Positions 1 to 64,000 of a DNA stretch of 64,000 nt are shown in pieces. The translations under genes were made by a program, and so were the position numbers. Source of the stretch: Candidatus Poribacteria bacterium (GTDB taxonomy: Bacteria > Abyssobacteria > SURF-5); the NCBI GenBank assembly GCA_016215705.1, contig JACRIR010000209.1, positions 1 to 64,000 on the forward strand. Reading direction: 5' to 3'. Below the pieces are notes generated by a model that saw nothing but the letters and a program-made list of their open reading frames with translations, was not told the DNA's origin and did no database searches. Each line of letters begins with the position of its first letter. Within the stretch, counting starts at the first letter, position 1.

Positions 1-57
1 GACGCTGACCTGAAAAGTCTGTCGGAAAAATTGTTGCCAACCGAAAAACCGAAATGA
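1..57 (+). CDS. 3' end of an unidentified protein (partial)
   Basis: Frame 1 is open from the first base to a TGA at 55-57 and encodes 18 residues ending in LPTEKPK. The lysine- and glutamate-rich tail looks like an ordinary soluble C-terminus. The rest of the gene lies outside the window, so no function can be given. It runs in the same direction as the DUF2723 gene that follows after 36 bases. Confidence 0.55.
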   Translation, partial: DADLKSLSEKLLPTEKPK

Positions 58-93
58 CGCGGGATTGCGGTCTGAGAATCATCAAGTCAGAGC

Positions 94-2712
94 ATGCGGA
101 ATAGGGGGAGAATGACAGTAAGAGGCGAAAAGCGAGAGGTGAAAGGCGAAAGGGAGCAAAACGGCGGGAAAGAAGTCCCTTCTTCTCAATCCAAAACAAG
201 CATAGACGATAGATTCGCGCGCTTTCTGCCTCCCTTCTTGGTTCTTCTGACTACATTTGCAGTCTACGTCTACACCCTATGTCCGACTGTGTATTGGGAC
301 GATGCAGGCGAGTTGATTTCCGCCTGCTACACGCTTGGTATTCCGCATCCGCCCGGCCACCCGCTTTATGCAATCCTCGGCTGGCTGTTCACGCGCATTC
401 CTGTCGGCTCGCCGGCGTATCGAGTAAACCTGATGTCAGCCTTCTTCGGCGCTCTTACGTGCGCCTTGCTGTTCCAGATTGTACGAGAGTTGGTTGATGG
501 CGATCTTTCGGAGAGATTCGACGGAATCCAAAATCCAAAATCCAAAGCCCAAAACAGAAATGGGGTTTCGTCAGAAGGATTTGGATGTGGGATTGCCACA
601 TTCGCCGGAATAATCGCAGCCCTTTCCGCCGGATTCTCGCTCATACTGTGGGATCAATCCGTGGTTGCCGAAACCACGACCCTGCACACATTCTTCATGA
701 TGCTCGTCACTCTGCTGGCGTTCCGAATTTCGGGCGGAGGCATATTCGATGGAATCCAAACCCCAAAGTCCAAAATCCAAAATACGCGCGAATCCCGAGT
801 TGATACGGTTCCTTTATCCGACCGAAAAAGGCTTACCTCGCAGCTTCTTATTCTCAGCTTCATATACGGCCTGAGTTTTAGCAATCATGTTGCGGGCCTG
901 TTCTTCGCGCCGTCAGTCGCAATGATGCTGCTCGCAAGCCTTCGCATGAAACTGTTCAAACCGGTTCGATTGATAGCAATGATCTTACTGTTTGCGCTTG
1001 GGCTCTCAGTCTACGTTTATCTTCCTCTACGCTCCAGATTCAATCCTGCCGTTGACTGGGGCAATCCGGAAACGCTCGAGAATTTCCTGTGGGTAGTTAC
1101 GGCAAAGCAGTACAGTTCCGACATACTTCGCGTTCCAACACTGATCGCTTTGAAGGCGGGTGCGCACAGTATGGCAACCACTCTTCTCTCAAACCTGACC
1201 ATCCTGGGCTGCGGCTTTTCTCTAGTGGGCGCAATCAAGCTGTGGAAAACTAGGAAATCAGTTCTCATTTATGGAGTCACAATCATCCTGATCCTCTTTT
1301 TCATCAGTCTGAACAGCGCGTTCATTTTCGCGTATCTGGCGCCTGCGATCCTGATGCTGGCAATATGGGCGGGTGTCGGAATAGCTTCCTTGAGCAGTTC
1401 CACGGGTGGCGTCCGAAGTAGAACACTATCACTTCTGGCCCGTTGCGTCGCCGTCCTCCTTGTGGCAATTCTCCTTTTCTTGCATTTTCGAGAAAACAAC
1501 AAACGTCACTACACATATGCCAAAGACTACGGTGTTTCTTTTCTATCATCGCTGCCGGATAACGCGATCCTTATCACCGGAACTGCCGATCCATTGTTCA
1601 TCAGTTGGTATTTGCAGTATTGCGAAAACTACAGAACCGACATAAAGGTCATAACACGGAATGCGCTGGTCAGACCGGGCTACTTGGAGCAAATCCACCG
1701 CCAGCACCCAGAGCTTAGTATGCCCGATGTGATTCAATACGAAAACAGCCAGAGTAGGCCGCGTGCGGATACCCACGAGCGTGGCAGCGGCCTGCCTTTG
1801 TTTGCCAATTCCTACTTCAAATTGTTCTATCAGTTGAATTATGCCCGATTCCCCATATTCTGGGAGGGAATCGAAGCAAACCATATGATGATCGAGCAGT
1901 TTGTGCCCCGGGATTTTGCATTCCAGATTGTTCCGCTGGGTCAGTCAGGCGCGTCGGTCAGTCCGCGTTTCTTGAACGCCGCCGAAATAAAGAAACGAAT
2001 TGACAGCGACATCGCGGCCGGCAAAGTGTACGGGAATCACATCTTCAACTACGGCGTCTATAGTCAATGGCGCAACGACACCCCTGCGGCGATGCGATAT
2101 TTTCAGGATTCGTTGGAGCTCAGGCCCGATGACGCAAGGGCGTTAAACAACATTGGCGTGATCCTTTCCGACCAGGGCAAGAGGTCTGAGGCATCTGAGA
2201 AGTTTCTTGCAGCTTATCTTGCGAATCCGGGTGACGCGACTTCCAACCACAACGTGGGACAGGTTCTGCTCGACCGGAACGAACTCCGCAAAGCGATCCT
2301 TCATTTTCAGGCGGCGATAGCACTTGATCCCGGCAACTTCGAGGACTACTACGACCTCGGACTCTGCTATGCCGGTCTCGGCAAGACTGCTCCGGCAGTG
2401 AATATGCTCAAGAAAGCCCTAATGATAAAACCCGACTCAGCTATGGCCCTTTCCTCCCTCGGAGTGATATATCTCAGGCGGGGGGAGACGGAAAGCGCCT
2501 CCAAGTTACTAAAAACGGCGATTGATCTCGAGCCCGGCAACGCCGAAAACTGGTACAACTACGCTTGTTTGCAAGCGCTGAGGGGCGATCAGACAGGCTC
2601 CGCCGGAAGTCTCAGCAAAGCCCTAAGTCTGGATTTTGAAAAGACTTATGCTCTGGCATCAAAAGACCCTCGCATCTCTCCAATTCTGCAGCGCCTCCCT
2701 AGACAAAATTAG
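94..2712 (+). CDS. DUF2723-family membrane glycosyltransferase with C-terminal TPR repeats
   Basis: The 872-residue product is a GT-C-type membrane protein. After about 45 hydrophilic residues comes the DUF2723/TMEM260 signature: a first membrane segment, then TVYWDDAGELI with its acidic pair, then GIPHPPGHPLY. Many hydrophobic helices follow to about residue 470, then a soluble region with TPR motifs from about residue 660 to 840 (for example ALNNIGVILSDQGK and DYYDLGLCYAGLGK). The family is known for protein O-mannosylation in eukaryotes; the bacterial substrate is unknown. Two pilin genes follow on the same strand, so a pilin or another exported protein is a reasonable target (inference). 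Residues from about 140 and 220 carry two copies of a repeat-derived NPKSK/QN peptide, and the N-terminus is itself encoded by a GGCGAAAGG-type repeat, so the true start is uncertain (ATG 94 or ATG 112). Confidence 0.85.
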   Translation: MRNRGRMTVRGEKREVKGEREQNGGKEVPSSQSKTSIDDRFARFLPPFLVLLTTFAVYVYTLCPTVYWDDAGELISACYTLGIPHPPGHPLYAILGWLFTRIPVGSPAYRVNLMSAFFGALTCALLFQIVRELVDGDLSERFDGIQNPKSKAQNRNGVSSEGFGCGIATFAGIIAALSAGFSLILWDQSVVAETTTLHTFFMMLVTLLAFRISGGGIFDGIQTPKSKIQNTRESRVDTVPLSDRKRLTSQLLILSFIYGLSFSNHVAGLFFAPSVAMMLLASLRMKLFKPVRLIAMILLFALGLSVYVYLPLRSRFNPAVDWGNPETLENFLWVVTAKQYSSDILRVPTLIALKAGAHSMATTLLSNLTILGCGFSLVGAIKLWKTRKSVLIYGVTIILILFFISLNSAFIFAYLAPAILMLAIWAGVGIASLSSSTGGVRSRTLSLLARCVAVLLVAILLFLHFRENNKRHYTYAKDYGVSFLSSLPDNAILITGTADPLFISWYLQYCENYRTDIKVITRNALVRPGYLEQIHRQHPELSMPDVIQYENSQSRPRADTHERGSGLPLFANSYFKLFYQLNYARFPIFWEGIEANHMMIEQFVPRDFAFQIVPLGQSGASVSPRFLNAAEIKKRIDSDIAAGKVYGNHIFNYGVYSQWRNDTPAAMRYFQDSLELRPDDARALNNIGVILSDQGKRSEASEKFLAAYLANPGDATSNHNVGQVLLDRNELRKAILHFQAAIALDPGNFEDYYDLGLCYAGLGKTAPAVNMLKKALMIKPDSAMALSSLGVIYLRRGETESASKLLKTAIDLEPGNAENWYNYACLQALRGDQTGSAGSLSKALSLDFEKTYALASKDPRISPILQRLPRQN
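116..160 (+). repeat. GGCGAAAGG-type low-complexity repeat at the 5' end of the DUF2723 gene
   Basis: Several short variants of AGGCGAAAAG, AGGTGAAAGG and GGCGAAAGG follow one another. The same word recurs in intergenic blocks at about 12197, 14838, 17910, 29205 and 36222. Here it supplies residues 9-22 of the predicted protein, which questions the annotated start. Confidence 0.6.
519..555 (+). repeat. AATCCAAA micro-repeat, copy 1, in frame inside the DUF2723 gene
   Basis: The stretch is built from iterated AATCCAAA words and encodes a peptide like GIQNPKSKAQN. The preceding bases ATTCGACGGAATCCAAA match those of copy 2 at about 745 with one change. It falls in a hydrophilic loop between membrane helices and keeps the frame. 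Confidence 0.7.
745..784 (+). repeat. AATCCAAA micro-repeat, copy 2, in frame inside the DUF2723 gene
   Basis: A second copy encodes GIQTPKSKIQN, again in a loop and again in frame. It shares its 5' flank ATTCGAYGGAATCCAAA with copy 1, so the two probably arose from one another or from the same insertion family. Confidence 0.7.
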
Positions 2713-2723
2713 CCTCCAAATCT

Positions 2724-2739
2724 TGGTATAGTTCTTGCT
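2724..2739 (+). promoter_or_regulatory. Sigma-54 (RpoN) promoter candidate for the first pilin gene
   Basis: The sequence TGGTATAGTTCTTGCT has GG at 2725-2726 and GC at 2737-2738, exactly ten bases apart, as required for -24/-12 promoters. The -12 half TTGCT is perfect; the -24 half TGGTATA deviates from TGGCACG. It lies 95 bases before the chosen ATG at 2834. Confidence 0.6.
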
Positions 2740-2833
2740 CTCACCCTAATCAATAAATCGCTGATGTGCAGGTGCACATTCGTGTTGTTTGCGGGCGCGA
2801 ATTTGCTCGCATGGAGTTAATAAAAATCAAATT

Positions 2834-3361
2834 ATGAGGAACAACAAAGGTTTCACCTTAATCGAATTAATGATTGTCGCCTCAATCATCGTCATTATTG
2901 CTGCGATGGCGATTCCCAGCTTGATAAGATCGAAGCTGGCGAGTAACGAGGCGGACGCGATAGGCGCCATGAGAACTCTCACAAGCGCACAGATAAGCTT
3001 TCAGGGCGTTTGCGTGAGCGACGTCGACAATGATGGCATCGGCGAGTTTGGCTCGTTCACGCAGTTGAGCAATGCCGTTCCGGCATTCATTGATGACAGT
3101 CTAGGCAGTGGCCAGAAGTCAGGCTATGCTTTTATGGCTACCACAAGCGGTGTCGCGAACACTGATGAACAATTATGGCAGGCAACTGCTTATCCCATCA
3201 CGAAGGGATTGAGCGGAAACCGAACGTTTTACACCGATGAGTCCGGAGTGTTGAGGGGCAGCGATGTTGGTGGGGCTACAGGCGTCCCGGGCATCCCTGC
3301 GACACGCGCGATGGCCGACCCGGCGCTCGGGGGCAACTTTCCGCCGATTGGCAACCAATAA
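2834..3361 (+). CDS. Type IV pilin-like protein (prepilin), first of two
   Basis: The 175-residue product begins MRNNKGFTLIELMIV, a class III prepilin leader: cleavage is expected after Gly6 and the mature protein starts with Phe, with Glu at position 5. The following 20 residues are the hydrophobic N-terminal helix. The C-terminal part contains GNRTFYTDESG and RGSDVGGA, shared with the second pilin. I chose ATG 2834 because it leaves the six-residue leader; a TTG 45 bases upstream would add residues ahead of it. The Shine-Dalgarno site is weak (GGAG 17 bases upstream), unlike the strong site of the next gene. It is a structural pilin or a minor pilin/pseudopilin; sequence alone cannot decide. 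Confidence 0.85.
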   Translation: MRNNKGFTLIELMIVASIIVIIAAMAIPSLIRSKLASNEADAIGAMRTLTSAQISFQGVCVSDVDNDGIGEFGSFTQLSNAVPAFIDDSLGSGQKSGYAFMATTSGVANTDEQLWQATAYPITKGLSGNRTFYTDESGVLRGSDVGGATGVPGIPATRAMADPALGGNFPPIGNQ

Positions 3362-3382
3362 GTGCGGAAAATGGCCACAGAG

Positions 3383-3397
3383 CGACAATTATTGTCG
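3383..3397. promoter_or_regulatory. Inverted repeat, possible enhancer site for an NtrC/PilR-type activator
   Basis: CGACAA and TTGTCG flank a TTA centre, giving a perfect 6-bp inverted repeat about 150 bases upstream of the sigma-54 match. The half-sites contain TGTC, the core word reported for PilR sites in Pseudomonas. Distance and symmetry fit an upstream activator site, but no activator gene is in the window. Confidence 0.35.
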
Positions 3398-3543
3398 TCC
3401 AAGACTGCCAGGTGGAAATCAGAAATGATAATAAAGTTCAGGAAAGTTCTGGAAAATCTGAAACACGAAATCAGCCTTTTTTGCCTGCATTGCGGGCTGT
3501 TTTGCAGACAGTGGCGGGAACGGATGAGCATGGCAAGCGGGTT

Positions 3544-3559
3544 TGGTACGGATTTTGCA
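3544..3559 (+). promoter_or_regulatory. Sigma-54 (RpoN) promoter for the second pilin gene
   Basis: TGGTACGGATTTTGCA matches the consensus TGGYACG-N4-TTGCA at every conserved base. GG (3545-3546) and GC (3557-3558) are ten bases apart. The start point would be near 3571, leaving a leader of roughly 110 bases before the ATG at 3684. RpoN control is usual for major pilin genes. Confidence 0.75.
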
Positions 3560-3683
3560 CTTTATCCTATCAAGACAATAAACGAAACCGTTAATAACAG
3601 GAGGTGAGGCGAGAGCGACAGACAGAGGAGCGTTCGTGTGAGTTCGAGAATGAAAAACTGAGAGGACATTAAAGGAGGTTCTT

Positions 3684-4190
3684 ATGAAGGGCAACAAAGG
3701 TTTTACATTGATTGAACTGATGATCGTCGTTGCGATTATCGCAATCATAGCCGCGATTGCGATACCGAACCTGCTGCGCGCACGGTTGGCCTCGAACGAA
3801 TCCGCCGCCATTGGCGCGTTGAGGACAATATCCAGCGCACAGGCTTCTTTCCAGTCTTCTGCCGCAAGCGATAACGACACCGATGGCACCGGTGAGTTTG
3901 CCAGCCTTGCGTGGATGACCAACGCCGTTCCACCGTTCATCGATGAAGTATTAGGCGGTGGCACGAAGTCGGGCTTCACGTTTACGATTACCACTTCCGG
4001 TGTCATAAACACCGACGAAACCATTTGGGAAGCGCAAGCGGCCCCGGTGACCTACGGGACCACCGGAAACCGCACCTTCTACGTCGACGAGTCAGGCGTT
4101 GTTCGCGGTAGTGACGTAGGTGGCGCCGTTGCCACACGCGCGCTAGCTTCTCCTGCAGCGGGCGGTAACTATCCTCCGGTCGGCAGCTAA
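3684..4190 (+). CDS. Type IV pilin-like protein (prepilin), second of two
   Basis: The 168-residue product starts MKGNKGFTLIELMIVVAI, with a prepilin peptidase site after Gly6, N-methylated Phe expected at +1 and Glu5 in the mature helix. The globular part is 160 residues or less and ends with GNRTFYVDESG, RGSDVGGA and NYPPVGS, closely similar to the first pilin, so the pair is a tandem duplication. A textbook AGGAGG lies six bases before the ATG, and an intrinsic terminator follows at 4239-4286. Strong initiation, its own sigma-54 promoter and its own terminator suggest this copy is the abundantly made major pilin (inference). Confidence 0.9.
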   Translation: MKGNKGFTLIELMIVVAIIAIIAAIAIPNLLRARLASNESAAIGALRTISSAQASFQSSAASDNDTDGTGEFASLAWMTNAVPPFIDEVLGGGTKSGFTFTITTSGVINTDETIWEAQAAPVTYGTTGNRTFYVDESGVVRGSDVGGAVATRALASPAAGGNYPPVGS

Positions 4191-4597
4191 TAGACGGCTC
4201 TGCTAGAATGCTGGCAAAGCCAGCTTGACAACCATAGGGAGCGCAGGTCGGCATCTCCCCAGTCGGGAGATGCCGACCGCTCTTTTGTGCAAAGTATCTT
4301 GCCATTTCATCCATCACGCGGATATAGCGGATTTCAATATATACGGATTTTTGTTTCAACAATCTGGCTTCTTCGCTTCATTTAGAACGCGGGATGGAAT
4401 AAAACTTGCATAGTGGCTTGCTTCTATGGCACACTTATGAAAATGTAGCGCGAATCGGCGTGTCTGCAAGGGCTAACGTTGTGCTTGTCCCCGTAGAGGC
4501 ATCGGCAGACACGTAGGGTTTCGCGGGGAACACGGATTCCCGCTCCCCGATCCGGAAGTCGAGGGCGGGCTTCGCGGGAATGACAAGAAGAGGCGCG
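4191..4597 (+). other. 407-base region between the pilin and glycosyltransferase genes
   Basis: It contains a short CTGGC/GCCAG hairpin at about 4211-4224, the intrinsic terminator at 4239-4286 and, from about 4500 to 4590, degraded copies of a repeat built on GATTCCCGC and GCGGGAATGAC. No protein-coding gene is supported. Confidence 0.6.
4239..4286 (+). terminator. Intrinsic terminator after the second pilin gene
   Basis: A perfect 14-bp stem (4246-4259 with 4265-4278) closes a five-base loop, is extended by a further GAGC/GCTC pairing across a three-base bulge, and is followed by TTTT at 4283-4286. It sits 48 bases after the pilin stop codon. Confidence 0.8.
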
Positions 4598-5980
4598 ATG
4601 GCAGCGATCCCATACTTCATAATCAGTCCAAACACCATTCTCAGCATCTTAGGTTTGATTCACGGTCCGGACAAGACCGTGCCGACGCCGGCCGAAGATT
4701 GGCGAGAAGCAAAGGTGGACGTTATTATCCCTGCCCATAACGAGGAGCGCAATATTGCTCTGTGTCTAGCCTCGATCGCCAAACAGACGCTTCGCCCACG
4801 AAAGATCGTTCTTATTGACGACGGAAGCAACGACAAAACCGCCGAGTTCGCGAAGAGTTTTTGCGAACTCAACCAGATGGATATACTAGTCATAAAGCGC
4901 AAGGCTTCCATCGGCAAGACTCCCACGCTGAAACGTCAGGCCAGGGAATTTGATTCAGACGTCGAGTTTGTTCTTGACGGCGACACTATACTCGAATCAG
5001 AAAACTACATCGAACGCGCGGTGCAGGAACTCTACCAGGGGGTCGGAATCGCATCCGCTTGCGGCACGATTCTGCCTCTTCGCGAGAGGGATCGACATGC
5101 GCTGGTCGAGACTCCGTTTGTCAAGAGATTCACGGAAGCTCACCACGATGCCCCGATTAACTCACAAGATATCAGCGCATTCCGCAGGCTGCAAAGGGCT
5201 GTCACGAATCTCTACCGCGACGTGCTATACATGTTCCTCCAGAAGTTCGTATATCATGGGCAGATGGTGTTCTTCGGCTCGATCCTGCATCCTGTCGGCT
5301 GCGCCGTGGCGTATCGACGCAAGTACGTCAAGAATTTGTTTGACAAGTATGAGCCGATTCTTGGCGACGATCTGACCAATTCCGAAGACATTTTCATCGG
5401 CTTCTCAATGGTTGACCATGGCTACCGCAACATTCAACTCATGGACGTTTATGCACGCTCCGAGGAGCCTGAAGCGAGGAACCTGCCTCGCCAGCTTTAC
5501 ATGTGGTCATCCTCGTTCCTGCAAAGTTGCTACTATTTCGACGTGCTGCTCAGGAGCCCTTTCAAGGCTTTCAAACGACTTCGCCAGAGGCGCCGCGCAA
5601 AGAAGGAGAAAGTGGACGAGAAGCGGAGAATCAAAGAAGCGTACCGGCAAGCCTTCGGGACCGAATACACGAAAAAGTATGGGCGTGCGCTCGGATGGGT
5701 TTTCCTGACTTCCGCCTTTGAAAAAATCTCCTATCCGATTGTCCTCCTGCTGATGGCGCTGTTACACTGGTGGATACCGCTTGCAATCACTCTCGCGGCG
5801 GAGACAATCCTTGCGCTCACCATCTTGACAATCGTCGCAAAAGGTCGTAGATTTGAGTACCTCTTAAAGGGAATTGCGATATCGCCAATACGATATCTGC
5901 CCATACTCTTTGATCTCGTGACCATCGTCCGTTTTTCACTCGACCTCTGGGTATTCAGGAACCGGGTTTGGCGCAAATGA
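4598..5980 (+). CDS. GT2 family membrane glycosyltransferase (PgaC/IcaA-like processive synthase)
   Basis: The 460-residue protein has the GT-A nucleotide-sugar fold: VDVIIPAHNEERNI near residue 40, VLIDDGSNDKT, the DGD metal motif in FVLDGDTI, and an acidic GDDLTNSED stretch in place of the usual base region. A QLYMW segment stands where processive synthases have QxxRW. Hydrophobic helices occupy the N-terminus and the last 100 residues, so it is an inner-membrane enzyme. ATG 4598 is preferred because AGAGG lies just upstream; the in-frame ATG at 4580 has none. Its stop overlaps the start of the porin gene by four bases (ATGA), so the two are translationally coupled. The partner implies synthesis and export of a simple polysaccharide such as a poly-hexosamine; the actual sugar is not known. 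Confidence 0.8.
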   Translation: MAAIPYFIISPNTILSILGLIHGPDKTVPTPAEDWREAKVDVIIPAHNEERNIALCLASIAKQTLRPRKIVLIDDGSNDKTAEFAKSFCELNQMDILVIKRKASIGKTPTLKRQAREFDSDVEFVLDGDTILESENYIERAVQELYQGVGIASACGTILPLRERDRHALVETPFVKRFTEAHHDAPINSQDISAFRRLQRAVTNLYRDVLYMFLQKFVYHGQMVFFGSILHPVGCAVAYRRKYVKNLFDKYEPILGDDLTNSEDIFIGFSMVDHGYRNIQLMDVYARSEEPEARNLPRQLYMWSSSFLQSCYYFDVLLRSPFKAFKRLRQRRRAKKEKVDEKRRIKEAYRQAFGTEYTKKYGRALGWVFLTSAFEKISYPIVLLLMALLHWWIPLAITLAAETILALTILTIVAKGRRFEYLLKGIAISPIRYLPILFDLVTIVRFSLDLWVFRNRVWRK

Positions 5981-7929
5981 AAAGAAAAATATTTCTGATC
6001 TCTACGCTTGCCGTGCTCATTTTCAATGCCTCTTTGATCCAAGCATTTGCGGAGGGCGATGCCTATTCGGATTACTCAGGGACAACATGTCGCATGGTGT
6101 TCCCGAATAATCATGGTGGCATGGCGCCCCCGAATGTGATCCGCCTTGTGTCCTTGAATGAGGGCGGCACGGTGTTGCCGAATGCGCCGCTTCCTCCGGA
6201 AGGATTGAAGGCCGAGATGGCCGGTGAATGGGACAAAGCCATCGAGGTCTATGAGTCCGTCCTGGCGCAAGACCCTCAAAGGATTGACCTTTGGCTGCGC
6301 ATTTCCGATATCGAAGCCGGCCGCGGTAATCACAAAGAGGCTGCCGCCGCCATCAAGCGAGCCGCGGACCTTGCACCTGGTGACGCGAAACTCCATTTCC
6401 GTTTGTCGCAGGCATATTCTGTGGCAGGCCAGCCGGAGCTTGCACTCGAGGCGGTCGCGCGTGCGGTCGAGATCGAGCCGAATAACATCGAGTATTTGAA
6501 GGCCAGAGCCGAGACTGCAAACTGGCTGGGCAAATCAGAAATTGCCGCTGAAAGCTACGAGCAAATCATGGCCTTGGCGCCGAGCGATGACACCGCATTA
6601 TTGAACTTTGCCCGCTCAAGCGCATGGAGTGGGAGTCTCGACAAAGCTGTTTGCGCGTACAAGCGATACGTCGTCAAGCATCCGGAAGACAAAGACGCAT
6701 ATATCGAATACGCCAAGACCGAGGCATGGAGAGGGGATTACCACGCTTCCTTGAACATACTCGAGGATTATCGCAAAAAATTCGGGGAAACAAGGGAATA
6801 CCTCCAACAGAAGGCCCGGGTCCTTGCCTGGGCGCAGCGCCCGACGAAGGCGATGGAATTAATAGCGCCCCTCCTCGAGGCTGAGCCCGACAATTACGAA
6901 GTGAACTACTCGCGCACGATTGCGCTCCATTACGACAATAGGCCGAGGGAGGCAGTGGAAAGTCTCGAAAAATTATCTCAATTGCGACCGGATTCCAAGG
7001 AAACGAAAGATATCCGGCGGTTTGTGATGACTCCGCTGCGCTCAAATGTGTCCATCACCTCTCAGTTCTATTCGGATTCGGATGATCTGGAGCGGTTCCA
7101 CAACTCCATCCGCGGTGTGTACGTGCTCGAGCCTGAAACCAGGCTTGAGGCCGGAGTGCAAACCGACTACCTGCACGCAGACAGGGGAAGCGGCCTGGAG
7201 AATATAGACGGCAGCGAGCACGCATGGCATCATCGCGGCTGGGTGGGCTTCGACCACCGCTTCTCTCCGGAGATTGACTTGGACGGTTACCTTGGCGTTG
7301 CCGACGCCGAGGACAAAACAAGACCTACTTACGGTGTCGGTCTCGATTACCAACCGCTCGACAATCTCTATCTGCGGGCCTCGCGAGACTATGATTTCTA
7401 TGTGATTTCGCCGCGAAGCATTTCTTTGGGAGTCAGGCGCGGCGCAAATCGGCTTCTTTCAGTGTGGGAGCCCGACCTCCTCTACACTGTTGTCACCGAG
7501 CTTGGGTACGACGATTTTTCCGACGACAACAAGCGCTGGGGCGCTACTTTGGCCCCGCGCCGCTCCGTACTACGTTCCGAGAACTTCAATCTCGACCTTG
7601 GCGTGAGAGGGGATTGGTACGGTTTTGAGGACGACCTCGATCACGGATACTATGATCCTGAGCTTTACCAGAGCTATATGGCCACCGGATTTGGATATTG
7701 GAAAATCAGCGATGACGATGGAGTCAGCCTTGCCGTGGACATGGGCGCAATTAAAGATGATACAATGGATAATTTCCGCTTCGGGTGGGGAACAAATGTG
7801 GAAGGCACGTTCGGCCTTTACCGCGACGTGATGCTCAAGCTGGGTGGAGGAGTATCTCGCAATTCTCGCCAGGAGGGGGGAGCATTCAGGGCGTACAATG
7901 TGTACGCCTCCCTCACTTTCCGCTTCTGA
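5977..7929 (+). CDS. TPR / outer-membrane beta-barrel polysaccharide export protein (PgaA-like)
   Basis: The 650-residue product has a Sec signal peptide (MKRKIFLISTLAVLIF, cleavage near AFA at 24), TPR repeats from about residue 65 to 340 (for example AEMAGEWDKAIEVYESVL and HFRLSQAYSVAGQPELALEA) and a C-terminal domain of alternating strands rich in aromatic residues ending YASLTFRF, the usual terminal Phe of an outer-membrane barrel. The architecture equals PgaA (periplasmic TPR plus barrel), although shorter than the 800-residue E. coli protein. ATG 5977 is chosen over the TTG nine bases earlier because it gives the clean signal peptide and overlaps the upstream stop. Residues 33 to 52, between signal peptide and TPRs, are encoded by a decayed copy of the dispersed hairpin repeat. 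Confidence 0.8.
   Translation: MKRKIFLISTLAVLIFNASLIQAFAEGDAYSDYSGTTCRMVFPNNHGGMAPPNVIRLVSLNEGGTVLPNAPLPPEGLKAEMAGEWDKAIEVYESVLAQDPQRIDLWLRISDIEAGRGNHKEAAAAIKRAADLAPGDAKLHFRLSQAYSVAGQPELALEAVARAVEIEPNNIEYLKARAETANWLGKSEIAAESYEQIMALAPSDDTALLNFARSSAWSGSLDKAVCAYKRYVVKHPEDKDAYIEYAKTEAWRGDYHASLNILEDYRKKFGETREYLQQKARVLAWAQRPTKAMELIAPLLEAEPDNYEVNYSRTIALHYDNRPREAVESLEKLSQLRPDSKETKDIRRFVMTPLRSNVSITSQFYSDSDDLERFHNSIRGVYVLEPETRLEAGVQTDYLHADRGSGLENIDGSEHAWHHRGWVGFDHRFSPEIDLDGYLGVADAEDKTRPTYGVGLDYQPLDNLYLRASRDYDFYVISPRSISLGVRRGANRLLSVWEPDLLYTVVTELGYDDFSDDNKRWGATLAPRRSVLRSENFNLDLGVRGDWYGFEDDLDHGYYDPELYQSYMATGFGYWKISDDDGVSLAVDMGAIKDDTMDNFRFGWGTNVEGTFGLYRDVMLKLGGGVSRNSRQEGGAFRAYNVYASLTFRF
6077..6135 (+). repeat. 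Decayed copy of the GGGGACAC hairpin repeat inside the porin gene
   Basis: Bases 6077-6107 read as a degenerate form of the palindrome found intact at 17519, 21157, 27257, 48151 and 58245 (AGGGACAACATG, then GCATGGTGTTCCCGAAT). A half copy ending GCCCCCGAAT follows to 6135. The frame is maintained through both, giving a linker peptide between the signal sequence and the first TPR. Confidence 0.65.
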
Positions 7930-8002
7930 GAAGAAGAGGGAGAGTTAACCCGGAGGGTCGCAGAAATCTTTTTACTCTCTTTTGTCTTGTCCCTTTCGTC
8001 TC

Positions 8003-10393
8003 TTATTCAGTCGGCTCCAACGCCATAGTCTTCTCCAGATTTTCCTGTATCTGTTCTTTCGTAAAGACCATCGGGTGCGCTCCATGCGCAAGCCACAGGT
8101 TCTCCAATTGATCCTCATAGTGTGCGCTCGAGGGGTCGCCGCTCTCCCCGCCCGGCAGCACATTTACGGCGTGTCCGACTCCTGGCTTCAACTCAACGGT
8201 CATTCGCAGGGATGGGCCCCCAACGGACGCGAAGCTTCCCTCGAAGAAAGGAAATGCCGCGTGATCGACCGTATGGCAACTGCCGTTTCGCGGATAGGGC
8301 CCATTGTCGTATGCGCGGTTCCGTTTCGATAAGGCATGTCGAAGGGTGATGGTGTGAAGTTTTTTCCACTGCCATTCGCCTATATCATATCCAAACGTCA
8401 ACCCGAGTTCGTCTACGGCCTCCTGCAGACTCCGGGCAATAATTTGCTGTTTCGTTTCCTTAGTCTCGGTCCCCGAAATATCGAACCAGTCGCGCTTGAG
8501 CATTCCCTCTCTTGCGCTCCTCAGCAGCAACAGAATGATTGTGTCGGGATTGCTCGCCCAATACCGAAATGATTGGTCGCCCAAGTCATCCTTCAACGTA
8601 TTGAATGCGATCCGCTCCATCCACTTGTTGAATATAGAGCAAGCAGAACTCTCAATCGTGGCTTGGTTGTCCCATTCTTCAACTGCCTTTGCGGCGTTGA
8701 TAGTGCGCTCCGGCAACAACGACTTCTCCTGCTCAATCGCGGCGAGAAGTTGCGGTTTCAGCCGTTCGGCTGCGAGTACGTAAACATCGGCCTGAATCGC
8801 CCGCACATCCTCAAACGTGAGTTTCTCCTTGGCTGCCAAAAGGTCGCTGATTCGGCGAGCACGGTATCCGATGTCGAAGTGGCGCCCGATATAGTACGGA
8901 TACGCCGAGTCGACAGGTCTTGTATTGGCAGTCGCAATGAAGTGTTCCGCAGGATTCAAAAGCGATGGCAGCTCCTCAAACGGTATGTAGCCCTTCCACT
9001 CGTATTCGCCCGATGAGCCATCTAGAGGAAGATAGGGCGCCCCTTTTCTCAGCGGAACCTTGCCTGTGGGCTGATAGAATATATTGCCGTCCGTATCGGC
9101 ATAGATGAAGTTCTGGGCTGCAAAGCCATAGTAGCGAAGAGCATTCTTGAACTCCTCGAGGTTTGAGGCGCGGTTCACAAGATAGAGGAACTTGAATTCG
9201 GTCGAGGGTTCGTGGCCGATCCATCGCATCGAGATTGCCTTGTTATCCTCTTCTGCAATTACCGGCCCATGAATGGTGAACCGTATCTCACGGTCGACCT
9301 CCTTCATGGAGTCACCAACCTTGTATCTAATCTTCTCCGTCACTTTTTCGAATGGCTTCGATTCGCCCTTATATATATAGTTATCCTTGTTTTGTGCATC
9401 CAGTTTCTCGATGTAAAGGTCGCAGACGTCATATCTTGCGTTTGTGACTCCCCATGCTATGTGCTCATTGTGACCGACAATGACGTTCGGTACGCCGGGA
9501 AACGTAGAGCCTGTGACATTGACGCCGGGACCCGCCAGATGTATCTCGTGCCATACGGGCGGATTCGATAAGGCAAGATGCGGATCGTTTGCAAGAATCG
9601 GCGCGCCGGTTTCCGACTTTGTGCCGTCTATCACCCAGTTGTTGCTCCCGACGAAGTAAGCGGCCTCGCTGTCGCCGGACAAATCCTCAATGCCCGACAG
9701 AATCTCGAAGTCGCCGCGGCCCAGGTCTTTCGGAATGGACGCTGCCGTCCCTTTCCACTTTATGGGAGTAATGGGGTCGGCAGGCTCTCCCGAGACTAGC
9801 TCGAGCGCATTCTCGGCGCCCATTTCGTCGACGAGTTTGCCAAGCATCAACTCTTCCTCGAAGAAGCCGGAAAGGCGCCAGAACATCAGTATGAGGTTCG
9901 CTGCCGAATCTACCGGGCGCCATGGCTCAGGCACATACCCCAAGTCCTTGAACTCGCGGGGAAGGTCGTCTTTGTGGGTATTTATATAATGGTTGACTCC
10001 CGCCGCAAAGGCAGTCAGAAGTTTCTTCATCTCTTCGTTGAAGGACCCATACGTGGCGGCAGCCGCTCGATAAAGCCCGATTCGTCTGGTCTCGAAATCC
10101 TGTTGTATCTTTGACTCGCCCAGAATTTCAGACAGCCTGCCTTCGGCAACGCGACGGCTGCAATCCATTTGCCAGAGCCTGTCGCGCGCTGTTACAAAGC
10201 CCTGCGCGAAATACAGGTCGGCATCGTTTGATGCTGTTATGTGGGGAACGCCGAATTTGTCGTATTGTATAAGGACCTTTTGGGAAAGCTTGAACTCTTC
10301 GCCCTGAACATCCGGCTGCGCAAGACACCCAAACAGCAGTGCAAGTCCAACTGCGAAGGAGGCTGCGAATCTGCGAATGTGCGGACCGGTCAT
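8003..10393 (-). CDS. Penicillin acylase-family (Ntn hydrolase) lipoprotein
   Basis: The 796-residue precursor belongs to the N-terminal-nucleophile amidohydrolases that cleave amide bonds of beta-lactams, acyl-homoserine lactones or peptides. A lipoprotein signal is visible (LLFGC, Cys23). The alpha-subunit region has FGVPHITASNDADLYFAQGF and ARDRLWQMD. The nucleophile is Ser250 in VGSNNW, preceded by Gly as expected for autocatalytic cleavage of the spacer; NDPHL and the later HGPVI and ATANTRP stretches complete the active site. I chose ATG 10393 since GGAG stands at the right distance and the lipobox is then at residue 23; upstream in-frame starts reach 10477. Its 3' end converges on the porin gene with 73 bases between. 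The substrate cannot be read from the sequence; quorum-signal or peptide turnover are both possible. Confidence 0.9.
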   Translation of the reverse strand: MTGPHIRRFAASFAVGLALLFGCLAQPDVQGEEFKLSQKVLIQYDKFGVPHITASNDADLYFAQGFVTARDRLWQMDCSRRVAEGRLSEILGESKIQQDFETRRIGLYRAAAATYGSFNEEMKKLLTAFAAGVNHYINTHKDDLPREFKDLGYVPEPWRPVDSAANLILMFWRLSGFFEEELMLGKLVDEMGAENALELVSGEPADPITPIKWKGTAASIPKDLGRGDFEILSGIEDLSGDSEAAYFVGSNNWVIDGTKSETGAPILANDPHLALSNPPVWHEIHLAGPGVNVTGSTFPGVPNVIVGHNEHIAWGVTNARYDVCDLYIEKLDAQNKDNYIYKGESKPFEKVTEKIRYKVGDSMKEVDREIRFTIHGPVIAEEDNKAISMRWIGHEPSTEFKFLYLVNRASNLEEFKNALRYYGFAAQNFIYADTDGNIFYQPTGKVPLRKGAPYLPLDGSSGEYEWKGYIPFEELPSLLNPAEHFIATANTRPVDSAYPYYIGRHFDIGYRARRISDLLAAKEKLTFEDVRAIQADVYVLAAERLKPQLLAAIEQEKSLLPERTINAAKAVEEWDNQATIESSACSIFNKWMERIAFNTLKDDLGDQSFRYWASNPDTIILLLLRSAREGMLKRDWFDISGTETKETKQQIIARSLQEAVDELGLTFGYDIGEWQWKKLHTITLRHALSKRNRAYDNGPYPRNGSCHTVDHAAFPFFEGSFASVGGPSLRMTVELKPGVGHAVNVLPGGESGDPSSAHYEDQLENLWLAHGAHPMVFTKEQIQENLEKTMALEPTE

Positions 10394-10594
10394 TTGGTTT
10401 TCTCCGTTCTTGTCGGTGACTCTCATGCTTTTGAGATGCCCCTGAATGCACAGAATTATAACACAAGGAGAACCCATCGAGAAAGGGGCATCGATCCGGA
10501 AGGGTGTGCGACTTGAGTGGCGCTCGCAGTGGTTTCTATAGTACGTGGCGCTCTATCCTGCATGCCCGCAAAGCCCCTCACCGCTGTGTGTTTC

Positions 10595-10621
10595 TTGAAT
10601 TTCGGCAGGATATGCTACAAT
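10595..10621 (+). promoter_or_regulatory. Sigma-70-like promoter candidate for the unknown 164-residue gene
   Basis: TTGAAT at 10595-10600 and TACAAT at 10616-10621 are separated by 15 bases, slightly short. The predicted start is about 15 bases before the ATG at 10645. Confidence 0.35.
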
Positions 10622-10644
10622 AGAGCGACCGACAAGGAGAGTCC

Positions 10645-11139
10645 ATGCTCGACCGCGATTCACCTCTTTTCAGAGAAATCTTCGAGGAAACCGAAATCCT
10701 CAAGAAACCCACAACGGGTTTTGTGGCGGGATATCATACGCTGCCTTACATTTTGCTCGGGCGTTCCACCAAAACACCCGAAAACGCAGTGGAGATCCGC
10801 GGCAAGATCAGTGTGTCGCCCAAGTTCGTCATATCGCCCGAGCATCTCGGGGCGACTTATGGCGAGTTGTTCGGGTCTGACGGAATCGATGAAAGTATTG
10901 TGGGGCGTGTCTTTGCGTTTCCCTACCTCAAGAAACATCAAGCCAATATTGCATCCGAAGAACTCACAATCAAGAGCATCGATAAGGGCCTGGAATCAGT
11001 TCTTGCGTCTGTGCTCGATGAACTCGACCGTATGGAGATAATAAACACAGGGGTAATCATAACCCCTAACGTCCGCTTCTATCCCGTCTCCCTCGAGAAG
11101 TTTATCCTCAAGATTCTCGACAGAGAATTCGAGATGTAG
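10645..11139 (+). CDS. Protein of unknown function, 164 residues
   Basis: I do not recognise this family. The product is soluble with no signal peptide or membrane segment. The first half contains TTGFVAGYHTLPYILLGR and an acidic middle (SPKFVISPEHLGATYGEL), the second half an amphipathic helix (SIDKGLESVLASVLDELDRM) and a basic end. AAGGAG sits five bases before the ATG, so translation is well supported. It stands alone on the plus strand between the divergent acylase gene and the convergent TIM-barrel gene. No catalytic or metal-binding motif is evident. It could be a conserved lineage-specific protein. Confidence 0.75.
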   Translation: MLDRDSPLFREIFEETEILKKPTTGFVAGYHTLPYILLGRSTKTPENAVEIRGKISVSPKFVISPEHLGATYGELFGSDGIDESIVGRVFAFPYLKKHQANIASEELTIKSIDKGLESVLASVLDELDRMEIINTGVIITPNVRFYPVSLEKFILKILDREFEM

Positions 11140-11180
11140 AAGCGCCGTTTTTCAATCCTTTTCGATTTCGGATTCGAACT

Positions 11181-12179
11181 TCAGACGCTTCGTTGCAGCC
11201 TTTCGAAAACTTTCCCGATATTTTCCCACACTTTGTCGGCGTTCTCCGAACGGACATACGTCCATCCGCCTCCCCCATAACTCCATGCGGCTATGTTGCG
11301 CGCGCCCTCCTCAAAGAGAATCTCTGCGGCGCGCATTACTTCGTCCTCCCGGCCTTCCTGGATGCAAAAAGCCTGCACCCACATTTGGAGTTCCAGGCCA
11401 TGCTTCTCGCAGAGCATCCTGGCTTTTCGTGTCGTCTCACGCACGTATTCCTCGAGCGGGAGTCCGTGTATGGCCCAGTAGGGATCAGTTCCAAAGATGT
11501 CGAGAGAGGAGATCGATGCGAGCGCATTCCAGCTTGAAATCCCTCGGCGAGGGTCTTCGTTGGGGAGCACGCAGAGCGCGTTCTTGAGGCCGCACTTTCG
11601 CGCATGCTCGCACAGTTCTGCGAAGAAATCGGCGACTGTCTCCTCGCGGAACCTGATTGCGTCAGCGTCCATTCCGGCAGGCATATTCCTCCCGAATTTC
11701 TCGCTGAAAAGTTTTCGACACACGGCGCAATGGCACGCCCACGCTTCCTCCGGCGAGCCCGCTTCCCAATCGGCCATGTAATAGTGGGGCTCATCCCAGA
11801 AGGCAACGTCGGCCCCTGCCTCCGCCGCTGTCTCAGTCCACATCTTCATAAATGAACGGAAGCGTGGGCTGTTCATGCAAGCGGCCGGCGCCGACTTTCC
11901 GTTGGCGAGTATCTGGCGGTCGTCAAGATTCTCTGCGATGAAACGCGAGAGCGCCTCGCCCCCGAAGACGCCGGCTACGGCCCACGGATCGATATAGACC
12001 TCGAGACCCAGGTCCTTTGAGGCGTGGCATATTTCCTTCATGGTGCGCGTATAGTAGGTTAAGTCTGTCTCGGAGAACGTATGCACGACAAAATTGCAGT
12101 GGTGCGCGACCATGTCTCTCAAATCCTCTACCACGTGTCTCAAGTCACGCACGTCATGATAGGCGACTCCAGTCTTCAC
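11181..12179 (-). CDS. TIM-barrel protein, putative glycoside hydrolase-like enzyme
   Basis: The 332-residue product looks like a (beta/alpha)8 barrel: regularly spaced strands such as FVVHTF, LEVYIDPW, ADVAFWDEPHYY, ALCVLPNED, SLDIFGTDPYW, ELQMWVQAF and IAAWSYGGG. The acidic residues in WDEPHYY and the late WSYGGGGW are typical of sugar-binding active sites. A CHCAVC cluster after the DEP motif could bind a metal. The start is GTG 12179, six bases after a perfect AGGAGG. It lies 53 bases downstream of the Gfo/Idh/MocA oxidoreductase gene on the same strand, which suggests joint action on a sugar or cyclitol. Family assignment is by fold only. Confidence 0.6.
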   Translation of the reverse strand: MKTGVAYHDVRDLRHVVEDLRDMVAHHCNFVVHTFSETDLTYYTRTMKEICHASKDLGLEVYIDPWAVAGVFGGEALSRFIAENLDDRQILANGKSAPAACMNSPRFRSFMKMWTETAAEAGADVAFWDEPHYYMADWEAGSPEEAWACHCAVCRKLFSEKFGRNMPAGMDADAIRFREETVADFFAELCEHARKCGLKNALCVLPNEDPRRGISSWNALASISSLDIFGTDPYWAIHGLPLEEYVRETTRKARMLCEKHGLELQMWVQAFCIQEGREDEVMRAAEILFEEGARNIAAWSYGGGGWTYVRSENADKVWENIGKVFERLQRSV

Positions 12180-12196
12180 GTGCGGCCTCCTTTCAT

Positions 12197-12232
12197 TTCC
12201 CTTTCGCCTTTGCCCTTTTGCCCTTCGCCTCC
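12197..12232. repeat. CCTTTCGCC-type low-complexity repeat
   Basis: Iterated CCCTTTCGCCTTTGCCC words occupy most of the spacer between two co-directional genes. The reverse complement is the GGCGAAAGG word seen in the other blocks. Confidence 0.55.
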
Positions 12233-13285
12233 TTATGAGCGAGCCGAAACGTAGATCGCATCGACGATTTCATGCGCCTTTACGGCGACGCGGAAATCCG
12301 GGGAGGCCGCGATTCCTTTTTCCAATGCGCGCAGAAAATGGTAGTCTTCCAGACCCTGCGCCGAGTGCAGCGAGCCATATTTTGCATCCTGCAACCCGAC
12401 GGAAGCCAAATATCTTTGAAGAACTTCTTCAGAAGATACGACGACCGTATCCTCATCTGCAATCTGATGGCTTATCGGACCAATAAAATCATCGGCGCTC
12501 CATATGCAACCGTTCTCAAAGAATATCTCCATGTACCGGTTTGATTCACGGCGGAGGATGTTGTGCCACACGGAGATCAGTTGGCCGACGCATCCGCTCC
12601 GAAATTTGATCTGCGCTGCGGCCAGGTCCTCTATCCCACGGTGTTCGGCAAAGCTCTTGATTTGGCTCTGCACACCGGAAATCTCGCCGAAGAACCACCG
12701 CAAAACATCGACATCGTGTATGCTGTGCTCTATGAGCGCCCCGCCGCCCGCAATCTCGAAATCGGCGCGCCACGTGCTCGCGTATATGCCTCGAATGGGA
12801 AAATACTGGTCATCGCGGAATAACACAGTCATTGGACGACCGAGAGATGGGTCGGAAATCAATTGCTTTATCACGTTGTAAACGGGGGAGAAACGCAGCA
12901 CAAGTCCCACCTGGTTCTTGACCCCGGCGCGCTCAACTGCCGACAACATCTCATTTGCTTCCGAGAGCGTGCGCGCCAGCGGCTTCTCGCAAAAGATGTT
13001 CAGCCCCTGTTTTGCGGCGGCTGCCACAATCTCGGGATGATATTTAGTGGGAGTGCAGATGAAAACCGTGTCTATCTTGTCCGAATCGATGAGTCCAATC
13101 GCGTCGCTGCAGTGTTCCTTGGCGCCAAAGGATTCCGCGATGCCGCGTGCGCGCGCAGCGTCCGCGTCGCATACCGACACGAATTCGGCCGCCGCCAATT
13201 TTTCGCCTATGATTGTCTCAATCGCATTCGCGTGCGCAACCCCGATGAATCCTGCGCCAATCAGCCCAATCCTGAGTCTCTCCAT
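12233..13285 (-). CDS. Gfo/Idh/MocA-family NAD(P)-dependent oxidoreductase
   Basis: The 350-residue enzyme starts with a Rossmann fold, RIGLIGAGFIGVAHA (GxGxxG at residues 10-15). The family signature EKP is at residues 100-102 in FCEKPLA, with the lysine expected in catalysis, and the C-terminal alpha/beta domain has GGALIEHSIHDVDVLRWFFG, where the histidine and aspartates bind substrate. Members oxidise or reduce sugars, inositols and amino sugars. An AAGGAGG site precedes the ATG. It is the first gene of a two-gene unit with the TIM-barrel protein and is divergent from the MaoC gene. The precise substrate is unknown. Confidence 0.9.
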   Translation of the reverse strand: MERLRIGLIGAGFIGVAHANAIETIIGEKLAAAEFVSVCDADAARARGIAESFGAKEHCSDAIGLIDSDKIDTVFICTPTKYHPEIVAAAAKQGLNIFCEKPLARTLSEANEMLSAVERAGVKNQVGLVLRFSPVYNVIKQLISDPSLGRPMTVLFRDDQYFPIRGIYASTWRADFEIAGGGALIEHSIHDVDVLRWFFGEISGVQSQIKSFAEHRGIEDLAAAQIKFRSGCVGQLISVWHNILRRESNRYMEIFFENGCIWSADDFIGPISHQIADEDTVVVSSEEVLQRYLASVGLQDAKYGSLHSAQGLEDYHFLRALEKGIAASPDFRVAVKAHEIVDAIYVSARS

Positions 13286-13336
13286 TCACGCCTCCTTTTT
13301 GCGTTATTCTACAGCGTTGATATCTTTCGTTCAAGC

Positions 13337-13375
13337 GGTGTCCCGTAGACACCCCGAATCTCACTGATATATAAT
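13337..13375 (+). promoter_or_regulatory. Promoter with an overlapping inverted repeat before the MaoC gene
   Basis: TATAAT at 13370-13375 is preceded, 18 bases away, by TAGACA at 13346-13351. GGTGTC and GACACC (13337-13353) form a 6-bp inverted repeat across the -35 element, which could be an operator. The start codon at 13419 is about 37 bases after the predicted transcript start. Confidence 0.45.
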
Positions 13376-13418
13376 GATGTCGCTGCTTCGAGGGGTCGAG
13401 TTGCGGGAGGAGGATACT

Positions 13419-13868
13419 ATGTTCAACAAATATTTCGATGACATTAATATCGGCGACAAGATTGTCAGTCGCGGGCGCACAGTTACGGAGACCGACATCG
13501 TCAACTTCGCAATGTTCTCGTCCGACTGGTTCCCGCTTCACTCCGATGTCGAGTACGCCCGGAAAACCATGTTTGGCGGAAGGATCGCCCACGGCCTGCT
13601 GGTTCTCTCCATGGCTTCGGGCCTGGTGCCTCTAGAGCCCGACTACACCATTGCCTTCTACGGCATCGACCGCGCCCGCTTCATCAATCCCACTCGCATC
13701 GGTGACACCATCCACGTCGAAGGTGAAGTAATCGAGAAAGAGGAGCGGAGCGACGCGACCGGAATCATCACCTATCGCCAGACCGTAAAAAATCAGCGGG
13801 GCGAGGACGTTGTCGCCTCGATCATGAAAGTCCTGGTGGCGCGGCGGAAGCAGAAATCGAAGAAATGA
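13419..13868 (+). CDS. MaoC-like (R)-specific enoyl-CoA hydratase
   Basis: The 149-residue hot-dog-fold protein contains the hydratase motif DWFPLHSDVEYARKTMFGGRIAHG, in which Asp36 and His41 are the expected catalytic pair and the GRIAHG segment closes the active site. Proteins of this family hydrate trans-2-enoyl-CoA or dehydrate 3-hydroxyacyl-CoA. ATG 13419 follows a strong GGAGGAGG; the longer frame from 13374 would add 15 residues with no ribosome site. An acyl-CoA dehydrogenase and a TetR regulator are encoded 1-3 kb away, in keeping with acyl-CoA metabolism. A weak hairpin (GAGAG/CTCTC, 13879-13893) with a T-rich tail may end the transcript. Confidence 0.85.
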   Translation: MFNKYFDDINIGDKIVSRGRTVTETDIVNFAMFSSDWFPLHSDVEYARKTMFGGRIAHGLLVLSMASGLVPLEPDYTIAFYGIDRARFINPTRIGDTIHVEGEVIEKEERSDATGIITYRQTVKNQRGEDVVASIMKVLVARRKQKSKK

Positions 13869-14039
13869 GAGAGTAGGCGAGAGTGGCGCTCTCTGTTTGT
13901 TTGAGGTTTAATTGTCTTTCAGTCCGGAATCCGAAAAAAGAATGGCCGCATTCACCCACAGTGATCGGCGCCTTCAAGGAAGAGCCACAGCCCGCGACAT
14001 GACGCGGGCCGGGCGTTCTCCCTCTGACCATTGATCCCG

Positions 14040-14183
14040 TCACACGGTCTCTTCAAAGAACTTCTCGTAACAGTCCTTGCAGCAATATAGGACCGTTCTC
14101 CGAAACGGCCCATTCGACACAACGATTTTCTTGAGACTCTCGAAATTGCTCACGCCCGCACACTGGCAATATTGAACGAACAT
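14040..14183 (-). CDS. 47-residue cysteine-rich protein, putative zinc-binding micro-domain
   Basis: A short frame encodes MFVQYCQCAGVSNF, then a basic middle, then YCCKDCYEKFFEE before TGA at 14040-14042. The CxC pair near the start and CCxxC near the end could bind one zinc in a treble-clef or TRASH-like arrangement. A perfect GGAGG lies eight bases before the ATG, which with the cysteine pattern makes it a credible gene despite its size. It is transcribed towards the end of the MaoC gene and away from nothing obvious; the cupin gene lies upstream on the same strand. Function is unknown; metal sensing or a protein-binding adaptor are possible. Confidence 0.65.
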   Translation of the reverse strand: MFVQYCQCAGVSNFESLKKIVVSNGPFRRTVLYCCKDCYEKFFEETV

Positions 14184-14405
14184 GGCGTTAACCTCCATTT
14201 TGAGCCTTTGTTAAATAATGACGCGGCTCTTCAAGGGCAAGACATGTGCCAGCGGAACATGCTTCAATGTAAGTTATTGCATAATAGAGAGTTGTGGAGC
14301 CAATTGATCTTTCGGATGGCAGTTGAACAGGAGGCAGAAAAGATAAAATTTCCGGTTTGCGGGCAAATTCTTACAGGTTCAAGGAGGCAAATGTGAAGGT
14401 GGTTT

Positions 14406-14738
14406 TCATTTGTCGAGAACGTAGTCTTGACGGACGGGGTACCACGCATCCAGGGCTTGAACCGGCTCGGGTCCAACTTCGGCCTCGTGTTCCACATTTG
14501 GCGGCACAACGGCTATGTCGCCCTCCTTCATGGTTCTTGTCTCGTCCCCAACCCTCATTCTCATCGCGCCCTTCACGACGTAACTTATCTGCTCATGCGG
14601 ATGCCTATGGGCCGGAATTCGGCTCCCCGCCGCAAGGTCAAAGAAGGTCATCATCGAGTTTTCGAGATACACGCTTCGAAGGACAATACCCGGTAGGACC
14701 TCTTTGGAAGGAAGGTTGATGCGGCAGTAGAAAGGCAT
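14406..14738 (-). CDS. Small single-domain cupin
   Basis: The 110-residue protein is one cupin barrel. Motif 1 is PAHRHPHEQISYVVKG, with metal-binding histidines at 44, 46 or 48 and Gln50 in the usual Glu place; motif 2 is GDIAVVPPNVEHEAEV with the third histidine at 84. Such proteins bind a divalent metal and act as isomerases, dioxygenases or sensors. A GAGGAGAG site precedes the start. It is 142 bases downstream of the acyl-CoA dehydrogenase stop, separated from it by a CCTTTCGCC repeat block, so co-transcription is possible but not certain. The ligand is unknown. Confidence 0.85.
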   Translation of the reverse strand: MPFYCRINLPSKEVLPGIVLRSVYLENSMMTFFDLAAGSRIPAHRHPHEQISYVVKGAMRMRVGDETRTMKEGDIAVVPPNVEHEAEVGPEPVQALDAWYPVRQDYVLDK

Positions 14739-14837
14739 GGCAATCTCTCCTCGTCGCGCCTGTAAGCGCGCTCAACAAACAAAAACGAAAGGAACAAAAC
14801 CAAAGGAGAATAAGTCAAGCCCCGCACACTTCGCGCA

Positions 14838-14880
14838 GGTCCCTTTCGCCTTGCTCCTTTCGCCTTTCGCCTGCTTTGTT
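14838..14880. repeat. CCTTTCGCC-type low-complexity repeat
   Basis: Words CCCTTTCGCCTTGCTCC and CTTTCGCCTTTCGCC run up to the last codon of the acyl-CoA dehydrogenase gene. Same family as the blocks at 12197, 17910, 29205 and 36222. Confidence 0.6.
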
Positions 14881-16026
14881 TCAGTGAGGCATCAGAACTT
14901 CGCGAGCGATGACCAGCCGCTGAATCTGGTTTGTCCCTTCGTATATCTGGAGCAGTTTCGCGTCGCGCATCAGCTTCTCGACCGGATACTCGCGCGAATA
15001 TCCGTAACCGCCAAAAATTTGGACGGCGTCGGTCGAAACTTCCATTGCGGCGTCGGCGGCATACGCTTTTGCAATGGCGGCCCACAATGTGTTGCGCTCC
15101 CCATTGTCAGCGAGCCACGCCGATTTGTAGACCATCATTCGCGCAAGCTCGACTTTCATCGCCATTTCGGCGATCATGAACTGAATGGCCTGGTTCATCG
15201 CAATCGGCTGCCCGAACTGGACGCGCTGCTTCGCATACTCGGAGGCGTACTCCATTGCCGCGCGTGCGACTCCCACCGATGAGGCGGCCACACCCGGCCG
15301 ACTCTTGTCGAGAGTCGCCATTGCAATCTTGAAACCGTCCCCTTCCTTGCCGAGCCTGTTTTCTTTGGGAATGTGAACGTCCTCGAGAATAACCTCCGAT
15401 GTGTTCGACGCCCGCTGTCCCATCTTGTCTTCTTCTTTTCCTGCCGAGACCCCGGGCATGTTTCTGGTCACCACGAACGCGGAGAGTCCCCTATGACCTT
15501 TGCTCCTGTCGGTGGAGGCAAAAATAGTATAGAGGTCTGCTACCCCGCCGTTGGTGATAAAGCACTTGGTTCCGTTTAGCACATACTCATCTCCCACGAG
15601 CTTCGCCGTGGTCGCGACGGAGCCGGCGTCCGAGCCCGCGCCGGGTTCGGTTAAACCGAAGGAGGCGAATGACAGCTTTTCGCACAACGGTGAGAGAAAC
15701 TTCTTCTTCTGCTCTTCCGTTGCCGCGATGAGTATTGGAGTGACTGCCAACGAGTTGGCTGCGCGCGCCGTGTTTATGCCGACGCATCCCCACGCGATTT
15801 CTTCCGCTATGATACAACCGTCCACGACGCTGAGCCCGCCGCCCCCGCACGATTCCGGAATGCTTTCGTTCATCAGACCGATGTCAAACGCCTTCTGAAG
15901 AATTTCGCGCGGGAACTCACCTGTTTTGTCGTGATACGCGGCCTTTGGTCGAATCTCCTGTTCGGCAAACTTGTGGGCTGTTTCCTGCAGCATCTTTTGT
16001 TCGTCTGTCAAAGAAAAACTTAACAT
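14881..16026 (-). CDS. Acyl-CoA dehydrogenase (FAD-dependent)
   Basis: The 381-residue enzyme has the full family layout: helical N-domain (SLTDEQKMLQETAHKFAEQEI), the beta-domain flavin motif SFGLTEPGAGSDAGS, the second signature (QRVQFGQPIAMNQAIQFMIAEM) and the C-terminal YEGTNQIQRLVIARE, whose Glu363 is the catalytic base of short- and medium-chain members. It introduces the 2,3 double bond in acyl-CoA with transfer of electrons to ETF. Length is normal. The TetR regulator gene lies 107 bases upstream on the same strand, suggesting a self-regulated unit for fatty or branched acyl-CoA breakdown. The chain-length preference cannot be read from the sequence. Confidence 0.95.
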   Translation of the reverse strand: MLSFSLTDEQKMLQETAHKFAEQEIRPKAAYHDKTGEFPREILQKAFDIGLMNESIPESCGGGGLSVVDGCIIAEEIAWGCVGINTARAANSLAVTPILIAATEEQKKKFLSPLCEKLSFASFGLTEPGAGSDAGSVATTAKLVGDEYVLNGTKCFITNGGVADLYTIFASTDRSKGHRGLSAFVVTRNMPGVSAGKEEDKMGQRASNTSEVILEDVHIPKENRLGKEGDGFKIAMATLDKSRPGVAASSVGVARAAMEYASEYAKQRVQFGQPIAMNQAIQFMIAEMAMKVELARMMVYKSAWLADNGERNTLWAAIAKAYAADAAMEVSTDAVQIFGGYGYSREYPVEKLMRDAKLLQIYEGTNQIQRLVIAREVLMPH

Positions 16027-16133
16027 GGTTGCTCTCTCCTTTTCTGGTTCCTTCCCCTCAAGCTATTTCTGCAAGAACGGTGAGTTGATCTCTCCCCACC
16101 GGAAGACAATGCTCATGGTGTCCCCGGCAAGGG

Positions 16134-16730
16134 TCATTTCTGCAAAAAGGCCAGAATAATCTCCTCCGTCAGTTTCTGGGCGCGCGCGAGATCGAATGCC
16201 TTCTCGTCAAGAATCCATTGTATCGTCAGACCTTCAATCAGGCCGATCAACGCAGAGGCAACCCGCGCAGGGTCGCATTCGCGGAAATAGCCGCCGGCTA
16301 TCCCCTCGGCGATAATCTTCTTCGCGAGATGCCGATAACGCGCATACTGATTGGCGTTTGCGGCCTTAAGAGTGGAGTTCTTCGTCGAGTGAGCCCAGAA
16401 GTCCAGAAGCACTACCTGGAATTTCTTGTTCTCTCGAATCTTCTCAAAAACCGCCGTGATAATCGCGCAGACTTTTTCCGGCGGCGTCCTGGCTCTGTCG
16501 ACCTTTCTAGCCAGATGACTGTCCAGGTCCCGTATGAGTTTATCATAAACCGAAAGAAACAGTTCTTCCTTATTCCGGAAATAGTAATGGATGACACCTT
16601 TGCTCACGCCGGCCGAGTCGGCGATGTCCTGCATCGTGATGTTACTGTAACCTTTGAGCGCAATGCAGAAAAAAGTGGCCTCGATGATTTCGGCTCTTCT
16701 CTTTGGGGCGACGCCGACTTTGGGTGACAT
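16134..16730 (-). CDS. TetR/AcrR-family transcriptional regulator
   Basis: The 198-residue protein starts with a TetR DNA-binding domain: AEIIEATFFCIALKGYSNITMQDIADSAGVSKGVIHYYFRNKEELF, in which the helix-turn-helix covers about residues 30-50. The C-terminal domain is all-helical and should bind a small ligand, plausibly an acyl-CoA given the acyl-CoA dehydrogenase immediately downstream. An inverted repeat between the predicted promoter and the start codon may be its own operator. The start ATG has no strong ribosome site. Confidence 0.9.
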   Translation of the reverse strand: MSPKVGVAPKRRAEIIEATFFCIALKGYSNITMQDIADSAGVSKGVIHYYFRNKEELFLSVYDKLIRDLDSHLARKVDRARTPPEKVCAIITAVFEKIRENKKFQVVLLDFWAHSTKNSTLKAANANQYARYRHLAKKIIAEGIAGGYFRECDPARVASALIGLIEGLTIQWILDEKAFDLARAQKLTEEIILAFLQK

Positions 16731-16760
16731 GGGGGTGACCGGTTTTCCGTTTTTTTAGAT

Positions 16761-16770
16761 TGGCCAGCCA
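16761..16770. promoter_or_regulatory. Candidate operator for the TetR regulator
   Basis: TGGCCAGCCA is an inverted repeat (TGGC-CA-GCCA) inside a wider imperfect dyad, ATTGGCCAGCCAGTT. It lies between the predicted transcript start and the ATG of the TetR gene, where a repressor would block its own transcription. Confidence 0.3.
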
Positions 16771-16782
16771 GTTAATAAAGCA

Positions 16783-16812
16783 ACTCTACCAAACCCCCGC
16801 GCGCTTTGTCAA
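16783..16812 (-). promoter_or_regulatory. Promoter of the tetR-like / acyl-CoA dehydrogenase unit
   Basis: On the minus strand TTGACA (16812-16807) and TAGAGT (16788-16783) are 18 bases apart, placing the transcript start about 45 bases before the TetR start codon. Confidence 0.5.
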
Positions 16813-17010
16813 GTGTGCGCACAAACAAGACAACAGGCGAAAAGGCAAAGACGTGATGGAAAGAGGTTTACGGTTCACGCTTCACGGTCATCAGTCATAA
16901 TCACGTACCCGCCACAATGAGGTAAGACGCAGACTTTTCATCTCAGACATTTGAATTATAGCTTATTGCAGATGCTACCAACCGGTCTGAACAGTTTTCC
17001 AAGAAAATTG

Positions 17011-17040
17011 TTGACATCTTTGGCCATAATGCCATATAAT
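17011..17040 (+). promoter_or_regulatory. Consensus sigma-70 promoter of tRNA-Gly
   Basis: TTGACA at 17011-17016 and TATAAT at 17035-17040 are both perfect, with an 18-base spacer. The tRNA begins 11 bases after the -10 box. Confidence 0.85.
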
Positions 17041-17050
17041 TATTTCCGTT

Positions 17051-17124
<74 letters not shown>

Positions 17125-17334
17125 CAATTTTCTTGATTAGGCCAGGCGAGAGTATAAGATTGGTCTGACAGTTGACCATGTGGGCCGGGTCGTGTAGGCG
17201 CGAATTCATTCGCATAGGGTCTCAGGATAATTTTCGCGCAGTATGTGCGAACAAACTTGAGCCTACAGAGTTGTCGGACAGATGAAATATTCCTCCTGAT
17301 GCCTCGCGGCTCTTCGGATATCCCGATTCCCTCT

Positions 17335-17409
17335 GCGCCCGTAGCTCAGCCTGGATAGAGCATCGGACTTCGAATCCGCAGGTCGAGGGTTCGAATCCCT
17401 CCGGGCGCT
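17335..17409 (+). tRNA. tRNA-Arg (anticodon TCG)
   Basis: Acceptor GCGCCCG pairs with CGGGCGC (17402-17408). The anticodon stem CGGA/TCCG closes CTTCGAA, giving TCG. The T-arm contains GGGTTCGAATCCC. CCA is not encoded. Confidence 0.93.
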
Positions 17410-17472
17410 CAAAATAAGCCGGACCGATGCGCCACTCGCTCCATGCGCGTGGCATTTTTACTGCCTGCTATC

Positions 17473-17501
17473 TTGACTTGCAGGCGTGAATTTGTTATCG
17501 T
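17473..17501 (+). promoter_or_regulatory. Promoter candidate for tRNA-Lys
   Basis: TTGACT at 17473-17478 and TATCGT at 17496-17501 are 17 bases apart. The hairpin repeat at 17519-17555 then lies within the predicted leader, before the tRNA. Confidence 0.4.
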
Positions 17502-17518
17502 CTTATTGTATAGCTACG

Positions 17519-17555
17519 AATTCGGGGACACCATGCAGCATGGTGTCCCCGAATT
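17519..17555. repeat. GGGGACAC hairpin repeat, copy 1
   Basis: A perfect palindromic stem: outer AATTC/GAATT plus the 12-bp core GGGGACACCATG/CATGGTGTCCCC around a CAG loop. It stands between tRNA-Arg and tRNA-Lys. Confidence 0.9.
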
Positions 17556-17566
17556 AGCCCATCACC

Positions 17567-17639
17567 GGGCCGCTAGCTCAACTGGTAGAGCAAGTGACTC
17601 TTAATCACTAGGTTTGGGGTTCGAGTCCCCGGCGGCTCA
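17567..17639 (+). tRNA. tRNA-Lys (anticodon CTT)
   Basis: Acceptor GGGCCGC pairs with GCGGCTC (one G-T wobble). The stem GTGA/TCAC closes CTCTTAA, giving CTT. The T-arm has GGGGTTCGAGTCCCC and the discriminator is A. CCA is not encoded. Confidence 0.93.
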
Positions 17640-17677
17640 CCTGTTTGTAGATCGGTCGGAGGCTCCCGACCGTGCGG

Positions 17678-17763
17678 GGGCGGGTGGCGGAATCTGGCAG
17701 ACGCGCATGACTTAGGATCATGTGCCATTCGGCGTGCGGGTTCAATTCCCGCCCCGCCCACCA
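17678..17763 (+). tRNA. tRNA-Leu (anticodon TAG)
   Basis: Acceptor GGGCGGG pairs with CCCGCCC. The stem CATGA/TCATG closes CTTAGGA, giving TAG, and a long variable arm (GTGCCATTCGGCGT) marks it as class II. CCA is encoded at 17761-17763, unlike the other three tRNA genes here. Confidence 0.95.
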
Positions 17764-17844
17764 TCTCGCCTTGCCAAATCGTTGAAGCCATTAGGAGCGC
17801 GTGACCACGCCCGCGGCGTGGCTAATTGCGATAGAGACAGCGTG

Positions 17845-17892
17845 CCCATTACAGTCATTGCGAGCGGAGGGCCGCAGGCCCGAGCGAGGCAA
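17845..17892. repeat. CATTGCGAGC...GCAATCTC inverted repeat
   Basis: TCATTGCGAGCGGAGGG and CCCGAGCGAGGCAATC are partly complementary arms around a GGGCCGCAGGCCC core. It is a relative of the CATTCTGAGCGAAGCG repeats elsewhere in the window. Confidence 0.55.
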
Positions 17893-17966
17893 TCTCTCTT
17901 TTTTTGGCTTTCTCCCTTTCGCCTTGCTCCTTTCGCTTTACGCCTTTTCTTGGGAGGTAATCCATA

Positions 17967-19301
17967 TTGAAAGTCAACGTCGAAACTGTGTCCACTTACC
18001 AGAAAGTTCTCACCATAGAAATTCCATCTGAGACCGTTAATGCGGAGATAGAGAATATCTATTCCACGCTGTCCAAAACGGCCATTCATCCCGGCTTCCG
18101 CAAGGGAAAAGTTCCGCGCAAGATACTGGAAAAGAAATACAATAAATCCGTGCGGAACGAAGCGATTGAGAACACTGTGACCTCCTCGCTCAAGAGCGCA
18201 CTCGCTGATCAGAAGATTGTCCCGCTGGTCGAGCCTTCAATTGACGAAGTGAAATTCGACGACGGCGCTCCGCTCTCCTTTAAAGTCACGATCGAGGTCG
18301 AGCCCACGATCGAACTCGCCGAGTACAAGGGTATCGAGTTGAAGCGCCCCAAAATTCCCATCACTGACGAAGGCGTTAACCGGGTGGTCGAAAGGCTTCG
18401 GCTATCCCACGCCACTTACATACCCGTGGAGAGGGCGGTCGAAAAGGGTGATTTCATCGTAATTGATTTCGCCGGGTCCGAAGGCGGCAAACCGGTGGAA
18501 GGCTTGAAGGCCGAGAATTTCCCCGTCGAGGTCGGCGCCGGAGTCTTTGCCGGAGGCTTCGAGGACCAGCTCATAGGCATGCAGAAGAATGAGGCAAGGG
18601 ACGTCTCAGTCAAGTATCCGGAAGATTTTCGCACCAAGGAACTCGCCGGCAAGGACGTAACGTACCATGTGACCCTGAAGGACGTGAAACTCCGGAGGCT
18701 TCCCGACGTTGACGACGCCTTTGCCAAGGACCTCGGCGAGTACAATACTCTCGAAGACCTCAAGAAAAACGTGCGTGAGGGGCTCGAGAAGGATATGCAG
18801 AGACGCATCGAGCATCTCATGCGCGAGCAAGGGATCTCCAAGGTCGTTTCCGAATCGAAACTCGAGATTCCGCCCAAGCTGAAAGCTAGGGTGGCGGCCT
18901 CCATATTCGAGGAACAAGTAAGGTCATTGGCCAGTCGCGGTGTGGACCGCGAGACTATAACCGTTCAGCGCGATAAGATAGCCGAACAGGCGGCTGTCGA
19001 TGCCGAACGTCAGTTGAAAGCCAGGTTTGTAGCCGACGAGATAGCCCGGCGCGAAAACATCACCGTCACGACTGAGGAGTTGAATCAAAGACTCGAGGAA
19101 ATGATTGCATCGTCGGAGGACCAGACTCAGGCTAGAACCTACTTCAACAGCGAGCGTGTTCGCGAAAGCTCCCGTGACCAGATGCTGGCCCAGAAGATAT
19201 TGGATTTTGTGGTAAACAATGCTAGAATAATAGAAGTGGAATCGCCGCAAAGCGGGTCAGAATTACAGCCCGAACCAGATGAACAAGAAGGAGAAAGCTG
19301 A
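17967..19301 (+). CDS. tig: Trigger factor, ribosome-associated chaperone and prolyl isomerase
   Basis: The 444-residue protein has the three trigger-factor domains: the ribosome-binding domain (residues 1-115) with the signature GFRKGKVP, the FKBP-type domain around residues 155-240 ([18 protein letters not shown] through [11 protein letters not shown]), and the C-terminal chaperone arms. It binds beside the exit tunnel and shields nascent chains. Translation starts at TTG 17967, preceded by GGGAGG at the correct distance; no ATG gives the same N-terminus. The clpP start follows after two bases, so tig-clpP-clpX is one transcription unit, an arrangement common in bacteria. Confidence 0.97.
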
Positions 19302-19303
19302 AC

Positions 19304-19891
19304 ATGCCTCTCATAATACCAAGGATTGTGGAACAAGATGCCCGCGGTGAGAAGGGATGGGACATCATTTCTCGCCTGCTGAAAGATCGCATCATATTTA
19401 TCGGCGAAGCGATTGACGAGTGGGTTTCACAGTTAATCATCGCTCAGCTTCTGTATCTCGAAGCGGAAGACCCCGAGAAGGATATATATCTGTACATCAA
19501 CAGCCCGGGCGGTTACGTCACCGCCGGCCTTGCGATATATGACACCATGCAGTACATCCGCGCCAATATCTCGACTATTTGCCTTGGACAGGCCGCCAGC
19601 ATGGGCGCGCTCCTCTTGTGCGCAGGCACGAAAGGGAAACGTTTTGCCCTTCCATATGCTCGGATTCTAATCCACCAGCCGCTCGGCGGAGCCCGCGGCC
19701 AGGCTACCGATATTGAGATTCAGGCCAAGGAAATCCTGAAAGTGCGCGAGATAATAAACGAGATACTCGTAAAACACACGAGCCAGAAGGCGGAGAAAGT
19801 CCGCCAGGACACCGAGCGCGACTACTATATGTCGGCCCAGGAAGCGAAGGATTACGGCATCGTGGACGAAGTGCTCATCAAGAACAAATAG
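19304..19891 (+). CDS. clpP: ATP-dependent Clp protease proteolytic subunit
   Basis: The 195-residue serine peptidase has its triad at Ser99 (GQAASMGA), His124 (ILIHQPLGG) and Asp173 (ERDYYM). The [10 protein letters not shown] oxyanion-hole motif is intact and the length is normal. Fourteen subunits form the degradation chamber that works with ClpX encoded next. It starts two bases after the tig stop and ends 12 bases before clpX, indicating tight co-expression. Confidence 0.98.
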
Positions 19892-19903
19892 GCGGGAAAA
19901 CAC

Positions 19904-21154
19904 ATGGTATTTAACAGCGGAGAAGGAAGCGACGTGCCCACGTGCTCGTTCTGCGGAAAGAGGCAGGATGAGGTAAGGAAGCTGATCGCGGGGCCGATGG
20001 TGTATATCTGCGACGAATGCGTCGAGCTTTGCGGCGATATGCTCGAGGGCGAAACCCGCCCTGCAGCCGCTCCCGAGCGGCCAAAGGTTCCAAAACCGAA
20101 AGATATAAAGAAGATTCTCGACGAGTATGTGATTGGCCAGGAGCGCGCAAAGAAAATTCTCTCCGTTGCGGTTCATAACCATTACAAACGCATCGAGTTC
20201 GAGTTGGACGACGACGAAGTCGAGCTCCAAAAGAGCAACGTCCTGCTCGTCGGTCCGACGGGCTCCGGCAAGACCCTCCTCGCACAAACGCTGGCCCGCA
20301 TCATCGATGTCCCGTTCGCCATCGCGGACGCAACGACTCTCACCGAGGCCGGCTACGTCGGTGAAGATGTCGAGAACGTAATTCTGAAGCTTCTCCAGAA
20401 CGCCGACTATGACCCTGAACAGGCGGAAGTCGGGATCGTCTATATCGATGAGATCGACAAGATAGCGCGCAAGAGCGAAAACGTTTCCATCACGCGTGAC
20501 GTCTCCGGAGAAGGCGTTCAGCAGGCCCTCCTGAAAATATTGGAAGGCACGGTCGCCAACGTTCCCCCACAAGGCGGCCGCAAGCATCCTCAGCAGGAAT
20601 ACATCCAGGTGGATACAACAAACATCCTGTTCATTTGTGGCGGCGCCTTCGTTGGAATCGAGAAGATAATTGAATCGCGTCTGGGCAAGAACGTCATCGG
20701 CTTTGGCTCCGAGGCCAAACCGCGTGAGAAGAGGAAGGTTGGCGAGATTATCAAGCACATTCAACCGGAGGACCTGCTCAAGTATGGGATGATACCCGAG
20801 TTTGTCGGGCGTCTTCCCATCATCGCAACTTTCGATGAGCTTTCCGAGGCCGACCTGATCCGTATCCTGCAAGAGCCGAAGAACGCGCTCGTGAAACAAT
20901 ACAAGAAGTTCTTCGACATCGAGAACGTCAAGCTGACTTTCACCGAAGAAGCCCTTGCTGAAATCTCGCACCAGGCTATAGCCCGAAAGAGCGGGGCCCG
21001 TGGCCTGCGCGCCATCATGGAGGAGGTCATGCTCGACATCATGTATGAGACTCCCTCCAAGAGCGACGTGCGCGAATGCGTGATCACTGACGCTGTCGTG
21101 CGAAAGCAGGAAGAACCAAAGCTTGTGCACGTGACCCGAAAGCGTTCTGCCTGA
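19904..21154 (+). CDS. clpX: ATP-dependent Clp protease unfoldase subunit ClpX
   Basis: The 416-residue AAA+ protein starts with a zinc domain (Cys14, Cys17, Cys36, Cys39). Walker A is GPTGSGKT at 117-124, the GYVGE pore loop is near 150, Walker B is VYIDEID at 179-185, and sensor 2 is in KSGARGLRA. The IGF loop that docks on ClpP is visible as VIGFGSE. It unfolds tagged substrates and threads them into ClpP. A hairpin repeat begins two bases after its stop codon and may mark the transcript end. Confidence 0.98.
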
Positions 21155-21156
21155 CC

Positions 21157-21203
21157 GAGCATATTCGGGGACACGATGCCGCATCGTGTCCCCGAATATG
21201 CTC
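21157..21203. repeat. GGGGACAC hairpin repeat, copy 2
   Basis: The longest copy: outer arms GAGCATATTC/GAATATGCTC (10 bp) plus the 12-bp core GGGGACACGATG/CATCGTGTCCCC around CCG. It directly follows the clpX stop codon and could protect or terminate the mRNA although no T-run follows. Confidence 0.9.
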
Positions 21204-21228
21204 GCTCTTCCACAAGTACAAAGCAAGC

Positions 21229-21256
21229 GTCATTCTGAGCGAAGCGAAGAATCTCT
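21229..21256 (+). repeat. CATTCTGAGCGAAGCGAAGAATCTC repeat, single copy
   Basis: The bases from GTCATTCTGAGC to GAAGAATCTC equal the terminal inverted repeat of the GIY-YIG element at 25755-26116, here as a lone copy upstream of engB. Confidence 0.7.
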
Positions 21257-21280
21257 CCTGCATATTCTTGAGGCTCACCG

Positions 21281-21859
21281 ATGAAAATAACGTCCGCCGA
21301 ATACATCATCAGCGCTTTCGACAAGACCCAGTTCCCCCAGAATCGCCTCCCCGAGGTCGCCTTCGCCGGAAGGTCCAACGTCGGTAAGTCGTCGCTGCTG
21401 AACCGCCTGGCCGGCAAGGATATCGCAAGAATCAGCCGTACCCCCGGCAAGACCCGAGCGGTCAACTTCTTCCTTATGAATAACAAGTTCTATTTTGTTG
21501 ACCTGCCCGGCTATGGGTTTGCCCGCGTCTCAAAGAGCATGCGCCGCGGCTGGCACGAGTTGATAGAGGGATACATCAGTGGCAGGCCGAATCTGGCCGC
21601 CGTCATCGTCCTTATTGACAGTCGCAGAGAAGAGATTCCCGACGCCGATCTGCAAATGATCGACTACCTGTGTCACATCCGGATTTCGAGTATTCCCGTA
21701 TTTACGAAGATAGACAAGCTCAATCGGTCGGAACTAGCGCGCCTTAAGCAAGCTGCAATCCGAAAGCTTCCGGAGAGTTCCGAATCCATCTTCTTCTCCG
21801 CGGTCACATGCGAAGGTGTAGCGGATTTGTTGAACCGAATCGACGGATGTCTCCATTGA
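21281..21859 (+). CDS. engB: Ribosome biogenesis GTP-binding protein EngB/YsxC
   Basis: The 192-residue small GTPase has G1 GRSNVGKS at 30-37, the G2 threonine in SRTPGKTR, G3 DLPG at 74-77 within [10 protein letters not shown] and G4 TKID at 142-145. The family acts in assembly of the 50S ribosomal subunit and is usually essential. It lies 126 bases after clpX; the spacer contains the hairpin repeat and a CATTCTGAGC repeat, so it may have its own promoter. Confidence 0.95.
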
Positions 21860-22084
21860 CTCTCTGTTATTCAACATGGAGATTGCGGAAAATACCAATC
21901 CACCGATTTCGCAAATTCCTGCTGATTATTTCAGACTTGTGTGCGCGCAGCAGGCTGCGTTCCATTCTACCGCAAAGCCTCGGTCGCGACCGCAAGTCTG
22001 GCGGCAGCATCGCAGGGCGTCGGAAGACACTCTGATCATCGTCGCCGAAGCCGTGAGAAGGTTTGGTAAAGGGGGAGGGACCAC

Positions 22085-23416
22085 ATGATGAAGCCAGTCG
22101 TCTCGTTGGTTCGATACAAAGACGTGAGTTCAGTCAGCGAGGCAATTCGCCTTTGCGATGGATTTGACAAACTCAAATCGACTCATCGGGTCCTTCTCAA
22201 GCCTAATATCTGCACGGCAGGCGGAGGTTTTATTCCGCCTTATGGAACTGTCACGACCACCGCCGTTGTGGAGGGAACGGTTCGCGCCTTGAAGGACGCG
22301 GGCGTGAACGACATTTCCATAGGAGAAGGGACTGTCACCGACGAGCTTGGCACGAACACGACTAAAGGATACAAGTGGATTCAACTGGACCGCCTGGCAA
22401 CACGCTACGGAGTCAAGTTGATCGATTTCAATGCGGGCCCGCACAAGAAAGTCATGGTCGAGGACGTGCCCATGAACATCGCCGAAGCGGCGCTGGACAC
22501 TGATTTCTTTGTTAACCTGCCCGTCCTAAAGACTCATCAAGATGCGAGAGTCTCGCTCTCCGGCAAGAACCTCAAAGGCTGCATGAGCCTGGCATCGAAG
22601 CGGTTCTTCCATGGCGAACACGGTACGATTCATTATCGCATCTCCCGCCTGATGGAGGCGGTTCCCCAGCACCTTGTCATAATCGACGGCATTTACGCGA
22701 TGGAAAAAGGTCCCGACGCCACTATCGGTACGGGGCGTCCAAAAGGTATCCTGGCGGCATCCACGGATTTCTTGGCTGCCGACGCCGTGGGTGTGCGCCT
22801 ATTGGGCGCCGAACCGGCAGAAGCCCGGCATCTAAGTCTCTATGCCGAGCGCCATGGCAGATTGGACGTGCTTCAGACTCCGGACACTATAGAGGTTCGC
22901 GGCGAGCGCATCGAGGATCATGCCGAATACCTCGAATGGCGTTCCATAGCCGCTGAGGATATGCCGGCTTCCGGACACACCGGCTATGAGGTCCGCGCAT
23001 TCACCGACGCCGCGTGCTCACAGTGTTTCGCCAATTTGTCCGGGTCCTCACTGCTTCTTGCCGCGCTCAGCCGCAACAAGGATTTCAACGACCTCGTGAT
23101 CGTCTTCGGAAAAAGTTACAAGGAAGAGCGCAACTCGCCACGCACGCTCCTGTTCGGCAACTGCGCCATCAAAGCGAACAAAAGCCTTGATAAGGCCATG
23201 AAACTTGAAGGATGTCCCCCAAAGTTTTGGACTTCTTTCCTGTTCCTTACCGGACAAATGAAGAGTGTGCCGGGCAGAGCGGCGTTCTATGCCCGCACTG
23301 CGTTGTGCCTTGCCAAAGGCGCCGCTGGAGTCGGTCTGCTTCCCTTGCCGAGGTTCGATGTCTACAAGAACAAATCGGCATATGATATCAATCACTATAG
23401 GCTGTCAAGGAGTTGA
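22085..23416 (+). CDS. DUF362 domain-containing protein
   Basis: The 443-residue protein carries the DUF362 pattern: VLLKPNICTAGGG, TTTAVVEGTVRALKDAGV, ISIGEG, and NLPVLKTHQDARVSLSGKNLKGCMS. Conserved cysteines occur in the C-terminal half (DAACSQCF, GNCAI), but there is no ferredoxin-type CxxCxxCxxxCP cluster as found in many relatives. The function of the family is unknown; cofactor or metal-linked roles have been suggested. GGGGGAGG precedes a double ATG (22085 or 22088). It stands between engB and a GT39-type gene of opposite strand. Confidence 0.85.
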   Translation: MMKPVVSLVRYKDVSSVSEAIRLCDGFDKLKSTHRVLLKPNICTAGGGFIPPYGTVTTTAVVEGTVRALKDAGVNDISIGEGTVTDELGTNTTKGYKWIQLDRLATRYGVKLIDFNAGPHKKVMVEDVPMNIAEAALDTDFFVNLPVLKTHQDARVSLSGKNLKGCMSLASKRFFHGEHGTIHYRISRLMEAVPQHLVIIDGIYAMEKGPDATIGTGRPKGILAASTDFLAADAVGVRLLGAEPAEARHLSLYAERHGRLDVLQTPDTIEVRGERIEDHAEYLEWRSIAAEDMPASGHTGYEVRAFTDAACSQCFANLSGSSLLLAALSRNKDFNDLVIVFGKSYKEERNSPRTLLFGNCAIKANKSLDKAMKLEGCPPKFWTSFLFLTGQMKSVPGRAAFYARTALCLAKGAAGVGLLPLPRFDVYKNKSAYDINHYRLSRS

Positions 23417-23600
23417 GAAAAGATCGGAACACGAATGGCGCTGGGCACGATGTTGGTCGCTATGGCGACTCGTTTGCTGGAAGGCGTCCCAGGGATTTGG
23501 AGTTGCTTGCCGAAAAGGGTACTGAGGTTCAGCATTTTGGCGCACACGGAAGGCCGTCGGTCCGGGGAGACTCTCAAGAGAATGACACGATCCGGGATGC

Positions 23601-25655
23601 TCATGGATTTCCGGCGGGCACATCGTAAATAAAAATGGAATAGCCGAGAACTTTCCTGGGTTTCAGCTTCTTGAGCCAGTCGTGGCAGTGTGGGTTGGCG
23701 AGATAGAGATTCTGGAGATAGGTGGCGCTTACAGCCCAGACGCCGGCAGAAGGCTCGCAACCATTGAGGTCGGCGTTGCTAAGGCCATAATACTCGAGCA
23801 CGCCCCGGGGACCGAAATACTTTATCTTCACGTCCCGGATTCTGTTTTCCTGCAAGTAGTTCATGAGATCGTTCAGATTCTGTCCCCAGTCGAGATTTGA
23901 ATCCACAAGATATTTGTATCCTTTACTCGGCCCGCCGATCATCTCATTGAAGTATGCAAGATAGTGTGGGTATATCCACGCCGCTGAGCCCGCGTACCAA
24001 ACACACAGAATCGCGAGCGCTCGTTTCCATCGTTTGGATTCAAAGGAGGCAACCTTCCCGGCAAAAATGCAAAGGAGTGGAATCAATGGAAGGATGTATC
24101 GGATGCCTATGTTTATCCGAGATGGCAGGGAGAAGAAACCGATCATGATCAGGATTGAAAACAAGAGGAAACGTTCGTCAAATGTCCCCTTCCCCCCTTT
24201 GCCAAAGGGGGACGAAATGGAGTTCTCCTTTACAGAAGGATGAATAGTCGACTCCCTCTTTGCAGAGGGGGGAACAGTCGAGTCGCTATTTACAAAGCAA
24301 CGAATGGCCGGGCTGCTCTTTACAGAGGGAGGAATAGTGGAGCCCTGCTCTGCAGAAGAGGGGACAACCTTGTCTTGTGGGCAGCCTTCTTGACTCCCCT
24401 TATGCAAAGGGGGGGAGGGGGGATTTGGAGAACAGGCTCTCTTTCCTCCTTTTTCAAGAGAGAATAATTTGCTGAGTGGTCGGCTCGATTTCAGGCTCGC
24501 CCCGGCAGCCGCAACCAGGCATATGATAAACGGAATCGGAGTCTTGATGAGAAAAGCCACCCAGTAGAAGTACCACCAGCCCGTTCGCGAGATTTCTCCA
24601 AACAGGAAATTGTCTTTCCACCCTTTTGCTGCCGCGAGCTGTGTATAAATTCCAAGGATGTATGAATATGCGGGAATGCGAATGCCACGCAAGGCCAGCG
24701 CATCGACTGCCTGCCAAAAAGGTTTTTCGGCGACCAGCCTCTCTGCCTGCGGTTTCAGCCATTGCGGCATGAAGGGGGTTCCAAACTGGAAGCCGTAACC
24801 AGCCCAGACAACACAGGAAGCTATAAGTAAGATCAGCAGGAGGCATAGTAAATCCCCCCTCCCCCCCTTTGCAAAGGGGGGTAATGAAAACCTGATTCGG
24901 AGGGGGATTGCCTTTTCCACTCTCTTCAAAGGTGTCCCTGTTTCCTCTCCTCGCAAAGGTTCCCCTGTTTCTCCCCTTTGCAAAGGGGGGGAGGGGGGAT
25001 TTACCAGCCGGAACAAGATAACTTCCAACAACAGAATCGGAATCAGAATGAGTCCCGTGAACTTCGACAAAAGCGCGAGACCCAACGCCATGCCCGTAAG
25101 AACCATTCGCACGGCTGAAGGCGCTTGGAGGTATTTGTGAAATGAGTACAGCGCCAGCGTCATGGTGAACGCAAGCAGCATATCAGGCGTGGCAAGCTTA
25201 CAGTGTGCGAGGATCGCCGGGCAAAGGGAATATAAAAACAGGGAAACCAGCGCTGCGCCGGAACCATAAATCTCTCTTCCCCAACGATACACCAGGAGCC
25301 CCAGCAGCGCCGAGAGAAAGACGAACGGAATGCGCGTAAGGAACATCATCAGGCGGGGAGATTGGCCGGATTCGAATATGAGCGATGGGCCTATATAGCG
25401 GCGGTAGACGTATTCCTTGTCCTCGAATCTGTCGGGATCGAGTTTCAACGGCAGGAGAAGAAGGCTGTTGACGTAATAGGGAAGCGGCGGATGCAATTGG
25501 AGCGCCACAATCTCCCAGTTCCTGGTTTCCAGCAACTGCCGGCCAATACCGATATAACTGGGCTCATCCCACGTGAGCGACGCGCGCCGCATGCTGCCCA
25601 CCGCAAGCGCGAGGTGAATTGCCAGTAGCGCGGCAACTGCGAGGCGGGTTCTCAT
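23601..25655 (-). CDS. GT39-type (ArnT/PMT-like) membrane glycosyltransferase with repeat-encoded insertions
   Basis: The 684-residue protein begins MRTRLAVAALLAIHLALAV, followed by the GT-C acidic motif TWDEPSY in the first periplasmic loop, about ten further membrane segments (FVFLSALLGLLVYRWGREIYG, ILRFAQ-free core, FILIMIGFFSLPSR) and a C-terminal soluble part with NLDWGQNLNDLMNYL. Such enzymes transfer a sugar from a polyprenyl carrier to protein or lipid. Two hydrophilic stretches, NPPSPPLQRGE to FAKGGRGD and NPPSPPLHKGS to FGKGGKGT, are encoded by repeat arrays at 24850-25002 and 24187-24428, both in loops and both in frame. I prefer ATG 25655; the frame upstream to 25700 is itself repeat DNA. 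The target is unknown. Confidence 0.8.
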   Translation of the reverse strand: MRTRLAVAALLAIHLALAVGSMRRASLTWDEPSYIGIGRQLLETRNWEIVALQLHPPLPYYVNSLLLLPLKLDPDRFEDKEYVYRRYIGPSLIFESGQSPRLMMFLTRIPFVFLSALLGLLVYRWGREIYGSGAALVSLFLYSLCPAILAHCKLATPDMLLAFTMTLALYSFHKYLQAPSAVRMVLTGMALGLALLSKFTGLILIPILLLEVILFRLVNPPSPPLQRGETGEPLRGEETGTPLKRVEKAIPLRIRFSLPPFAKGGRGDLLCLLLILLIASCVVWAGYGFQFGTPFMPQWLKPQAERLVAEKPFWQAVDALALRGIRIPAYSYILGIYTQLAAAKGWKDNFLFGEISRTGWWYFYWVAFLIKTPIPFIICLVAAAGASLKSSRPLSKLFSLEKGGKRACSPNPPSPPLHKGSQEGCPQDKVVPSSAEQGSTIPPSVKSSPAIRCFVNSDSTVPPSAKRESTIHPSVKENSISSPFGKGGKGTFDERFLLFSILIMIGFFSLPSRINIGIRYILPLIPLLCIFAGKVASFESKRWKRALAILCVWYAGSAAWIYPHYLAYFNEMIGGPSKGYKYLVDSNLDWGQNLNDLMNYLQENRIRDVKIKYFGPRGVLEYYGLSNADLNGCEPSAGVWAVSATYLQNLYLANPHCHDWLKKLKPRKVLGYSIFIYDVPAGNP
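24187..24428. repeat. In-frame array of six 30-bp units bounded by GC-rich palindromes
   Basis: From 24211 to 24390 the sequence repeats with an exact 30-base period, each unit holding a CTCTTTRCAGAGG-like mini-hairpin. On the coding strand this gives ten-residue units such as STIPPSVKSS, STVPPSAKRE and STIHPSVKEN. The array is bounded by CCCCCCTTTGCCAAAGGGGG (24191-24210) and by TGCAAAGGGGGGGAGGGG (to 24428). Confidence 0.85.
24850..25002. repeat. In-frame array of 27-bp units bounded by GC-rich palindromes
   Basis: The stretch starts with AAATCCCCCCTCCCCCCC and ends with AGGGGGGGAGGGGGGATTT, a terminal inverted repeat. Between them the coding strand has nine-residue units PLQRGETGE, PLRGEETGT and PLKRVEKAI. 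It is the second insertion of this type in the same gene. Confidence 0.8.
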
Positions 25656-25673
25656 GTCATTCCGGGACCATTT

Positions 25674-25784
25674 GGTGTCATTCTGAGTCCTCGGTGTCAC
25701 ATTCTGAGCCCTTTGGTGTCATTCTAGCCCTCGGCGTCACATTCTGAGCCCTTCGGTGTCATTCTGAGCGAAGCGAAGAATCTC
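25674..25784 (+). repeat. Tandem GGTGTCATTCTGAG units next to the GIY-YIG element
   Basis: Five units begin at 25674, 25693, 25715, 25733 and 25755, with lengths 19, 22, 18 and 22 bases, so the higher-order period is 40-41 bases. The last unit is the full 30-bp terminal repeat of the GIY-YIG element. The array occupies the upstream region of the GT39-type gene. Confidence 0.8.
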
Positions 25785-26116
25785 CTTTCTCACACCAGCC
25801 ATTGCTTAGGTCTTCCCATCGGGGGTTGACCGCTTCGATCAAGGCCATCTTCTTTGCTCGCAGCCAGCCTTTGATTTGTTTTTCACGCGCGATAGCTGCC
25901 TGAACGTCATCGGTTTCTTCGAAGAATACGAGGCGGGTGATATTGTATTTCTTTGTAAAACCGGGCACGAGTCTTTCCTTGTGCTCGTTCACTCTTCTAA
26001 CCAAATCACCAGTTACGCCCGTGTACAGACACCGTGATTTGTTGGTCATTATGTAAACATAATAACGCTTCATTGGAGTGCAAGAAGAGATTCTTCGCTT
26101 CGCTCAGAATGACACC
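25755..26116 (-). mobile_element. GIY-YIG mini-element with perfect 30-bp terminal inverted repeats
   Basis: The left end 25755-25784 (GGTGTCATTCTGAGCG through GAAGAATCTC) and the right end 26087-26116 are exact reverse complements over 30 bases. The 362-bp segment between and including them contains only the GIY-YIG gene, whose TGA stop codon lies inside the left repeat. Tandem fragments of the repeat adjoin both ends. This structure suggests a self-contained mobile or homing unit; no target-site duplication is clear. Confidence 0.65.
25759..26073 (-). CDS. Small GIY-YIG nuclease domain protein
   Basis: The 104-residue protein is a single GIY-YIG domain: YYVYIMTN, then LYTGVTGDLVRRVNEH with the conserved Tyr and Arg, then FVFFEE-like core strand LVFFEETDDVQAAIAREKQIKGW, whose Glu and Lys fit the catalytic helix. 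The last residues, EKGDSSLRSE, are encoded by the terminal inverted repeat of the element. Members nick or cut DNA in repair or homing; stand-alone copies of this size are common and poorly characterised. Start ATG 26073 follows GGAG at spacing eight bases or fewer. Confidence 0.85.
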   Translation of the reverse strand: MKRYYVYIMTNKSRCLYTGVTGDLVRRVNEHKERLVPGFTKKYNITRLVFFEETDDVQAAIAREKQIKGWLRAKKMALIEAVNPRWEDLSNGWCEKGDSSLRSE

Positions 26117-26191
26117 AGAGGGTTCAGAATGATATTTTGCGCTCAGAATGGCACATTACGCCCGCGATAACATAGATTTGTGTCTTGTTGC

Positions 26192-26224
26192 CAATCCAAA
26201 ATCTAGAATCCAAAATCGAAAATA
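26192..26224 (+). repeat. AATCCAAA micro-repeat, intergenic copy
   Basis: CAATCCAAAATCTAGAATCC continues into CAAAATCGAAAATAAGG, the same word family as the two in-frame copies in the DUF2723 gene. It lies just after the dehydroquinate synthase II stop codon. Confidence 0.6.
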
Positions 26225-26227
26225 AGG

Positions 26228-27220
26228 TCACTTCTCCTGCAGCGTCTCTTCTATTTTCATTCCGAAATGCCGGCCGCCTGCCTCGAGATGTACGAGCGTC
26301 TCCGTGCCCCTCTGCAGTGACGCTACAGAGACGGATTTGCCGCCGGGTTGGACGAGTCGAATGGTTTCGGCGTTTTGCAGGATTGTCGACACGCGCTTGT
26401 CGCCAACCTCCGCGACCACGAGCACGAGAGGGCGTCTCTCGATCTTGCAGCGGCCGACGCTGGCAATCTGGGTGCTGCCCTTGTGGTCGACCACCATAAC
26501 CTCGTCTCCGGTTGCCAGCTCTGAGAGATACCGCGTCTTGCCGTCAGGATTGAGTATATAGGCGTGGACCGGCCCGGCGTTCACGCGGAACGGCCGAGCG
26601 GCCACGTAGGGATTCTCCTCGGATTCCGATTGCACGAGAAAGAAGGCGTCGCTCGCGTTTCCGATAAGCATCCCCTGGCCAGGATTCATCTGGCTGCACG
26701 TGTCGATGCACACCCTGTCACCCATGCCAAGCAGCTTCGTCTCGACGACCGTCGCAGTTTCTATTCTAAGTGTAGGCATGATGCCGTGGATAATGTCGAC
26801 AGTCTTGCCCACTTCGTTTGCGTCCTCGGTGAAAAGGACGACGCCGTCAACTCCCTTTTCCAGTATATTTACCGCAGTTCGGGCCGTCTTCGAGTCCTTG
26901 ACTTCGACAAACAGGCCTCCACGCTGCGCGATAAGGTTTTCAAGCGGTATGATCGTCCAGTCCTTCATCCGCAAAATCAGAAGCTTGTCTTTAGGCGAAC
27001 GGGCGGCCCGGACCTCGTCGTCCTTCCCGTTGACCTCGATGGACAAGACGTCTTTTCCGGGCTTTATATCGCCGTCCTCGGCTACCGTGGAAATCAGCCC
27101 GAGCTCTTTCACCCTGGCGGTGCATCCCCTCGGGACCACGACCGCGTCAGCCCCGCATTCGAGCGCGCGTATGACGATATCCTTGTTCCATGGGTCGGCG
27201 TTCACCCAGATTCTCTTCAT
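26228..27220 (-). CDS. 3-dehydroquinate synthase II (archaeal-type) or GriH-like homologue
   Basis: The 330-residue protein starts MKRIWVNADPWNKDIVIRAL and contains ADAVVVPRG, VDGVVLFTED, GMGDRVCIDTCSQMNPGQGML and ARPFRVNAGPVHAYI, the pattern of the archaeal MJ1249 type enzyme that converts 2-amino-3,7-dideoxy-D-threo-hept-6-ulosonate into 3-dehydroquinate. It is unrelated to bacterial AroB. The upstream gene encodes the enzyme that makes its substrate, 79 bases away on the same strand. In Streptomyces the homologous pair GriI/GriH instead makes 3-amino-4-hydroxybenzoate, so two end products are possible. The homologues seem full length or slightly short. Confidence 0.9.
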   Translation of the reverse strand: MKRIWVNADPWNKDIVIRALECGADAVVVPRGCTARVKELGLISTVAEDGDIKPGKDVLSIEVNGKDDEVRAARSPKDKLLILRMKDWTIIPLENLIAQRGGLFVEVKDSKTARTAVNILEKGVDGVVLFTEDANEVGKTVDIIHGIMPTLRIETATVVETKLLGMGDRVCIDTCSQMNPGQGMLIGNASDAFFLVQSESEENPYVAARPFRVNAGPVHAYILNPDGKTRYLSELATGDEVMVVDHKGSTQIASVGRCKIERRPLVLVVAEVGDKRVSTILQNAETIRLVQPGGKSVSVASLQRGTETLVHLEAGGRHFGMKIEETLQEK

Positions 27221-27256
27221 CGGCTACTTCTCCGGGAATTCCTTGCTCCTCTTTTC

Positions 27257-27297
27257 GTTATTCGGGGACACGATGTCGCATCGTGTCCCCGAATAAC
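27257..27297. repeat. GGGGACAC hairpin repeat, copy 3
   Basis: Outer arms GTTATTC/GAATAAC (7 bp) plus the core GGGGACACGATG/CATCGTGTCCCC around TCG. It lies between the two archaeal-type pathway genes, three bases after the stop of the first, and could modulate expression within the unit. Confidence 0.9.
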
Positions 27298-27299
27298 AG

Positions 27300-28094
27300 T
27301 TACTTCTCCAGGACCAGCTTTGCCTGCTTGGCGGTTGCTCCGTCGTGCACGATCTTGCCGATCGCCTCGACAATCTTCTCCGGATTCCTGTGCTGGAAAG
27401 CGTTCCGGCCTATTGAAACACCGGCCGCGCCCGCTCTAAGCGCATTCTCGACCATGATGAAAAGCTGCGCATCAGTCTCGACCTTCTCGCCACCCGCTAT
27501 GACGACTGGAACGGGGCAGCCCTTAACAACCTCCTGGAACGACTCGACGCTGCCCGTATAATTGCACTTGACGATGTCCGCCCCAAGCTCTGCGCCTACC
27601 CGCGCCGCATGCTTCACATATTTCACATCGTATTCGCTTTCGATCTTCTTACCCCTCGTATACAGCATGGCAAGGAGCGGCATCCCCCACTGGAAACATG
27701 TCGTGGACACTTGCCCGAAGTATTCCAGCATCTGTGTATCCTTCTCCGCCCCCAGGTTGATGTGGATGCTCACGGCGTCGGCGCCCAGCCTGACTGCTTC
27801 CTCCACCGTGCATACGGGAACCTTAGTGTTCGGGTCGGGGCTCATTGAAGTGCTGGCTGAGAGGTGAATGATGAGACCGACGTCTTTGCCACTGCCCCTG
27901 TGGCCGACTGCAACGATTCCTTTGTGAATTATGATCGCGTTGGCGCCGCCTTCGACCACCTTATCTATGGTTGTCGGCATATCGACCAGGCCCGCAATTG
28001 GTCCCATCGTCGTCCCGTGGTCCATGGGCACAATCACTGTCCGGTGCGAATTCCTGTCCAAAATCCTCTCGAGTCTTATCTTCTTGCCAATCAT
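27300..28094 (-). CDS. ADH synthase (archaeal-type class I aldolase, MJ0400-like) or GriI-like homologue
   Basis: The 264-residue protein is a DeoC/FbaB-type aldolase: [15 protein letters not shown] (Asp25, His26), then [29 protein letters not shown] with the family tyrosine, [10 protein letters not shown] with the Schiff-base Lys176, and PVVIAGGEK for phosphate binding. The known reaction joins L-aspartate semialdehyde to a ketose phosphate to give 2-amino-3,7-dideoxy-D-threo-hept-6-ulosonate, replacing the DAHP route to aromatic compounds. ATG 28094 follows AAGGAATCGCT; the longer frame to 28538 is overlap with the divergent glycosidase gene. It is the first gene of a two-gene unit. Confidence 0.92.
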
Positions 28095-28225
28095 AGCGAT
28101 TCCTTTCACAAAGATTTTATGATTATATACGCTCTCAATAGTTCTCAAAAGCTCAATGAACGAACGATATTCTACTCCATACCTGTCCGAAAAAGCAAAG
28201 AAACTCCTCAAATTCGGCCAATTTG

Positions 28226-28231
28226 CTATAA
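28226..28231 (+). promoter_or_regulatory. -10 box of a possibly leaderless glycosidase transcript
   Basis: TATAAT at 28226-28231 ends seven bases before the ATG at 28239, so transcription would begin at or next to the start codon. No clear -35 element or Shine-Dalgarno site is visible. Confidence 0.4.
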
Positions 28232-28238
28232 TGTTTTC

Positions 28239-29201
28239 ATGCCCTATTCTCCTTACGGCTATTACCTTTGGGATTTCTGGCTCATCCACGAACCACCCGA
28301 CTATCATCTCTTCCATCTGCAAGCGCCCCGCAACCTGCCGGATCCCGAGTTGCGTCACAACGCGGCCACAATCGGTCACGCGACCTCTTCCGATTTGCTC
28401 CACTGGACTGACAAAGGCGAAGTCATTGTTCCCGGCAAACCCGGCGAATGGGACGACCTGTCCGTATGGACCGGCAGCGTCATCAAGAGCGAGGGTCTCT
28501 ATCATATGCTCTATACAGGTCGCTGTCACGCGGATCAAGGGGCAATTCAGCGAATCGGCCTGGCCCGCTCAGGGGACCTTTTCAATTGGGAGAAACATCA
28601 AGGCAACCCCATCATGGAGGCGGACACGAAGCATTACGAGAAGTTTGGCTCGTGCGGCTACTACTGGGAATCGTGGCGCGATCCATACCTGCTCCATGAC
28701 CCGGTCGGCCACTGCCATTACGCATTCATTACCGCGCGCACAAATCAGGGCGAGCTTGATGAGAGAGGCTGCATCGCTGCAGCCAAATCGACAGACTTGT
28801 TTCATTGGGAAATCCTCCCACCGCTTTTCAGTCCCGGAAAGTTCACTGAGATGGAGGTCCCGCAAATTCTCGAATACGGAGGGAGAAATTATCTGCTCTT
28901 TTCAACTAACCCGTTCTGGTATGCGGCCAGCTATCTGAAGCGGACAGACCTCGTTCCGTGGGAGGGAGATCATTATGCTGTAGCTGATTCTTTTCTCGCT
29001 GAATATCGCATGGTCGGCGACGGCGTCCTCTCGCGCTCAAACGAACACGCATACGCCTCGAAGATCGTCATCGCTCCTTCAGGCGCGCTTGTCCTTTTGT
29101 CATGGCTTTCGAGATTGTCCGGCAGCGACGAGTTCGCAGGAGCGCTTTCGCGTCCGAAACCCATCCGCTTCAGTGCCGACGGAACGCCGCACATCGATTA
29201 A
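28239..29201 (+). CDS. Five-bladed beta-propeller glycosidase-like protein (GH32/GH43-type)
   Basis: The 320-residue protein shows the repeated blade pattern of clan GH-F/J enzymes: YHLFHLQAP, HATSSDLLHW, WTGSVIKSEGLYHMLYTG, IGLARSGDLFNW, ESWRDPYLL, AAAKSTDLFHW and EMEVPQILEYGG. The RDP motif and the acidic residue in EVPQIL occupy the places of the transition-state stabiliser and acid/base; Asp in LWDFWLIHE may be the nucleophile. Substrates may be fructosides, arabinosides or mannosides. No signal peptide is seen, so it is cytoplasmic. ATG 28239 is chosen since the upstream frame overlaps the divergent ADH synthase gene. Confidence 0.8.
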   Translation: MPYSPYGYYLWDFWLIHEPPDYHLFHLQAPRNLPDPELRHNAATIGHATSSDLLHWTDKGEVIVPGKPGEWDDLSVWTGSVIKSEGLYHMLYTGRCHADQGAIQRIGLARSGDLFNWEKHQGNPIMEADTKHYEKFGSCGYYWESWRDPYLLHDPVGHCHYAFITARTNQGELDERGCIAAAKSTDLFHWEILPPLFSPGKFTEMEVPQILEYGGRNYLLFSTNPFWYAASYLKRTDLVPWEGDHYAVADSFLAEYRMVGDGVLSRSNEHAYASKIVIAPSGALVLLSWLSRLSGSDEFAGALSRPKPIRFSADGTPHID

Positions 29202-29204
29202 TCG

Positions 29205-29280
29205 AAAGGCGATAGGTGCAAGGCGAAAGGGTACGAGTCCAAAGAGAAAAGGGCGAAAGGGGAAAGAGCGAAAGGGAAAC
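29205..29280 (+). repeat. GGCGAAAGG-type low-complexity block
   Basis: Words AAAGGCGATAGG, AAGGCGAAAGGG and GGGCGAAAGGGGAAAG fill most of the 104-base spacer between two convergent genes. Confidence 0.6.
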
Positions 29281-29305
29281 AAACAAGGTTCTCTCTTTCA
29301 CCTCT

Positions 29306-31924
29306 TCAAACAGGCAGTATGATCTCCACCGTGGTTCCTTCGTTGATCTTGCTTCTTATGTTCATGCTTCCATTATGCGCTTCCACGATCTTCTTGCAGA
29401 TAGAAAGGCCCAGTCCTGTGCCCTTTGTCTTGGTCGTGAAGAAGGGCTGTTGGGCGTGCTCCAGATTCTCTTCACTTATTCCGCAGCCGCTGTCGGTGAT
29501 AGAAACACTCAAGGTTCGCGTACCGGCGCATTCCTTGAAACCTGAACGTATCCAGATGTCGCCCCCTTGGCTCATCGCTTCTGTCGCATTAGAAAGGAGG
29601 TTTGCCAGAACCTGGACAATCTTTCCGGCGTCGACAACTATCTCCGCTCCTTCCTGATCCAGTTCGAGATGAACGGCAAAGCCTTGAATCTTACTGGTCA
29701 CCGTAGTCAAAGCCTGTTTCACAATGTCACGGAGCGGCCAACGCAAACGTTCAAGCGCAACCGGCCTTGAATGTTCCAACAAATCCTCGATGATACGGTT
29801 CAGCGAGGTAATACCATAATCAATTTCGTTCAAAATCTCCTGCCTGCTTTTGTTCTCATTCAGTTCTTTCCGGATAGTGTCAACTCCCATGCGAATATTC
29901 TGCAGGGGATTCCTGATTTCGTGAGCCACGACTGACACCATTCGGCCAATCGATGCAAGGCTTTCGGCTTGCTGGAGCTCCGCCACTTTTTTGCGGACTG
30001 TCGCATCGAGACTCTCCGAAAGGAGTCGGTAGCGTTCTTCAGACCCGCTCAATGCTCTCAGATACAGGCTGTTTCGCATGGCAATAGCGGCATGGTCGGC
30101 AAAAGCCGCTGCCAGCCGGGCGTCGTCAACGGTGAACCCCCCGGGCTTGTTCGCAAGCCCTATGATACCGACGGTGTTTCCGTCCAGAAGAAGCGGGGCG
30201 AAAAGAACGTTTTCCAGCTTTGCGTGGCCGGGTGGCAGAAATGTTGTCCATGTGGACTCTGGGAAATTGTTTTCATACACGGTTTTCCCCGAGCTATATG
30301 CTTGGCCGCGCAATCCTCGGATCGGCATCGGGGCGGAAGGGTCAACATTGCATGGCATTCCTCCTGCCTCCAGGAACACAACCTCGTTTTGCGTTCCATC
30401 CTCGCTCAGGAGGCCAATATATCCGCCGGTTGCTCCAACCAGGCTCCTGCAGGACTCGAATATCGCCCTTGCGGCTTTCTCAAAATCCTGGTGTTCGAGG
30501 ATAGAGTGAGAACTTCGGAGTAACGCCGAAGCCTCTTCGCTGTGTTTGCGCGATTCCTCAAGGGCTTTTCGAATTGTCTCTTCTGCCAAGTTGCGGTCGG
30601 TCGTATCGCGGACGACAGCGAGACCCCCCACGATTTCACCCAACACATTGAAGAGCGGAGAATAATGCGCTGCAAAGAATCCTTGCCGACCTGTCTCCGG
30701 CACGAGGTACGGCCTGTCAGATGTAAGGTTCGTCTCGCCTGCAAGCGTTTTGGCGAAGTATTTGTCTTCCTCTGTCTCCTTCAAGAACGGGAAGACATCG
30801 AAAGCGCATCTGCCGAGGGCCTTTTCCTTGCTGACTCCGCTGATACGTTCCATTCCGGGATTCCATACGGTGTATCGGAATTCACGGTCAAAGGCGAGGA
30901 TGCCGTCAACGCTGCTGTTGATCAGATGTTCGGAGAATTCCTTTTCGGCTCGCAGTTGCTCTTGAGCCTTCTTGCGTTCGGTAATGTCATCAATGGCGAG
31001 GAGAATCGTGCCGGCGCCTACGCTTTTTCGATAAATCTGGCGGCCATTAAGTACCATCACTCTGCGACCGATGCCCGTGAATGTGTTTTCTACCTCGAAG
31101 TCTTCGAAATGAGTTCTGTTTGACAAGATATCTTTCAACAATTCCTGCAGTTTGGGAATGTTCCACTGACCGCTTCCAAGATCGGAGACAAGCCTATTAA
31201 TTGTTTCTTCTTCTGAAACCCTGAATGTCTTATAGAAAGCCCGATTAGCCGAAACGACTCGCAGGTCAGCATTAAGAACAAGGAGAGGTTCTCGCACAGT
31301 TTCTACAATGCTCTCGGCGTAGGCTCGTGCCTGCTTCGCTTCATCTTCCGCCTTCTTGCGCTTGCTGATATCTCGAATCAGCCATCGCACGCCCGTCAAT
31401 ACGCCCTGTTGGTCTCCAATAGCGGTTGCGGTTATTGCAGCATAGAAGACAGCCCCTCTTCTCGGCTGCATGCGCACTTCCCAATTCTCCACTCGATCAA
31501 CCTGCGCGTGCCGGGAAAGACGAGCGAGAAAAGATTTTCGCTCCCCTTTGGCCAGAAAGAGAACCAACGGTTTGCCGATAAGAAATTTCTGCGTGACGTT
31601 CAGCAAGGCCGAGGCGCCACGATTGGCCTCTAGGATGATGTGGGCGGCATTGGTTACTAAGTAGCCGTCCGGAGCAAACTCGAACAACTCCTGATAGCGA
31701 TGCCGTTCTGCCTCGGCGGTCTGGCGGGCAGCGGCAAGTTCCTCATTTTGCTGGCGAAGTTCCTCGTCCGCGACCTCTAATTCTTCCAGAGTGTTCATCA
31801 ATTCTTCGATGACTTCCGGCAAGACATCGTCCCTTCGAATCTCCGCGCCAGTGCTGCGACTACTCAGTTCCGTGACCCGTCGTCGCAACTCTCCTATCTT
31901 GCGATCAAATTCGGAATATTCCAT
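29306..31924 (-). CDS. Soluble multi-PAS, GAF sensor histidine kinase
   Basis: The 872-residue kinase has an N-terminal coiled coil (EELMNTLEELEVADEELRQQ), three PAS domains at about 80-195, 205-320 and 335-455, a GAF domain at about 480-625, a second coiled coil, the dimerisation/phospho-acceptor motif VVAHEIRNPLQN with His near residue 664, and an ATPase domain with NLLSNATEAM (N box), DSGCGI (G1) and GTGLGLSICKKIVEAH (G2). No membrane segment is present, so it senses a cytoplasmic signal. It lies 245 bases downstream of the CheB/CheR-PAS pair on the same strand and very likely belongs to that pathway. No response regulator is encoded nearby. Confidence 0.93.
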   Translation of the reverse strand: MEYSEFDRKIGELRRRVTELSSRSTGAEIRRDDVLPEVIEELMNTLEELEVADEELRQQNEELAAARQTAEAERHRYQELFEFAPDGYLVTNAAHIILEANRGASALLNVTQKFLIGKPLVLFLAKGERKSFLARLSRHAQVDRVENWEVRMQPRRGAVFYAAITATAIGDQQGVLTGVRWLIRDISKRKKAEDEAKQARAYAESIVETVREPLLVLNADLRVVSANRAFYKTFRVSEEETINRLVSDLGSGQWNIPKLQELLKDILSNRTHFEDFEVENTFTGIGRRVMVLNGRQIYRKSVGAGTILLAIDDITERKKAQEQLRAEKEFSEHLINSSVDGILAFDREFRYTVWNPGMERISGVSKEKALGRCAFDVFPFLKETEEDKYFAKTLAGETNLTSDRPYLVPETGRQGFFAAHYSPLFNVLGEIVGGLAVVRDTTDRNLAEETIRKALEESRKHSEEASALLRSSHSILEHQDFEKAARAIFESCRSLVGATGGYIGLLSEDGTQNEVVFLEAGGMPCNVDPSAPMPIRGLRGQAYSSGKTVYENNFPESTWTTFLPPGHAKLENVLFAPLLLDGNTVGIIGLANKPGGFTVDDARLAAAFADHAAIAMRNSLYLRALSGSEERYRLLSESLDATVRKKVAELQQAESLASIGRMVSVVAHEIRNPLQNIRMGVDTIRKELNENKSRQEILNEIDYGITSLNRIIEDLLEHSRPVALERLRWPLRDIVKQALTTVTSKIQGFAVHLELDQEGAEIVVDAGKIVQVLANLLSNATEAMSQGGDIWIRSGFKECAGTRTLSVSITDSGCGISEENLEHAQQPFFTTKTKGTGLGLSICKKIVEAHNGSMNIRSKINEGTTVEIILPV

Positions 31925-31981
31925 GTCTACAACCTAACCGGTATTGGATGCTCCATTCATTTGCCGACAAGAGAAAGAGAA

Positions 31982-32004
31982 CAACTCAACTCAACTCAAC
32001 TCAG
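31982..32004. repeat. CTCAA simple repeat
   Basis: Four to five tandem copies of AACTC lie in the 245-base spacer between the kinase and CheR-PAS genes. Confidence 0.8.
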
Positions 32005-32169
32005 GCTGGTGTAACATTAATATAACAATATTGAGTCTTGCATCATCCTTGTCCGGAAGCAAGTAAGACGTTACTCGCCATGGTGAGCCCTTTTCCCTCC
32101 AATCCTTCAGTCCCTTTTGGCCTCCGCCTCTTTTAACCGGAACCATGAACTCGGAACCATGAACCCTCC

Positions 32170-34038
32170 TTAATGTGTCTCCCCCTCCTCCATCAATATG
32201 ATGACGCCTTCGATTTCCTTCGTGGCGCCGATCAAAGGCGAGCTGGTCACATGGCATTGTATCGCCTTGCCACGACGGCTTATGGCGTCCACGGTCGCTT
32301 CGTGAATGTCGGTTTCTCCGGCAAGCACTGCGCGAATGAGTCCTTTCAGTTGCTCGACCGGCAGCCCGATATCCAGATTCAGGAGGAACTGGTCCTTCAC
32401 CTCATCGGCCCGCAGTCCCCACAAGTCTTCCGCCTTCTTGTTCCAATTGGTGACTTTGAGGTTTCGGTCCACGACAACTACTCCCATGCGTACCCCGCCA
32501 ATAATGGATTCGAGGAAAGCGTTCATCTGATTCAGCATATCGGTGCGCTCGCGCAGCTCGTCATTGATCGTGTTCAGTTCCTCGTTGGTGGCTTGCAGTT
32601 CCTCGTTCATGGTTTCCATTTCCTCGCTGGAGGACTGGAGTTCCTCATTTGTGGTCTCGAGTTCTTCGACGGTAGACTGCAATTCCTCGTTTGTAGTCTC
32701 GAGTTCCTCGCTCGAGGATTGGAGTTCCTCATAGGCGCTCTCAAGTTCGTTCGTGGACTGTTCGCACTCGCGCTCCAACTGATTATAACGAGTTACGTCG
32801 GTGAATGTCATGCTCACGCCAAGGGAGATTCCGCTGCTGTCAAACAGAGGCACTAGATAGATATCCAAATACTGAGGTTCCCTTTCGGGGAAAGTTCGTT
32901 CCACGTTTGTGATGTAGACCGATCTCATCTCCGAATAAGCCTGTTTGATACGCGAACGGAGTTCCAACGGCCGATACGAAACTTCCAGTTCGTGAAAGGG
33001 TCGGCCCACATCCCTGATGTCCAGTCCGAACAGAGACAATGCTTCGGCATTCGCCATCGTCAGGTTCTCATTTTGGTCCACGACCATCTGCGCCGATGGA
33101 GCTCTCTCGAAGACAGCTTCCTGCAGTTGGGGGTACGGAGCCTGAAGCTCACGCGCCGCGGCGCAGCCGGCTTCGACCACGACTGGCGCGCGTCCTTGCA
33201 GACGGATAGCGCCGGGTGTCTTCTTGAAAATGCGGTATTTCAGGTTTGTCGGCACAAAGAGATTCGTGTGCGTGAGTATCATTTCCGCCTTACCCAGAAA
33301 GAGGAACCCGTCGTCATTGAGGGCGAAGTGCAGGCGGCTTAGTATCTTATTCTGAGTCTCGGAGTTGAAATACATAAGGGTATTGCGGCAAACGAGCAGG
33401 TCGATGCGCGAGATAGGAGAGTCCTTCATAACGTCATGAGCCCCGAAAATAGCAGAACGGCGAAATTCAGGCGAGAAGGCGTGACGGTCTTGTGCTCGGG
33501 TGAAGTATTTGTCTTTGAATTCGGCGGGGAACCCCTCCATTTGCGCGTCGCTGTAAAGCGCATGGCGCGCTTCATTCAAGGCGTTTTCGTCTATATCCGT
33601 GGCATATATCTTAACTCGTTTCTTGAACTGCTCCGCCCCCAAAGCTTCCGCAAACACGATGGCAAGGCTGTAAGCTTCCTCGCCCGAGGCGCAGCCCACA
33701 CTCCACACTCGGATGGGCTCCCCTTCCGGTTTTCCCTCGATTATCTGCGGGACAACTTCATGCGCAATGTATTCCCATGCGGGCGCATCCCGGAAAAAAC
33801 TGGTCACGTTTATCAGAATCGTATTGAACAGATGGGCGAACTCGTCGGGGTGTACCTCGAGGTAATCCATGTAATCGCCGTAGTCTTGTTTGTTCACCGT
33901 CTGCATTCTCTTGTTGACACGGCGCATCAGGCTCGTTCGCTTGTAACCGGTGAAGTCGAACCCGCGCTCCCTTTTTATGAATTCAAGGAGAGCTTCAAAT
34001 TTGGGGTCGTGCGCAGGGTCCTTCTTCTGGTCGGTCAT
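32170..34038 (-). CDS. cheR: CheR-type methyltransferase with coiled coil and PAS domains
   Basis: The 622-residue protein starts with a CheR all-alpha domain (FDFTGYKRTSLMRRVNKRM) and the SAM-binding catalytic domain: LFNTILINVTSFFRD, WSVGCASGEEAYSLA (the SAM loop), IYATDIDENAL and DLLVCRNTLMYF. A first PAS domain lies near 300-415, then a regular coiled coil of five 14-residue units (ELETTNEELQSTVE type) and a second PAS near 505-620. CheR methylates receptor glutamates; PAS-fused forms act in pathways other than simple chemotaxis. Its ATG overlaps the cheB stop by four bases. No MCP, CheA or CheW is nearby. Confidence 0.92.
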   Translation of the reverse strand: MTDQKKDPAHDPKFEALLEFIKRERGFDFTGYKRTSLMRRVNKRMQTVNKQDYGDYMDYLEVHPDEFAHLFNTILINVTSFFRDAPAWEYIAHEVVPQIIEGKPEGEPIRVWSVGCASGEEAYSLAIVFAEALGAEQFKKRVKIYATDIDENALNEARHALYSDAQMEGFPAEFKDKYFTRAQDRHAFSPEFRRSAIFGAHDVMKDSPISRIDLLVCRNTLMYFNSETQNKILSRLHFALNDDGFLFLGKAEMILTHTNLFVPTNLKYRIFKKTPGAIRLQGRAPVVVEAGCAAARELQAPYPQLQEAVFERAPSAQMVVDQNENLTMANAEALSLFGLDIRDVGRPFHELEVSYRPLELRSRIKQAYSEMRSVYITNVERTFPEREPQYLDIYLVPLFDSSGISLGVSMTFTDVTRYNQLERECEQSTNELESAYEELQSSSEELETTNEELQSTVEELETTNEELQSSSEEMETMNEELQATNEELNTINDELRERTDMLNQMNAFLESIIGGVRMGVVVVDRNLKVTNWNKKAEDLWGLRADEVKDQFLLNLDIGLPVEQLKGLIRAVLAGETDIHEATVDAISRRGKAIQCHVTSSPLIGATKEIEGVIILMEEGETH

Positions 34039-34667
34039 GTGGCGTCACCTCTCATCACGAGAGTCACAATGGCTGACGAAATTTCGGGCAGTGGCAATAC
34101 GAAGTCCACGTCTCCCGTCTGAATGGCTGCGGCCGGCATGCCGAAAAATTCCGAGGTTTCCTCATCCTGCGCAATCACGGTTCCCCCCATCTTCTTTATA
34201 GCACGCACGCCCATCGAGCCGTCACTGCCTGTGCCTGTTAAGACTATGGCGATCGCACGCTCCTTGTGACTGGCGGCTACCGATTCGAATAGCAGGTCGG
34301 CCGAAGGCCGAACGAAATGGACCAACTCCGACTCGGTGAGTGAGAGGGAACCATCGGTGTTCACGAGGAGATGCCGGTTTGGGGGCGCAATATAGACGGT
34401 GCCGGCCGTCAATACATCGTCTTTCTCCGCCTGTTTGACTCGCAAAGGCGTGTGCCGGGATAATATGTCGGCCATCAGGCTGCGGTGTCTCGGATCAAGG
34501 TGTTGGACCACAACAATAGCGGCCGCAAAATCCATGGGCAACCCGCGTAGAACATCCTCGAGCGCCCTCAGCCCCCCCGCTGATGCAGCTATGGCCACGA
34601 TGTCAAAACCTGCGCCCGAGAAAAAAGATACCTTCTCTGCTTTGCCTGTTTTCTCACGCTTCATCAT
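34035..34667 (-). CDS. cheB: CheB-type protein-glutamate methylesterase domain protein
   Basis: The 210-residue protein is a stand-alone CheB catalytic domain with no receiver domain. The triad is visible as Ser in AIAASAGG, His in VVVQHLDPRH and Asp in LTGTGSDGSMG. It removes methyl groups from, or deamidates, receptor-type glutamate or glutamine side chains. Lack of a receiver means its activity is not set by direct phosphorylation. The start is one of two adjacent ATGs (34667, 34664). It overlaps cheR-PAS by four bases, so the opposing enzymes are made together; in many bacteria the same modules are fused in one CheB-CheR-PAS-kinase protein. Confidence 0.93.
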   Translation of the reverse strand: MMKREKTGKAEKVSFFSGAGFDIVAIAASAGGLRALEDVLRGLPMDFAAAIVVVQHLDPRHRSLMADILSRHTPLRVKQAEKDDVLTAGTVYIAPPNRHLLVNTDGSLSLTESELVHFVRPSADLLFESVAASHKERAIAIVLTGTGSDGSMGVRAIKKMGGTVIAQDEETSEFFGMPAAAIQTGDVDFVLPLPEISSAIVTLVMRGDAT

Positions 34668-34812
34668 TTATGCGCCTTGAGAGCCTCTAATTCAGATCAG
34701 CCGGACGGCACCGCGCGGAGAATTGGAAACTGTAGCGACTACCCTCACCTCACTTTTTGTTATTCTATCACAGATCTTGTCAAGAATAAACTGTCCGGGA
34801 CTGTTCGCCAAT

Positions 34813-34841
34813 TTGCAAACGGTGTCGAACGGTGCTAAAAT
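34813..34841 (+). promoter_or_regulatory. Sigma-70 promoter of the tat operon leader
   Basis: TTGCAA at 34813-34818 and TAAAAT at 34836-34841 are exactly 17 bases apart. Transcription would start near 34848, about 100 bases before tatA. Confidence 0.65.
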
Positions 34842-34866
34842 GGAAATGTTGGAACGTTGTGAAAGG

Positions 34867-34896
34867 CGCCTGACGCCGAACGTGTCAGGCGTTTTT
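34867..34896 (+). terminator. Terminator-like hairpin in the tat leader (possible attenuator)
   Basis: CGCCTGAC (34867-34874) and GTCAGGCG (34884-34891) form an 8-bp stem with a nine-base loop, followed by TTTTT at 34892-34896. No plus-strand gene lies upstream for over 5 kb, and the promoter starts only about 20 bases before, so this would end a leader RNA of about 50 bases unless read through. Confidence 0.6.
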
Positions 34897-34946
34897 CACC
34901 AAAAAGGGTGCAAGAAATGAAATCTGAGAGTAGGGAGGTGAGTTGA

Positions 34947-35150
34947 TTGCTCGGCAATATCGGCCCGACAGAACTGATTCTCATACTGCTTATCGTCATG
35001 CTTATTTTTGGGACAAGCAGAATCACCGGCATCGGTAAATCGCTCGGTACTGCGATACGCGATTTCAGAGATAGCATGAAGGGCGAGCCTCCGCAAAAAG
35101 AAAAGTCGCCGGAACAGAGCCCCAAGGAAACTGGCAAGTCTAATGAATGA
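34947..35150 (+). CDS. tatA: Twin-arginine translocase subunit TatA
   Basis: The 67-residue protein has one N-terminal transmembrane helix (GPTELILILLIVMLIFG), a hinge and an amphipathic helix with basic residues, then a charged tail, as in TatA/E. It oligomerises to form the passage for folded proteins. The start is TTG at 34947, eight bases after AGGGAGG; no ATG gives the right N-terminus. The gene overlaps tatC by eight bases. Confidence 0.93.
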   Translation: MLGNIGPTELILILLIVMLIFGTSRITGIGKSLGTAIRDFRDSMKGEPPQKEKSPEQSPKETGKSNE

Positions 35151-35859
35151 CGTGAAGATGACCTTCATCGAGCACCTTGCGGAGCTCAGAATAAGGTTGA
35201 TGAAGGGGCTTGGCGCGATCGCAGTCTTCTCGGTTCTTGGATATCTTTTCCGCGGACAAATCCTGGCAGTAATCAAGAAACCGCTCGGCGAGGCGATTCA
35301 GCTTCATGCGTTCGACCTTTTTGAGCAGTTCTACGCGTCGTTGAAGCTTGCGTTCTATACCGGCCTTTTCTTCGGATTGCCTTTTTTCGTCTACCAGATT
35401 CTCATGTTTTGTCTGCCTGCCCTGAGACCGAGCGAAAGACGAATGGTCGTTGGCGGGCTCATCTCCGGCGTTGTACTCCTCTATGGCGGGATAATCTTCT
35501 CATATATCCTGATACTGCCGCAGCTCATGGCCCAGCTCTCCCGTTTTTTCTCGACAGGCGTCGAGCAGACCTTTTCTTTGACCATGTACGTTGACAAGGT
35601 TTTCCATTTTGTTATCGCGTTTGGCCTGGGATTCCAAATGCCCATAGTGCTTGTGGTGCTCGTGCGTGTCGGCGTGATCTCCGTGGAGACACTGCGGAAA
35701 AACAGGAAATATATGATAGTCCTGATCTTCGTCGTTGCGGCTGTTCTCACTCCGCCCGACGTGATATCACAAATGCTGTTGGCAATTCCTCTCATGTTCC
35801 TCTACGAGGTGAGCATCTGGGTCTCCATTTTGCTCGGAAGGGGTGAGCGCTCGGCATGA
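35143..35859 (+). CDS. tatC: Twin-arginine translocase core subunit TatC
   Basis: The 238-residue protein contains the N-terminal MTFIEHLAELRIRL with the conserved Glu, six membrane helices, the periplasmic FFSTGVEQTFSLTMYVDKV segment and the GLGFQMPIVL motif in the third cytoplasmic-side region. TatC binds the twin-arginine signal peptide. It overlaps tatA by eight bases and tatB by four, so all three are translationally coupled. Confidence 0.97.
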   Translation: MNDVKMTFIEHLAELRIRLMKGLGAIAVFSVLGYLFRGQILAVIKKPLGEAIQLHAFDLFEQFYASLKLAFYTGLFFGLPFFVYQILMFCLPALRPSERRMVVGGLISGVVLLYGGIIFSYILILPQLMAQLSRFFSTGVEQTFSLTMYVDKVFHFVIAFGLGFQMPIVLVVLVRVGVISVETLRKNRKYMIVLIFVVAAVLTPPDVISQMLLAIPLMFLYEVSIWVSILLGRGERSA

Positions 35860-36221
35860 TGGGTATCGGACCGATGGAGATAGTGGTTATCCTCGTGGTG
35901 ACCCTCCTCGTGGTTGGCCCGGAGAAAATGCCGGAATTAGCCCGCTCTCTCGCAAGGCTGATGCGCGACGTCCGCAGAATGATGGATGATGCGCGCGGCC
36001 AGATCGAAGAGATCACTCGCGAGGAACTCTTAAACAAGAAAGATGTCGACTCGTACTATCGCGATGTCGTTGACACCGTGAAAAAGTCGATCGATGCGCC
36101 CGATATCGATACTATCGGCCAGGAGATCAACAAGGAGATGGAAAAGGCCATCCAACAATTGGAAAAAGAACCCGAGGAACCGCCAAAACCGGAAAACCCG
36201 CCCGCGCAACCCTCGCCGTAA
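35856..36221 (+). CDS. tatB: Twin-arginine translocase subunit TatB (TatA/B family)
   Basis: The 121-residue protein has a TatB-type start, MEIVVILVVTLLVVGPEKMPELARSL, where the proline in VGPEKMP is the family hinge, followed by a long amphipathic helix and a proline-rich acidic tail. Length and tail favour TatB over TatA. Its ATG overlaps the tatC stop (ATGA). The order A-C-B differs from the E. coli A-B-C order. Confidence 0.88.
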   Translation: MMGIGPMEIVVILVVTLLVVGPEKMPELARSLARLMRDVRRMMDDARGQIEEITREELLNKKDVDSYYRDVVDTVKKSIDAPDIDTIGQEINKEMEKAIQQLEKEPEEPPKPENPPAQPSP

Positions 36222-36256
36222 AGAGGCGAAAGGGGAAAAAGAAGGAAGGAAGAAAA
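36222..36256 (+). repeat. GGCGAAAGG-type low-complexity block
   Basis: AAGAGGCGAAAGGGGAAAAAG follows the tatB stop codon directly and fills the gap to the convergent methyltransferase gene. Confidence 0.5.
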
Positions 36257-36260
36257 ACTC

Positions 36261-36929
36261 CTAACCCCGGGTGCCCACGCCCGCCGCGCCTTGTTTGGGC
36301 CGCAGGGTGAAGGCATAGAAGTTATACGGATAACTGTAATCGACGTGGTGGACGTCAACAAAATTAAAATCGACCCGCAGCGCATCCTCAAATGTCCTAC
36401 GGTCTTTGATGCATTTCCCTCTATCAAGCTTACATATTATTCGGGCGGGAATATCCAGAACGTTTTCGGGCAACATGCAATCCACAATCACCACGATAGC
36501 CTCGCTTTTGCAGACACTGGCGATTTCCTTGAGGGCCTTTTTCATGCTCTCCATGTCAATATGATGAAAGATAACAATGCTGAATACGAAGTCGAAAGTT
36601 TCTCTCTTAAAGGGTAAAAGGGTAACGTCTCCACAAACGAATTGCAGCCGCTTTTGCGACTTGCCTGCGAGATACTTCGGATTGATATCGAGCGCGTAGT
36701 AGTTGCTCTCGAACAAATGAGCGTACCTCCCTGTGCCGCACCCGACGTCAAGGATTCTTCCCCGCGCGTTCTCAGCAAGAAGCCTTTCAATATGCTTCAA
36801 CGCTCTTTTCCTGCCAATCGAAAAGATTTCTTGGGAAAGATCATATATAAACGGAATCTCAAGGACTTGGTATATCTTCCGAGACAGCCTCTGGATCAGT
36901 CCCTGGTCAGGTTTTCTTTCGGATGCCAA
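36261..36929 (-). CDS. Class I SAM-dependent methyltransferase
   Basis: The 222-residue protein has the Rossmann-like SAM fold: motif I ILDVGCGTGRYAHLF, an acidic residue ending strand 2 in YYALDIN, the GDVTLLPF motif II region and FDFVFSIVIFHHID motif III. Small-molecule or sugar methylation is likely; the tRNA-U34 enzyme ABH8/TRM9 family has a similar layout (FHHI), which is an alternative. It lies 64 bases after the YfhO gene on the same strand. Confidence 0.8.
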   Translation of the reverse strand: MASERKPDQGLIQRLSRKIYQVLEIPFIYDLSQEIFSIGRKRALKHIERLLAENARGRILDVGCGTGRYAHLFESNYYALDINPKYLAGKSQKRLQFVCGDVTLLPFKRETFDFVFSIVIFHHIDMESMKKALKEIASVCKSEAIVVIVDCMLPENVLDIPARIICKLDRGKCIKDRRTFEDALRVDFNFVDVHHVDYSYPYNFYAFTLRPKQGAAGVGTRG

Positions 36930-36993
36930 CGCAAGAGTCCTCCCTGTTTCAACCTGGTCTGGCGAGGTCGGATTTGGGCTTCTTCACACAGGT

Positions 36994-39915
36994 TCAATGT
37001 GGCGCTAATTTTATCCGGCACTCGCGCATCGATGTATCTATTCTCACGGGCACAATGTCGAACCTGTCCGATGACCCTGCCATGAAAACGAGTTTGTTAT
37101 ACACCGGCTTCATGCGACCGTCGGGAACAAGCTGCAGGAATCTGAAGCTGTGGTCTCCTTTCGCAAGCTTGAGAATCGCCTGCGCTTCCCATCGATCATT
37201 CTCCGGTGGGGGAGATTCGGAAGCCGTATTGAATACCCTGACCGTGAATTCATTGTCAACAAAGAGTTGATATGCCTGGGGCGGGAACTCCATCAGCAGA
37301 TCATAGATTCCATCTTCTTCCAAATGAATCTTCGTCTCAAGGAGTTGAGGCGTCTGGAAATTCGTCTTTCCTTCTGTGCCTTCCACGGTTTGCGGATTAT
37401 AGGGTGTAATTGGCTCAAAGGGCCGGCGAAATCCTTCGACGTGCTTGCTCGATGCCAACGGCGCGTAACAGAAGACCAGAATCAGAACCAGCGCAACGCC
37501 TTCGCGATATTTCCGATCTGAGAGGAGAATTCCAAAAACAGAAAGCAGTCCCATGATACTGAGAGCTAACCCGAGATAGAATGCGCGCGGCTGATAAGAG
37601 AAGGTTACCGTGTGTTTTCCGGCCGGAACGGGAACGCCGCGGAAGACGTAGTTTGTCCGGTATATTCTCACCGGTTCTTCATCGACGCTTGCTTTCCATC
37701 CCGGGAAGAAGACCTCGCTCGAGAAAAGGAAACCCGGACGCGGAATGTCAATTTCCACCCTGACAAACTCGTTTCGGGATTCAATCATCCTGGCTTCATT
37801 CTTGATCTGCAATAATCTGTCCGTTTCGTTGACGGCCCTCTCCGTTCTCCCACTCCTCAATGCGGAAAACTCATGCGGCAGGTCTTCCTCGATGTAGTTC
37901 CTGTTCAAGGGGTCAAACTCGGGGGAAAGCATTCTCTCAATGATGTCGGCGCGCGGGAGTTTCTCCACCCCGTAGACAACGAAATGCCTCGGGAGGAAAA
38001 ACTCCACCCCGAATCTGGTGTTCAACAAACTCCTGACTCGCCTGCTTTCCCGCGTTTTCAAGAAGAAATAATTCGTGTCAAACAGGCTCCCTTCATAACC
38101 AGTCATGGAATAGGGGGGATTGTAACTGGGCAGCGTGCTGTTGACGCAGAGGAAAGGCTGGATCATGAGACTGTCGATCCTGCCTATTCTCTCCAACTCC
38201 GGCGCCGGAATGTGGTAGTAGTTCGCGTTGAGACGATTGGTTAGTTGAGACCTCGCATCCTTGATCCCGGGGTCGGTCTTGCTGTAGTAAGCGAAACCGA
38301 CCCGCGGGCCGGCTTCCTTGCGAAAAGTGGAATGCGACAAGTCTGCGACCACTATTGCCACCGCGAGCCAGGGAAAGATGCGGCTTTGCCTTCCCCTCCG
38401 GAAACCGGATAATAGAACAATCAGCGCCAGGAATGAGACGATGGCCCACACGGTATAATCGTGGCGGTAGAGTCGGCTTTGCATGTAAGGCGCGAGCCCG
38501 GGAAAGAGCCAAATAATCGCACAGATTGTCAAGAGCGCTGCGACTGCGCTCATTACGGCCAATTTGACATTATTCGGAACCGTCCCCTTCCCTGTCAGCG
38601 TGTCCATCCCATAGCCTGAGAGCGCTGCGACGCAAAACATGTTTAATATTAGAGTTCTTCCCGGATTCGTGAGCCCCTTGAACAAAGGAACGTAATCGTA
38701 CACAAATCTCTGAAGCGGAAGACTGAACGCGGATTTTGTCGAGTACACGGCTGTTATCAGAATGGCGAAGACAAAAAACTTCTTATGCTTGTATCGCTTG
38801 TCTTGGGATATAACTCCAACGAACGCGAGAATGAGCGACAGCAGTCCCACATAATGATCTCTCTCCGTATATGCGATGGAAGGCAAAATGTAGCCCAAGA
38901 CAGTTTGTGCGGGTGTGCATCCGTAAATCAGCGTTTCGGCCAGGTCGAACCCACCCTGCCTGTTATAGTGCGAAATATACTCCAGGCCGGGCAGCAACTG
39001 AACGGAGACAAGACAGATTGCCAGAGCGATTGCCACGCCAAAGTATAGAAGGGCCAGGGCATATTTCTTTCTGTCAAAGTAGGAATGATGAATCTGTTCC
39101 GCAATTGCGTTGGTGCGTAGGGCCGCTGTGTGCGCGGATTTGTTCTCAGAGGACTCCCGGCCTGTGTCGGACTTTGGCCCGCGAACAAGGCGCCCACACA
39201 ATTGTGCGACGGAGTCATGCTTCTCGACGAGGGCGAAAGCAAGAATGAGGGCAATGAATCCCACGGAATAAATGAAATTCGCCGGGTAGTTTGCGAAGTA
39301 TGACATGGCAAATAGCAGGGAAAGACATGCGATATGTCTCCTGCGGGGCTGTTGAAGCAGCCTGAATGCGAATAGAACCAGCAACGGGAGCCACATGATA
39401 CTGTGCGCCGCGCCCGCAGTCCTCATTATATCTTCCAGCCGCAGATTGAATCCCCATACAATAGCGCCCACCAGAGCGCCCCATCTGTTGATCTTCAGGT
39501 CCCTCATGAGAAAGTAGAAAAAGCAGCCGGTCAGTCCCTTCGCCGCAAAAAGATAGACGATGAATCTGCAAAACGGCAGTATGTGGTCAGGGTTATTGAA
39601 CTTGGACAAGGCAATGGTGAGTGGATAAAGGACGCCCGAGAGGGGAGAGGCAAAATATGGCGCCCCAAACCCCCAGTTCGGGAGCCATAGCCCGAGTTCT
39701 CCGTTGAGCAAGAGGCCGGTGCTCGCGGCAAGGATATTGTACGTCTGGACGAAGTCGTTCCCGAAAGGGTAAATCTTCGGAAACGGTCCAAAGGCAAAGA
39801 AGACGTTCCAATTGACGAGGAGAGGGAGGAAGAGTATCAACGCCACGGGGGCGAGATCAAACTTATATTCTCCGATGGCCTGGCTTATCCGCGTTTTCAA
39901 CGAGAACTCCTGCAA
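36994..39915 (-). CDS. YfhO-family multi-pass membrane protein
   Basis: The 973-residue protein has about 13 membrane helices in the first 560 residues, with the GT-C-like periplasmic acidic loop (YPFGNDFVQTYN), and soluble beta-rich C-terminal domains around 640-930 (for example HFVVYGVEKLPRADI and AGKHTVTFSYQPRAFY). YfhO proteins are linked to glycosylation of wall polymers in Gram-positives; in Gram-negatives the role is open. The next gene encodes a smaller paralogue, and both lie among methyltransferase and glycosyltransferase genes. One helix is followed by QPRAFYLGLALSIMG, the conserved ending of the family. Confidence 0.75.
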   Translation of the reverse strand: MQEFSLKTRISQAIGEYKFDLAPVALILFLPLLVNWNVFFAFGPFPKIYPFGNDFVQTYNILAASTGLLLNGELGLWLPNWGFGAPYFASPLSGVLYPLTIALSKFNNPDHILPFCRFIVYLFAAKGLTGCFFYFLMRDLKINRWGALVGAIVWGFNLRLEDIMRTAGAAHSIMWLPLLVLFAFRLLQQPRRRHIACLSLLFAMSYFANYPANFIYSVGFIALILAFALVEKHDSVAQLCGRLVRGPKSDTGRESSENKSAHTAALRTNAIAEQIHHSYFDRKKYALALLYFGVAIALAICLVSVQLLPGLEYISHYNRQGGFDLAETLIYGCTPAQTVLGYILPSIAYTERDHYVGLLSLILAFVGVISQDKRYKHKKFFVFAILITAVYSTKSAFSLPLQRFVYDYVPLFKGLTNPGRTLILNMFCVAALSGYGMDTLTGKGTVPNNVKLAVMSAVAALLTICAIIWLFPGLAPYMQSRLYRHDYTVWAIVSFLALIVLLSGFRRGRQSRIFPWLAVAIVVADLSHSTFRKEAGPRVGFAYYSKTDPGIKDARSQLTNRLNANYYHIPAPELERIGRIDSLMIQPFLCVNSTLPSYNPPYSMTGYEGSLFDTNYFFLKTRESRRVRSLLNTRFGVEFFLPRHFVVYGVEKLPRADIIERMLSPEFDPLNRNYIEEDLPHEFSALRSGRTERAVNETDRLLQIKNEARMIESRNEFVRVEIDIPRPGFLFSSEVFFPGWKASVDEEPVRIYRTNYVFRGVPVPAGKHTVTFSYQPRAFYLGLALSIMGLLSVFGILLSDRKYREGVALVLILVFCYAPLASSKHVEGFRRPFEPITPYNPQTVEGTEGKTNFQTPQLLETKIHLEEDGIYDLLMEFPPQAYQLFVDNEFTVRVFNTASESPPPENDRWEAQAILKLAKGDHSFRFLQLVPDGRMKPVYNKLVFMAGSSDRFDIVPVRIDTSMRECRIKLAPH

Positions 39916-40013
39916 GTCTTCCGATACTGATTTCCGGGTCGGTTATTCAACAACTGTGCCGGTGCGAATTTCTGCGCATATTATTCTCGCTCATAATTGC
40001 TGGATAGATTCGG

Positions 40014-42179
40014 CTATACATGTCTTCTCTTCTGTGAAGTCCATGAGATGAGAAAAAAGGCTGCCATAAGCCCAAGGCCGGCAGCGGACATCCAGGCTCC
40101 GACAAGCAGACTTCTCGGTCGAAAAGAAAACTCTACATCGTGCCTTCCCGCGTCAACGACACAACCCATGAAATCCCCATAGACTCGCACTACCGGCCTC
40201 TCCCTTCCATCCACGCTTGCTTGCCAGCCTTTATGATAACTTTCGGACAGAATCAGGAGTTGTTTTGTTTCGGCCAGAGTCGCGACTCGAATCTTGCCAG
40301 GATGATCATGCGTGATGGTCGCCTTGCCCGGCGTACCCTCCTGCAGCGCAACCGACGAGGGAACGAGCGCCGTAGTTTCGACATCGATAGTATCGATGTC
40401 ACTCTTGGGGTCAGAACCGACGAGCGCCTGTGCAACCAGTCTTGCCCTTGGAAGCGGAGCAGGCACTTCCGCTCCATAGACGCTTCCACTCAACGCATAC
40501 AGCCCTTGCTTGTGTTTCTCCCAAACCCAATGCACGTTTGCCACCCGCAAACGTGCGAGACTCATAGGTTCAAGTTGTTGCCTGGGCGGTATGCAGACAA
40601 ACCCGCCCGCAATTCGGACCCCTTTCATGAGCCAGACGTTGTCGTCCGACATGAGACGGTACCGCGAGACGTCGGGAGGCGTTGGCGCAAAACCGTAGAA
40701 GCCTTCGAGCTTTGTTCCCGGCTCATTATCCCGGATATAAGTCAACCCGTAGATACCCTGATCCGCGACGGCGAACAGAATCATCCCTGCGAAGGCCCAT
40801 CGTTTTCCGCGCGCCGCCATAATAATAATTGCGCCCGCCAGGATCATGAGAAGCGGATCGGAGAGGATAAGGTTTCTCGATGCGACACCCGAAGCAAAGT
40901 GTTGAGCCAATGTCGGGGTCTTTTCGGCCTTGGCAAGGAGAAAGAGTACGGCGAGCGATATGCTTGCGAGGGGGGCCAGCCCCAGCGGCCAAAGCTTCCT
41001 CCATGCGAGTCGGCCGCAAGATTGCACAATCCTTGAGATGTCCGTATAGGCAATGGATGCCCCAATGGCCAAGGCAAGTTGAAACAGCAGGATATACCGG
41101 CAGGGCGCGCGAAATGCTCCAATAACCGGCACGAGAGTCTGGAGCCGATACAGATAGCCGTGCTGCCCCAGGGAAAGAATTCCCGACAAGGTGGCCAACC
41201 CGATGACTCCCGTCGCAAGTGTCCGCAAAGCCCCCAACTCCTTTCTACGGACTATGAGCAGGGCCAATAATATCACTGGAAGTGTCCCTATATATATCTT
41301 TAGTTCATATGGGATTCCACGAAACGCAAAGTCGTTGAATGAATATGGCGACAACAATTGCAATATGTGAATCGGGCGCAGACTGGGCCAGTAACGAGAC
41401 CATGCTGGGTCAGTCCGACTAGTAATAGAAAGGGCGTCCCATGACGGTATAAGTTGAATGCCGCCCGCCAACACGCCGAGCAACTTGGCGATTCCAAGCG
41501 CCGAAAGCCGCCCCCAACACCGAAGCGAGAGAAGCAGGAGGAGTGTATACAAGGCTTCGGCCGACGATGAAATCCAGAAGACCTGGGGATGACCCAGAAG
41601 CAGTTGGGATGCTGTGAACAGTCCCACGCCTAACTTGGCAAATGCCACTTGGCGCCCATCGATCCCCCGCAACGCAACATCGATTGAAAACAAAAGCCAG
41701 GGAATATGCGCAGCGACGGAAACGGCATTATAATGCACATAGTGCAACAGGTTAAACCCCGAGAATGTAAATACGAGTGCCCCAAATACACTCGCGTCGC
41801 GCGGAATCTGCCAGCGTCGCAAGAATAAGAACATGCCAGCCATCATGAAAGGATAATTGAGAAGCATCTCAAGGTTGAATGCTGCTCCGAACGGAAATAT
41901 GCTGTAGAGAATCAGATGAAGGGGGTGGAGCATGCCCGCTCCACCGTCGCCATGGAGGTAGAATCCACATAGGACACTTGGAAGCCACAGGAAGCTGTCG
42001 CCTGACGCCAGACTCTGCGCATAGAAAAAGCGCATGGGGAGATGGTATCTGCTAAGGTCATCGTGTTTGTAGACTTGACCCTTGAACAAGGGCAGTCCGA
42101 GCAGACAAAGAATGATTAAACCCGCCGCCAGCCCCAGCCAAAAAGAACGGTTCTCTGTTCTGCGTTCATCCATATTCAT
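40014..42179 (-). CDS. YfhO-like multi-pass membrane protein, shorter paralogue
   Basis: The 721-residue protein starts with a membrane helix, then KHDDLSRYHLPMRFFYAQSL with an acidic pair in the first outside loop, about 11 further helices, and a C-terminal beta domain containing GKIRVATLAETKQLLILSES, YHKGWQASVDGRE and VEFSFRPRSLLVGAWMSAAG. That last motif matches the end of the 973-residue neighbour, so the two are diverged paralogues 98 bases apart. It probably acts with undecaprenyl-linked sugars at the periplasmic face (inference). Confidence 0.72.
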   Translation of the reverse strand: MNMDERRTENRSFWLGLAAGLIILCLLGLPLFKGQVYKHDDLSRYHLPMRFFYAQSLASGDSFLWLPSVLCGFYLHGDGGAGMLHPLHLILYSIFPFGAAFNLEMLLNYPFMMAGMFLFLRRWQIPRDASVFGALVFTFSGFNLLHYVHYNAVSVAAHIPWLLFSIDVALRGIDGRQVAFAKLGVGLFTASQLLLGHPQVFWISSSAEALYTLLLLLSLRCWGRLSALGIAKLLGVLAGGIQLIPSWDALSITSRTDPAWSRYWPSLRPIHILQLLSPYSFNDFAFRGIPYELKIYIGTLPVILLALLIVRRKELGALRTLATGVIGLATLSGILSLGQHGYLYRLQTLVPVIGAFRAPCRYILLFQLALAIGASIAYTDISRIVQSCGRLAWRKLWPLGLAPLASISLAVLFLLAKAEKTPTLAQHFASGVASRNLILSDPLLMILAGAIIIMAARGKRWAFAGMILFAVADQGIYGLTYIRDNEPGTKLEGFYGFAPTPPDVSRYRLMSDDNVWLMKGVRIAGGFVCIPPRQQLEPMSLARLRVANVHWVWEKHKQGLYALSGSVYGAEVPAPLPRARLVAQALVGSDPKSDIDTIDVETTALVPSSVALQEGTPGKATITHDHPGKIRVATLAETKQLLILSESYHKGWQASVDGRERPVVRVYGDFMGCVVDAGRHDVEFSFRPRSLLVGAWMSAAGLGLMAAFFLISWTSQKRRHV

Positions 42180-42252
42180 CTGTACTACTCATTTTCAAAA
42201 TCACAAATTCTTGTCGTGATTTCTTGCACGAACCTAACGCATATTAGTCACA

Positions 42253-42277
42253 CGGGCGCAATGAATTGCGCCCCTAC
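42253..42277. repeat. Palindromic repeat, left arm of an inverted pair
   Basis: CGGGCGCAATGAATTGCGCCC forms its own hairpin and ends CTAC. It is the reverse complement of 42299-42323 except for one covarying base pair. Confidence 0.75.
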
Positions 42278-42298
42278 AGACACGAATCAAGATGCTCC

Positions 42299-42323
42299 GT
42301 AGGGGCGCGATTCATCGCGCCCG
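42299..42323. repeat. Palindromic repeat, right arm of an inverted pair
   Basis: GTAGGGGCGCGATTCATCGC followed by GCCCG. Compared with the left arm, an A-T pair in the stem has become G-C on both sides. Confidence 0.75.
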
Positions 42324-42417
42324 ATTCGTGCTGTTTGGTTGCGGCTATGCTGCGCTGTACTACTCACGTTCGAAATCATGAATTCGTGTCGCAATTTCCT
42401 CTTCTTCTTTTTCGTAA

Positions 42418-42551
42418 AATCCGTGTCCATCCGTGTGCATCTGTGGCTAAGATGCCTCTTTTTCTTCTTCTCCCCAAATCCGTGGAATCCGTGAAATCCG
42501 TGGTTCCCTTTGTTTCTTCTTTTGTTTGGTTGCGGCTCTGCCGCGCTATGT
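42418..42551. repeat. ATCCGTG/ATCTGTGG repeat block
   Basis: Iterated words such as TCCGTGTCCATCCGTGTG, GGAATCCGTGAAATCCGTGG and ATCTGCGGTTAA alternate with a second copy of TTTGGTTGCGGCT (first at about 42334). It lies directly at the 3' end of the GT39-like gene. Confidence 0.65.
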
Positions 42552-44120
42552 TCATCTGCGGTTAATATCACTGTTTCGGCTTATCGCGTAGATGCGAATC
42601 GCCGGGCCGCGCGATCTGCCGGCTTCGCTCGGCCATTCACGCAAAAGCGGAAACTTGAACAACGGATCGTAGGAGCGAAAGCCAAACGCGCGATACCTCG
42701 GCCACTGCATTTCGCTTATGACGACGTAGTCATAGTTCAGAACTATTTCCTCGAATGGAATTCGACTGATCGTCCACGCCCATCCCGTCCTGAACTTTCC
42801 GGCGAAATACAGTTGCGGACAGTATGCCTCGTACAATATGCGCGAGCCCGCAGGAACAGCCGCAGTTATCCATTCGTATGCCAGCGTTCGATTGTCCGGC
42901 CGTCTCATCTCTTGCCATGTCGCGCGTGTCCTTTGAAACAGAATCCAACCGGCGAGAACGAAAACGATAATCAAGGGTAACTTGGCGCGGACCGCTGTTC
43001 GTTTCCTCTCCAAAGCTGACAACGATGTCCCGAAGGCGCCCCACACTCCTACTGCGGTCAGGCAACAGAGAGCCGGAAGCGATGGGAGAAGATGACGCGG
43101 GAAATATACCTTGGCAGTGCTGACCATTCCCAGAAATAAGATTGACGCAGCGCCGGCCAGAGCGAGCGGCTTCCTGGTAGTTATCTCTCGAGCCGCAAGC
43201 GGAGAGAGCAAGGCGAATAAGACAAGAAATGAATGCTGATTGAGAAGGCTATTGATTGCCTTAAAAAGGCTTACCCCTTGATCTGCGCCGGGATGACCGG
43301 ATGAATAGTGCACGAAGTCATAGGGCATTCCTACAGCGGGGTCGAGAAAAGTCTTGATGTCCAGAATGGAGTATGGCGTGGTTACGACGAAAACGGCAAT
43401 AGACAGCAGTACGGCAAGCGTGAGCCTGCTCAGGACCCAACGAAACGGTTTCCTGACAAGCCATATGGCCAGAGGAACAGCAAAAAGAACCGCTGCGCCG
43501 TTGTATTTGGAGCCCGCGGCCAGTCCGCCAAATATCACGGCGCTCCAGAGATGGCGCTCTCTGCATTGCCCTCGCTCTGCCGAATCTGTAAAGGCTACCA
43601 GTTGCATCAATGACGCAGTGACGAAAAAGGCCATAGGCATTTCCAGTGTCACATAAGCTGCGCTTTCACGAACAAGGTTGCTCCCGATGAATGTGAGCCC
43701 TGCCAGTGAAGCTAAGAGGGGTGAAGTCATACGCGACGTAAGCCGCAGAATCAGATAGAGCGTGCCTAAGGAGAAGCAAACCGTCGCAATGCGCGCGGTG
43801 TGGTAAATATCGAACACTTCGGGATTTACCCCGCGCACGCTCAGGGGCAGACACAACGGGAGAGGAGCGTCGAAAAGAAACTGGAGAAGCTTCAGGATGC
43901 CCGCATGCGCGTAGATGACTAGCGACGGGTAATGGAACCAATGTGGATTCAAATCTCCCGTCAGCGCCATCCGCGCCGCTCGACTGATCACATCGGGCTC
44001 ATCCGCATGATAGATGAATGGGGCGTTGATGTTCGAGTAGCTCCCCCAGTACACTGCTGCAAACGCAAGCAACGCTACATGCGTCGCGAACGAGGAGTAA
44101 TCACGCCGGGCGGTTATCAA
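42552..44120 (-). CDS. GT39-like (PMT_2/ArnT-type) membrane glycosyltransferase
   Basis: The 522-residue protein has an N-terminal helix followed by FIYHADEPDVISRAARMA, where the Asp-Glu of the GT-C first loop replaces the more usual WDE, then about ten helices (GTLYLILRLTS, MLVTLL-like LASLAGLTFIG, LSIAVFVVTTPYSILD). A short soluble C-terminus follows. It should use a polyprenyl-phosphate sugar at the periplasmic face. The methyltransferase gene upstream is only 16 bases away, so they form one unit. Confidence 0.78.
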   Translation of the reverse strand: MITARRDYSSFATHVALLAFAAVYWGSYSNINAPFIYHADEPDVISRAARMALTGDLNPHWFHYPSLVIYAHAGILKLLQFLFDAPLPLCLPLSVRGVNPEVFDIYHTARIATVCFSLGTLYLILRLTSRMTSPLLASLAGLTFIGSNLVRESAAYVTLEMPMAFFVTASLMQLVAFTDSAERGQCRERHLWSAVIFGGLAAGSKYNGAAVLFAVPLAIWLVRKPFRWVLSRLTLAVLLSIAVFVVTTPYSILDIKTFLDPAVGMPYDFVHYSSGHPGADQGVSLFKAINSLLNQHSFLVLFALLSPLAAREITTRKPLALAGAASILFLGMVSTAKVYFPRHLLPSLPALCCLTAVGVWGAFGTSLSALERKRTAVRAKLPLIIVFVLAGWILFQRTRATWQEMRRPDNRTLAYEWITAAVPAGSRILYEAYCPQLYFAGKFRTGWAWTISRIPFEEIVLNYDYVVISEMQWPRYRAFGFRSYDPLFKFPLLREWPSEAGRSRGPAIRIYAISRNSDINRR

Positions 44121-44136
44121 AGCAGTCTCTTAATAC

Positions 44137-45078
44137 CTATCGGATTCTCTCAAATAGCGCTTCTATATCCGACACAAGCAGATTGTCTAGACATGTGGTC
44201 TTGCTCTTGAAGCATGAAGGGAATCTGGCAATCAAATCCATATGCAAGGGATTGTACGTTTCGCGATATCTCACCTTTCTCAGTTTGTGGGAGTACCGGT
44301 TCCACAGTCCGCGATAGTCTTCCACTGACCATTTGTTCAGTTCGTTCAAAGTGACCGGCGACAATCCTCTCGTGCGTGTGAAGTCCTCGAGTAACTCTTT
44401 GGGAAAAAGCAACTGGTGGTAGGGAACAGTGATTGATCTATAGCCATGTGAGCCTTTCGGAGACATATACAAAGGTCCAAAGACGAGATAAATATATCCA
44501 CCCTTCCTGACCACACGTACGGCTTCCTGCAGGACCAACTCAGGCTCAGGAAAGTGCTCGAATGCGTTATAGGAAAAAACGAAATCGAACGTTTCATCAT
44601 CAAACCGCAGATGCGCGGCATCCATTTGCAGAAACTTGGCGCCTTCACTGGCCGCTCTCTCATCGAATCCGTCGGCTCTGATGTCGATGGCGGTCGCCAT
44701 TTTGCCGTGCCGCTTCAGAAAGTAACTCGTCATTCCATCCCAACACCCAAGCTCCAGAAAAGAATTCATGGTATCCGCTCTGTCTTTTACCAGTCTCAAG
44801 ATTTCCCCCGCCCTGTCTCTTCCTCTCTTTTCTTGGCTTTGGGGATCGCGACCGTAGCTCGTGGAAAAGGGATATTCATCTTGCAGCGATTTCAAGACGT
44901 CCAGCCCCAGCCATGCGGGTGTCACCGTCGATTGATCAAGAATACTCCTGATTCCCCGCGTCCTCAGTTTTGTGAAGAGAAGTATTAATTTGTCAAAAAC
45001 TCTCTTGGGAATGAATTTCAGGAGGAGGGGCCGCAGTATTGGCGAAGAGGCCATCCTCTGAAGAATCGTTTGAATCAT
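44137..45078 (-). CDS. Class I SAM-dependent methyltransferase, surface-sugar type
   Basis: The 313-residue protein has SAM motifs SFLELGCWDGMTSYFL (motif I), AIDIRADGFDERAA, AKFLQMDAAHLRF and FDFVFSYNAFEHFPEPE, then VVRKGGYIYLVFGPLY. The N-terminal 90 residues are helical and basic. EHFPEP is typical of methyltransferases in glycan clusters. It is co-directional with the GT39-like gene. Confidence 0.82.
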   Translation of the reverse strand: MIQTILQRMASSPILRPLLLKFIPKRVFDKLILLFTKLRTRGIRSILDQSTVTPAWLGLDVLKSLQDEYPFSTSYGRDPQSQEKRGRDRAGEILRLVKDRADTMNSFLELGCWDGMTSYFLKRHGKMATAIDIRADGFDERAASEGAKFLQMDAAHLRFDDETFDFVFSYNAFEHFPEPELVLQEAVRVVRKGGYIYLVFGPLYMSPKGSHGYRSITVPYHQLLFPKELLEDFTRTRGLSPVTLNELNKWSVEDYRGLWNRYSHKLRKVRYRETYNPLHMDLIARFPSCFKSKTTCLDNLLVSDIEALFERIR

Positions 45079-45440
45079 CCTGCGGTCCTTCTTATTCGCT
45101 AAATCCGGAGGCTGCCGCCCGCAAACATACGGCCTTCTCTTGCGCCTCTTCCGTGATCAATAACATCACGCATGTCCTTGACCTTACTAAGATTAGCCTA
45201 ACCTAACTTGCAAAGTCAAGCGCCGATCGGCGCAAATCCGGTGGTTGCGGGATTGCGGGTGCATGCTTGACAAATCGTGTCTTATACTCTATTTTGAGAT
45301 TGCCGCACACCAAGTGGATTCCCGCTTTCAGGGGAGTGACACAGAAACAAACATGCGGATCGCTTCAGGTTCCTTTGAGAATCACGACGGAGATTCCAGG
45401 AATCGGGAAAAACAGTACAGAATCATGCGTGAGGCCCATA
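45079..45440. other. 362-base divergent intergenic region
   Basis: Two methyltransferase genes diverge here. The region holds a CCTAACCTAACTT direct repeat near 45193 and, at 45313-45342, a copy of the GGATTCCCGCTTTC repeat. An open frame from 45267 runs through it into the plus-strand gene but its first 58 codons are repeat-derived and not credible. Confidence 0.6.
45313..45342 (+). repeat. GGATTCCCGCTTTC repeat
   Basis: GTGGATTCCCGCTTTCAGGG is followed by GAGTGACAC; it is the same kind of dispersed sequence as the degraded block at about 4500-4590. Confidence 0.5.
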
Positions 45441-46310
45441 GTGAAACTCTGTCTTGAATGTGGATGCCGCCACACAGCCGATGACTGGAAGTGCCCGGCT
45501 TGCGGACACACGCCGGAATTCAACCACGGATACCCTGTTTTCGCGCCCCATATGATCGAGGACACGAACGGCTTCAAAGCAGAGCTTTTTGCTCCCTGCG
45601 CCCAACTCGAGACGGGACATTTCTGGTTCGAGGCGCGGAATGCTTTGCTTATTTGGGTTTTGCACAAGTATTTCCCCGGTTTCAAGAGCTTCTTGGACAT
45701 AGGCTGCGGCACCGGCTTTATCTTGTCAAGAATCCAGAAGGAGTTTCCGCTCGCGCGTCTTGTAGGAAGTGACATATACACCGAATCGCTTGCCCGCGCG
45801 AAATCTCGCGTTCCAGACGGCGCATTCTTCCAAATGGATGCGCGCCATATTCCCTTTGAGAATGAATTTGACATAGTTGCCGCCCTTGATGTGCTTGAGC
45901 ACATCGAAAGAGACGAATCTGTCCTCATCCAAATGTTTCAGGCGACCGCGCCGGGCGGAGGGATCATAGTCGCCGTTCCGCAGCACCGATTCCTTTGGAG
46001 CCCCATCGACGATTACAGTTGTCACAAGCGCAGATATTCGCGCAATGAGTTGGTCGAAAAAGTGTCGAATGCCGGATTTGAGGTAACGCGCGTGACAAGC
46101 TTCGTCTCGCTTCTTCTTCCAATGATGATGTTGGTCCGTATAAAGAAATCGAAGAATCCGCATATCCACGACCCTCTTGAAGAATTGAGAATAAGAGGGT
46201 TCCTGAATACTTCGCTGACCACGATAATGACCCTTGAACGATTCCTTATCAAGGGAGGGCTTTCCTTTCCAGCCGGTGGCTCTTTGCTTATGGTCGCAAG
46301 ACATCCGTGA
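45441..46310 (+). CDS. Methyltransferase with N-terminal zinc ribbon
   Basis: The 289-residue protein starts (GTG 45441) with a small zinc ribbon, CLECGCRHTADDWKCPACGH, and continues with a class I methyltransferase domain: SFLDIGCGTGFILSRI, LVGSDIYTESLARA, FFQMDARHIPFENEFDIVAALDVLEHIE and a C-terminal HRRYSRNELVEKVSNAGFEV. The HxxYSRxEL motif is typical of methyltransferases found next to glycosyltransferases. I reject the longer start at 45267 because it is made of repeat DNA. Confidence 0.82.
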   Translation: MKLCLECGCRHTADDWKCPACGHTPEFNHGYPVFAPHMIEDTNGFKAELFAPCAQLETGHFWFEARNALLIWVLHKYFPGFKSFLDIGCGTGFILSRIQKEFPLARLVGSDIYTESLARAKSRVPDGAFFQMDARHIPFENEFDIVAALDVLEHIERDESVLIQMFQATAPGGGIIVAVPQHRFLWSPIDDYSCHKRRYSRNELVEKVSNAGFEVTRVTSFVSLLLPMMMLVRIKKSKNPHIHDPLEELRIRGFLNTSLTTIMTLERFLIKGGLSFPAGGSLLMVARHP

Positions 46311-46595
46311 AGCATTCAGACACACGGATTCAAGCGGGCAAGCGATGGGAGTTGCCACCCCCTTCAAGTTGTCTTCTTTGAGCCTCGACGATGAATAAAC
46401 GGCATGTCTCTGCGAACATCAGACCATCACGACTTTCGATGGAATGTTTGACCCATACTAGTGCCTTCGGTAAAATCACACTGTAAGGACAGCCCTGCTG
46501 CGGCTACTCGGTTTCTCATAATGGCCGTGCTCACAAGGTTAAGTGGGAATCTCTTACTGGGTTACGGAATCGCAGGCCTCCGCTCCAGCGATTCC

Positions 46596-46624
46596 TTGAC
46601 ATCGGAATTTTTGGTGTGATAACA
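46596..46624 (+). promoter_or_regulatory. Promoter candidate for the polysaccharide locus
   Basis: TTGACA (46596-46601) is perfect; GATAAC or ATAACA follow at 16-17 bases. A hairpin ends directly before the -35 box. The first gene starts about 265 bases later. Confidence 0.35.
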
Positions 46625-46751
46625 TCAGGCTTCAGAACGCAACGGCGGTGGCGCGGAGGTGCGCTCCTCGCCCCGCCGATTACTTTTGGTGGAGTTAGTT
46701 GGCGACTGTGGTATCAATGTCGTCGTGCGGGATGTTTGCCGTACCAAGGTT

Positions 46752-46837
46752 GTCATTCTGAGCAAAGCGAAGAATCTCGGGGGAAATCGTTCAATATGCT
46801 CCTCAAAGAGGATTCTTCGCTTCGCTCAGGATGGCGG
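46752..46837. repeat. Inverted pair of CATTCTGAGC repeats, gene-less (MITE-like)
   Basis: GTCATTCTGAGCAAAGCG at the left and TTCGCTTCGCTCAGGATGGC at the right are imperfect inverted copies of the terminal repeat of the GIY-YIG element, with only about 30 bases between. It looks like a deletion derivative of that element. Confidence 0.7.
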
Positions 46838-46888
46838 TGAGGACGTTGGTCTCGCATATCCCAATAGTCTAGGATACAGGCAAAACAA

Positions 46889-48148
46889 ATGACGAAGAAA
46901 GTTTGTGTTCTCGGCCTTGGCTACGTAGGTCTGCCCACAGCGTGCATGTTTGCCGTACAGGGCTACCACGTTGTCGGTGTCGACGTAAAGCGCGAAGTTG
47001 TTGAAACCATCTCGAAGGGCTCGATCCACATAGAAGAAGCCGGCCTGAAAACGATGCTTCAGGCCGCAATAAACAGCCGGAATCTGGTTGCCCGAAACGA
47101 AGTCGAACCCGCAGACGTATTCATCATCGCAGTCCCGACTCCGCTTGCGCCGGACAAACGCGCCGATGTCAGCTTCGTGGAAAGCGCCGCCCGTTCGATT
47201 GTTCCTGTGCTGGCGCGCGGCAATCTCGTGGTCCTGGAGTCCACAGTCCCTCCCGGGACAACCAACGGTCTACTTTGCCGAATCCTTTCTGAGACGGGTC
47301 TGAATCCGGGTGTCGATTTCCATGTTGCGCACTCCCCGGAACGCGTGCTTCCGGGCAACGTTTTTAGCGAACTGGTGTCAAACGACCGCGTCATAGGTGG
47401 AATCACTCCCGAATCGGCCCAATTGGCGCGTGATCTGTACATGAGCTTTGTCGAAGGAGAGATACTCCTGACCGATTCGACTACGGCCGAGATGGTGAAA
47501 CTCACCGAGAACACTTTTCGCGATGTGAATATTGCCCTCGCCAATGAACTTGCCTTGATAGCAGCGGAATATGGTGTGGACATATTCAGCGTCGTCGCTC
47601 TTGCTAATCGGCACTCGCGTGTCAATGTTCATCAGCCTGGGCCGGGAGTCGGCGGCCATTGCATCCCGGTTGATCCGTGGTTCATCGTCGAGAATTCTAA
47701 TGAGGCGGGAAAACTCATCAGACGCGCGCGAGAACTTAATGATTCGATGCCGGAGCGTATTGTGCAACTCGTCGAACATGTCGTCGGGCCGGCTCAAGAC
47801 GCCAAGATCAGCGTCTGGGGCGTCGCCTACAAGGGAAACGTGGATGACACCCGCGAGACGCCGGCGGCGCCTATAGTTCATCTGCTGAGAAAGCGAAACT
47901 ATAAGATTAGCATATTCGATTTTCATGTCAGGAATTTCGAGTGCGAGATTGACAGCCTCGAGAGCGCGGTCAATGCGTCCGACGCTATTCTGCTGTTGGC
48001 GGACCATAAAGAATTCAAGTACCTCGATCCTCACGTGATCGGACAGAAAATGCGGCGCAGAATCGTCATAGATACGCGCAACTGTCTCGATCCCGCGAAA
48101 TGGAAGGGCGCCGGCTTCGATTTCCATCTTCTGTGGAAGAAACTGTAG
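46889..48148 (+). CDS. wecC: UDP-N-acetyl-D-mannosamine dehydrogenase (WecC-type)
   Basis: The 419-residue enzyme has an N-terminal NAD fold (VLGLGYVGLPTA, GxGxxG at 9-14), the central domain with KLTENTFRDVNIALANELALI, and the catalytic Cys258 in GPGVGGHCIPVDPWF; the C-terminal domain has VWGVAYKGNVDDTRETPA. The spacing and the ANRHSRVN and SPERVLPG motifs match E. coli WecC more than UDP-glucose dehydrogenase. It makes a UDP-N-acetylhexosaminuronate for the polysaccharide built by the following genes. Nucleotide-sugar epimerase is not in the window. Confidence 0.92.
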   Translation: MTKKVCVLGLGYVGLPTACMFAVQGYHVVGVDVKREVVETISKGSIHIEEAGLKTMLQAAINSRNLVARNEVEPADVFIIAVPTPLAPDKRADVSFVESAARSIVPVLARGNLVVLESTVPPGTTNGLLCRILSETGLNPGVDFHVAHSPERVLPGNVFSELVSNDRVIGGITPESAQLARDLYMSFVEGEILLTDSTTAEMVKLTENTFRDVNIALANELALIAAEYGVDIFSVVALANRHSRVNVHQPGPGVGGHCIPVDPWFIVENSNEAGKLIRRARELNDSMPERIVQLVEHVVGPAQDAKISVWGVAYKGNVDDTRETPAAPIVHLLRKRNYKISIFDFHVRNFECEIDSLESAVNASDAILLLADHKEFKYLDPHVIGQKMRRRIVIDTRNCLDPAKWKGAGFDFHLLWKKL

Positions 48149-48150
48149 GG

Positions 48151-48192
48151 GGAAAATTGGGGACACCATGCCGCATGGTGTCCCCGATTTTC
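48151..48192. repeat. GGGGACAC hairpin repeat, copy 4
   Basis: Outer arms GGAAAATT/GATTTTCC (8 bp, one T-G wobble) plus the core GGGGACACCATG/CATGGTGTCCCC around CCG. It begins two bases after the wecC stop codon. Confidence 0.9.
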
Positions 48193-48237
48193 CAAGTCGC
48201 CTGCGCGGGATTGATGAAAACGACAGACCTATAAGCC

Positions 48238-49212
48238 ATGAAGAATTCGGACGAAATCTACTGCACCGTCGTTTCTCCTATGTTCAATGAGGAGGCCAAC
48301 ATCGCTTCTACGGTAGCTGCCATCGAAAAGGTGATGGCCCGTATCGGCAAGCCGTGGGAACTCATTCTCGTCAATGACGGCAGCACCGATCACACACAGG
48401 CCGCCGCCGAAAAAATTTGCCGCGAGAAACCGTTCGCGCGCTTGCTCTCATACATGCCCAACAGAGGAAGGGGCAAAGCGCTCCGGACCGGTTTCTCAGA
48501 GGCAAAAGGGCGATTCATCATAACAATAGAATCAGACTTGAGTTGGGACGCATCGCTCATGCCCGAGATGCTGCGGATTCTGGAGGCGGGCGAATTCGAC
48601 CTGGTTTTGGCGTCACCGTATACTCAAGGGGGCGCAGTCGAGGGGGTGCCCCCAGCCCGCCTGATGATCAGTCGCATCGGCAACACGATTCTCAGTATGG
48701 TGGTTCCGGGCAATTTCAGGATGGTCACGCAGATGTTCCGTGCATATCGGCGTGAAGTTCTCGATTCGCTTGAACTCGAATCGGACGACAAGGAAATCCA
48801 TTTGGAAATCCTGTCAAAAGCGCTCGCGCTGGGATACCGCGCCCGGGAGATACCCGCGGTTCTTCGCTCTAGAAGAGCGGGCAGGTCCAAGTTCAATTTC
48901 GGCAAGACGGCTGCGTCGCACCTTGCCTTTTCATATTTTGAGAAGCCCATTCTGTTGTTCGGTCTCACCGGTTTCGGTTTCCTGGCGCTCGCTCTCATTA
49001 TCGGTCTGTATCTCGTGATCGAGTTCTCACGAGGAAGGCTCAACCCTGACCGGCCACTGATGACGTTGCTCGTCATACTCATTGTCGGGGGACTCCAATT
49101 CGTATCGCTGGGCCTTGTCGGGACCCAGATAGTTCAGCTTCGCAAGGAGGTCTACCGCATCCAGATGGAGAATCGAAGGCTGGAAAGGCAGATCACTCGT
49201 GAAAGAGGCTGA
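48238..49212 (+). CDS. GT2 polyprenyl-phosphate sugar transferase-like protein (DPM1/GtrB type)
   Basis: The 324-residue protein begins with a GT2 domain: YCTVVSPMFNEEANIASTV, WELILVNDGSTDHTQAAA, GRGKALRTGFSEAKG, IIIESDLSWDASLMPEML-type acidic motif and EIHLEILSKALALGYRAREIPAVLRSR. Two C-terminal helices (LFGLTGFGFLALALIIGLYLV and TLLVILIVGGLQFVSLGLVG) anchor it in the inner membrane. It should load a sugar on undecaprenyl phosphate for use by GT-C enzymes, several of which are encoded here. The last codons carry a coiled-coil tail. Confidence 0.87.
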   Translation: MKNSDEIYCTVVSPMFNEEANIASTVAAIEKVMARIGKPWELILVNDGSTDHTQAAAEKICREKPFARLLSYMPNRGRGKALRTGFSEAKGRFIITIESDLSWDASLMPEMLRILEAGEFDLVLASPYTQGGAVEGVPPARLMISRIGNTILSMVVPGNFRMVTQMFRAYRREVLDSLELESDDKEIHLEILSKALALGYRAREIPAVLRSRRAGRSKFNFGKTAASHLAFSYFEKPILLFGLTGFGFLALALIIGLYLVIEFSRGRLNPDRPLMTLLVILIVGGLQFVSLGLVGTQIVQLRKEVYRIQMENRRLERQITRERG

Positions 49213-49219
49213 GGTGGCA

Positions 49220-50398
49220 ATGCCCGGGCCGATGCGCCATTCAGTCTGTCTGCTTACCAACGCCTATCCCGATTTCCCTGACTCCAACCGGGTGGTATTC
49301 CTTCGGAACCTCGCACAGTTGCTCGCACGGAAAGACTGGTCGGTCACAGTCGTTGCCCCCCGCATATTCTCCGCGAGCCGCCCCTTTGATGCGGAAGGTG
49401 AAATCGAAATTCACAGGTTTTCCTCTTTCATGGGCGGCAGACTGCTGGTCGAATACCCGCGTACGCCGGCTTTCCGGCTGATTGGATACATGGCGGCAGG
49501 ACTCTTATCCGCCGTCCGTTCCGTTCACGCAAGAAAATGTGACGTAATCCACGCGCACTGGGTTATCCCGGCGGGAGTGATAGCCCTAATGGCGGGATGG
49601 CTCTGCAGAAAGCCTGTCATCGTGACCGCCCACGGCTCCGATATCCTTCTTGTCTCTCAAAGGAATCCGATCATGAAGTGGTTCTCCGGCTTCGTGCTGA
49701 AACATGCTGACGCGGTCACCTCGGTTGCGAAACACCTGACAGACGTCATTGTCGCAATGGGGATCCCGCGCGAGAAAATCCTGACGTTCCCGATGAGTGT
49801 AGTAACAGAAGCATTCACTGATAATGGCCCCGTGCACCAGGGCTGGATTGGTGAGATGGTGATTTTCAGCAATAGGAGCCTGTATCCTGTTTATGATGTT
49901 GAGACACTGGTGGAAGCCACTCCCGCCATCCTCGAGAAATTTCCCCACGCGCGGATTGCCATCGCGGGCGAAGGCCCGGAGTCTCAAAGAATCGCATCTG
50001 TCGCCGGAGATTCAGGCGTTGGCGATCGAGTCCGGTTCATGGGGAGCATAGCTCACGAACACATGCCCGAATATCTTCGGGCCGCATCAGTTTATGTTTC
50101 GACTGCATTGTCCGACGGCGCATCGGTATCGCTGCTCGAAGCTATGGCATGTGGAACGTTTCCCGTCGTCGCCGACATCCCGGCCAACCGGGAATGGATC
50201 AAGGACGGAGAAAACGGTTTCCTGTTTGCCCCGGGCGATGCTAAGGCGCTCGCCCGCAAGATCGAGGACTGCCTCGGCCGGCCCGCGCTTAGAGAACGGG
50301 CGCGTGAAACAAATGCACGAATCATCAATCAGAGGGCTCAATGGAATTTGAACGTAGAGAAGCTGCTCGCGCTATACGAGAAAGCTACGATTCGATAA
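49220..50398 (+). CDS. GT4 family glycosyltransferase
   Basis: The 392-residue GT-B enzyme has the N-domain CLLTNAYPDFPDSNRVVFLRNL, ARKCDVIHAHWVIPAG and PVIVTAHGSDILL, and the C-domain IAGEGPESQRI, VRFMGSIAHEHMPEYLRAA and SVSLLEAMACGTFPVVAD with the ExxxxxxxE donor-binding motif. I prefer ATG 49220 after GAGG; GTG 49199 would overlap the preceding gene by 14 bases. It adds one sugar to the growing repeat unit at the cytoplasmic face. Confidence 0.88.
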   Translation: MPGPMRHSVCLLTNAYPDFPDSNRVVFLRNLAQLLARKDWSVTVVAPRIFSASRPFDAEGEIEIHRFSSFMGGRLLVEYPRTPAFRLIGYMAAGLLSAVRSVHARKCDVIHAHWVIPAGVIALMAGWLCRKPVIVTAHGSDILLVSQRNPIMKWFSGFVLKHADAVTSVAKHLTDVIVAMGIPREKILTFPMSVVTEAFTDNGPVHQGWIGEMVIFSNRSLYPVYDVETLVEATPAILEKFPHARIAIAGEGPESQRIASVAGDSGVGDRVRFMGSIAHEHMPEYLRAASVYVSTALSDGASVSLLEAMACGTFPVVADIPANREWIKDGENGFLFAPGDAKALARKIEDCLGRPALRERARETNARIINQRAQWNLNVEKLLALYEKATIR

Positions 50399-51624
50399 TC
50401 AAGGCGGACAAGGGAAACGGCCTGCGCATTTTGTTCCTCGCGCTGACCGTGGACGTCGGCGCCTATCAGGGTGACAGCACCCACGTCATCGAGTTGATCT
50501 CGAATCTGCGACAGATGGGACATCGCATCCGCTGGATCGCGCGACAAAGCCGCAACCGTGAGACGTGGCCCGACCCGCTTTTCCACTGCGTCAGTCGCGC
50601 ACCCAAGCCGAACAGCGACTTGCTTCGATTGATTCAACTCTTGTTCTCAATGGCGCGGGGCGCATACTACATATTTCGTCATACACGCAGTTGTGACCTC
50701 ATGTACTCGCGCGACCGGTTCTCCCTCTTGCTCGCGCTGATTCCCTCGCGAATCTTTCACAAACCGCTGGTTTACGAAGTCAACGGCTTGACCAGCGAGC
50801 AACGCAAAATGCATGGCGGCCATTTTCTCAATAGACTGTATGTCCGGTTGTTGGAAACACTCGATGAGGTCGCTTTCAAAAATGCTGTCTCCGTTGTCTG
50901 CGTGACCGATGCCATCAGGGACTTCTATTGCGCGCGTCACCATGATTATGCCGACAAATTCCGGACCGTAAACAACGGCGTCAACACGAAACTTTTCCGT
51001 CCGCTGCCGATTGGCGGTGAGGTCACCGAGTTGAGAAAATATCTCGGATTCGATGAGGGAGATGAGGTTGTCGCCTACGTCGGGAACCTCGCGCTATGGC
51101 AGGGCGTCGAATACCTTGTGCGAAGCGCCCCCATAGTCCTCAAAGAGAACCTCGCAGTCAAATTCATGATCGTGGGAAATGGTCCCACATATTCTCAATG
51201 CCTGGCTCTGGCTGATGAGCTAGGGGTCGGTGACAAATTCAAATTTGTTGGAAAGGTCGGCTACACTTCGTTGGGACACTATGTCAACGTGGCCGATGTA
51301 TGTGTCGCCCCTTACACTCGAGAGATTCCAAACTGCCCCATCAAAATCTATGAGTATCTCGCGTGCGGGAAACCCGTTGTCTGTTCGGATATTCCGGGAG
51401 TCAATAACCTCAAGAGAGCCGACGTTCTTGTTTTTGTCGAGCCCGAAAACCCACAAGCTCTGGCCTCGGCCCTCCTGAAAGTCCTTGCAAACCTGAATCT
51501 CAGGACTGCTCAGCGAGAGCTTGGGCCAAAGGCGGTGGCTGGCTATTCTTGGGTGGACACCGCAAGCAAAGTGGCTGCGATTTGCAGCGAAGCCGTGAGG
51601 AAAACCCTTGCAACACCAGCCTGA
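50341..51624 (+). CDS. GT4 family glycosyltransferase
   Basis: The 427-residue protein has GLRILFLALTVDVGAYQGDSTHVIELISNLRQMGHR at the N-domain, DLMYSRDRFSLLL, VYEVNGL, NNGVNTKLFRP and the C-domain KFMIVGNGPTYSQCLALADELGVGDKFKFVGKV with NCPIKIYEYLACGKPVVCSD. ATG 50341 implies a 58-base overlap with the previous gene; the conserved part begins about 28 residues later, so a shorter product is possible. Role: addition of a sugar to the repeat unit. Confidence 0.85.
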   Translation: MEFERREAARAIRESYDSIIKADKGNGLRILFLALTVDVGAYQGDSTHVIELISNLRQMGHRIRWIARQSRNRETWPDPLFHCVSRAPKPNSDLLRLIQLLFSMARGAYYIFRHTRSCDLMYSRDRFSLLLALIPSRIFHKPLVYEVNGLTSEQRKMHGGHFLNRLYVRLLETLDEVAFKNAVSVVCVTDAIRDFYCARHHDYADKFRTVNNGVNTKLFRPLPIGGEVTELRKYLGFDEGDEVVAYVGNLALWQGVEYLVRSAPIVLKENLAVKFMIVGNGPTYSQCLALADELGVGDKFKFVGKVGYTSLGHYVNVADVCVAPYTREIPNCPIKIYEYLACGKPVVCSDIPGVNNLKRADVLVFVEPENPQALASALLKVLANLNLRTAQRELGPKAVAGYSWVDTASKVAAICSEAVRKTLATPA

Positions 51625-53131
51625 CGGTTCCGAAAGAAGTCTTCACGATAAGACTGTGTCGGGTCTCCTTTGGAGCGCCTTGAGCCGGGTCGGACAACAG
51701 GCAGTGCAGTTTGCCATTGCGATTTTGCTGGCGCGCATGCTCACCCCTGAAGAGTTCGGTCTGATAGCCATGATTACCGTATTCACCGGCTTCGCAGCCT
51801 TCTTTAGCGAAATGGGATTCGGCGCGGCAATCATACAGAGACAGGACATCGAGCAGAGACACCTAAGCTCCATTTTCTGGCTCAATGTTGCGGCAGGATT
51901 GATTCTCACCGCTATCGTCATGGCTCTTGCTCCTTTTATAGGCTACTTCTATGGAAATCCGATTCTTATCCCTCTCACATTGGCAATCTCGCTGAACTTT
52001 GCCATCGGCTCGCTCAAGGTCGTTCAAAATGCTCTGATAACCAAGAATCTGGACTTCAAGCGCATGACCACAATCGAAATCCTCGCCATCTCGGTGGCGG
52101 GCGCCATTGCCGCGGGGATGGCTATTAAGGGATTCGGTCCTTGGAGTCTCGTGGCGAATTCTTTGTCCGCAACAATCGTGTCGGTAGCCGCCATATGGTA
52201 CGTATCCGATTGGAGGCCGCAGTTCGTGTGGGATTGGCGGGCGATAAAGGAACTGCTCGGATTCAGCGCAAACCTGACGGGTGGGAGAGTCATAAACTAT
52301 TGGACCCAGAACATCGATAATATGCTCATCGGCAGATACCTTGGCGCCATCCCGTTGGGTGCTTATGACCGTGCGTTCGGTTTGATGATGCGGCCGCAAT
52401 ACGAAGTTGCAGCCGTGTTGTCAAATGTGATGTTTCCCGCATTATCAATCATTCAGAACGACAAAAGGAGAATCAAAGAAATCGTCCTCAAAGCCGGCCG
52501 GGCGATTGCGCTCGTTACTTTCCCCATGATGATGGGGCTGCTGGTGGTGGCGAGGCCCTTTGTCCTCACTTTATATGGAGAAAAATGGGAGGGAGCAATC
52601 CTTATCCTTCAGATTTTCTGTCTCGATGGTATGGGGAGGTCTCTCTGGTCTACGGCAGGGTGGATTTATCTCACCCAGGCTCGGACTGACCTTTTGTTCC
52701 GATGGTTGCTTCTGGCAGGCGTTGTCAAAATAGCGAGCATTATCATCGGTCTGCATTGGGGCGCTGTAGGCGTGGCTGCCGCCATAGTTCTCAGCGGCTA
52801 CATTATTCTCTGGTATCCATCGTGGGCGATTCCGGGCCGCCTCATCGACTTGACGTTCCGCGAGGTGTTGAGGAACGTTGCTCCAATCTTCTCCTGTTCC
52901 GCCGCAATGGCGTTGGCCGTGGCGCTTGTCGGACTCCTCTTGCCGACAATGTGGCCGCCGTGGGCAAGGCTCGCGGCTCAAGTTCCACTCGGGATGGCTC
53001 TTTACACTATTCTGTTGCGCTCCTTCAGAATACAGGCATATAGTGAGGCCAAGAAGCTGGCAATTGAACAATGGAATATGCGCTACAAAGCTCGAGGCGT
53101 CGCAGTCATTGAACAAGATCAAATACACTGA
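51608..53131 (+). CDS. Wzx-type lipid-linked oligosaccharide flippase (PST family)
   Basis: The 507-residue protein is a 12-14-helix MOP-superfamily transporter. The start KTVSGLLWSALSRVGQQAVQFAIAILLARMLTPEEFGLIAM and FFSEMGFGAAIIQR are signatures of Wzx/RfbX-like PST members. It moves undecaprenyl-linked repeat units to the periplasm, where a polymerase links them. The start is TTG 51608, overlapping the previous gene by 17 bases, after GAGGAAAAC. No Wzy or chain-length regulator is recognised in the window. Confidence 0.9.
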   Translation: MQHQPDGSERSLHDKTVSGLLWSALSRVGQQAVQFAIAILLARMLTPEEFGLIAMITVFTGFAAFFSEMGFGAAIIQRQDIEQRHLSSIFWLNVAAGLILTAIVMALAPFIGYFYGNPILIPLTLAISLNFAIGSLKVVQNALITKNLDFKRMTTIEILAISVAGAIAAGMAIKGFGPWSLVANSLSATIVSVAAIWYVSDWRPQFVWDWRAIKELLGFSANLTGGRVINYWTQNIDNMLIGRYLGAIPLGAYDRAFGLMMRPQYEVAAVLSNVMFPALSIIQNDKRRIKEIVLKAGRAIALVTFPMMMGLLVVARPFVLTLYGEKWEGAILILQIFCLDGMGRSLWSTAGWIYLTQARTDLLFRWLLLAGVVKIASIIIGLHWGAVGVAAAIVLSGYIILWYPSWAIPGRLIDLTFREVLRNVAPIFSCSAAMALAVALVGLLLPTMWPPWARLAAQVPLGMALYTILLRSFRIQAYSEAKKLAIEQWNMRYKARGVAVIEQDQIH

Positions 53132-53753
53132 GGTCAAGCTCTATAAGCTTCCTGTCTTGCCCCCGGTCGCCTTGGTGAAAGCAGAATTCCAAAAGATACA
53201 CCCGGGCGCCGGACTAGGACTGATGCGGGAGTCAGACTACAGAAGACTCTCATACGTTTACTCCTGTATCAAGCATTTCGGTTCCGTGCTGGACATAGGC
53301 GTTGCCTCCGGACAGTTCATGAATATTCTCGCAATGTCCGGCAAATTCAAAAGGGTTTGTGGAATTGATATCGAGCAGCATTCGAAATATGCAAGGTTCA
53401 CTGATTCCTACGAAATCCATACCGCCGGCGTTGACAATATGCCGTTCGGGGAAAAGGAATTTGACGTTGTTACTTGTATGGAGGTTCTGGAGCACTTGGA
53501 TAGCGACACATTTCAGAAGGCCCTCGGCGAAATCCGCCGAATCTGCCGCTTGCAACTGATTGTGACAGTCCCCCTCAATGAGGACCCTTTGCCGCCGTAT
53601 CATCGACTGAGGTTTACCGAGGAGGATGTCGCCCGTTACTTTCCTCATGCAGGCTATCGTTTGCTGATAAGACATCCGCCACGCAGATTATCGTGGTTGT
53701 TGAATAGGCCGCCACTTATGTCCTGGCTCCTGATCGAGGAGAACTACGCCTAG
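53109..53753 (+). CDS. Class I SAM-dependent methyltransferase
   Basis: The 214-residue protein has SVLDIGVASGQFMNILA (motif I), VCGIDIEQHSKYARF, AGVDNMPFGEKEFDVVTCMEVLEHLD and LQLIVTVPLNEDPLPPYHRLRFTEEDVARYF. PYHRLRF and the preceding LEHL are typical of methyltransferases in O-antigen clusters. The start is a guess: TTG 53109 overlaps the flippase gene by 23 bases and has GAGG upstream; no in-frame ATG is better placed. Confidence 0.8.
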   Translation: MNKIKYTEVKLYKLPVLPPVALVKAEFQKIHPGAGLGLMRESDYRRLSYVYSCIKHFGSVLDIGVASGQFMNILAMSGKFKRVCGIDIEQHSKYARFTDSYEIHTAGVDNMPFGEKEFDVVTCMEVLEHLDSDTFQKALGEIRRICRLQLIVTVPLNEDPLPPYHRLRFTEEDVARYFPHAGYRLLIRHPPRRLSWLLNRPPLMSWLLIEENYA

Positions 53754-53760
53754 GATCAGC

Positions 53761-54972
53761 ATGAAAATCCTTCACGTTTTTTATGACATCGGCCGTCTGT
53801 CGGGCTATCAGATAAGAAGCAAATGCATCGTAGCCAATCAGCAAAAGCTGGGCCTGGACGTCAACGTCGCTTATCTTCCGAGGCGACCGGGCAATCGCGT
53901 CGAGACGGTTTTTGGCGGCGCACCCGCCTTCGGCCCTGACATTCCGCGAAATCTGAGGCGCTTGTTTGACTCAGAGACGCCCGTTCATATGCCGGAGGCG
54001 TTGCAGCGTTTTCTCACGCGGCGTTTGCTAAGGCTGCGGATAGGAGAGATTGCAGATACGACGCGACCGGATATCATCCATGCGCATTCATCCTGGATGT
54101 CTGCCGCCCAGGGTTTTGCTGTGGCGCGAAAGCTTGAGATTCCCTTTCTGTACGAAATGCGAGGTCTGTGGGAAGAAGATACAGCGCTGGAACAAAAAGG
54201 CAGCAAGTTGGGTTTCAGCTATCAGTATTTCAGAGCTCGCGAGAATCATCTTATTCGAAATTCTGACGCAGTAGTTGTTTTATCAGAAGGACTCAAGAAG
54301 GAGGTTGTTTTACGTGGCGCAAACCCTGAATGGGTCGGCGTTGTGCCAAACGGGGTTGATACCGATGAGTTTGTGCCGAGACCGCGTGATTCGCAGTTGG
54401 CCGAATCCCTCGGTTGCGGCGCAAGAACAATCGTCGGCTATGTCTCTTCTCTGCGGTTGCTCGAGGGGATACGGTACTTCATCGAGGCGCTGCCCAAAGT
54501 CGATAAGCAGGCATTCGCCCTCATAGTCGGCGATGGCCCTGAAAGAGATGCGCTCGAGAAACTCGTCAGCGACCTCGGCATCAATGACAGAATCAAGTTC
54601 ACCGGCGCAGTTCCGCACGCGGAAATAAAGAGGTATTACTCGATCATAGATATCTTTGTTGTTCCGCGAATCAATGTAAAATCATGCCATATTGTCACTC
54701 CCCTGAAACCGCTCGAGGCAATGGCTATGGGCAAATGCGTCGTCATGAGCGACGTCGGAGGGCTGAGAGAGTTGGCAAATGGAGACGAGACGGCAGTCTT
54801 CTTCAAACCGGAAGACAGCAGCGACCTCGCTGAAAAGCTCAATATGCTCATCGCGGACCGGGGATATCGACAGAAGCTCGGTGAAAACGCGCGCCTGCAT
54901 GTCGTCGAAAGAAAAGATTGGCGCAAGGTCGTAAAGGCATACCTCCCACTCTATGAGAAATTGGTCAGGTAA
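53761..54972 (+). CDS. GT4 family glycosyltransferase
   Basis: The 403-residue GT-B protein has KILHVFYDIGRLSGYQIRSK, ARPDIIHAHSSWMSA-type acceptor motif, VPNGVDTDEFVPR, LIVGDGPERDALEKLVSDLGIN, IKFTGAVPHAEIKRYY and TPLKPLEAMAMGKCVVMSDVGGL with the conserved glutamates. It starts seven bases after the methyltransferase stop and overlaps the next coding frame. PLKPLEAMAMGK is typical of hexose-transferring members. Confidence 0.9.
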   Translation: MKILHVFYDIGRLSGYQIRSKCIVANQQKLGLDVNVAYLPRRPGNRVETVFGGAPAFGPDIPRNLRRLFDSETPVHMPEALQRFLTRRLLRLRIGEIADTTRPDIIHAHSSWMSAAQGFAVARKLEIPFLYEMRGLWEEDTALEQKGSKLGFSYQYFRARENHLIRNSDAVVVLSEGLKKEVVLRGANPEWVGVVPNGVDTDEFVPRPRDSQLAESLGCGARTIVGYVSSLRLLEGIRYFIEALPKVDKQAFALIVGDGPERDALEKLVSDLGINDRIKFTGAVPHAEIKRYYSIIDIFVVPRINVKSCHIVTPLKPLEAMAMGKCVVMSDVGGLRELANGDETAVFFKPEDSSDLAEKLNMLIADRGYRQKLGENARLHVVERKDWRKVVKAYLPLYEKLVR

Positions 54973-55033
54973 GCAGCGCCGGGAGCAGCCCGGGAATGCG
55001 CAAACTCGCAATGGCGATCATACGAGCGATGTC

Positions 55034-56194
55034 ATGAACATCTGCATGTTGTTCCAGGAATATTATCCGTCTGACTTCCGCATTGAAAAGGAAGCGCGCA
55101 CACTTATCGGAGCGGGCCATAAGGTATTTCTCATTTGCCAGCGCAGGAAATCCGAACCACCTTATGAGACGGTTGACGGCCTGCGCATATATCGAGTGGA
55201 CGAATACCCCCTGCGAGGTGATCTGCTGTTCTTTCAAACTTTGTACTACAATCCGCGTCGGTTCCAAAGACTTTGCGAAATCATAGATTCTGAAAACATT
55301 CATGCGCTTCATGCGCACGACCTGCCGACCGTCCTTACAGCGGCTCGAGCCGCGAAGAAATACGGTCTCCCGCTTGTTTTCGACATGCGTGAAAACTATC
55401 CGGTCGGTATCCTCTACTGGAAGAAGCGGCGACCCTGGCATCTTCTTGTGAGCAACGTCTGGCTCGCCAGGCTGGCCGAAAGAATCTGCATAAGACTGGC
55501 CGACCGCATTATTGTGGTAAGTGACGAACAATGGGATCGCATGGTCTCCTTTGGAGCAGGCGATAAAACACGTATTATCATGAATACCGTTGATCTGTCA
55601 TTCCTTCATGCCAACGTGTCCAAAACTACGCCGAAACCGTTGCAGGGTTTTGTCGCCGTTTATACCGGCATGTTGAATCGTCACAGAGGACTTGATACTG
55701 TCATTTCGGCGATGCCCCTGGTTCGCAAATCTGTTCCTTCGGCAAGATTGAAAGTGGTCGGTGACGGCAACACCAAACCGGAATTAGAAAGACTGACAGA
55801 GCAACTCCATCTCAACGACTATGTTGAATTTCTCGGGTGGGCCGATATTCCAACAATGTACGGACACATACAAGAAAGCAGCGTCGGCGTCATACCACAT
55901 CGAAAGAATCCGCATACGGATTCAACTATCCCAAACAAATTGTTCGACTACATGGCCTTGGGAAAACCTGTCGTCGCGTCTGATCTCAAACCACTGCGGC
56001 GAATAATAACTGAAACTGATTGCGGTCGCATATTCCAGCCGGACGATCCGAAATCATGTGCTCAAGCGCTTATCGAGTGCAGCGACTTATCGCGTGCAAC
56101 GGCTTTTGGGAAAAACGGCCAGAGATTCGTGGCCACAAAGTACAATTGGCAGACGGCCGCAAACACTCTCCTGGACGTCTACAGATCTTTGTAA
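55034..56194 (+). CDS. GT4 family glycosyltransferase
   Basis: The 386-residue protein has MNICMLFQEYYPSDFRIEKEARTL, IHALHAHDLPTVLTA, LVFDMRENYP, VYTGMLNRHRGLDTVI, KVVGDGNTKPELERL and TIPNKLFDYMALGKPVVASDLKPLRRI. The NKLFDYMALGKPV motif matches UDP-sugar-using members of the family. ATG 55034 is chosen over 54953 because it matches the family start and follows GAGCGATG. It lies 61 bases after the previous GT4 gene. Confidence 0.88.
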   Translation: MNICMLFQEYYPSDFRIEKEARTLIGAGHKVFLICQRRKSEPPYETVDGLRIYRVDEYPLRGDLLFFQTLYYNPRRFQRLCEIIDSENIHALHAHDLPTVLTAARAAKKYGLPLVFDMRENYPVGILYWKKRRPWHLLVSNVWLARLAERICIRLADRIIVVSDEQWDRMVSFGAGDKTRIIMNTVDLSFLHANVSKTTPKPLQGFVAVYTGMLNRHRGLDTVISAMPLVRKSVPSARLKVVGDGNTKPELERLTEQLHLNDYVEFLGWADIPTMYGHIQESSVGVIPHRKNPHTDSTIPNKLFDYMALGKPVVASDLKPLRRIITETDCGRIFQPDDPKSCAQALIECSDLSRATAFGKNGQRFVATKYNWQTAANTLLDVYRSL

Positions 56195-56205
56195 AGGCGC
56201 TTCAA

Positions 56206-58188
56206 TTGGCAAATAAACCCAAGAAAAGAAGAAGTTTTCCGCAACCGTCGAGCGTGCCGGCAAGCAGTAAACCCAAGTCCGGCCCGCGTCACAGCCTGCA
56301 AACTGCCATTGTGGCCCTAATCCTGCTTGCGAGCATATTCCCTTATCTCAACATCTTCAAGAACGATTTTGTCGGATACGATGATCAGAATCTGATTCAG
56401 AATAATAGGGAAATTCATAGCCTCACGCCGGAAAACGTCGCCCATATGTTTGTCCCGCGCACGCGAGGCAATTACCAACCGATCCGTACGCTCTCCTATG
56501 CGGTCGACTACGCTGTTTGGGGTGCGCGCCCCTTCGGATTTCACCTTGCAAATCTGCTTCTCCATGTCGTGACGGTCGTTGGAGTGTGGTTGCTGATTCG
56601 CCATTTGATGCCGGAACCCCTTCCCTTTCTTGCCGCATTGATTTTCGCGGTTCATCCCATTCATGTCGAGAGCGTGACGTGGATGTCGGCGCGCAAAGAC
56701 GTGCTTTCGCTGGCTTTTTTCCTGCTTGCAATCCTCGCCTACGAGAAATCACAAGACAAACAAGGTTGCGAATACGCCACGCAACCGTTGCAAGATATGA
56801 AACGACCCCGCAGGGACATGGCTCGCCGTTCCCCGGCGAACGGAATCAACGATTCTCGGACCGCTTCCCTTCCCTTGTACCTGGCCTCGATTCTCTTTAC
56901 CGGCCTGGCGCTCCTCTCGAAATTGACGGCGCTATCCCTGCCTCTTTGCATTTTGCTGCTCGAAATCTGCCGCGACGGCTGGCCGAAGGTCGGCGGATTC
57001 GCTCGAAAAGTCGTCCGCCTTGCGCCGCACATTCTGCTGGCATGCGCCGTAGTCATATTGAACTTCATGCGCTTCGGAGTCGCATCATCACACGGCGATG
57101 CGCTCGCGGGTCTTGAGGGAACGTCCGGCGCATTAACGCACGACATAAGGCTGAGCATGCCGCTCGTCGTCTGCCGATATATCGGCCTCCTTATCTTGCC
57201 TTATGGTTTGGTCACTCACTATGATGTGGCTCAGATATCGCAAATCTCTGACTTGCGGGCTTTCATTCCCATTCTAGCGCTCGCCGCAATGATTGTGTTC
57301 GGCGCTCTTTGCTTCATCAGGGGCCGAAGAGCACAGGCCTTCGGTATTGGCTGGTTTGTCATTACCTTTCTGCCGACGTCCAACATCTTTCCAACGGCTT
57401 CAATGATGAACGACCGCTACATGCACATTCCGTCCGTTGGGTTCGCAACGCTGCTTGCAATGGCCTTGTCGTACCCGGCGATAGGGATGTCTAAGAATCG
57501 GATATCGACGATCAGGATGATCACGATCATGCCCGCCGTCATCATCGTATTGCTGTTCTCCGTTCTCACGATTCGCCGTAATGCCGACTGGCGTGACACA
57601 ACGGCTCTATTCACCCGTACTCTTCGCATGAACCCCAGGAGCGTCCAGGCCCGTCTCACTCTCGGGGCAATGAGCGCCAAGTCTGGCGATTATGACTCCG
57701 CCATCAAGATGTATCGTGATGCGCTTGAAATAGAGCCGGGTGATTATCGCGTTCTCTATAACCTCAGCATATCGTATCAGAAGGAGGGTCTGAATCTTTT
57801 GGCCGTCAAGGCCCTCGAGGAATCGCGTGAGTCAAACCCGGATTTTCTGCCAACGCGGTTCAACCTCGCTGTGGCCTATCATGAGCAAAGGCGCTATGAA
57901 CAAGCCATCGCGGAGCACAAGGAAGTTCTTCGGCTTTCCCCCGTAAACGCCGCCTCCCACGGCGACCTCGGTCGCATCTACTCTGAACTCGGCGACATGC
58001 AAACAGCCCTTAAGGAACTGAACCTGGCCTTGAGCATAAAACCAGACCTGATACCCGCTCTCATCGACAGGGCGGATTTGCTTGTTCGGCAAGGTCGGCG
58101 TGAAGAGGCTGAGATGGACTTTCAGCGACTTGAAGCTCTGGGGGTCAAAACCGGGGATTTGCGGCGTTCAATGCCAATGTCAAATTAA
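56206..58188 (+). CDS. TMTC-like membrane glycosyltransferase with C-terminal TPR repeats
   Basis: The 660-residue protein begins with a basic tail, then membrane helices with the motif FVGYDDQNLIQNN in the first loop (acidic pair of GT-C O-mannosyltransferases, as in eukaryotic TMTC proteins), YQPIRTLSYAVDYAVWG, and HPIHVESVTWMSARKDVLS, the best conserved block of the family. About ten helices end near residue 460; TPRs follow (ARLTLGAMSAKSGDYDSAIKMY, NLAVAYHEQRRYEQAIAEHKEVL). Start TTG 56206 is inferred; ATG 56020 lies inside the preceding gene. Residues 185-222 are hydrophilic and derived from sequence rich in hairpins, possibly an insertion. Confidence 0.83.
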   Translation: MANKPKKRRSFPQPSSVPASSKPKSGPRHSLQTAIVALILLASIFPYLNIFKNDFVGYDDQNLIQNNREIHSLTPENVAHMFVPRTRGNYQPIRTLSYAVDYAVWGARPFGFHLANLLLHVVTVVGVWLLIRHLMPEPLPFLAALIFAVHPIHVESVTWMSARKDVLSLAFFLLAILAYEKSQDKQGCEYATQPLQDMKRPRRDMARRSPANGINDSRTASLPLYLASILFTGLALLSKLTALSLPLCILLLEICRDGWPKVGGFARKVVRLAPHILLACAVVILNFMRFGVASSHGDALAGLEGTSGALTHDIRLSMPLVVCRYIGLLILPYGLVTHYDVAQISQISDLRAFIPILALAAMIVFGALCFIRGRRAQAFGIGWFVITFLPTSNIFPTASMMNDRYMHIPSVGFATLLAMALSYPAIGMSKNRISTIRMITIMPAVIIVLLFSVLTIRRNADWRDTTALFTRTLRMNPRSVQARLTLGAMSAKSGDYDSAIKMYRDALEIEPGDYRVLYNLSISYQKEGLNLLAVKALEESRESNPDFLPTRFNLAVAYHEQRRYEQAIAEHKEVLRLSPVNAASHGDLGRIYSELGDMQTALKELNLALSIKPDLIPALIDRADLLVRQGRREEAEMDFQRLEALGVKTGDLRRSMPMSN

Positions 58189-58244
58189 GAAAATCGGAAA
58201 AATGATGCGACATTAGGAAAGGTAGAGAACGCGATGCGACACTG

Positions 58245-58289
58245 AGAAAAATCGGGGACACGATGCCGCATCGTGTCCCCGATTTTTCT
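58245..58289. repeat. GGGGACAC hairpin repeat, copy 5
   Basis: Outer arms AGAAAAATC/GATTTTTCT (9 bp) plus the core GGGGACACGATG/CATCGTGTCCCC around CCG. A T-rich end gives it the look of an intrinsic terminator for the TMTC-like gene 57 bases upstream. Fragments of its half occur at 58231-58242. Confidence 0.9.
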
Positions 58290-58393
58290 TAATCCCGTAC
58301 CGTCTTGCGGCTTTTCTCCATGCCGTACCGTCCTCCAAATCCTCTCGGTACGGCATCTCGTCCCCGATTCTCCACTTCAACACGATGTCCTCC

Positions 58394-58421
58394 GTAGGGG
58401 CACGGCGCGCCGTGCCCCTAC
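58394..58421. repeat. GTAGGGGCACGG palindrome
   Basis: GTAGGGGCACGGCG and CGCCGTGCCCCTAC form a perfect 14-bp stem with no loop, a dispersed palindrome related to the GTAGGGGCGC hairpins at 42253 and 42299. It lies 20 bases after the stop codon of the convergent acetyltransferase gene. Confidence 0.8.
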
Positions 58422-58441
58422 AGCAATTATCGGACAGATTC

Positions 58442-59374
58442 TCAGTTCCTTCCTGACAACGGCCGGCGACTCAACTCCTCCGGCGTCGAGTATATTGTTA
58501 TCCCCTCCCGCATAAGCCTGACAAGGTGATCGAAGAATCCGCGCGCCTGGGTTTGCCACGAGGATGCCGATCCGATCTTGCCGGTCGTCAGCAGGCCCGC
58601 CGCTCTGAATTCCTGCCAGAAGTAAGCGCGCAAGTCCTCGCGTTCCTTCTGGTCTATTCGTTGCTTGACGTAGTGTGGGTCTAACGGCCTGACGCGTACC
58701 ACCACCAGATTTCCGCTCCAGTCGCGGCATCTCAAGTCGTACGTGGCCTGCACTCTGACCGGCAACGGGAACTCATCTTTCATCGTATCTTCAAGAGCAT
58801 GATAGTAGGCCACCGGCGCCAATGATACCCCGAGACCCAGAACCTTGCCGTTCAGTTTCAGTATCCGGTCCCAAGGAGAGTCAGGGCCGAAAGTGGAAGG
58901 GGCAAGATGGTGAGATTCCGTCACGTATTTTGCATGATGGCCTACGGCCGAAACAGAGTGTGTAGGATGAATGCTCCGTTGTATATTGGGAAACTTAAGA
59001 AAGGCTGACGGTATGGCGCCAAGATATGTCCCGTGACGGCGCGGGTCAAACATGTATTTGTCGGCTGCGAGACAAGTGTTGTAGCAGCTATGCTCCAACA
59101 TGTGGTAGGTTGGAATGACGAGCGTCCCGCTCGGTGTCACGGTCTCGAAGAGCGCCTCCAGAACCGTTTGCGCTCCACCATCAACGTATCCGAGACTTTT
59201 CAGCGACGAGTGCACCAGGACAACGTTGTCCTTCACGATTCCCAATGCGTGCAAATCATCGATGAGCCGTCGTTTGGAGATAGCCGGCTGAGAATTCTTG
59301 ATCTGACGGCGTCGGATGGGCTGTATAAGCCTATCCTTTGCTTCCTTGAGGCGCACCCGCAGTGCCCAGAGCAT
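58442..59374 (-). CDS. AAC(3)-fold acetyltransferase, probable glycan-modifying enzyme
   Basis: The 310-residue protein has the aminoglycoside 3-N-acetyltransferase fold: VLVHSSLKSLGYVDGGAQTVLEALFETVTPSGTLVIPTY, FDPRRHGTYLGAIPSAFLKF, SIHPTHSVSAVGHHA and FGPDSPWDRILKLNGKVLGLGVSL. The His in HPTHS and the acidic pair match those that bind CoA and substrate. Relatives (for example in gene clusters for surface sugars) acetylate amino sugars; resistance is not implied. It lies four bases from the toroid-protein gene on the same strand, so the two are one unit. Confidence 0.85.
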   Translation of the reverse strand: MLWALRVRLKEAKDRLIQPIRRRQIKNSQPAISKRRLIDDLHALGIVKDNVVLVHSSLKSLGYVDGGAQTVLEALFETVTPSGTLVIPTYHMLEHSCYNTCLAADKYMFDPRRHGTYLGAIPSAFLKFPNIQRSIHPTHSVSAVGHHAKYVTESHHLAPSTFGPDSPWDRILKLNGKVLGLGVSLAPVAYYHALEDTMKDEFPLPVRVQATYDLRCRDWSGNLVVVRVRPLDPHYVKQRIDQKEREDLRAYFWQEFRAAGLLTTGKIGSASSWQTQARGFFDHLVRLMREGITIYSTPEELSRRPLSGRN

Positions 59375-59378
59375 TTCC

Positions 59379-60578
59379 TCAAACCCCTTCTCTTTCCCTT
59401 ACCGCTTTCTCCAACATGTTTGCGTCTACAAAGAACTTGCAGGCCCAATTGGGAAACTCATACTTCAAATAACCGCCGTCCACAGGAAACGACCCCTTTA
59501 TTGCGCCCCGCTTCTCGGACGAGCCTTCACATATCATGCTTCGCCGGACATAACGGGTCAAGGCGTATGCGGCATCCCGGTATCGTTCATCTCCCACAAA
59601 ATCGAATAGCATCAGAAAGCAGATGGCGATTTGTACGCTTCCCGTCAGGCAAGCCCAGTTCGCCGCGCTTCTCCAATCAGGATAAAGCCTGCCTGGCAGG
59701 AAGCCATCCTCTCGCACAGCGCTGAGAACACCATCGGCCGTTTTGCGGGATGACTCTAACAGGACAGCGTCCCGGTTGAACCTGTAAAGCTCAAGAATAC
59801 CCCTCAGCGCGTAACCCAACGTATGTGTCAACGGTCTTGTGGGATCGCCGGTGCAACACCTTTCAAACCAGCCATTGTCTCTTTGCAACTTCAGCGCCCA
59901 CTTTACGTTTGCAGTCGCGGAATCAGCGTAAGGTTTGTCCTGCTCTAAACGCGCTGCCTCCAATATTGCCCATGCGACGTGCGTGTCGTACGCTTTCTCA
60001 CCCCTAAAGCGAACCCCGGGCTGGTTCCTGCGCCAGGCCCCATCTTTATCTTGTGTCTTGACCAGCCAATCGGCCGCTCGAATCATTGGCTCGCGATATA
60101 TGTCTCCGAATTCGCGGACACCGCTCGCCAGACCGAGCAGGATTTGGCCGGTGTCAAACGTCGCAGGGAGAGGCGGCGTCGCCCCGATGAGTCCTGCTTG
60201 GAAGCACCCGTCAGGAAATTGAATTGAGACGAGCCAGTCAAGCATGCGTTGAGCCCGCTGGCGCGCCCACGTGTTGCCACTGAGTCCGGCGTACGCCAAC
60301 ATGGTCGGCACGATGTAGCCGGTTGTCTCAGGATACGATGCCGCCCAGCCTTCGATGAGGCTGTAACGCGCAGAAACCCCGCCGTCATGCGAAGTGGAAC
60401 AGTCTTGAGCAAACCTGAGCCAATTCGCTCCGAGTTCGATCGCCTTTTCAATGCCGGGATCTTCTGAAGGAAGCCCGAGTCGGTCGCGGCGGGCTTCAAG
60501 CCTTGCATTCTCAGGCAATGTATATTTGATCAGTTTTGCGGCAATCCAACGGAGAGATTCGCTGGTCTTTCTGAGCAT
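59379..60578 (-). CDS. Alpha/alpha-toroid protein of the glycoside hydrolase/terpenoid cyclase fold
   Basis: The 399-residue protein consists of repeated helix pairs with QW-like and DGxW motifs: WLRFAQDCSTSHDGGVS, WLVSIQFPDGCFQAGLIG, WLVKTQDKDGAWRRN, WALKLQRDNGWFERCC, and WACLTGSVQIAICFL. This is the fold of prenyltransferases, glucuronyl epimerases and lyases; glycan remodelling is most likely in this setting. ATG 60578 is preferred over TTG 60614, which adds a poly-G-encoded tail. It is directly upstream of the acetyltransferase. Confidence 0.7.
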   Translation of the reverse strand: MLRKTSESLRWIAAKLIKYTLPENARLEARRDRLGLPSEDPGIEKAIELGANWLRFAQDCSTSHDGGVSARYSLIEGWAASYPETTGYIVPTMLAYAGLSGNTWARQRAQRMLDWLVSIQFPDGCFQAGLIGATPPLPATFDTGQILLGLASGVREFGDIYREPMIRAADWLVKTQDKDGAWRRNQPGVRFRGEKAYDTHVAWAILEAARLEQDKPYADSATANVKWALKLQRDNGWFERCCTGDPTRPLTHTLGYALRGILELYRFNRDAVLLESSRKTADGVLSAVREDGFLPGRLYPDWRSAANWACLTGSVQIAICFLMLFDFVGDERYRDAAYALTRYVRRSMICEGSSEKRGAIKGSFPVDGGYLKYEFPNWACKFFVDANMLEKAVREREGV

Positions 60579-60849
60579 AAGCGCAGCCTGAAATCGGCCC
60601 CCCCAACTGCACAATCGAGCAAATCAATCACGAAACATTTGCAGTATACACGCGCAAGAAAAGCCATGTCAATGCCGGATTAAGGGATAAGTGCGCCAAA
60701 TAAGAGGTGCTGAGTCTGCCCCGAGTTTGACAGGCCAACATGGTTCGACTATAATTTCAAAAACAGGCGTTTGTGTTTGCCGTAGTTGCAACCAGCCGCT
60801 ATCACGCAACAAAAACCTCGGATTTCAAGAACTTGCACAAACTATTCTG

Positions 60850-62238
60850 ATGCGTAAAATCCCCCGTTTCAAGATATTCCTTCTTCTCGCGCTGTCTGCA
60901 ACCCTCCTGCAATGTGCTGACAGGCCACAAGTTTCAGTCAAGAACGAGATGAATGTTCTCCTTATTACAATCGATACTCTTCGCGCCGACCATCTCGGCT
61001 GCTACGGCTACACTCAGCACGTTTCGCCCTCTATTGACGCCTTGGCCCATAGGGGAGTTCTATTCAGCAACTGCATAAGCCAATGCCCCATGACCCCTAC
61101 GTCGCACGCTTCCATACTCACTGGTCAGGATCCCTACCGTCACGGCGTGCGTGAGTTCCTCAGCAAAAGACTCAAGCGAGATACTCCCACTCTGGCGACC
61201 CTTCTGAAGAATGCCGGCTATCAAACCGCTGCCTTCGTCAGCGCATACTCTCTTGAGAAACAAAAATATGGGCTGGACAACGGGTTCGATGTTTATGACC
61301 AGAGTTTCTGCGAGGAGCAAGACGCCGAACACTTCGACCAGGAAAAACAAAGGGTTAATTCTCAGCGCCAACAGAACCCGGTGCAGAGAAGGGCCGACCT
61401 GACCGCGTCTCTTGCCGTGGACTGGTTGCGCCGGATTGACAAGCGCCCGTTCTTCCTGTGGGTCCACTACTTTGATCCTCATGAGACTGTCCTCGTGCCT
61501 CCAATCATTCCCGGTCTCTTCGAGTATTCGGTCAAGGGCCCACTGACTCCTGTTCATCTGCAAATGTATGATGTCGAGATAAGGTTCGTGGACTTGATAC
61601 TTAATACTTTGACCAGCGAGCTCTTCAAAATGGGATTGGGACAAAACACCTTGATTGTTCTGACTTCCGACCACGGGCAGGGGCTTGACAACCACAACTA
61701 CGAGTACCATACTCGCGCTCTCTACCAGGAACAAATCCATATTCCCTTGATCCTTGCCGGCAAACCGATACCCGTCGGCGTGAAAGTGGATGCTCTCGCC
61801 AGGTCGACGGACATCCTTCCCACCGTGCTTGATATCCTCGGCTATCCGGATGATAAGATTCCCCTCAACTTTGACGGCAGGAGCCTGCGAACTTTCTGGG
61901 AAAACACAGGTCGCGAAAAACCCGCTGAAGTCACGGCATACAGCGAAACTTTGTATTCAAAACTCAGAAGCGGCGGCTCGCCTATGTATTCGATGATTGA
62001 CGGCGACATGAAGCTGATCTATCACGCCGAAGCGCAATATAAGAACGAAATGTATGACCTCGCCCGCGATCCGCTCGAGATGAACAACATATTCACTCAG
62101 CAGCCGAAGCATGCGAAAAAACTGATCGGAGAAATCAATTCTCTGCTGAAAGGAACCACGATTTCCACTCAACGGGCAAAAGCCGGGCAGGACAAGGATT
62201 GGGAGAACAAGCTGAAATCTCTCGGATATATGAACTAG
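60850..62238 (+). CDS. Sulfatase-like lipoprotein of the alkaline-phosphatase superfamily
   Basis: The 462-residue protein starts with a lipoprotein signal (LSATLLQC, Cys22). The N-terminal part has the metal motif ITIDTLRADHLGCYGY (Asp42) and the active-site helix MTPTSHASILTGQDPYRHGV. Where sulfatases have Cys or Ser (modified to formylglycine) and Arg, this protein has Thr82 and His86; so it should act with a threonine nucleophile, like phosphoethanolamine transferases, or be inactive. The second metal site is seen as TSDHGQGLDNH. Start ATG 60850 gives a clean signal peptide; 60691 is too early. Its last bases overlap the convergent GT-C gene by four. Confidence 0.8.
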   Translation: MRKIPRFKIFLLLALSATLLQCADRPQVSVKNEMNVLLITIDTLRADHLGCYGYTQHVSPSIDALAHRGVLFSNCISQCPMTPTSHASILTGQDPYRHGVREFLSKRLKRDTPTLATLLKNAGYQTAAFVSAYSLEKQKYGLDNGFDVYDQSFCEEQDAEHFDQEKQRVNSQRQQNPVQRRADLTASLAVDWLRRIDKRPFFLWVHYFDPHETVLVPPIIPGLFEYSVKGPLTPVHLQMYDVEIRFVDLILNTLTSELFKMGLGQNTLIVLTSDHGQGLDNHNYEYHTRALYQEQIHIPLILAGKPIPVGVKVDALARSTDILPTVLDILGYPDDKIPLNFDGRSLRTFWENTGREKPAEVTAYSETLYSKLRSGGSPMYSMIDGDMKLIYHAEAQYKNEMYDLARDPLEMNNIFTQQPKHAKKLIGEINSLLKGTTISTQRAKAGQDKDWENKLKSLGYMN

Positions 62239-63998
62239 TGTAAGGAGTATAAGTTCTCTAGCGCCTCTTTCAGCGCTTCCGGCCGACGCGGCGATACTTC
62301 GCCGCCCTCATAAACGAGAAACGGGGAACCAACATATCTCTCCCAATCCCTCTGATATCGACTGTCCTTCCCGACTATCCCAAGTTGCTTCACCCTCCGC
62401 CAGCGCTCGGCGCAAACCTGATCCTGCAACGAGCGCTCCGGAAAGTAAATATGCCCGCCCAGTGCGCCAATCTTGAAGTATGCTGATTTCCCATAGGACA
62501 GCGCCCCATAGGGTATCATCTCGACGGTTACGATTCGGACGGCGTCGAGCGACTCGTCGCCATAGAACAGGCGCAGAGCGTACTTGAGATTGTCAAACCT
62601 GAAAACGAGCGCACCCTCAACGGAATCGGGAACATTAAGGAAGAAAAACGTCGTTCCGGATCCCGGGGCCGGGTAGATTTGCGTCGTCTGCTCAACGACG
62701 TCACCCGCAATGTCGGAAGCATGCTTCCATATGGTCTGTCTTTGTTTGAGATAATAGCAGCTTGTGCCGGCAAAAGCGATCGCTAGGACGCATCCGAGAA
62801 CAATTGAATATCTCCTCGATCTCGGGGCCGCCGACTCAGAAAGCCCGAACAAAGCGACCGAAATCAATATCGCCGCCGCACTCGATCCTAGAACCATGTG
62901 TCTCTCCGATGGCACCAGTCCCAGGCAGAGGACCGGCGCGGCGCTCACCATAATCCACCATAAAAGGAACGTTGCCCTGAATCTCTTCAGGATCAACGGA
63001 ACGACTACAACTGCCAGGATGGTGACTCCTCCGACTACCGGAAAAACCACTCCATTTCCTGCAAGCCTGTCGAACCAGTTTAGCGCTAAAGCCCAGTCGA
63101 TTGGGGACAGGGTCATAATGAGTGAGTACCACAATCCGACTATCAGAATTCTCCAGTCGAAGGCGGTCAGCGCGGGCGGCAAGTGTACCTGCCGCATTAC
63201 CACGTGTCGGACGGCCACAAAAAGGACGCCAAGCGCAATAAATGGCAGACAGCTTGTCGCGCTTCTCATTATTGCGTTTAGCAAGCGGGAATACACGTCC
63301 GCTGTCGTCGGACCAGGACTCTCGCTCTGGCAGGGATGACCTCGATGTTCTCGAATGACTTGTGTATTCCCTCCGGCTATTGCCCCATCTCTGACAGGGT
63401 TGCTCGCTCCCAGGAGCATGTCATAGATAAAGACAATTATCGGGAGAGAAATAGCTGATTCCTTTGTCAGCAACGCGCATGCGAATAAGACCAGTGAGCA
63501 CGCATATGAGGGCGTAGAACGATCCTGCCGCCATCGAATGAAACATATGAGCGATGCCAACGTGAGAATATTTTCAACAGCCCCATTAATGCTCGATATC
63601 CAGAAAATAGCTTCGGCGTGCACGCTCGAGGTCAGGAATATGACTGCCGAGACGAGGCCCAACAGCCATCTGCCCGTGATACGCAATCCCAAAACGTAAA
63701 CCTCAAAACACAGAACAGCAAAACAAATGAGGCTCATCATGTGGTAGCCACCCGACCACAAATGAAACACTCTTCCTAATAACTCGAAGAAGACTTTGAT
63801 TCCTGGCCGATAGTAGAGGCCCCACGACGGCCTCAGAAATTCCGAAAGCCCTTCCCGCCAGCCGACACTTTCTTGATGGAGCGCATGATAGATCACGTTG
63901 TAATCATCGGAATTGAACCCATGCTTTATCGTCCCACCTAAAAGAATGAAGACTAAAGTGAAAAGCAGGAAAAGGAAGACGGCTTTTTTCAGTCCCAC
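62235..63998 (-). CDS. GT-C-like multi-pass membrane protein (start uncertain, window edge)
   Basis: The 587-residue frame begins with GTG at 63998, two bases from the window end, so the true start may lie outside. The first helix is followed by FNSDDYNVIYHALHQE (acidic pair of GT-C first loops), YRPGIKVFFELLG and about 11 helices, then a soluble tail without TPRs. The layout is close to TMTC and DUF2723 proteins. Residues near 205-235 (NTQVIREHRGHPCQSESPG) are encoded by a short insertion bounded by GGGAATACAC/GTGTATTCCC at 63287 and 63362. Confidence 0.72.
   Translation of the reverse strand: MGLKKAVFLFLLFTLVFILLGGTIKHGFNSDDYNVIYHALHQESVGWREGLSEFLRPSWGLYYRPGIKVFFELLGRVFHLWSGGYHMMSLICFAVLCFEVYVLGLRITGRWLLGLVSAVIFLTSSVHAEAIFWISSINGAVENILTLASLICFIRWRQDRSTPSYACSLVLFACALLTKESAISLPIIVFIYDMLLGASNPVRDGAIAGGNTQVIREHRGHPCQSESPGPTTADVYSRLLNAIMRSATSCLPFIALGVLFVAVRHVVMRQVHLPPALTAFDWRILIVGLWYSLIMTLSPIDWALALNWFDRLAGNGVVFPVVGGVTILAVVVVPLILKRFRATFLLWWIMVSAAPVLCLGLVPSERHMVLGSSAAAILISVALFGLSESAAPRSRRYSIVLGCVLAIAFAGTSCYYLKQRQTIWKHASDIAGDVVEQTTQIYPAPGSGTTFFFLNVPDSVEGALVFRFDNLKYALRLFYGDESLDAVRIVTVEMIPYGALSYGKSAYFKIGALGGHIYFPERSLQDQVCAERWRRVKQLGIVGKDSRYQRDWERYVGSPFLVYEGGEVSPRRPEALKEALENLYSLH
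63287..63371. repeat. Repeat-like insertion inside the last GT-C gene
   Basis: GGGAATACAC (63287-63296) and GTGTATTCCC (63362-63371) are perfect 10-bp inverted ends of an 85-base stretch that encodes a hydrophilic loop. The inside word TTCTCGAATGAC resembles dispersed repeats. Confidence 0.5.
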
Positions 63999-64000
63999 GC

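Follow-up and report, generated by a model that had tools for sequence, protein, structure and literature searches.

The window, that is, the whole stretch of 64,000 nucleotides analysed here, belongs to contig C148 of a draft genome (5.47 Mb, 92% complete). As listed in Table 1, it was found that the five hairpins reported in an initial annotation of this DNA are all present. Copy 1 lies in the spacer flanked by tRNA-Arg and tRNA-Lys. Copies 2 and 4 each begin 2 nt after the stop codon of a plus-strand ORF (19904-21154 and 46889-48148, respectively), and copy 3 lies directly past the stop codon of a minus-strand ORF (27300-28538). A sixth, decayed copy and a lone half-core were also found, as well as a host repeat composed of two palindromes. 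The two decayed half-units preceding copy 5 resemble arrays at other sites of the genome. The only matches to Rfam covariance models in the window are tRNAs.

Table 1. Copies and remnants of the hairpin family, and a host repeat, in the window (positions are those of the whole stretch)
Feature	Position	Strand	Remarks
Decayed sixth hairpin copy	6070..6112	.	Core 6078-6104, 3 mismatches
Lone left half-core GGGGACACCATG	16106..16125	-	Decayed copy
Hairpin copy 1	17516..17558	.	Core 17524-17550, CATG type, loop CAG; arms pair over 5 bp, then 1 mismatch
Hairpin copy 2	21157..21203	.	Core 21167-21193, GATG type; arms pair over 11 bp
Hairpin copy 3	27256..27298	.	Core 27264-27290, GATG type, loop TCG; arms pair over 7 bp
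Host two-palindrome repeat	42228..42358	.	Copy without hairpin
Hairpin copy 4	48151..48193	.	Core 48159-48185, CATG type; 7/8 arm pairs, T.G adjoining the core
Two decayed half-units, GAAAATCGG-AAAAATGATGCGACATT and GAACGCGATGCGACACT	58187..58244	+	Head to tail, directly upstream of copy 5
Hairpin copy 5	58245..58289	.	Core 58254-58280, GATG type; arms pair over 9 bp

The hairpins are a mobile DNA family with hundreds of copies genome-wide. Counted over the whole 5.47-Mb genome, the half-core GGGGACACNATG is present 332 times on one strand and 328 times on the other; the reversed control has 0 occurrences. I read 1.85 Mb of the genome for the 27-bp core pattern GGGGACAC-SATG-NNN-CATS-GTGTCCCC, which gave 96 exact cores and 0 occurrences of the reversed pattern; with up to four core mismatches, 172 copies were found, including the exact ones. 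Truncated units of the form arm-GGGGACAC-SATG-CNG- stand before some copies, almost always head to tail. The scan gave 30 such cases, of which a few are doubtful; the three inverted cases listed look spurious. ORFs make up 83% of the sequence, yet 106 of 145 copies were found outside them, and such intergenic placement is usual for REP-like repeats. The reported position of the copies close behind stop codons holds as a tendency: 49 of 90 copies are at most 60 nt from an ORF end, 23 are at most 60 nt from an ORF start, and copies are rare between divergent genes. The hairpins may play a role at transcript ends, but the sequence pattern can be explained without one.

The pairing of the arms was measured in 76 exact copies: counted outwards from the core, positions 1-7 reach 0.92-0.99, position 8 has 0.80, position 9 has 0.47 and position 10 has 0.32, and further out the pairing is at the chance level. 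The same trend was followed by 18 additional copies. At positions 9-10, the pairing in the aggregate does not clearly exceed that of permuted arms. Thus, with pairing that extends to a sharp end at position 8, the element is a 43-bp palindrome whose loop has 3 nt. The arm consensus is approximately S-N-W-W-A-W-T-C, AT-rich adjoining the core, and the arms belong to few classes (ending TTATTC, TAATTC, AAAATC or ATATTC). It was considered that the arms might be random host sequence; this was rejected, as positions within an arm are linked into few haplotypes. The initial annotation had described outer arms that differ completely, pair over 5, 10, 7, 8 and 9 bp and stay complementary in every copy. 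The measured lengths are 5, 11, 7, 7 (after a mismatch) and 9 bp, and the mismatch, T.G in the copy at 48151, adjoins the core. The arms do not differ completely, given the few AT-rich classes, and their length is not free.

Do the arms covary beyond the five copies? In 124 non-redundant copies, from which one composite host repeat was excluded, the arm covariation score is 0.670, while shuffled arms give 0.177 +/- 0.013, and 0 of 500 shuffles reach 0.670. When the arms are slid against each other, the score is at most 0.193. Two-sided changes were found at all eight arm pairs, several of which show at least four pair types. Inside one inner-arm class, the pair at position 7 matches in 90% of copies, versus 46% with permuted right arms (2000 permutations, maximum 64%). 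Hence the predicted covariation extends to further copies, and unpaired arms are not the rule in this genome, although armless cores exist in Elusimicrobia.

In the same 124 copies, the GGGGACAC block (core pairs 1-8) has no two-sided change and shows one-sided decay only; a looser set has 85 one-sided and 2 two-sided changes at these pairs. Thus, decay breaks the pairing of the core without repair. Compensatory changes along the whole stem, as expected of a structured RNA, are absent from core pairs 1-8. Core pairs 9 and 10 vary by subfamily (G-C/C-G and A-T/T-A), and the swap in the inner stem noted in the window copies recurs in the larger set (61 GC, 56 CG). An asymmetric core with T.G at pair 8 and the loop CCT was found in 10 copies with several arm types. 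Thus, the core was copied whole and the arms were remade. The arms covary while the core block decays uncompensated; therefore, the fold is not conserved as had been suggested, and the arms were apparently made symmetric at birth. After birth, the copies would decay neutrally.

Many other copies of the host repeat in Table 1 carry an inserted hairpin, so the window copy serves as an empty site. Without the insert, the repeat reads ..CAAGAAACGCTG.. or ..AAGAAATCCTG.., and with the insert it reads ..AAGAAAATC-core-GATTTTCT... The flank similarity to empty host copies enters the arm on one side, with a mean of about 3-4.5 of 8 bases, whereas the other side has 1.5-1.9 in most copies (2.38 expected from other hosts); these values come from two informative host families, and the similarity mostly stops before the arm. 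The hairpin copies in the host repeat may stem from one event. At another locus, L163, a hairpin with the arms TTTATTG/CAATAAA interrupts an older copy at CATCGTG^TCCC. The CAATAAA arm is followed by CACG, which newly repeats, in inverse orientation, the CGTG on the opposite side, and then by TCCC. Similar 5-nt extensions past six inner arm bases, into the tail of the older unit, were found at L151, L161 and L087.

The genome has three Y1 (PF01797) matches. Two are RAYT copies on contig C28, 98% identical in DNA. The C28 RAYT gene is bordered on one side by TTATTCC-GGGGACATAATACCTATTT and on the other by the inverse of this sequence; one of the copies lacks its left end, where the contig stops. 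In these ends, a hairpin arm type is joined to a block that differs from GGGGACACGATGCC by three transitions. The four GGGGACATAATACC ends seen have the flanks TTTATTCC, TATTATTCC, CTTATTCC and CCTAATTCC, whose arm types equal those of the hairpins. Besides the two RAYTs with GGGGACATAATACC ends, the third RAYT has GGGGTCAGG ends (GGGGTCAGGTCTTGAA) and a DnaA-like C-terminus, which has been described for TIRYTs (PMC6006769). Matches to NCBIfam NF047646 score 56 and 82 bits, the former below the cut-off of 80. A transposase with exact GGGGACACSATG ends was not found in the 92% complete assembly. Thus, the predicted link to a single-strand Y1/REP-type transposase is supported by the two C28 RAYTs. 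Their ends match those of the hairpins in arm type, while the block GGGGACATAATACC is related and not identical. The C28 RAYT is thus a candidate for the mover of the hairpins.

Is the family confined to this genome? The 27-bp core was also found in MAGs of Elusimicrobia, of Syntrophales and other Deltaproteobacteria, and of one Acidobacteriota, while one alphaproteobacterial match differs in its centre. Exact copies were absent from 59 other genomes, two of which belong to the same taxonomic family as this one. The Elusimicrobia cores have no paired arms, and in two Elusimicrobia MAGs the sequences that flank the RAYT genes are perfect palindromes of greater length, GGGGACACAATACCTATTTC..GAAATAGGTATTGTGTCCCC. 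In Deltaproteobacteria, both armed (5-12 bp) and armless copies are present. In three Deltaproteobacteria/Syntrophales MAGs, one gene is occupied by hairpins at a shared position, and their arms differ (GGATAAAT/ATTTATCC; TTTTAAT/ATTAAAA); another position of this gene lacks the hairpin in one genome. The inserts in the gene can be read as in frame. The history of the in-gene site in Deltaproteobacteria is more complex than a single fill-in. In G067, the right-hand AAAAATCC is common to G066 and the left TTTT is new.

I propose, with a rough probability of 0.55, that the hairpins are miniature elements of the TIRYT/RAYT kind that arise through a tailed intermediate and arm fill-in and then decay neutrally. 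The element would move as self-folded single-stranded DNA, with its two GGGGACAC-SATG ends placed head to head around the 3-nt loop. In the presumed intermediate, the 27-nt hairpin core would carry an AT-rich 5′ tail (...WWAWTC, about 6-7 nt), and its 3′ end would be recessed. The 5′ tail would be linked to the target by the transposase, for which the C28 RAYT is the candidate. A polymerase would then extend the recessed 3′ end, paired beside the tail, over the tail and 0-5 nt of the target flank, and the extended end would be closed onto the other side of the target. If the 3′ end is extended along the tail in this way, each new copy starts out with a second arm that matches the first exactly. 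A change on one side, in the tail, would become two-sided in the offspring, and the core would be inherited unchanged with its mismatches. For an excised REPIN, a 5′ tail together with a 3′ end that falls about 6 bp short has been reported, and the restoration of symmetry was left open (PMC3116915). The arms and cores are partly linked, and the shares of the tail and the target in the arms are uncertain.

The arm covariation could also be produced without fill-in, if only copies with paired arms moved and compensatory double changes persisted. Such selection for mobility has a precedent, since the compensatory changes in the REPIN spacer were ascribed to selection (PMC3116915). It is nevertheless unlikely here, because every arm pair varies on both sides, several of them with at least four pair types, the core with the shared T.G mismatch and CCT loop has moved many times, and the extension at L163 copies target sequence that was already present. 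The initial annotation had also offered insertion at the tips of hairpins or short palindromes already in place, in which case the arms would be older than the core. Positions 7-8 are indeed complementary in most copies regardless of sequence, other palindromes (TCCCGCC..GGCGGGA) sit in the tips of some copies, and REPs are known IS targets, according to the title of PMC1525189. However, host similarity reaches into the arm on one side only, the palindrome is absent from all insert-free copies of the host repeat, and CACG at L163 is newly made. Moreover, older units broken at CATCGTGT continue past the hairpin with AC and not with their own CCCC, and the Elusimicrobia core sits in unpaired surroundings. 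Prior hairpins are thus improbable, even more so than selection for mobility.

An RNA fold selected by the host, as a terminator or mRNA stabiliser, would also keep covariation, and would agree with the clustering 3′ of stop codons and with folding energies of -30 to -41 kcal/mol. However, the core pairs decay uncompensated, none of the window copies has a T run 3′ of the stem, and copies also occur in the tRNA spacer and, in other genomes, inside a gene. A selected RNA fold was rejected for the core, where compensation is absent, and for the hairpin as a whole it is very improbable. Ongoing correction of quasi-palindromes by strand-switching during replication would yield two-sided changes without selection, and the orthologous pair L067 and L186 does differ on both sides at position 1. 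The same correction should also affect the core, yet pairs 1-8 have no two-sided changes; it was rejected on this ground and appears highly improbable. Fill-in of the arm at birth remains the preferred reading.

How does the family relate to known systems? It is probably a REPIN-like element that is non-autonomous and belongs to the "TIRYT" kind of Y1/RAYT systems; the kind is already known, and the variant is new. TIRYT/TIRtron elements (Di Nocera et al. 2013, PMC3733652; RAYT group 1 = subclass 2.1, PMC6006769) are Y1 transposase genes whose inverted ends share the consensus GGGGWSAS (PMC3733652) and are also dispersed as REP-like repeats, some of them self-complementary. All intact copies here start with GGGGACAC, in accordance with this consensus. 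In contrast to TIRYTs, both ends are fused here into a single 43-bp palindrome, whose arms outside GGGGACAC covary, and the local RAYT ends, GGGGACAT, are not strictly GGGGWSAS. A GGGGACA in PMC4853749 was found to be only part of a PCR primer. REPINs (Bertels and Rainey 2011, PMC3116915) resemble the family in that two inverted units fold into one hairpin, in their non-autonomous nature and intergenic spread, and in compensatory changes. However, in REPINs these changes were noted in the spacer; the present family varies in its outer arms instead of an inner spacer, has no GTAG-tagged REP, and has neighbouring half-units head to tail, not inverted. It shares with the GTAG/CGTC REP elements (PMC3733652) a short, dispersed, extragenic palindrome of high copy number. 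A GTAG-type tetranucleotide beside the hairpin is absent; the tag is GGGGACAC, in a near-perfect palindrome with a 3-nt loop. The Y1 transposase, the single-strand hairpin ends and the short target motif adjoining the left end recall IS200/IS605, from which the family differs in its inverted ends and inverted flanks. IS200/IS605 elements are not known to have either.

As the 27-bp core is present in several phyla, the element and its transposase seem to form a widely shared system. More tentatively, and at slightly under even odds, the Y1 pathway may include 3′ fill-in on the 5′ tail and the target flank before closure, which would give an inverted, not a direct, target duplication, and covariation of the stem without selection on the stem. 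Since a copying mechanism can yield stem covariation, covariation in bacterial repeats is not by itself evidence for a selected RNA structure. As for the symmetry of REPINs, whose restoration the 2011 paper left open, the remade arms and the unremade core point to simple fill-in of the 3′ end.

The hairpin is carried by some copies of the two-palindrome repeat GGGCGCAATGAATTGCGCCC .. GGGCGCGATTCATCGCGCCC, a dispersed element with many copies, one of which lies at window 42228-42358. In two of the DNA stretches read, the hairpin copies at ~5770 of L154 and ~5667 of L019 hold a different palindrome, TCCCGCC..GGCGGGA, in the tip, and this palindrome is also present in a copy with GCTAATTC arms.

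Further repeats of the window and the RAYT genes of Elusimicrobia are tabulated below; the 21-nt tandem repeats likely correspond to a repetitive protein segment.

Other repeats in the window, and RAYT genes of two Elusimicrobia stretches (L177, L180)
Feature	Position	Detail
Second dispersed repeat	window 21229-21255, 25758-25784, 46752-46778	GTCATTCTGAGCGAAGCGAAGAATCTC
Near-perfect inverted repeats, several	window 24173-25004	GTAAATCCCCCCTCCCCCCCTTTGCAAAGGGGGG type
Tandem repeats	window 32534-32764	21-nt unit, within ORF 32170-34038 (-)
RAYT genes	L177 711-1984, L180 705-1992	long perfect palindromes starting GGGGACACAATACC on either flank

Copies of the hairpin core also lie inside one protein-coding gene in three Deltaproteobacteria/Syntrophales MAGs (L066, L187, L074), where they are apparently in frame.

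Follow-up and report, generated by a model that had tools for sequence, protein, structure and literature searches.

In the window (the whole 64-kb stretch of DNA analysed here), a small GIY-YIG gene lies between two matched hairpin repeats, and this pairing of gene and repeat is conserved among related genes from many phyla. We interpret the pair as a two-part REP system, in which the one-domain GIY-YIG nuclease would be the dedicated partner of the tagged hairpin repeats, and its class the missing partner of the orphan CGTC/TGTC REP superfamily (probability about 0.6). Among bacterial repeats this class is very common, and the GIY-YIG gene is the best candidate to encode the enzyme that it lacks.

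A GIY-YIG gene between tagged hairpins

The left repeat (25755–25784, + strand; GGTGTCATTCTGAGCGAAGCGAAGAATCTC) is the exact reverse complement of the right repeat (26087–26116, − strand) over 30 bp, and this inverted repeat can be extended imperfectly to 58 nt at 86% identity. Between them lies the predicted nuclease gene (25759–26073, − strand; 104 aa), which was identified as an open reading frame (ORF) with a match to PF01541 and whose TGA stop codon falls inside the left repeat. The 10-mer CATTCTGAGC occurs seven times in the window against 0.28 expected, a count reached in none of 100 shuffles. A solo hairpin repeat, a near-copy of the 27-mer GTCATTCTGAGCGAAGCGAAGAATCTC with its hairpin intact, is located at 21229–21255 (+ strand), and a head-to-head hairpin pair without a gene is located at 46752–46837, with diverged arms. 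The sequence-only reading had described a perfect 30-bp inverted repeat around the gene, a stop codon within one end, a lone end at 21229 and the gene-less inverted pair; these observations are confirmed, and the repeat family proves larger than that reading supposed. Adjoining the unit is a long membrane-protein ORF (23601–25700, − strand), in which the in-frame peptides NPPSPPLQRG and SPFGKGGKG look like insertions of another palindromic repeat family.

When further copies were searched for, as that reading had advised, 210 places within three mismatches of the 27-mer were found in the 5.47-Mb genome (270 contigs), compared with none for the reversed control, and the gene was present in a single copy. 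This layout of one gene and many repeats is like that of RAYT genes and REPs. Neighbouring hairpins in this genome formed seven pairs with tags outward, one with tags inward and one in tandem; the corresponding numbers at 80 loci with related genes were 51, 41, and 44. On the tag side of both hairpins of the unit there are outward arrays of half-hairpins with about 20 bp per unit, one at 25656–25754 (+ strand), with a divergence that grows with distance, and the other at 26117–26155 (− strand). In a survey of 29 hairpins of the window genome, 7 had a copy of the half-hairpin GTCATTCTGAG 18–22 bp away on the tag side, as did 11 of 162 hairpins at other loci. Such copies often form tandem arrays that include 7–11 bp of local flank, with a period of 18–22 bp, and the opposite side gave only six GTCATTCTGAG matches, all at a spacing of 55 bp. 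Half-hairpin arrays confined to the tag side also occur at L014, L018, L023, L110, L138, and L180, including other phyla. It is a speculation that these polar arrays are a footprint of dispersal, left by repeated nicks about 20 bp apart and subsequent fill-in.

The 104-aa protein consists of a single GIY-YIG domain (PF01541, E 9e-15, above the curated cut-off), which is the only Pfam domain in the unit; a transposase gene is absent from the full-length unit. Tyr7, Tyr17, Arg27, His31, Glu64, and Asn83 are invariant among 53 relatives. With the domain match and the conserved catalytic Tyr, Arg, Glu, and Asn, the protein belongs to the GIY-YIG superfamily and its nuclease activity is predicted. 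The AlphaFold model (mean pLDDT 86) resembles UPF0213 proteins, SLX1, I-TevI, and the UvrC N-domain in structure comparison, the best matches being UPF0213 BH0048 (Z 7.8) and the structure-selective nucleases SLX1/HIGLE (Z ~7), with I-TevI at Z 5.9; as these scores are modest, they back the fold only. A phage origin of the gene is unlikely, with just two weak phage matches.

The end of the unit is a hairpin rather than a plain terminal inverted repeat. Repeats near the 80 related genes have the consensus TGTC-ATTCT-GA-GC-GNA-GC-GA-AGAAT-CTC, and the window repeat is accordingly laid out as a 5-bp outer stem, a GA/GA mismatch, a 2-bp inner stem, a 3-nt GNA loop, and a CTC tail. In 110 hairpins with an 11-nt interior, the GA/GA mismatch hardly varies at any of its four positions, the inner stem exchanges G-C and A-T as whole pairs, and the middle loop base is free (A 50, G 21, C 21, T 18) between a flanking G (97) and A (101). 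At sites chosen by tag and interior pattern only, the 5-nt arms pair at 92% of positions, whereas exchanging partners at random between sites gives no more than 74%; such shuffling keeps the relatedness among sites, and the arm pairing is supporting rather than absolute evidence. The base preceding GTC was T in 160 and C in 8 of 180 gene-side hairpins, which agrees with an unpaired CGTC tag or its TGTC/CCTC variants as known from REPs. The arms are mostly ATTCT, ATCCT, ATTCC, and others, so that the stem generally opens with AT, and some begin with AC.

The GNA motif accounts for 75 of 87 triloops and GNNA for 10 of 14 tetraloops, only one of those being GNRA. GNA and GNNA loops closed by G-C pairs form exceptionally stable DNA mini-hairpins, with d(GCGAAGC) melting at 78 °C (PMC4686876). 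A stable mini-hairpin with a GNA cap may point to recognition of the repeat as single-stranded DNA. The predicted DNA folding energy of the window hairpin was no better than that of shuffled sequences (z ~0.2), from an energy table that may not cover GNA caps, and the hairpin is argued here from covariation and the published stability of GNA caps.

Conservation and matching of gene and repeat

For the main comparison set, we used 80 related genes from many phyla with their flanks. GTC-tagged hairpins numbered 151 within 150 bp of these genes and 89 in 334 kb of further flank, and control tags gave a median of 7 near matches against the 151 for GTC; GAG, which ranks second, largely reflects these same hairpins seen from the tail end. 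Hairpins with tags outward bracketed 35 of the 80 related genes and 2 of 168 neighbouring ORFs (Fisher p 5e-18), and none of the 57 other ORFs shorter than 150 aa. The sequence-only reading had named two outcomes that would speak against it, relatives lacking flanking repeats and repeats at the same rate around unrelated genes, and neither occurred. At least one correctly oriented hairpin was present at 58 of the 80 genes, while the detector used here found none at the other 22. The density of hairpins was 5.5 per kb beside the gene and 0.85 per kb in the remaining intergenic DNA of these loci.

Weaker-matching GIY-YIG relatives are accompanied by other repeats, namely C2 (TGTCATTCCCGC..GCGGGAATCCA), C3 ([C/T]GTCATTGCGAG..GAAGCAATCCA), and C4 (TGTCACCCTGAGCYTGTCGAAGGGTG), whose hairpins share the plan of the window repeat (C1). 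Neisseria (dRS3-like), Aeromonas, Rhizobium, Shinella, and Sphingobium records contain palindromes of the same kind beside their GIY-YIG genes. Hairpins are mostly absent beside remote GIY-YIG matches that score under about 50 bits. At L212–L215, a divergent GIY-YIG clade lies beside CACCCTGAGCYTGTCGAAGGGTG hairpins, which differ in their tail and represent an additional repeat type.

Gene and repeats also occur together at the level of whole genomes. Among 60 genomes, at least three C1–C3 repeats were found in 12 of 13 with a strong gene match and in 7 of 47 without such a match (p 4e-7, relatedness ignored). In a second sample, C1 repeats were present in all nine genomes with a match above 104 bits and in 23 of 68 others (p 2e-4, relatedness again ignored). 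Genes were present without C1–C3 repeats in G054, and three repeat-rich genomes had no detected gene: G002 (138 C3), G033 (21 C1), and G042 (16 C3). In such genomes the gene may have been lost or missed in drafts, or it may not be needed. G002 belongs to the same family as the window genome, and its C3 repeats often form head-to-head pairs of two different loop types. The window genome itself (G000) also carries 37 C2 (dRS3-type) and 6 C3 repeats, and a cognate GIY-YIG gene for these was not found there.

In these sequence comparisons, the repeat type tracks the clade of the predicted nuclease. When the five repeat types were placed on a tree of 130 proteins, six changes were required (minimum 4), compared with a shuffled mean of 26.1, and none of 200 shuffles was as low; the tree has few columns and many unresolved forks, with C4 and the cores of C2 and C3 on starred branches. 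The C1 type occurs in records named Chloroflexi, Deltaproteobacteria, Cyanobacteria, Planctomycetota, and Nitrospirae, and further in Acidobacteria, Zixibacteria, Ignavibacteria, Clostridia, and other named records. Because C1 alone spans many phyla, host effects do not explain the match between repeat and nuclease. Moreover, three genomes carry two gene types, each gene beside its cognate repeat: G001 (C1 on contig C84, C2 on C33 and C98), G022 (C2 on C71, C3 on C62), and G056 (C2 on C108, C1 on C237).

Site turnover and possible routes of dispersal

The repeats and units come and go at orthologous sites. Within one genus, an intergenic site that is occupied by the unit in G095 is empty in both G100 and G101. 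In G007, which has its gene at another place, this site contains a single solo hairpin, and in G091 it has the gene together with hairpins. Many copies of the gene are present in several genomes (G068 and G069); in the latter (L241, G069:C1:634200-636700), three hairpin-gene-hairpin units are arranged in tandem with 562-bp spacing, and a 926-bp stretch is identical between adjacent copies. In a Planktothrix pair, an intergenic spot is shared, the gene is present in one and absent from the other, and the number of hairpin pairs differs; the neighbouring sequence differs too. On a Planktothrix agardhii plasmid (L180), the unit is flanked on one side by an MmeI-type restriction gene and on the other by the drmA gene of a DISARM system, and the same spot in another strain (L189) has a different number of hairpin pairs and no gene. 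The plasmid comparisons yielded no clean empty site at strain level, and a clean junction was not found in the Rhizobium and Sinorhizobium comparisons. No target-site duplication was visible in the one occupied/empty comparison, in which the flanks had diverged.

These results divide the view, held by the sequence-only reading, that the unit is an autonomous element with terminal inverted repeats and non-autonomous derivatives. Gene and ends are indeed a recurring unit, and the differences at orthologous sites, including the empty sites which that reading had advised looking for, and the tandem triplication of the whole unit fit mobility. A classical transposon with 30-bp terminal inverted repeats and gene-less derivatives is not supported, as the ends are self-complementary, tagged REP-type hairpins that outnumber the gene about 200 to 1 and occur alone, head-to-head, or in arrays, and target-site duplication is not evident at the sites compared. 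The unit has the appearance of a REP system partnered by a GIY-YIG protein rather than of an insertion sequence.

We propose that the repeat, when single-stranded or extruded at a replication fork or as a cruciform, would fold into a hairpin with a GNA cap, tandem G·A mismatches, and an unpaired GTC foot. By analogy with RAYTs and GTAG REPs, the nuclease may recognise the shape of this hairpin, binding it and nicking beside it. Hairpins, and more rarely hairpin-gene-hairpin units, would then be copied to new sites, probably via host repair or replication, since we know of no strand-transfer activity among GIY-YIG enzymes and the nuclease alone therefore has no known step of this kind. Bracketing, stem covariation, the matching of clades with repeat types, the copy-number asymmetry, and site turnover are observed, whereas binding, cleavage, the position of the nick, and dispersal or mobilisation by the nuclease are what we infer. 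Counting against the proposal are the lack of a known strand-transfer activity, the repeat-rich genomes in which the gene was not detected, the genes without C1–C3 repeats in G054, the 22 related genes at which no correctly oriented hairpin was detected, and the unremarkable folding energy of the window hairpin. The broader idea, of a new class of mobile DNA in which a GIY-YIG nuclease, with no transposase or recombinase involved, spreads hairpins of single-stranded DNA and at times the gene encoding it in many phyla, and which accounts for the CGTC/TGTC REPs including dRS3, is more tentative and falls somewhat short of even odds.

The main rival, which we consider unlikely, is a homing-type parasite of REPs: the nuclease would cut gene-less hairpins or head-to-head pairs, the gene would be copied in by recombination, and something else would spread the repeats. 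The position of the gene, with a hairpin on either side, does resemble an insertion into a head-to-head pair, the place taken by the unit in G095 has a solo hairpin in G007, the gene is present in many copies in several genomes, and the clade-by-clade matching would be expected here as well. Some genomes carry repeats without the gene, and it is G002 and G033, with their many repeats and no detectable gene, that keep this explanation alive. However, the window genome has one gene for about 200 repeats, no other dispersal enzyme common to all these phyla is known, and the lack of a hairpin at the orthologous site in G100 and G101 leaves a pre-existing target unsupported.

It is improbable that the unit is cargo of a classical small transposon, moved through its terminal inverted repeats by a transposase encoded elsewhere, with the scattered repeats as MITE-like derivatives. 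The perfect terminal repeats, the gene-less pairs, and the presence and absence at an orthologous site would suit such an element, but its ends are hairpins with their own covarying stem, solo copies are the majority, no target-site duplication was seen in the one occupied/empty comparison, and the prediction of repeat type by nuclease clade in unrelated hosts would be left unexplained. Still less probable is that the repeats are moved by RAYT-type (Y1) transposases encoded in this genome, with the GIY-YIG gene as a bystander. The genome does contain three Y1 transposase genes, but the CATTCTGAG repeat is absent from the examined flanks of all three, the tag is GTC and not GTAG, and a published survey did not find CGTC repeats flanking tyrosine transposases (PMC3733652). 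Coincidence, by which small genes and repeats both accumulate in intergenic DNA, where they do lie at most loci, is rejected as it is contradicted by the control tags, the bracketing and its absence from other short ORFs, the hairpin density, and the co-diversification seen on the tree.

Relation to known systems

The window protein is like UPF0213 and SLX1-like nucleases in having one small GIY-YIG domain, whereas SLX1 has an additional domain as well as a protein partner, and remote matches of this kind mostly lack the flanking hairpins. With GIY-YIG homing endonucleases such as I-TevI it shares the fold of the catalytic domain and possibly gene mobility. Unlike them, the window gene is free-standing, without an intron, intein, or separate DNA-binding domain, and sits between intergenic hairpin repeats. 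An insertion sequence or the parent of a MITE would be expected to have a transposase gene in its full-length unit, and here there is none.

CGTC-tagged REPs, which include Neisseria dRS3 and Rickettsia RPE-4 and RPE-6, have an 8–9 bp stem, a 4–5 nt loop, and a CCA tail, and mostly form head-to-head pairs; the 2013 paper that defined them (Di Nocera, De Gregorio and Rocco 2013; PMC3733652) concluded that a transposase of their own is apparently missing. The window repeat shares with them the CGTC/TGTC tag, a stem opening with AT, high copy number, and the occurrence of some head-to-head pairs, but its stem, loop, and tail are different and it belongs to none of the four CGTC families of that paper. 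The C2 repeats beside GIY-YIG genes have the stem, loop, and tail of CGTC-tagged REPs and belong to that class. No dedicated enzyme was reported for those REPs (PMC3733652), whereas the repeats described here bracket a GIY-YIG gene. In open-access PMC text, we found no paper that connects GIY-YIG genes to such repeats, and searching with the repeat sequence returned primers and unrelated sequences only. CGTC-tagged REPs are widespread in bacteria. The question of the missing transposase raised by their defining paper becomes directly testable with this gene family, whose members are bracketed by the repeats, correspond to them in each clade across phyla, and are of a size that suits simple biochemistry.

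In organisation, the unit resembles the REP/RAYT system (REPtron, REPIN), which also has one gene bracketed by matched repeats, hundreds of short hairpins, and inverted pairs, and in which enzyme and repeat vary together as they do here. The tag is GTAG in that system and GTC here, and the RAYT enzyme is a Y1/HUH tyrosine transposase, to which the GIY-YIG nuclease is unrelated. If the nuclease moves the repeats, this would explain how many intergenic palindromes of environmental genomes arose, and REP dispersal would have a second type of enzyme, unrelated to RAYTs.
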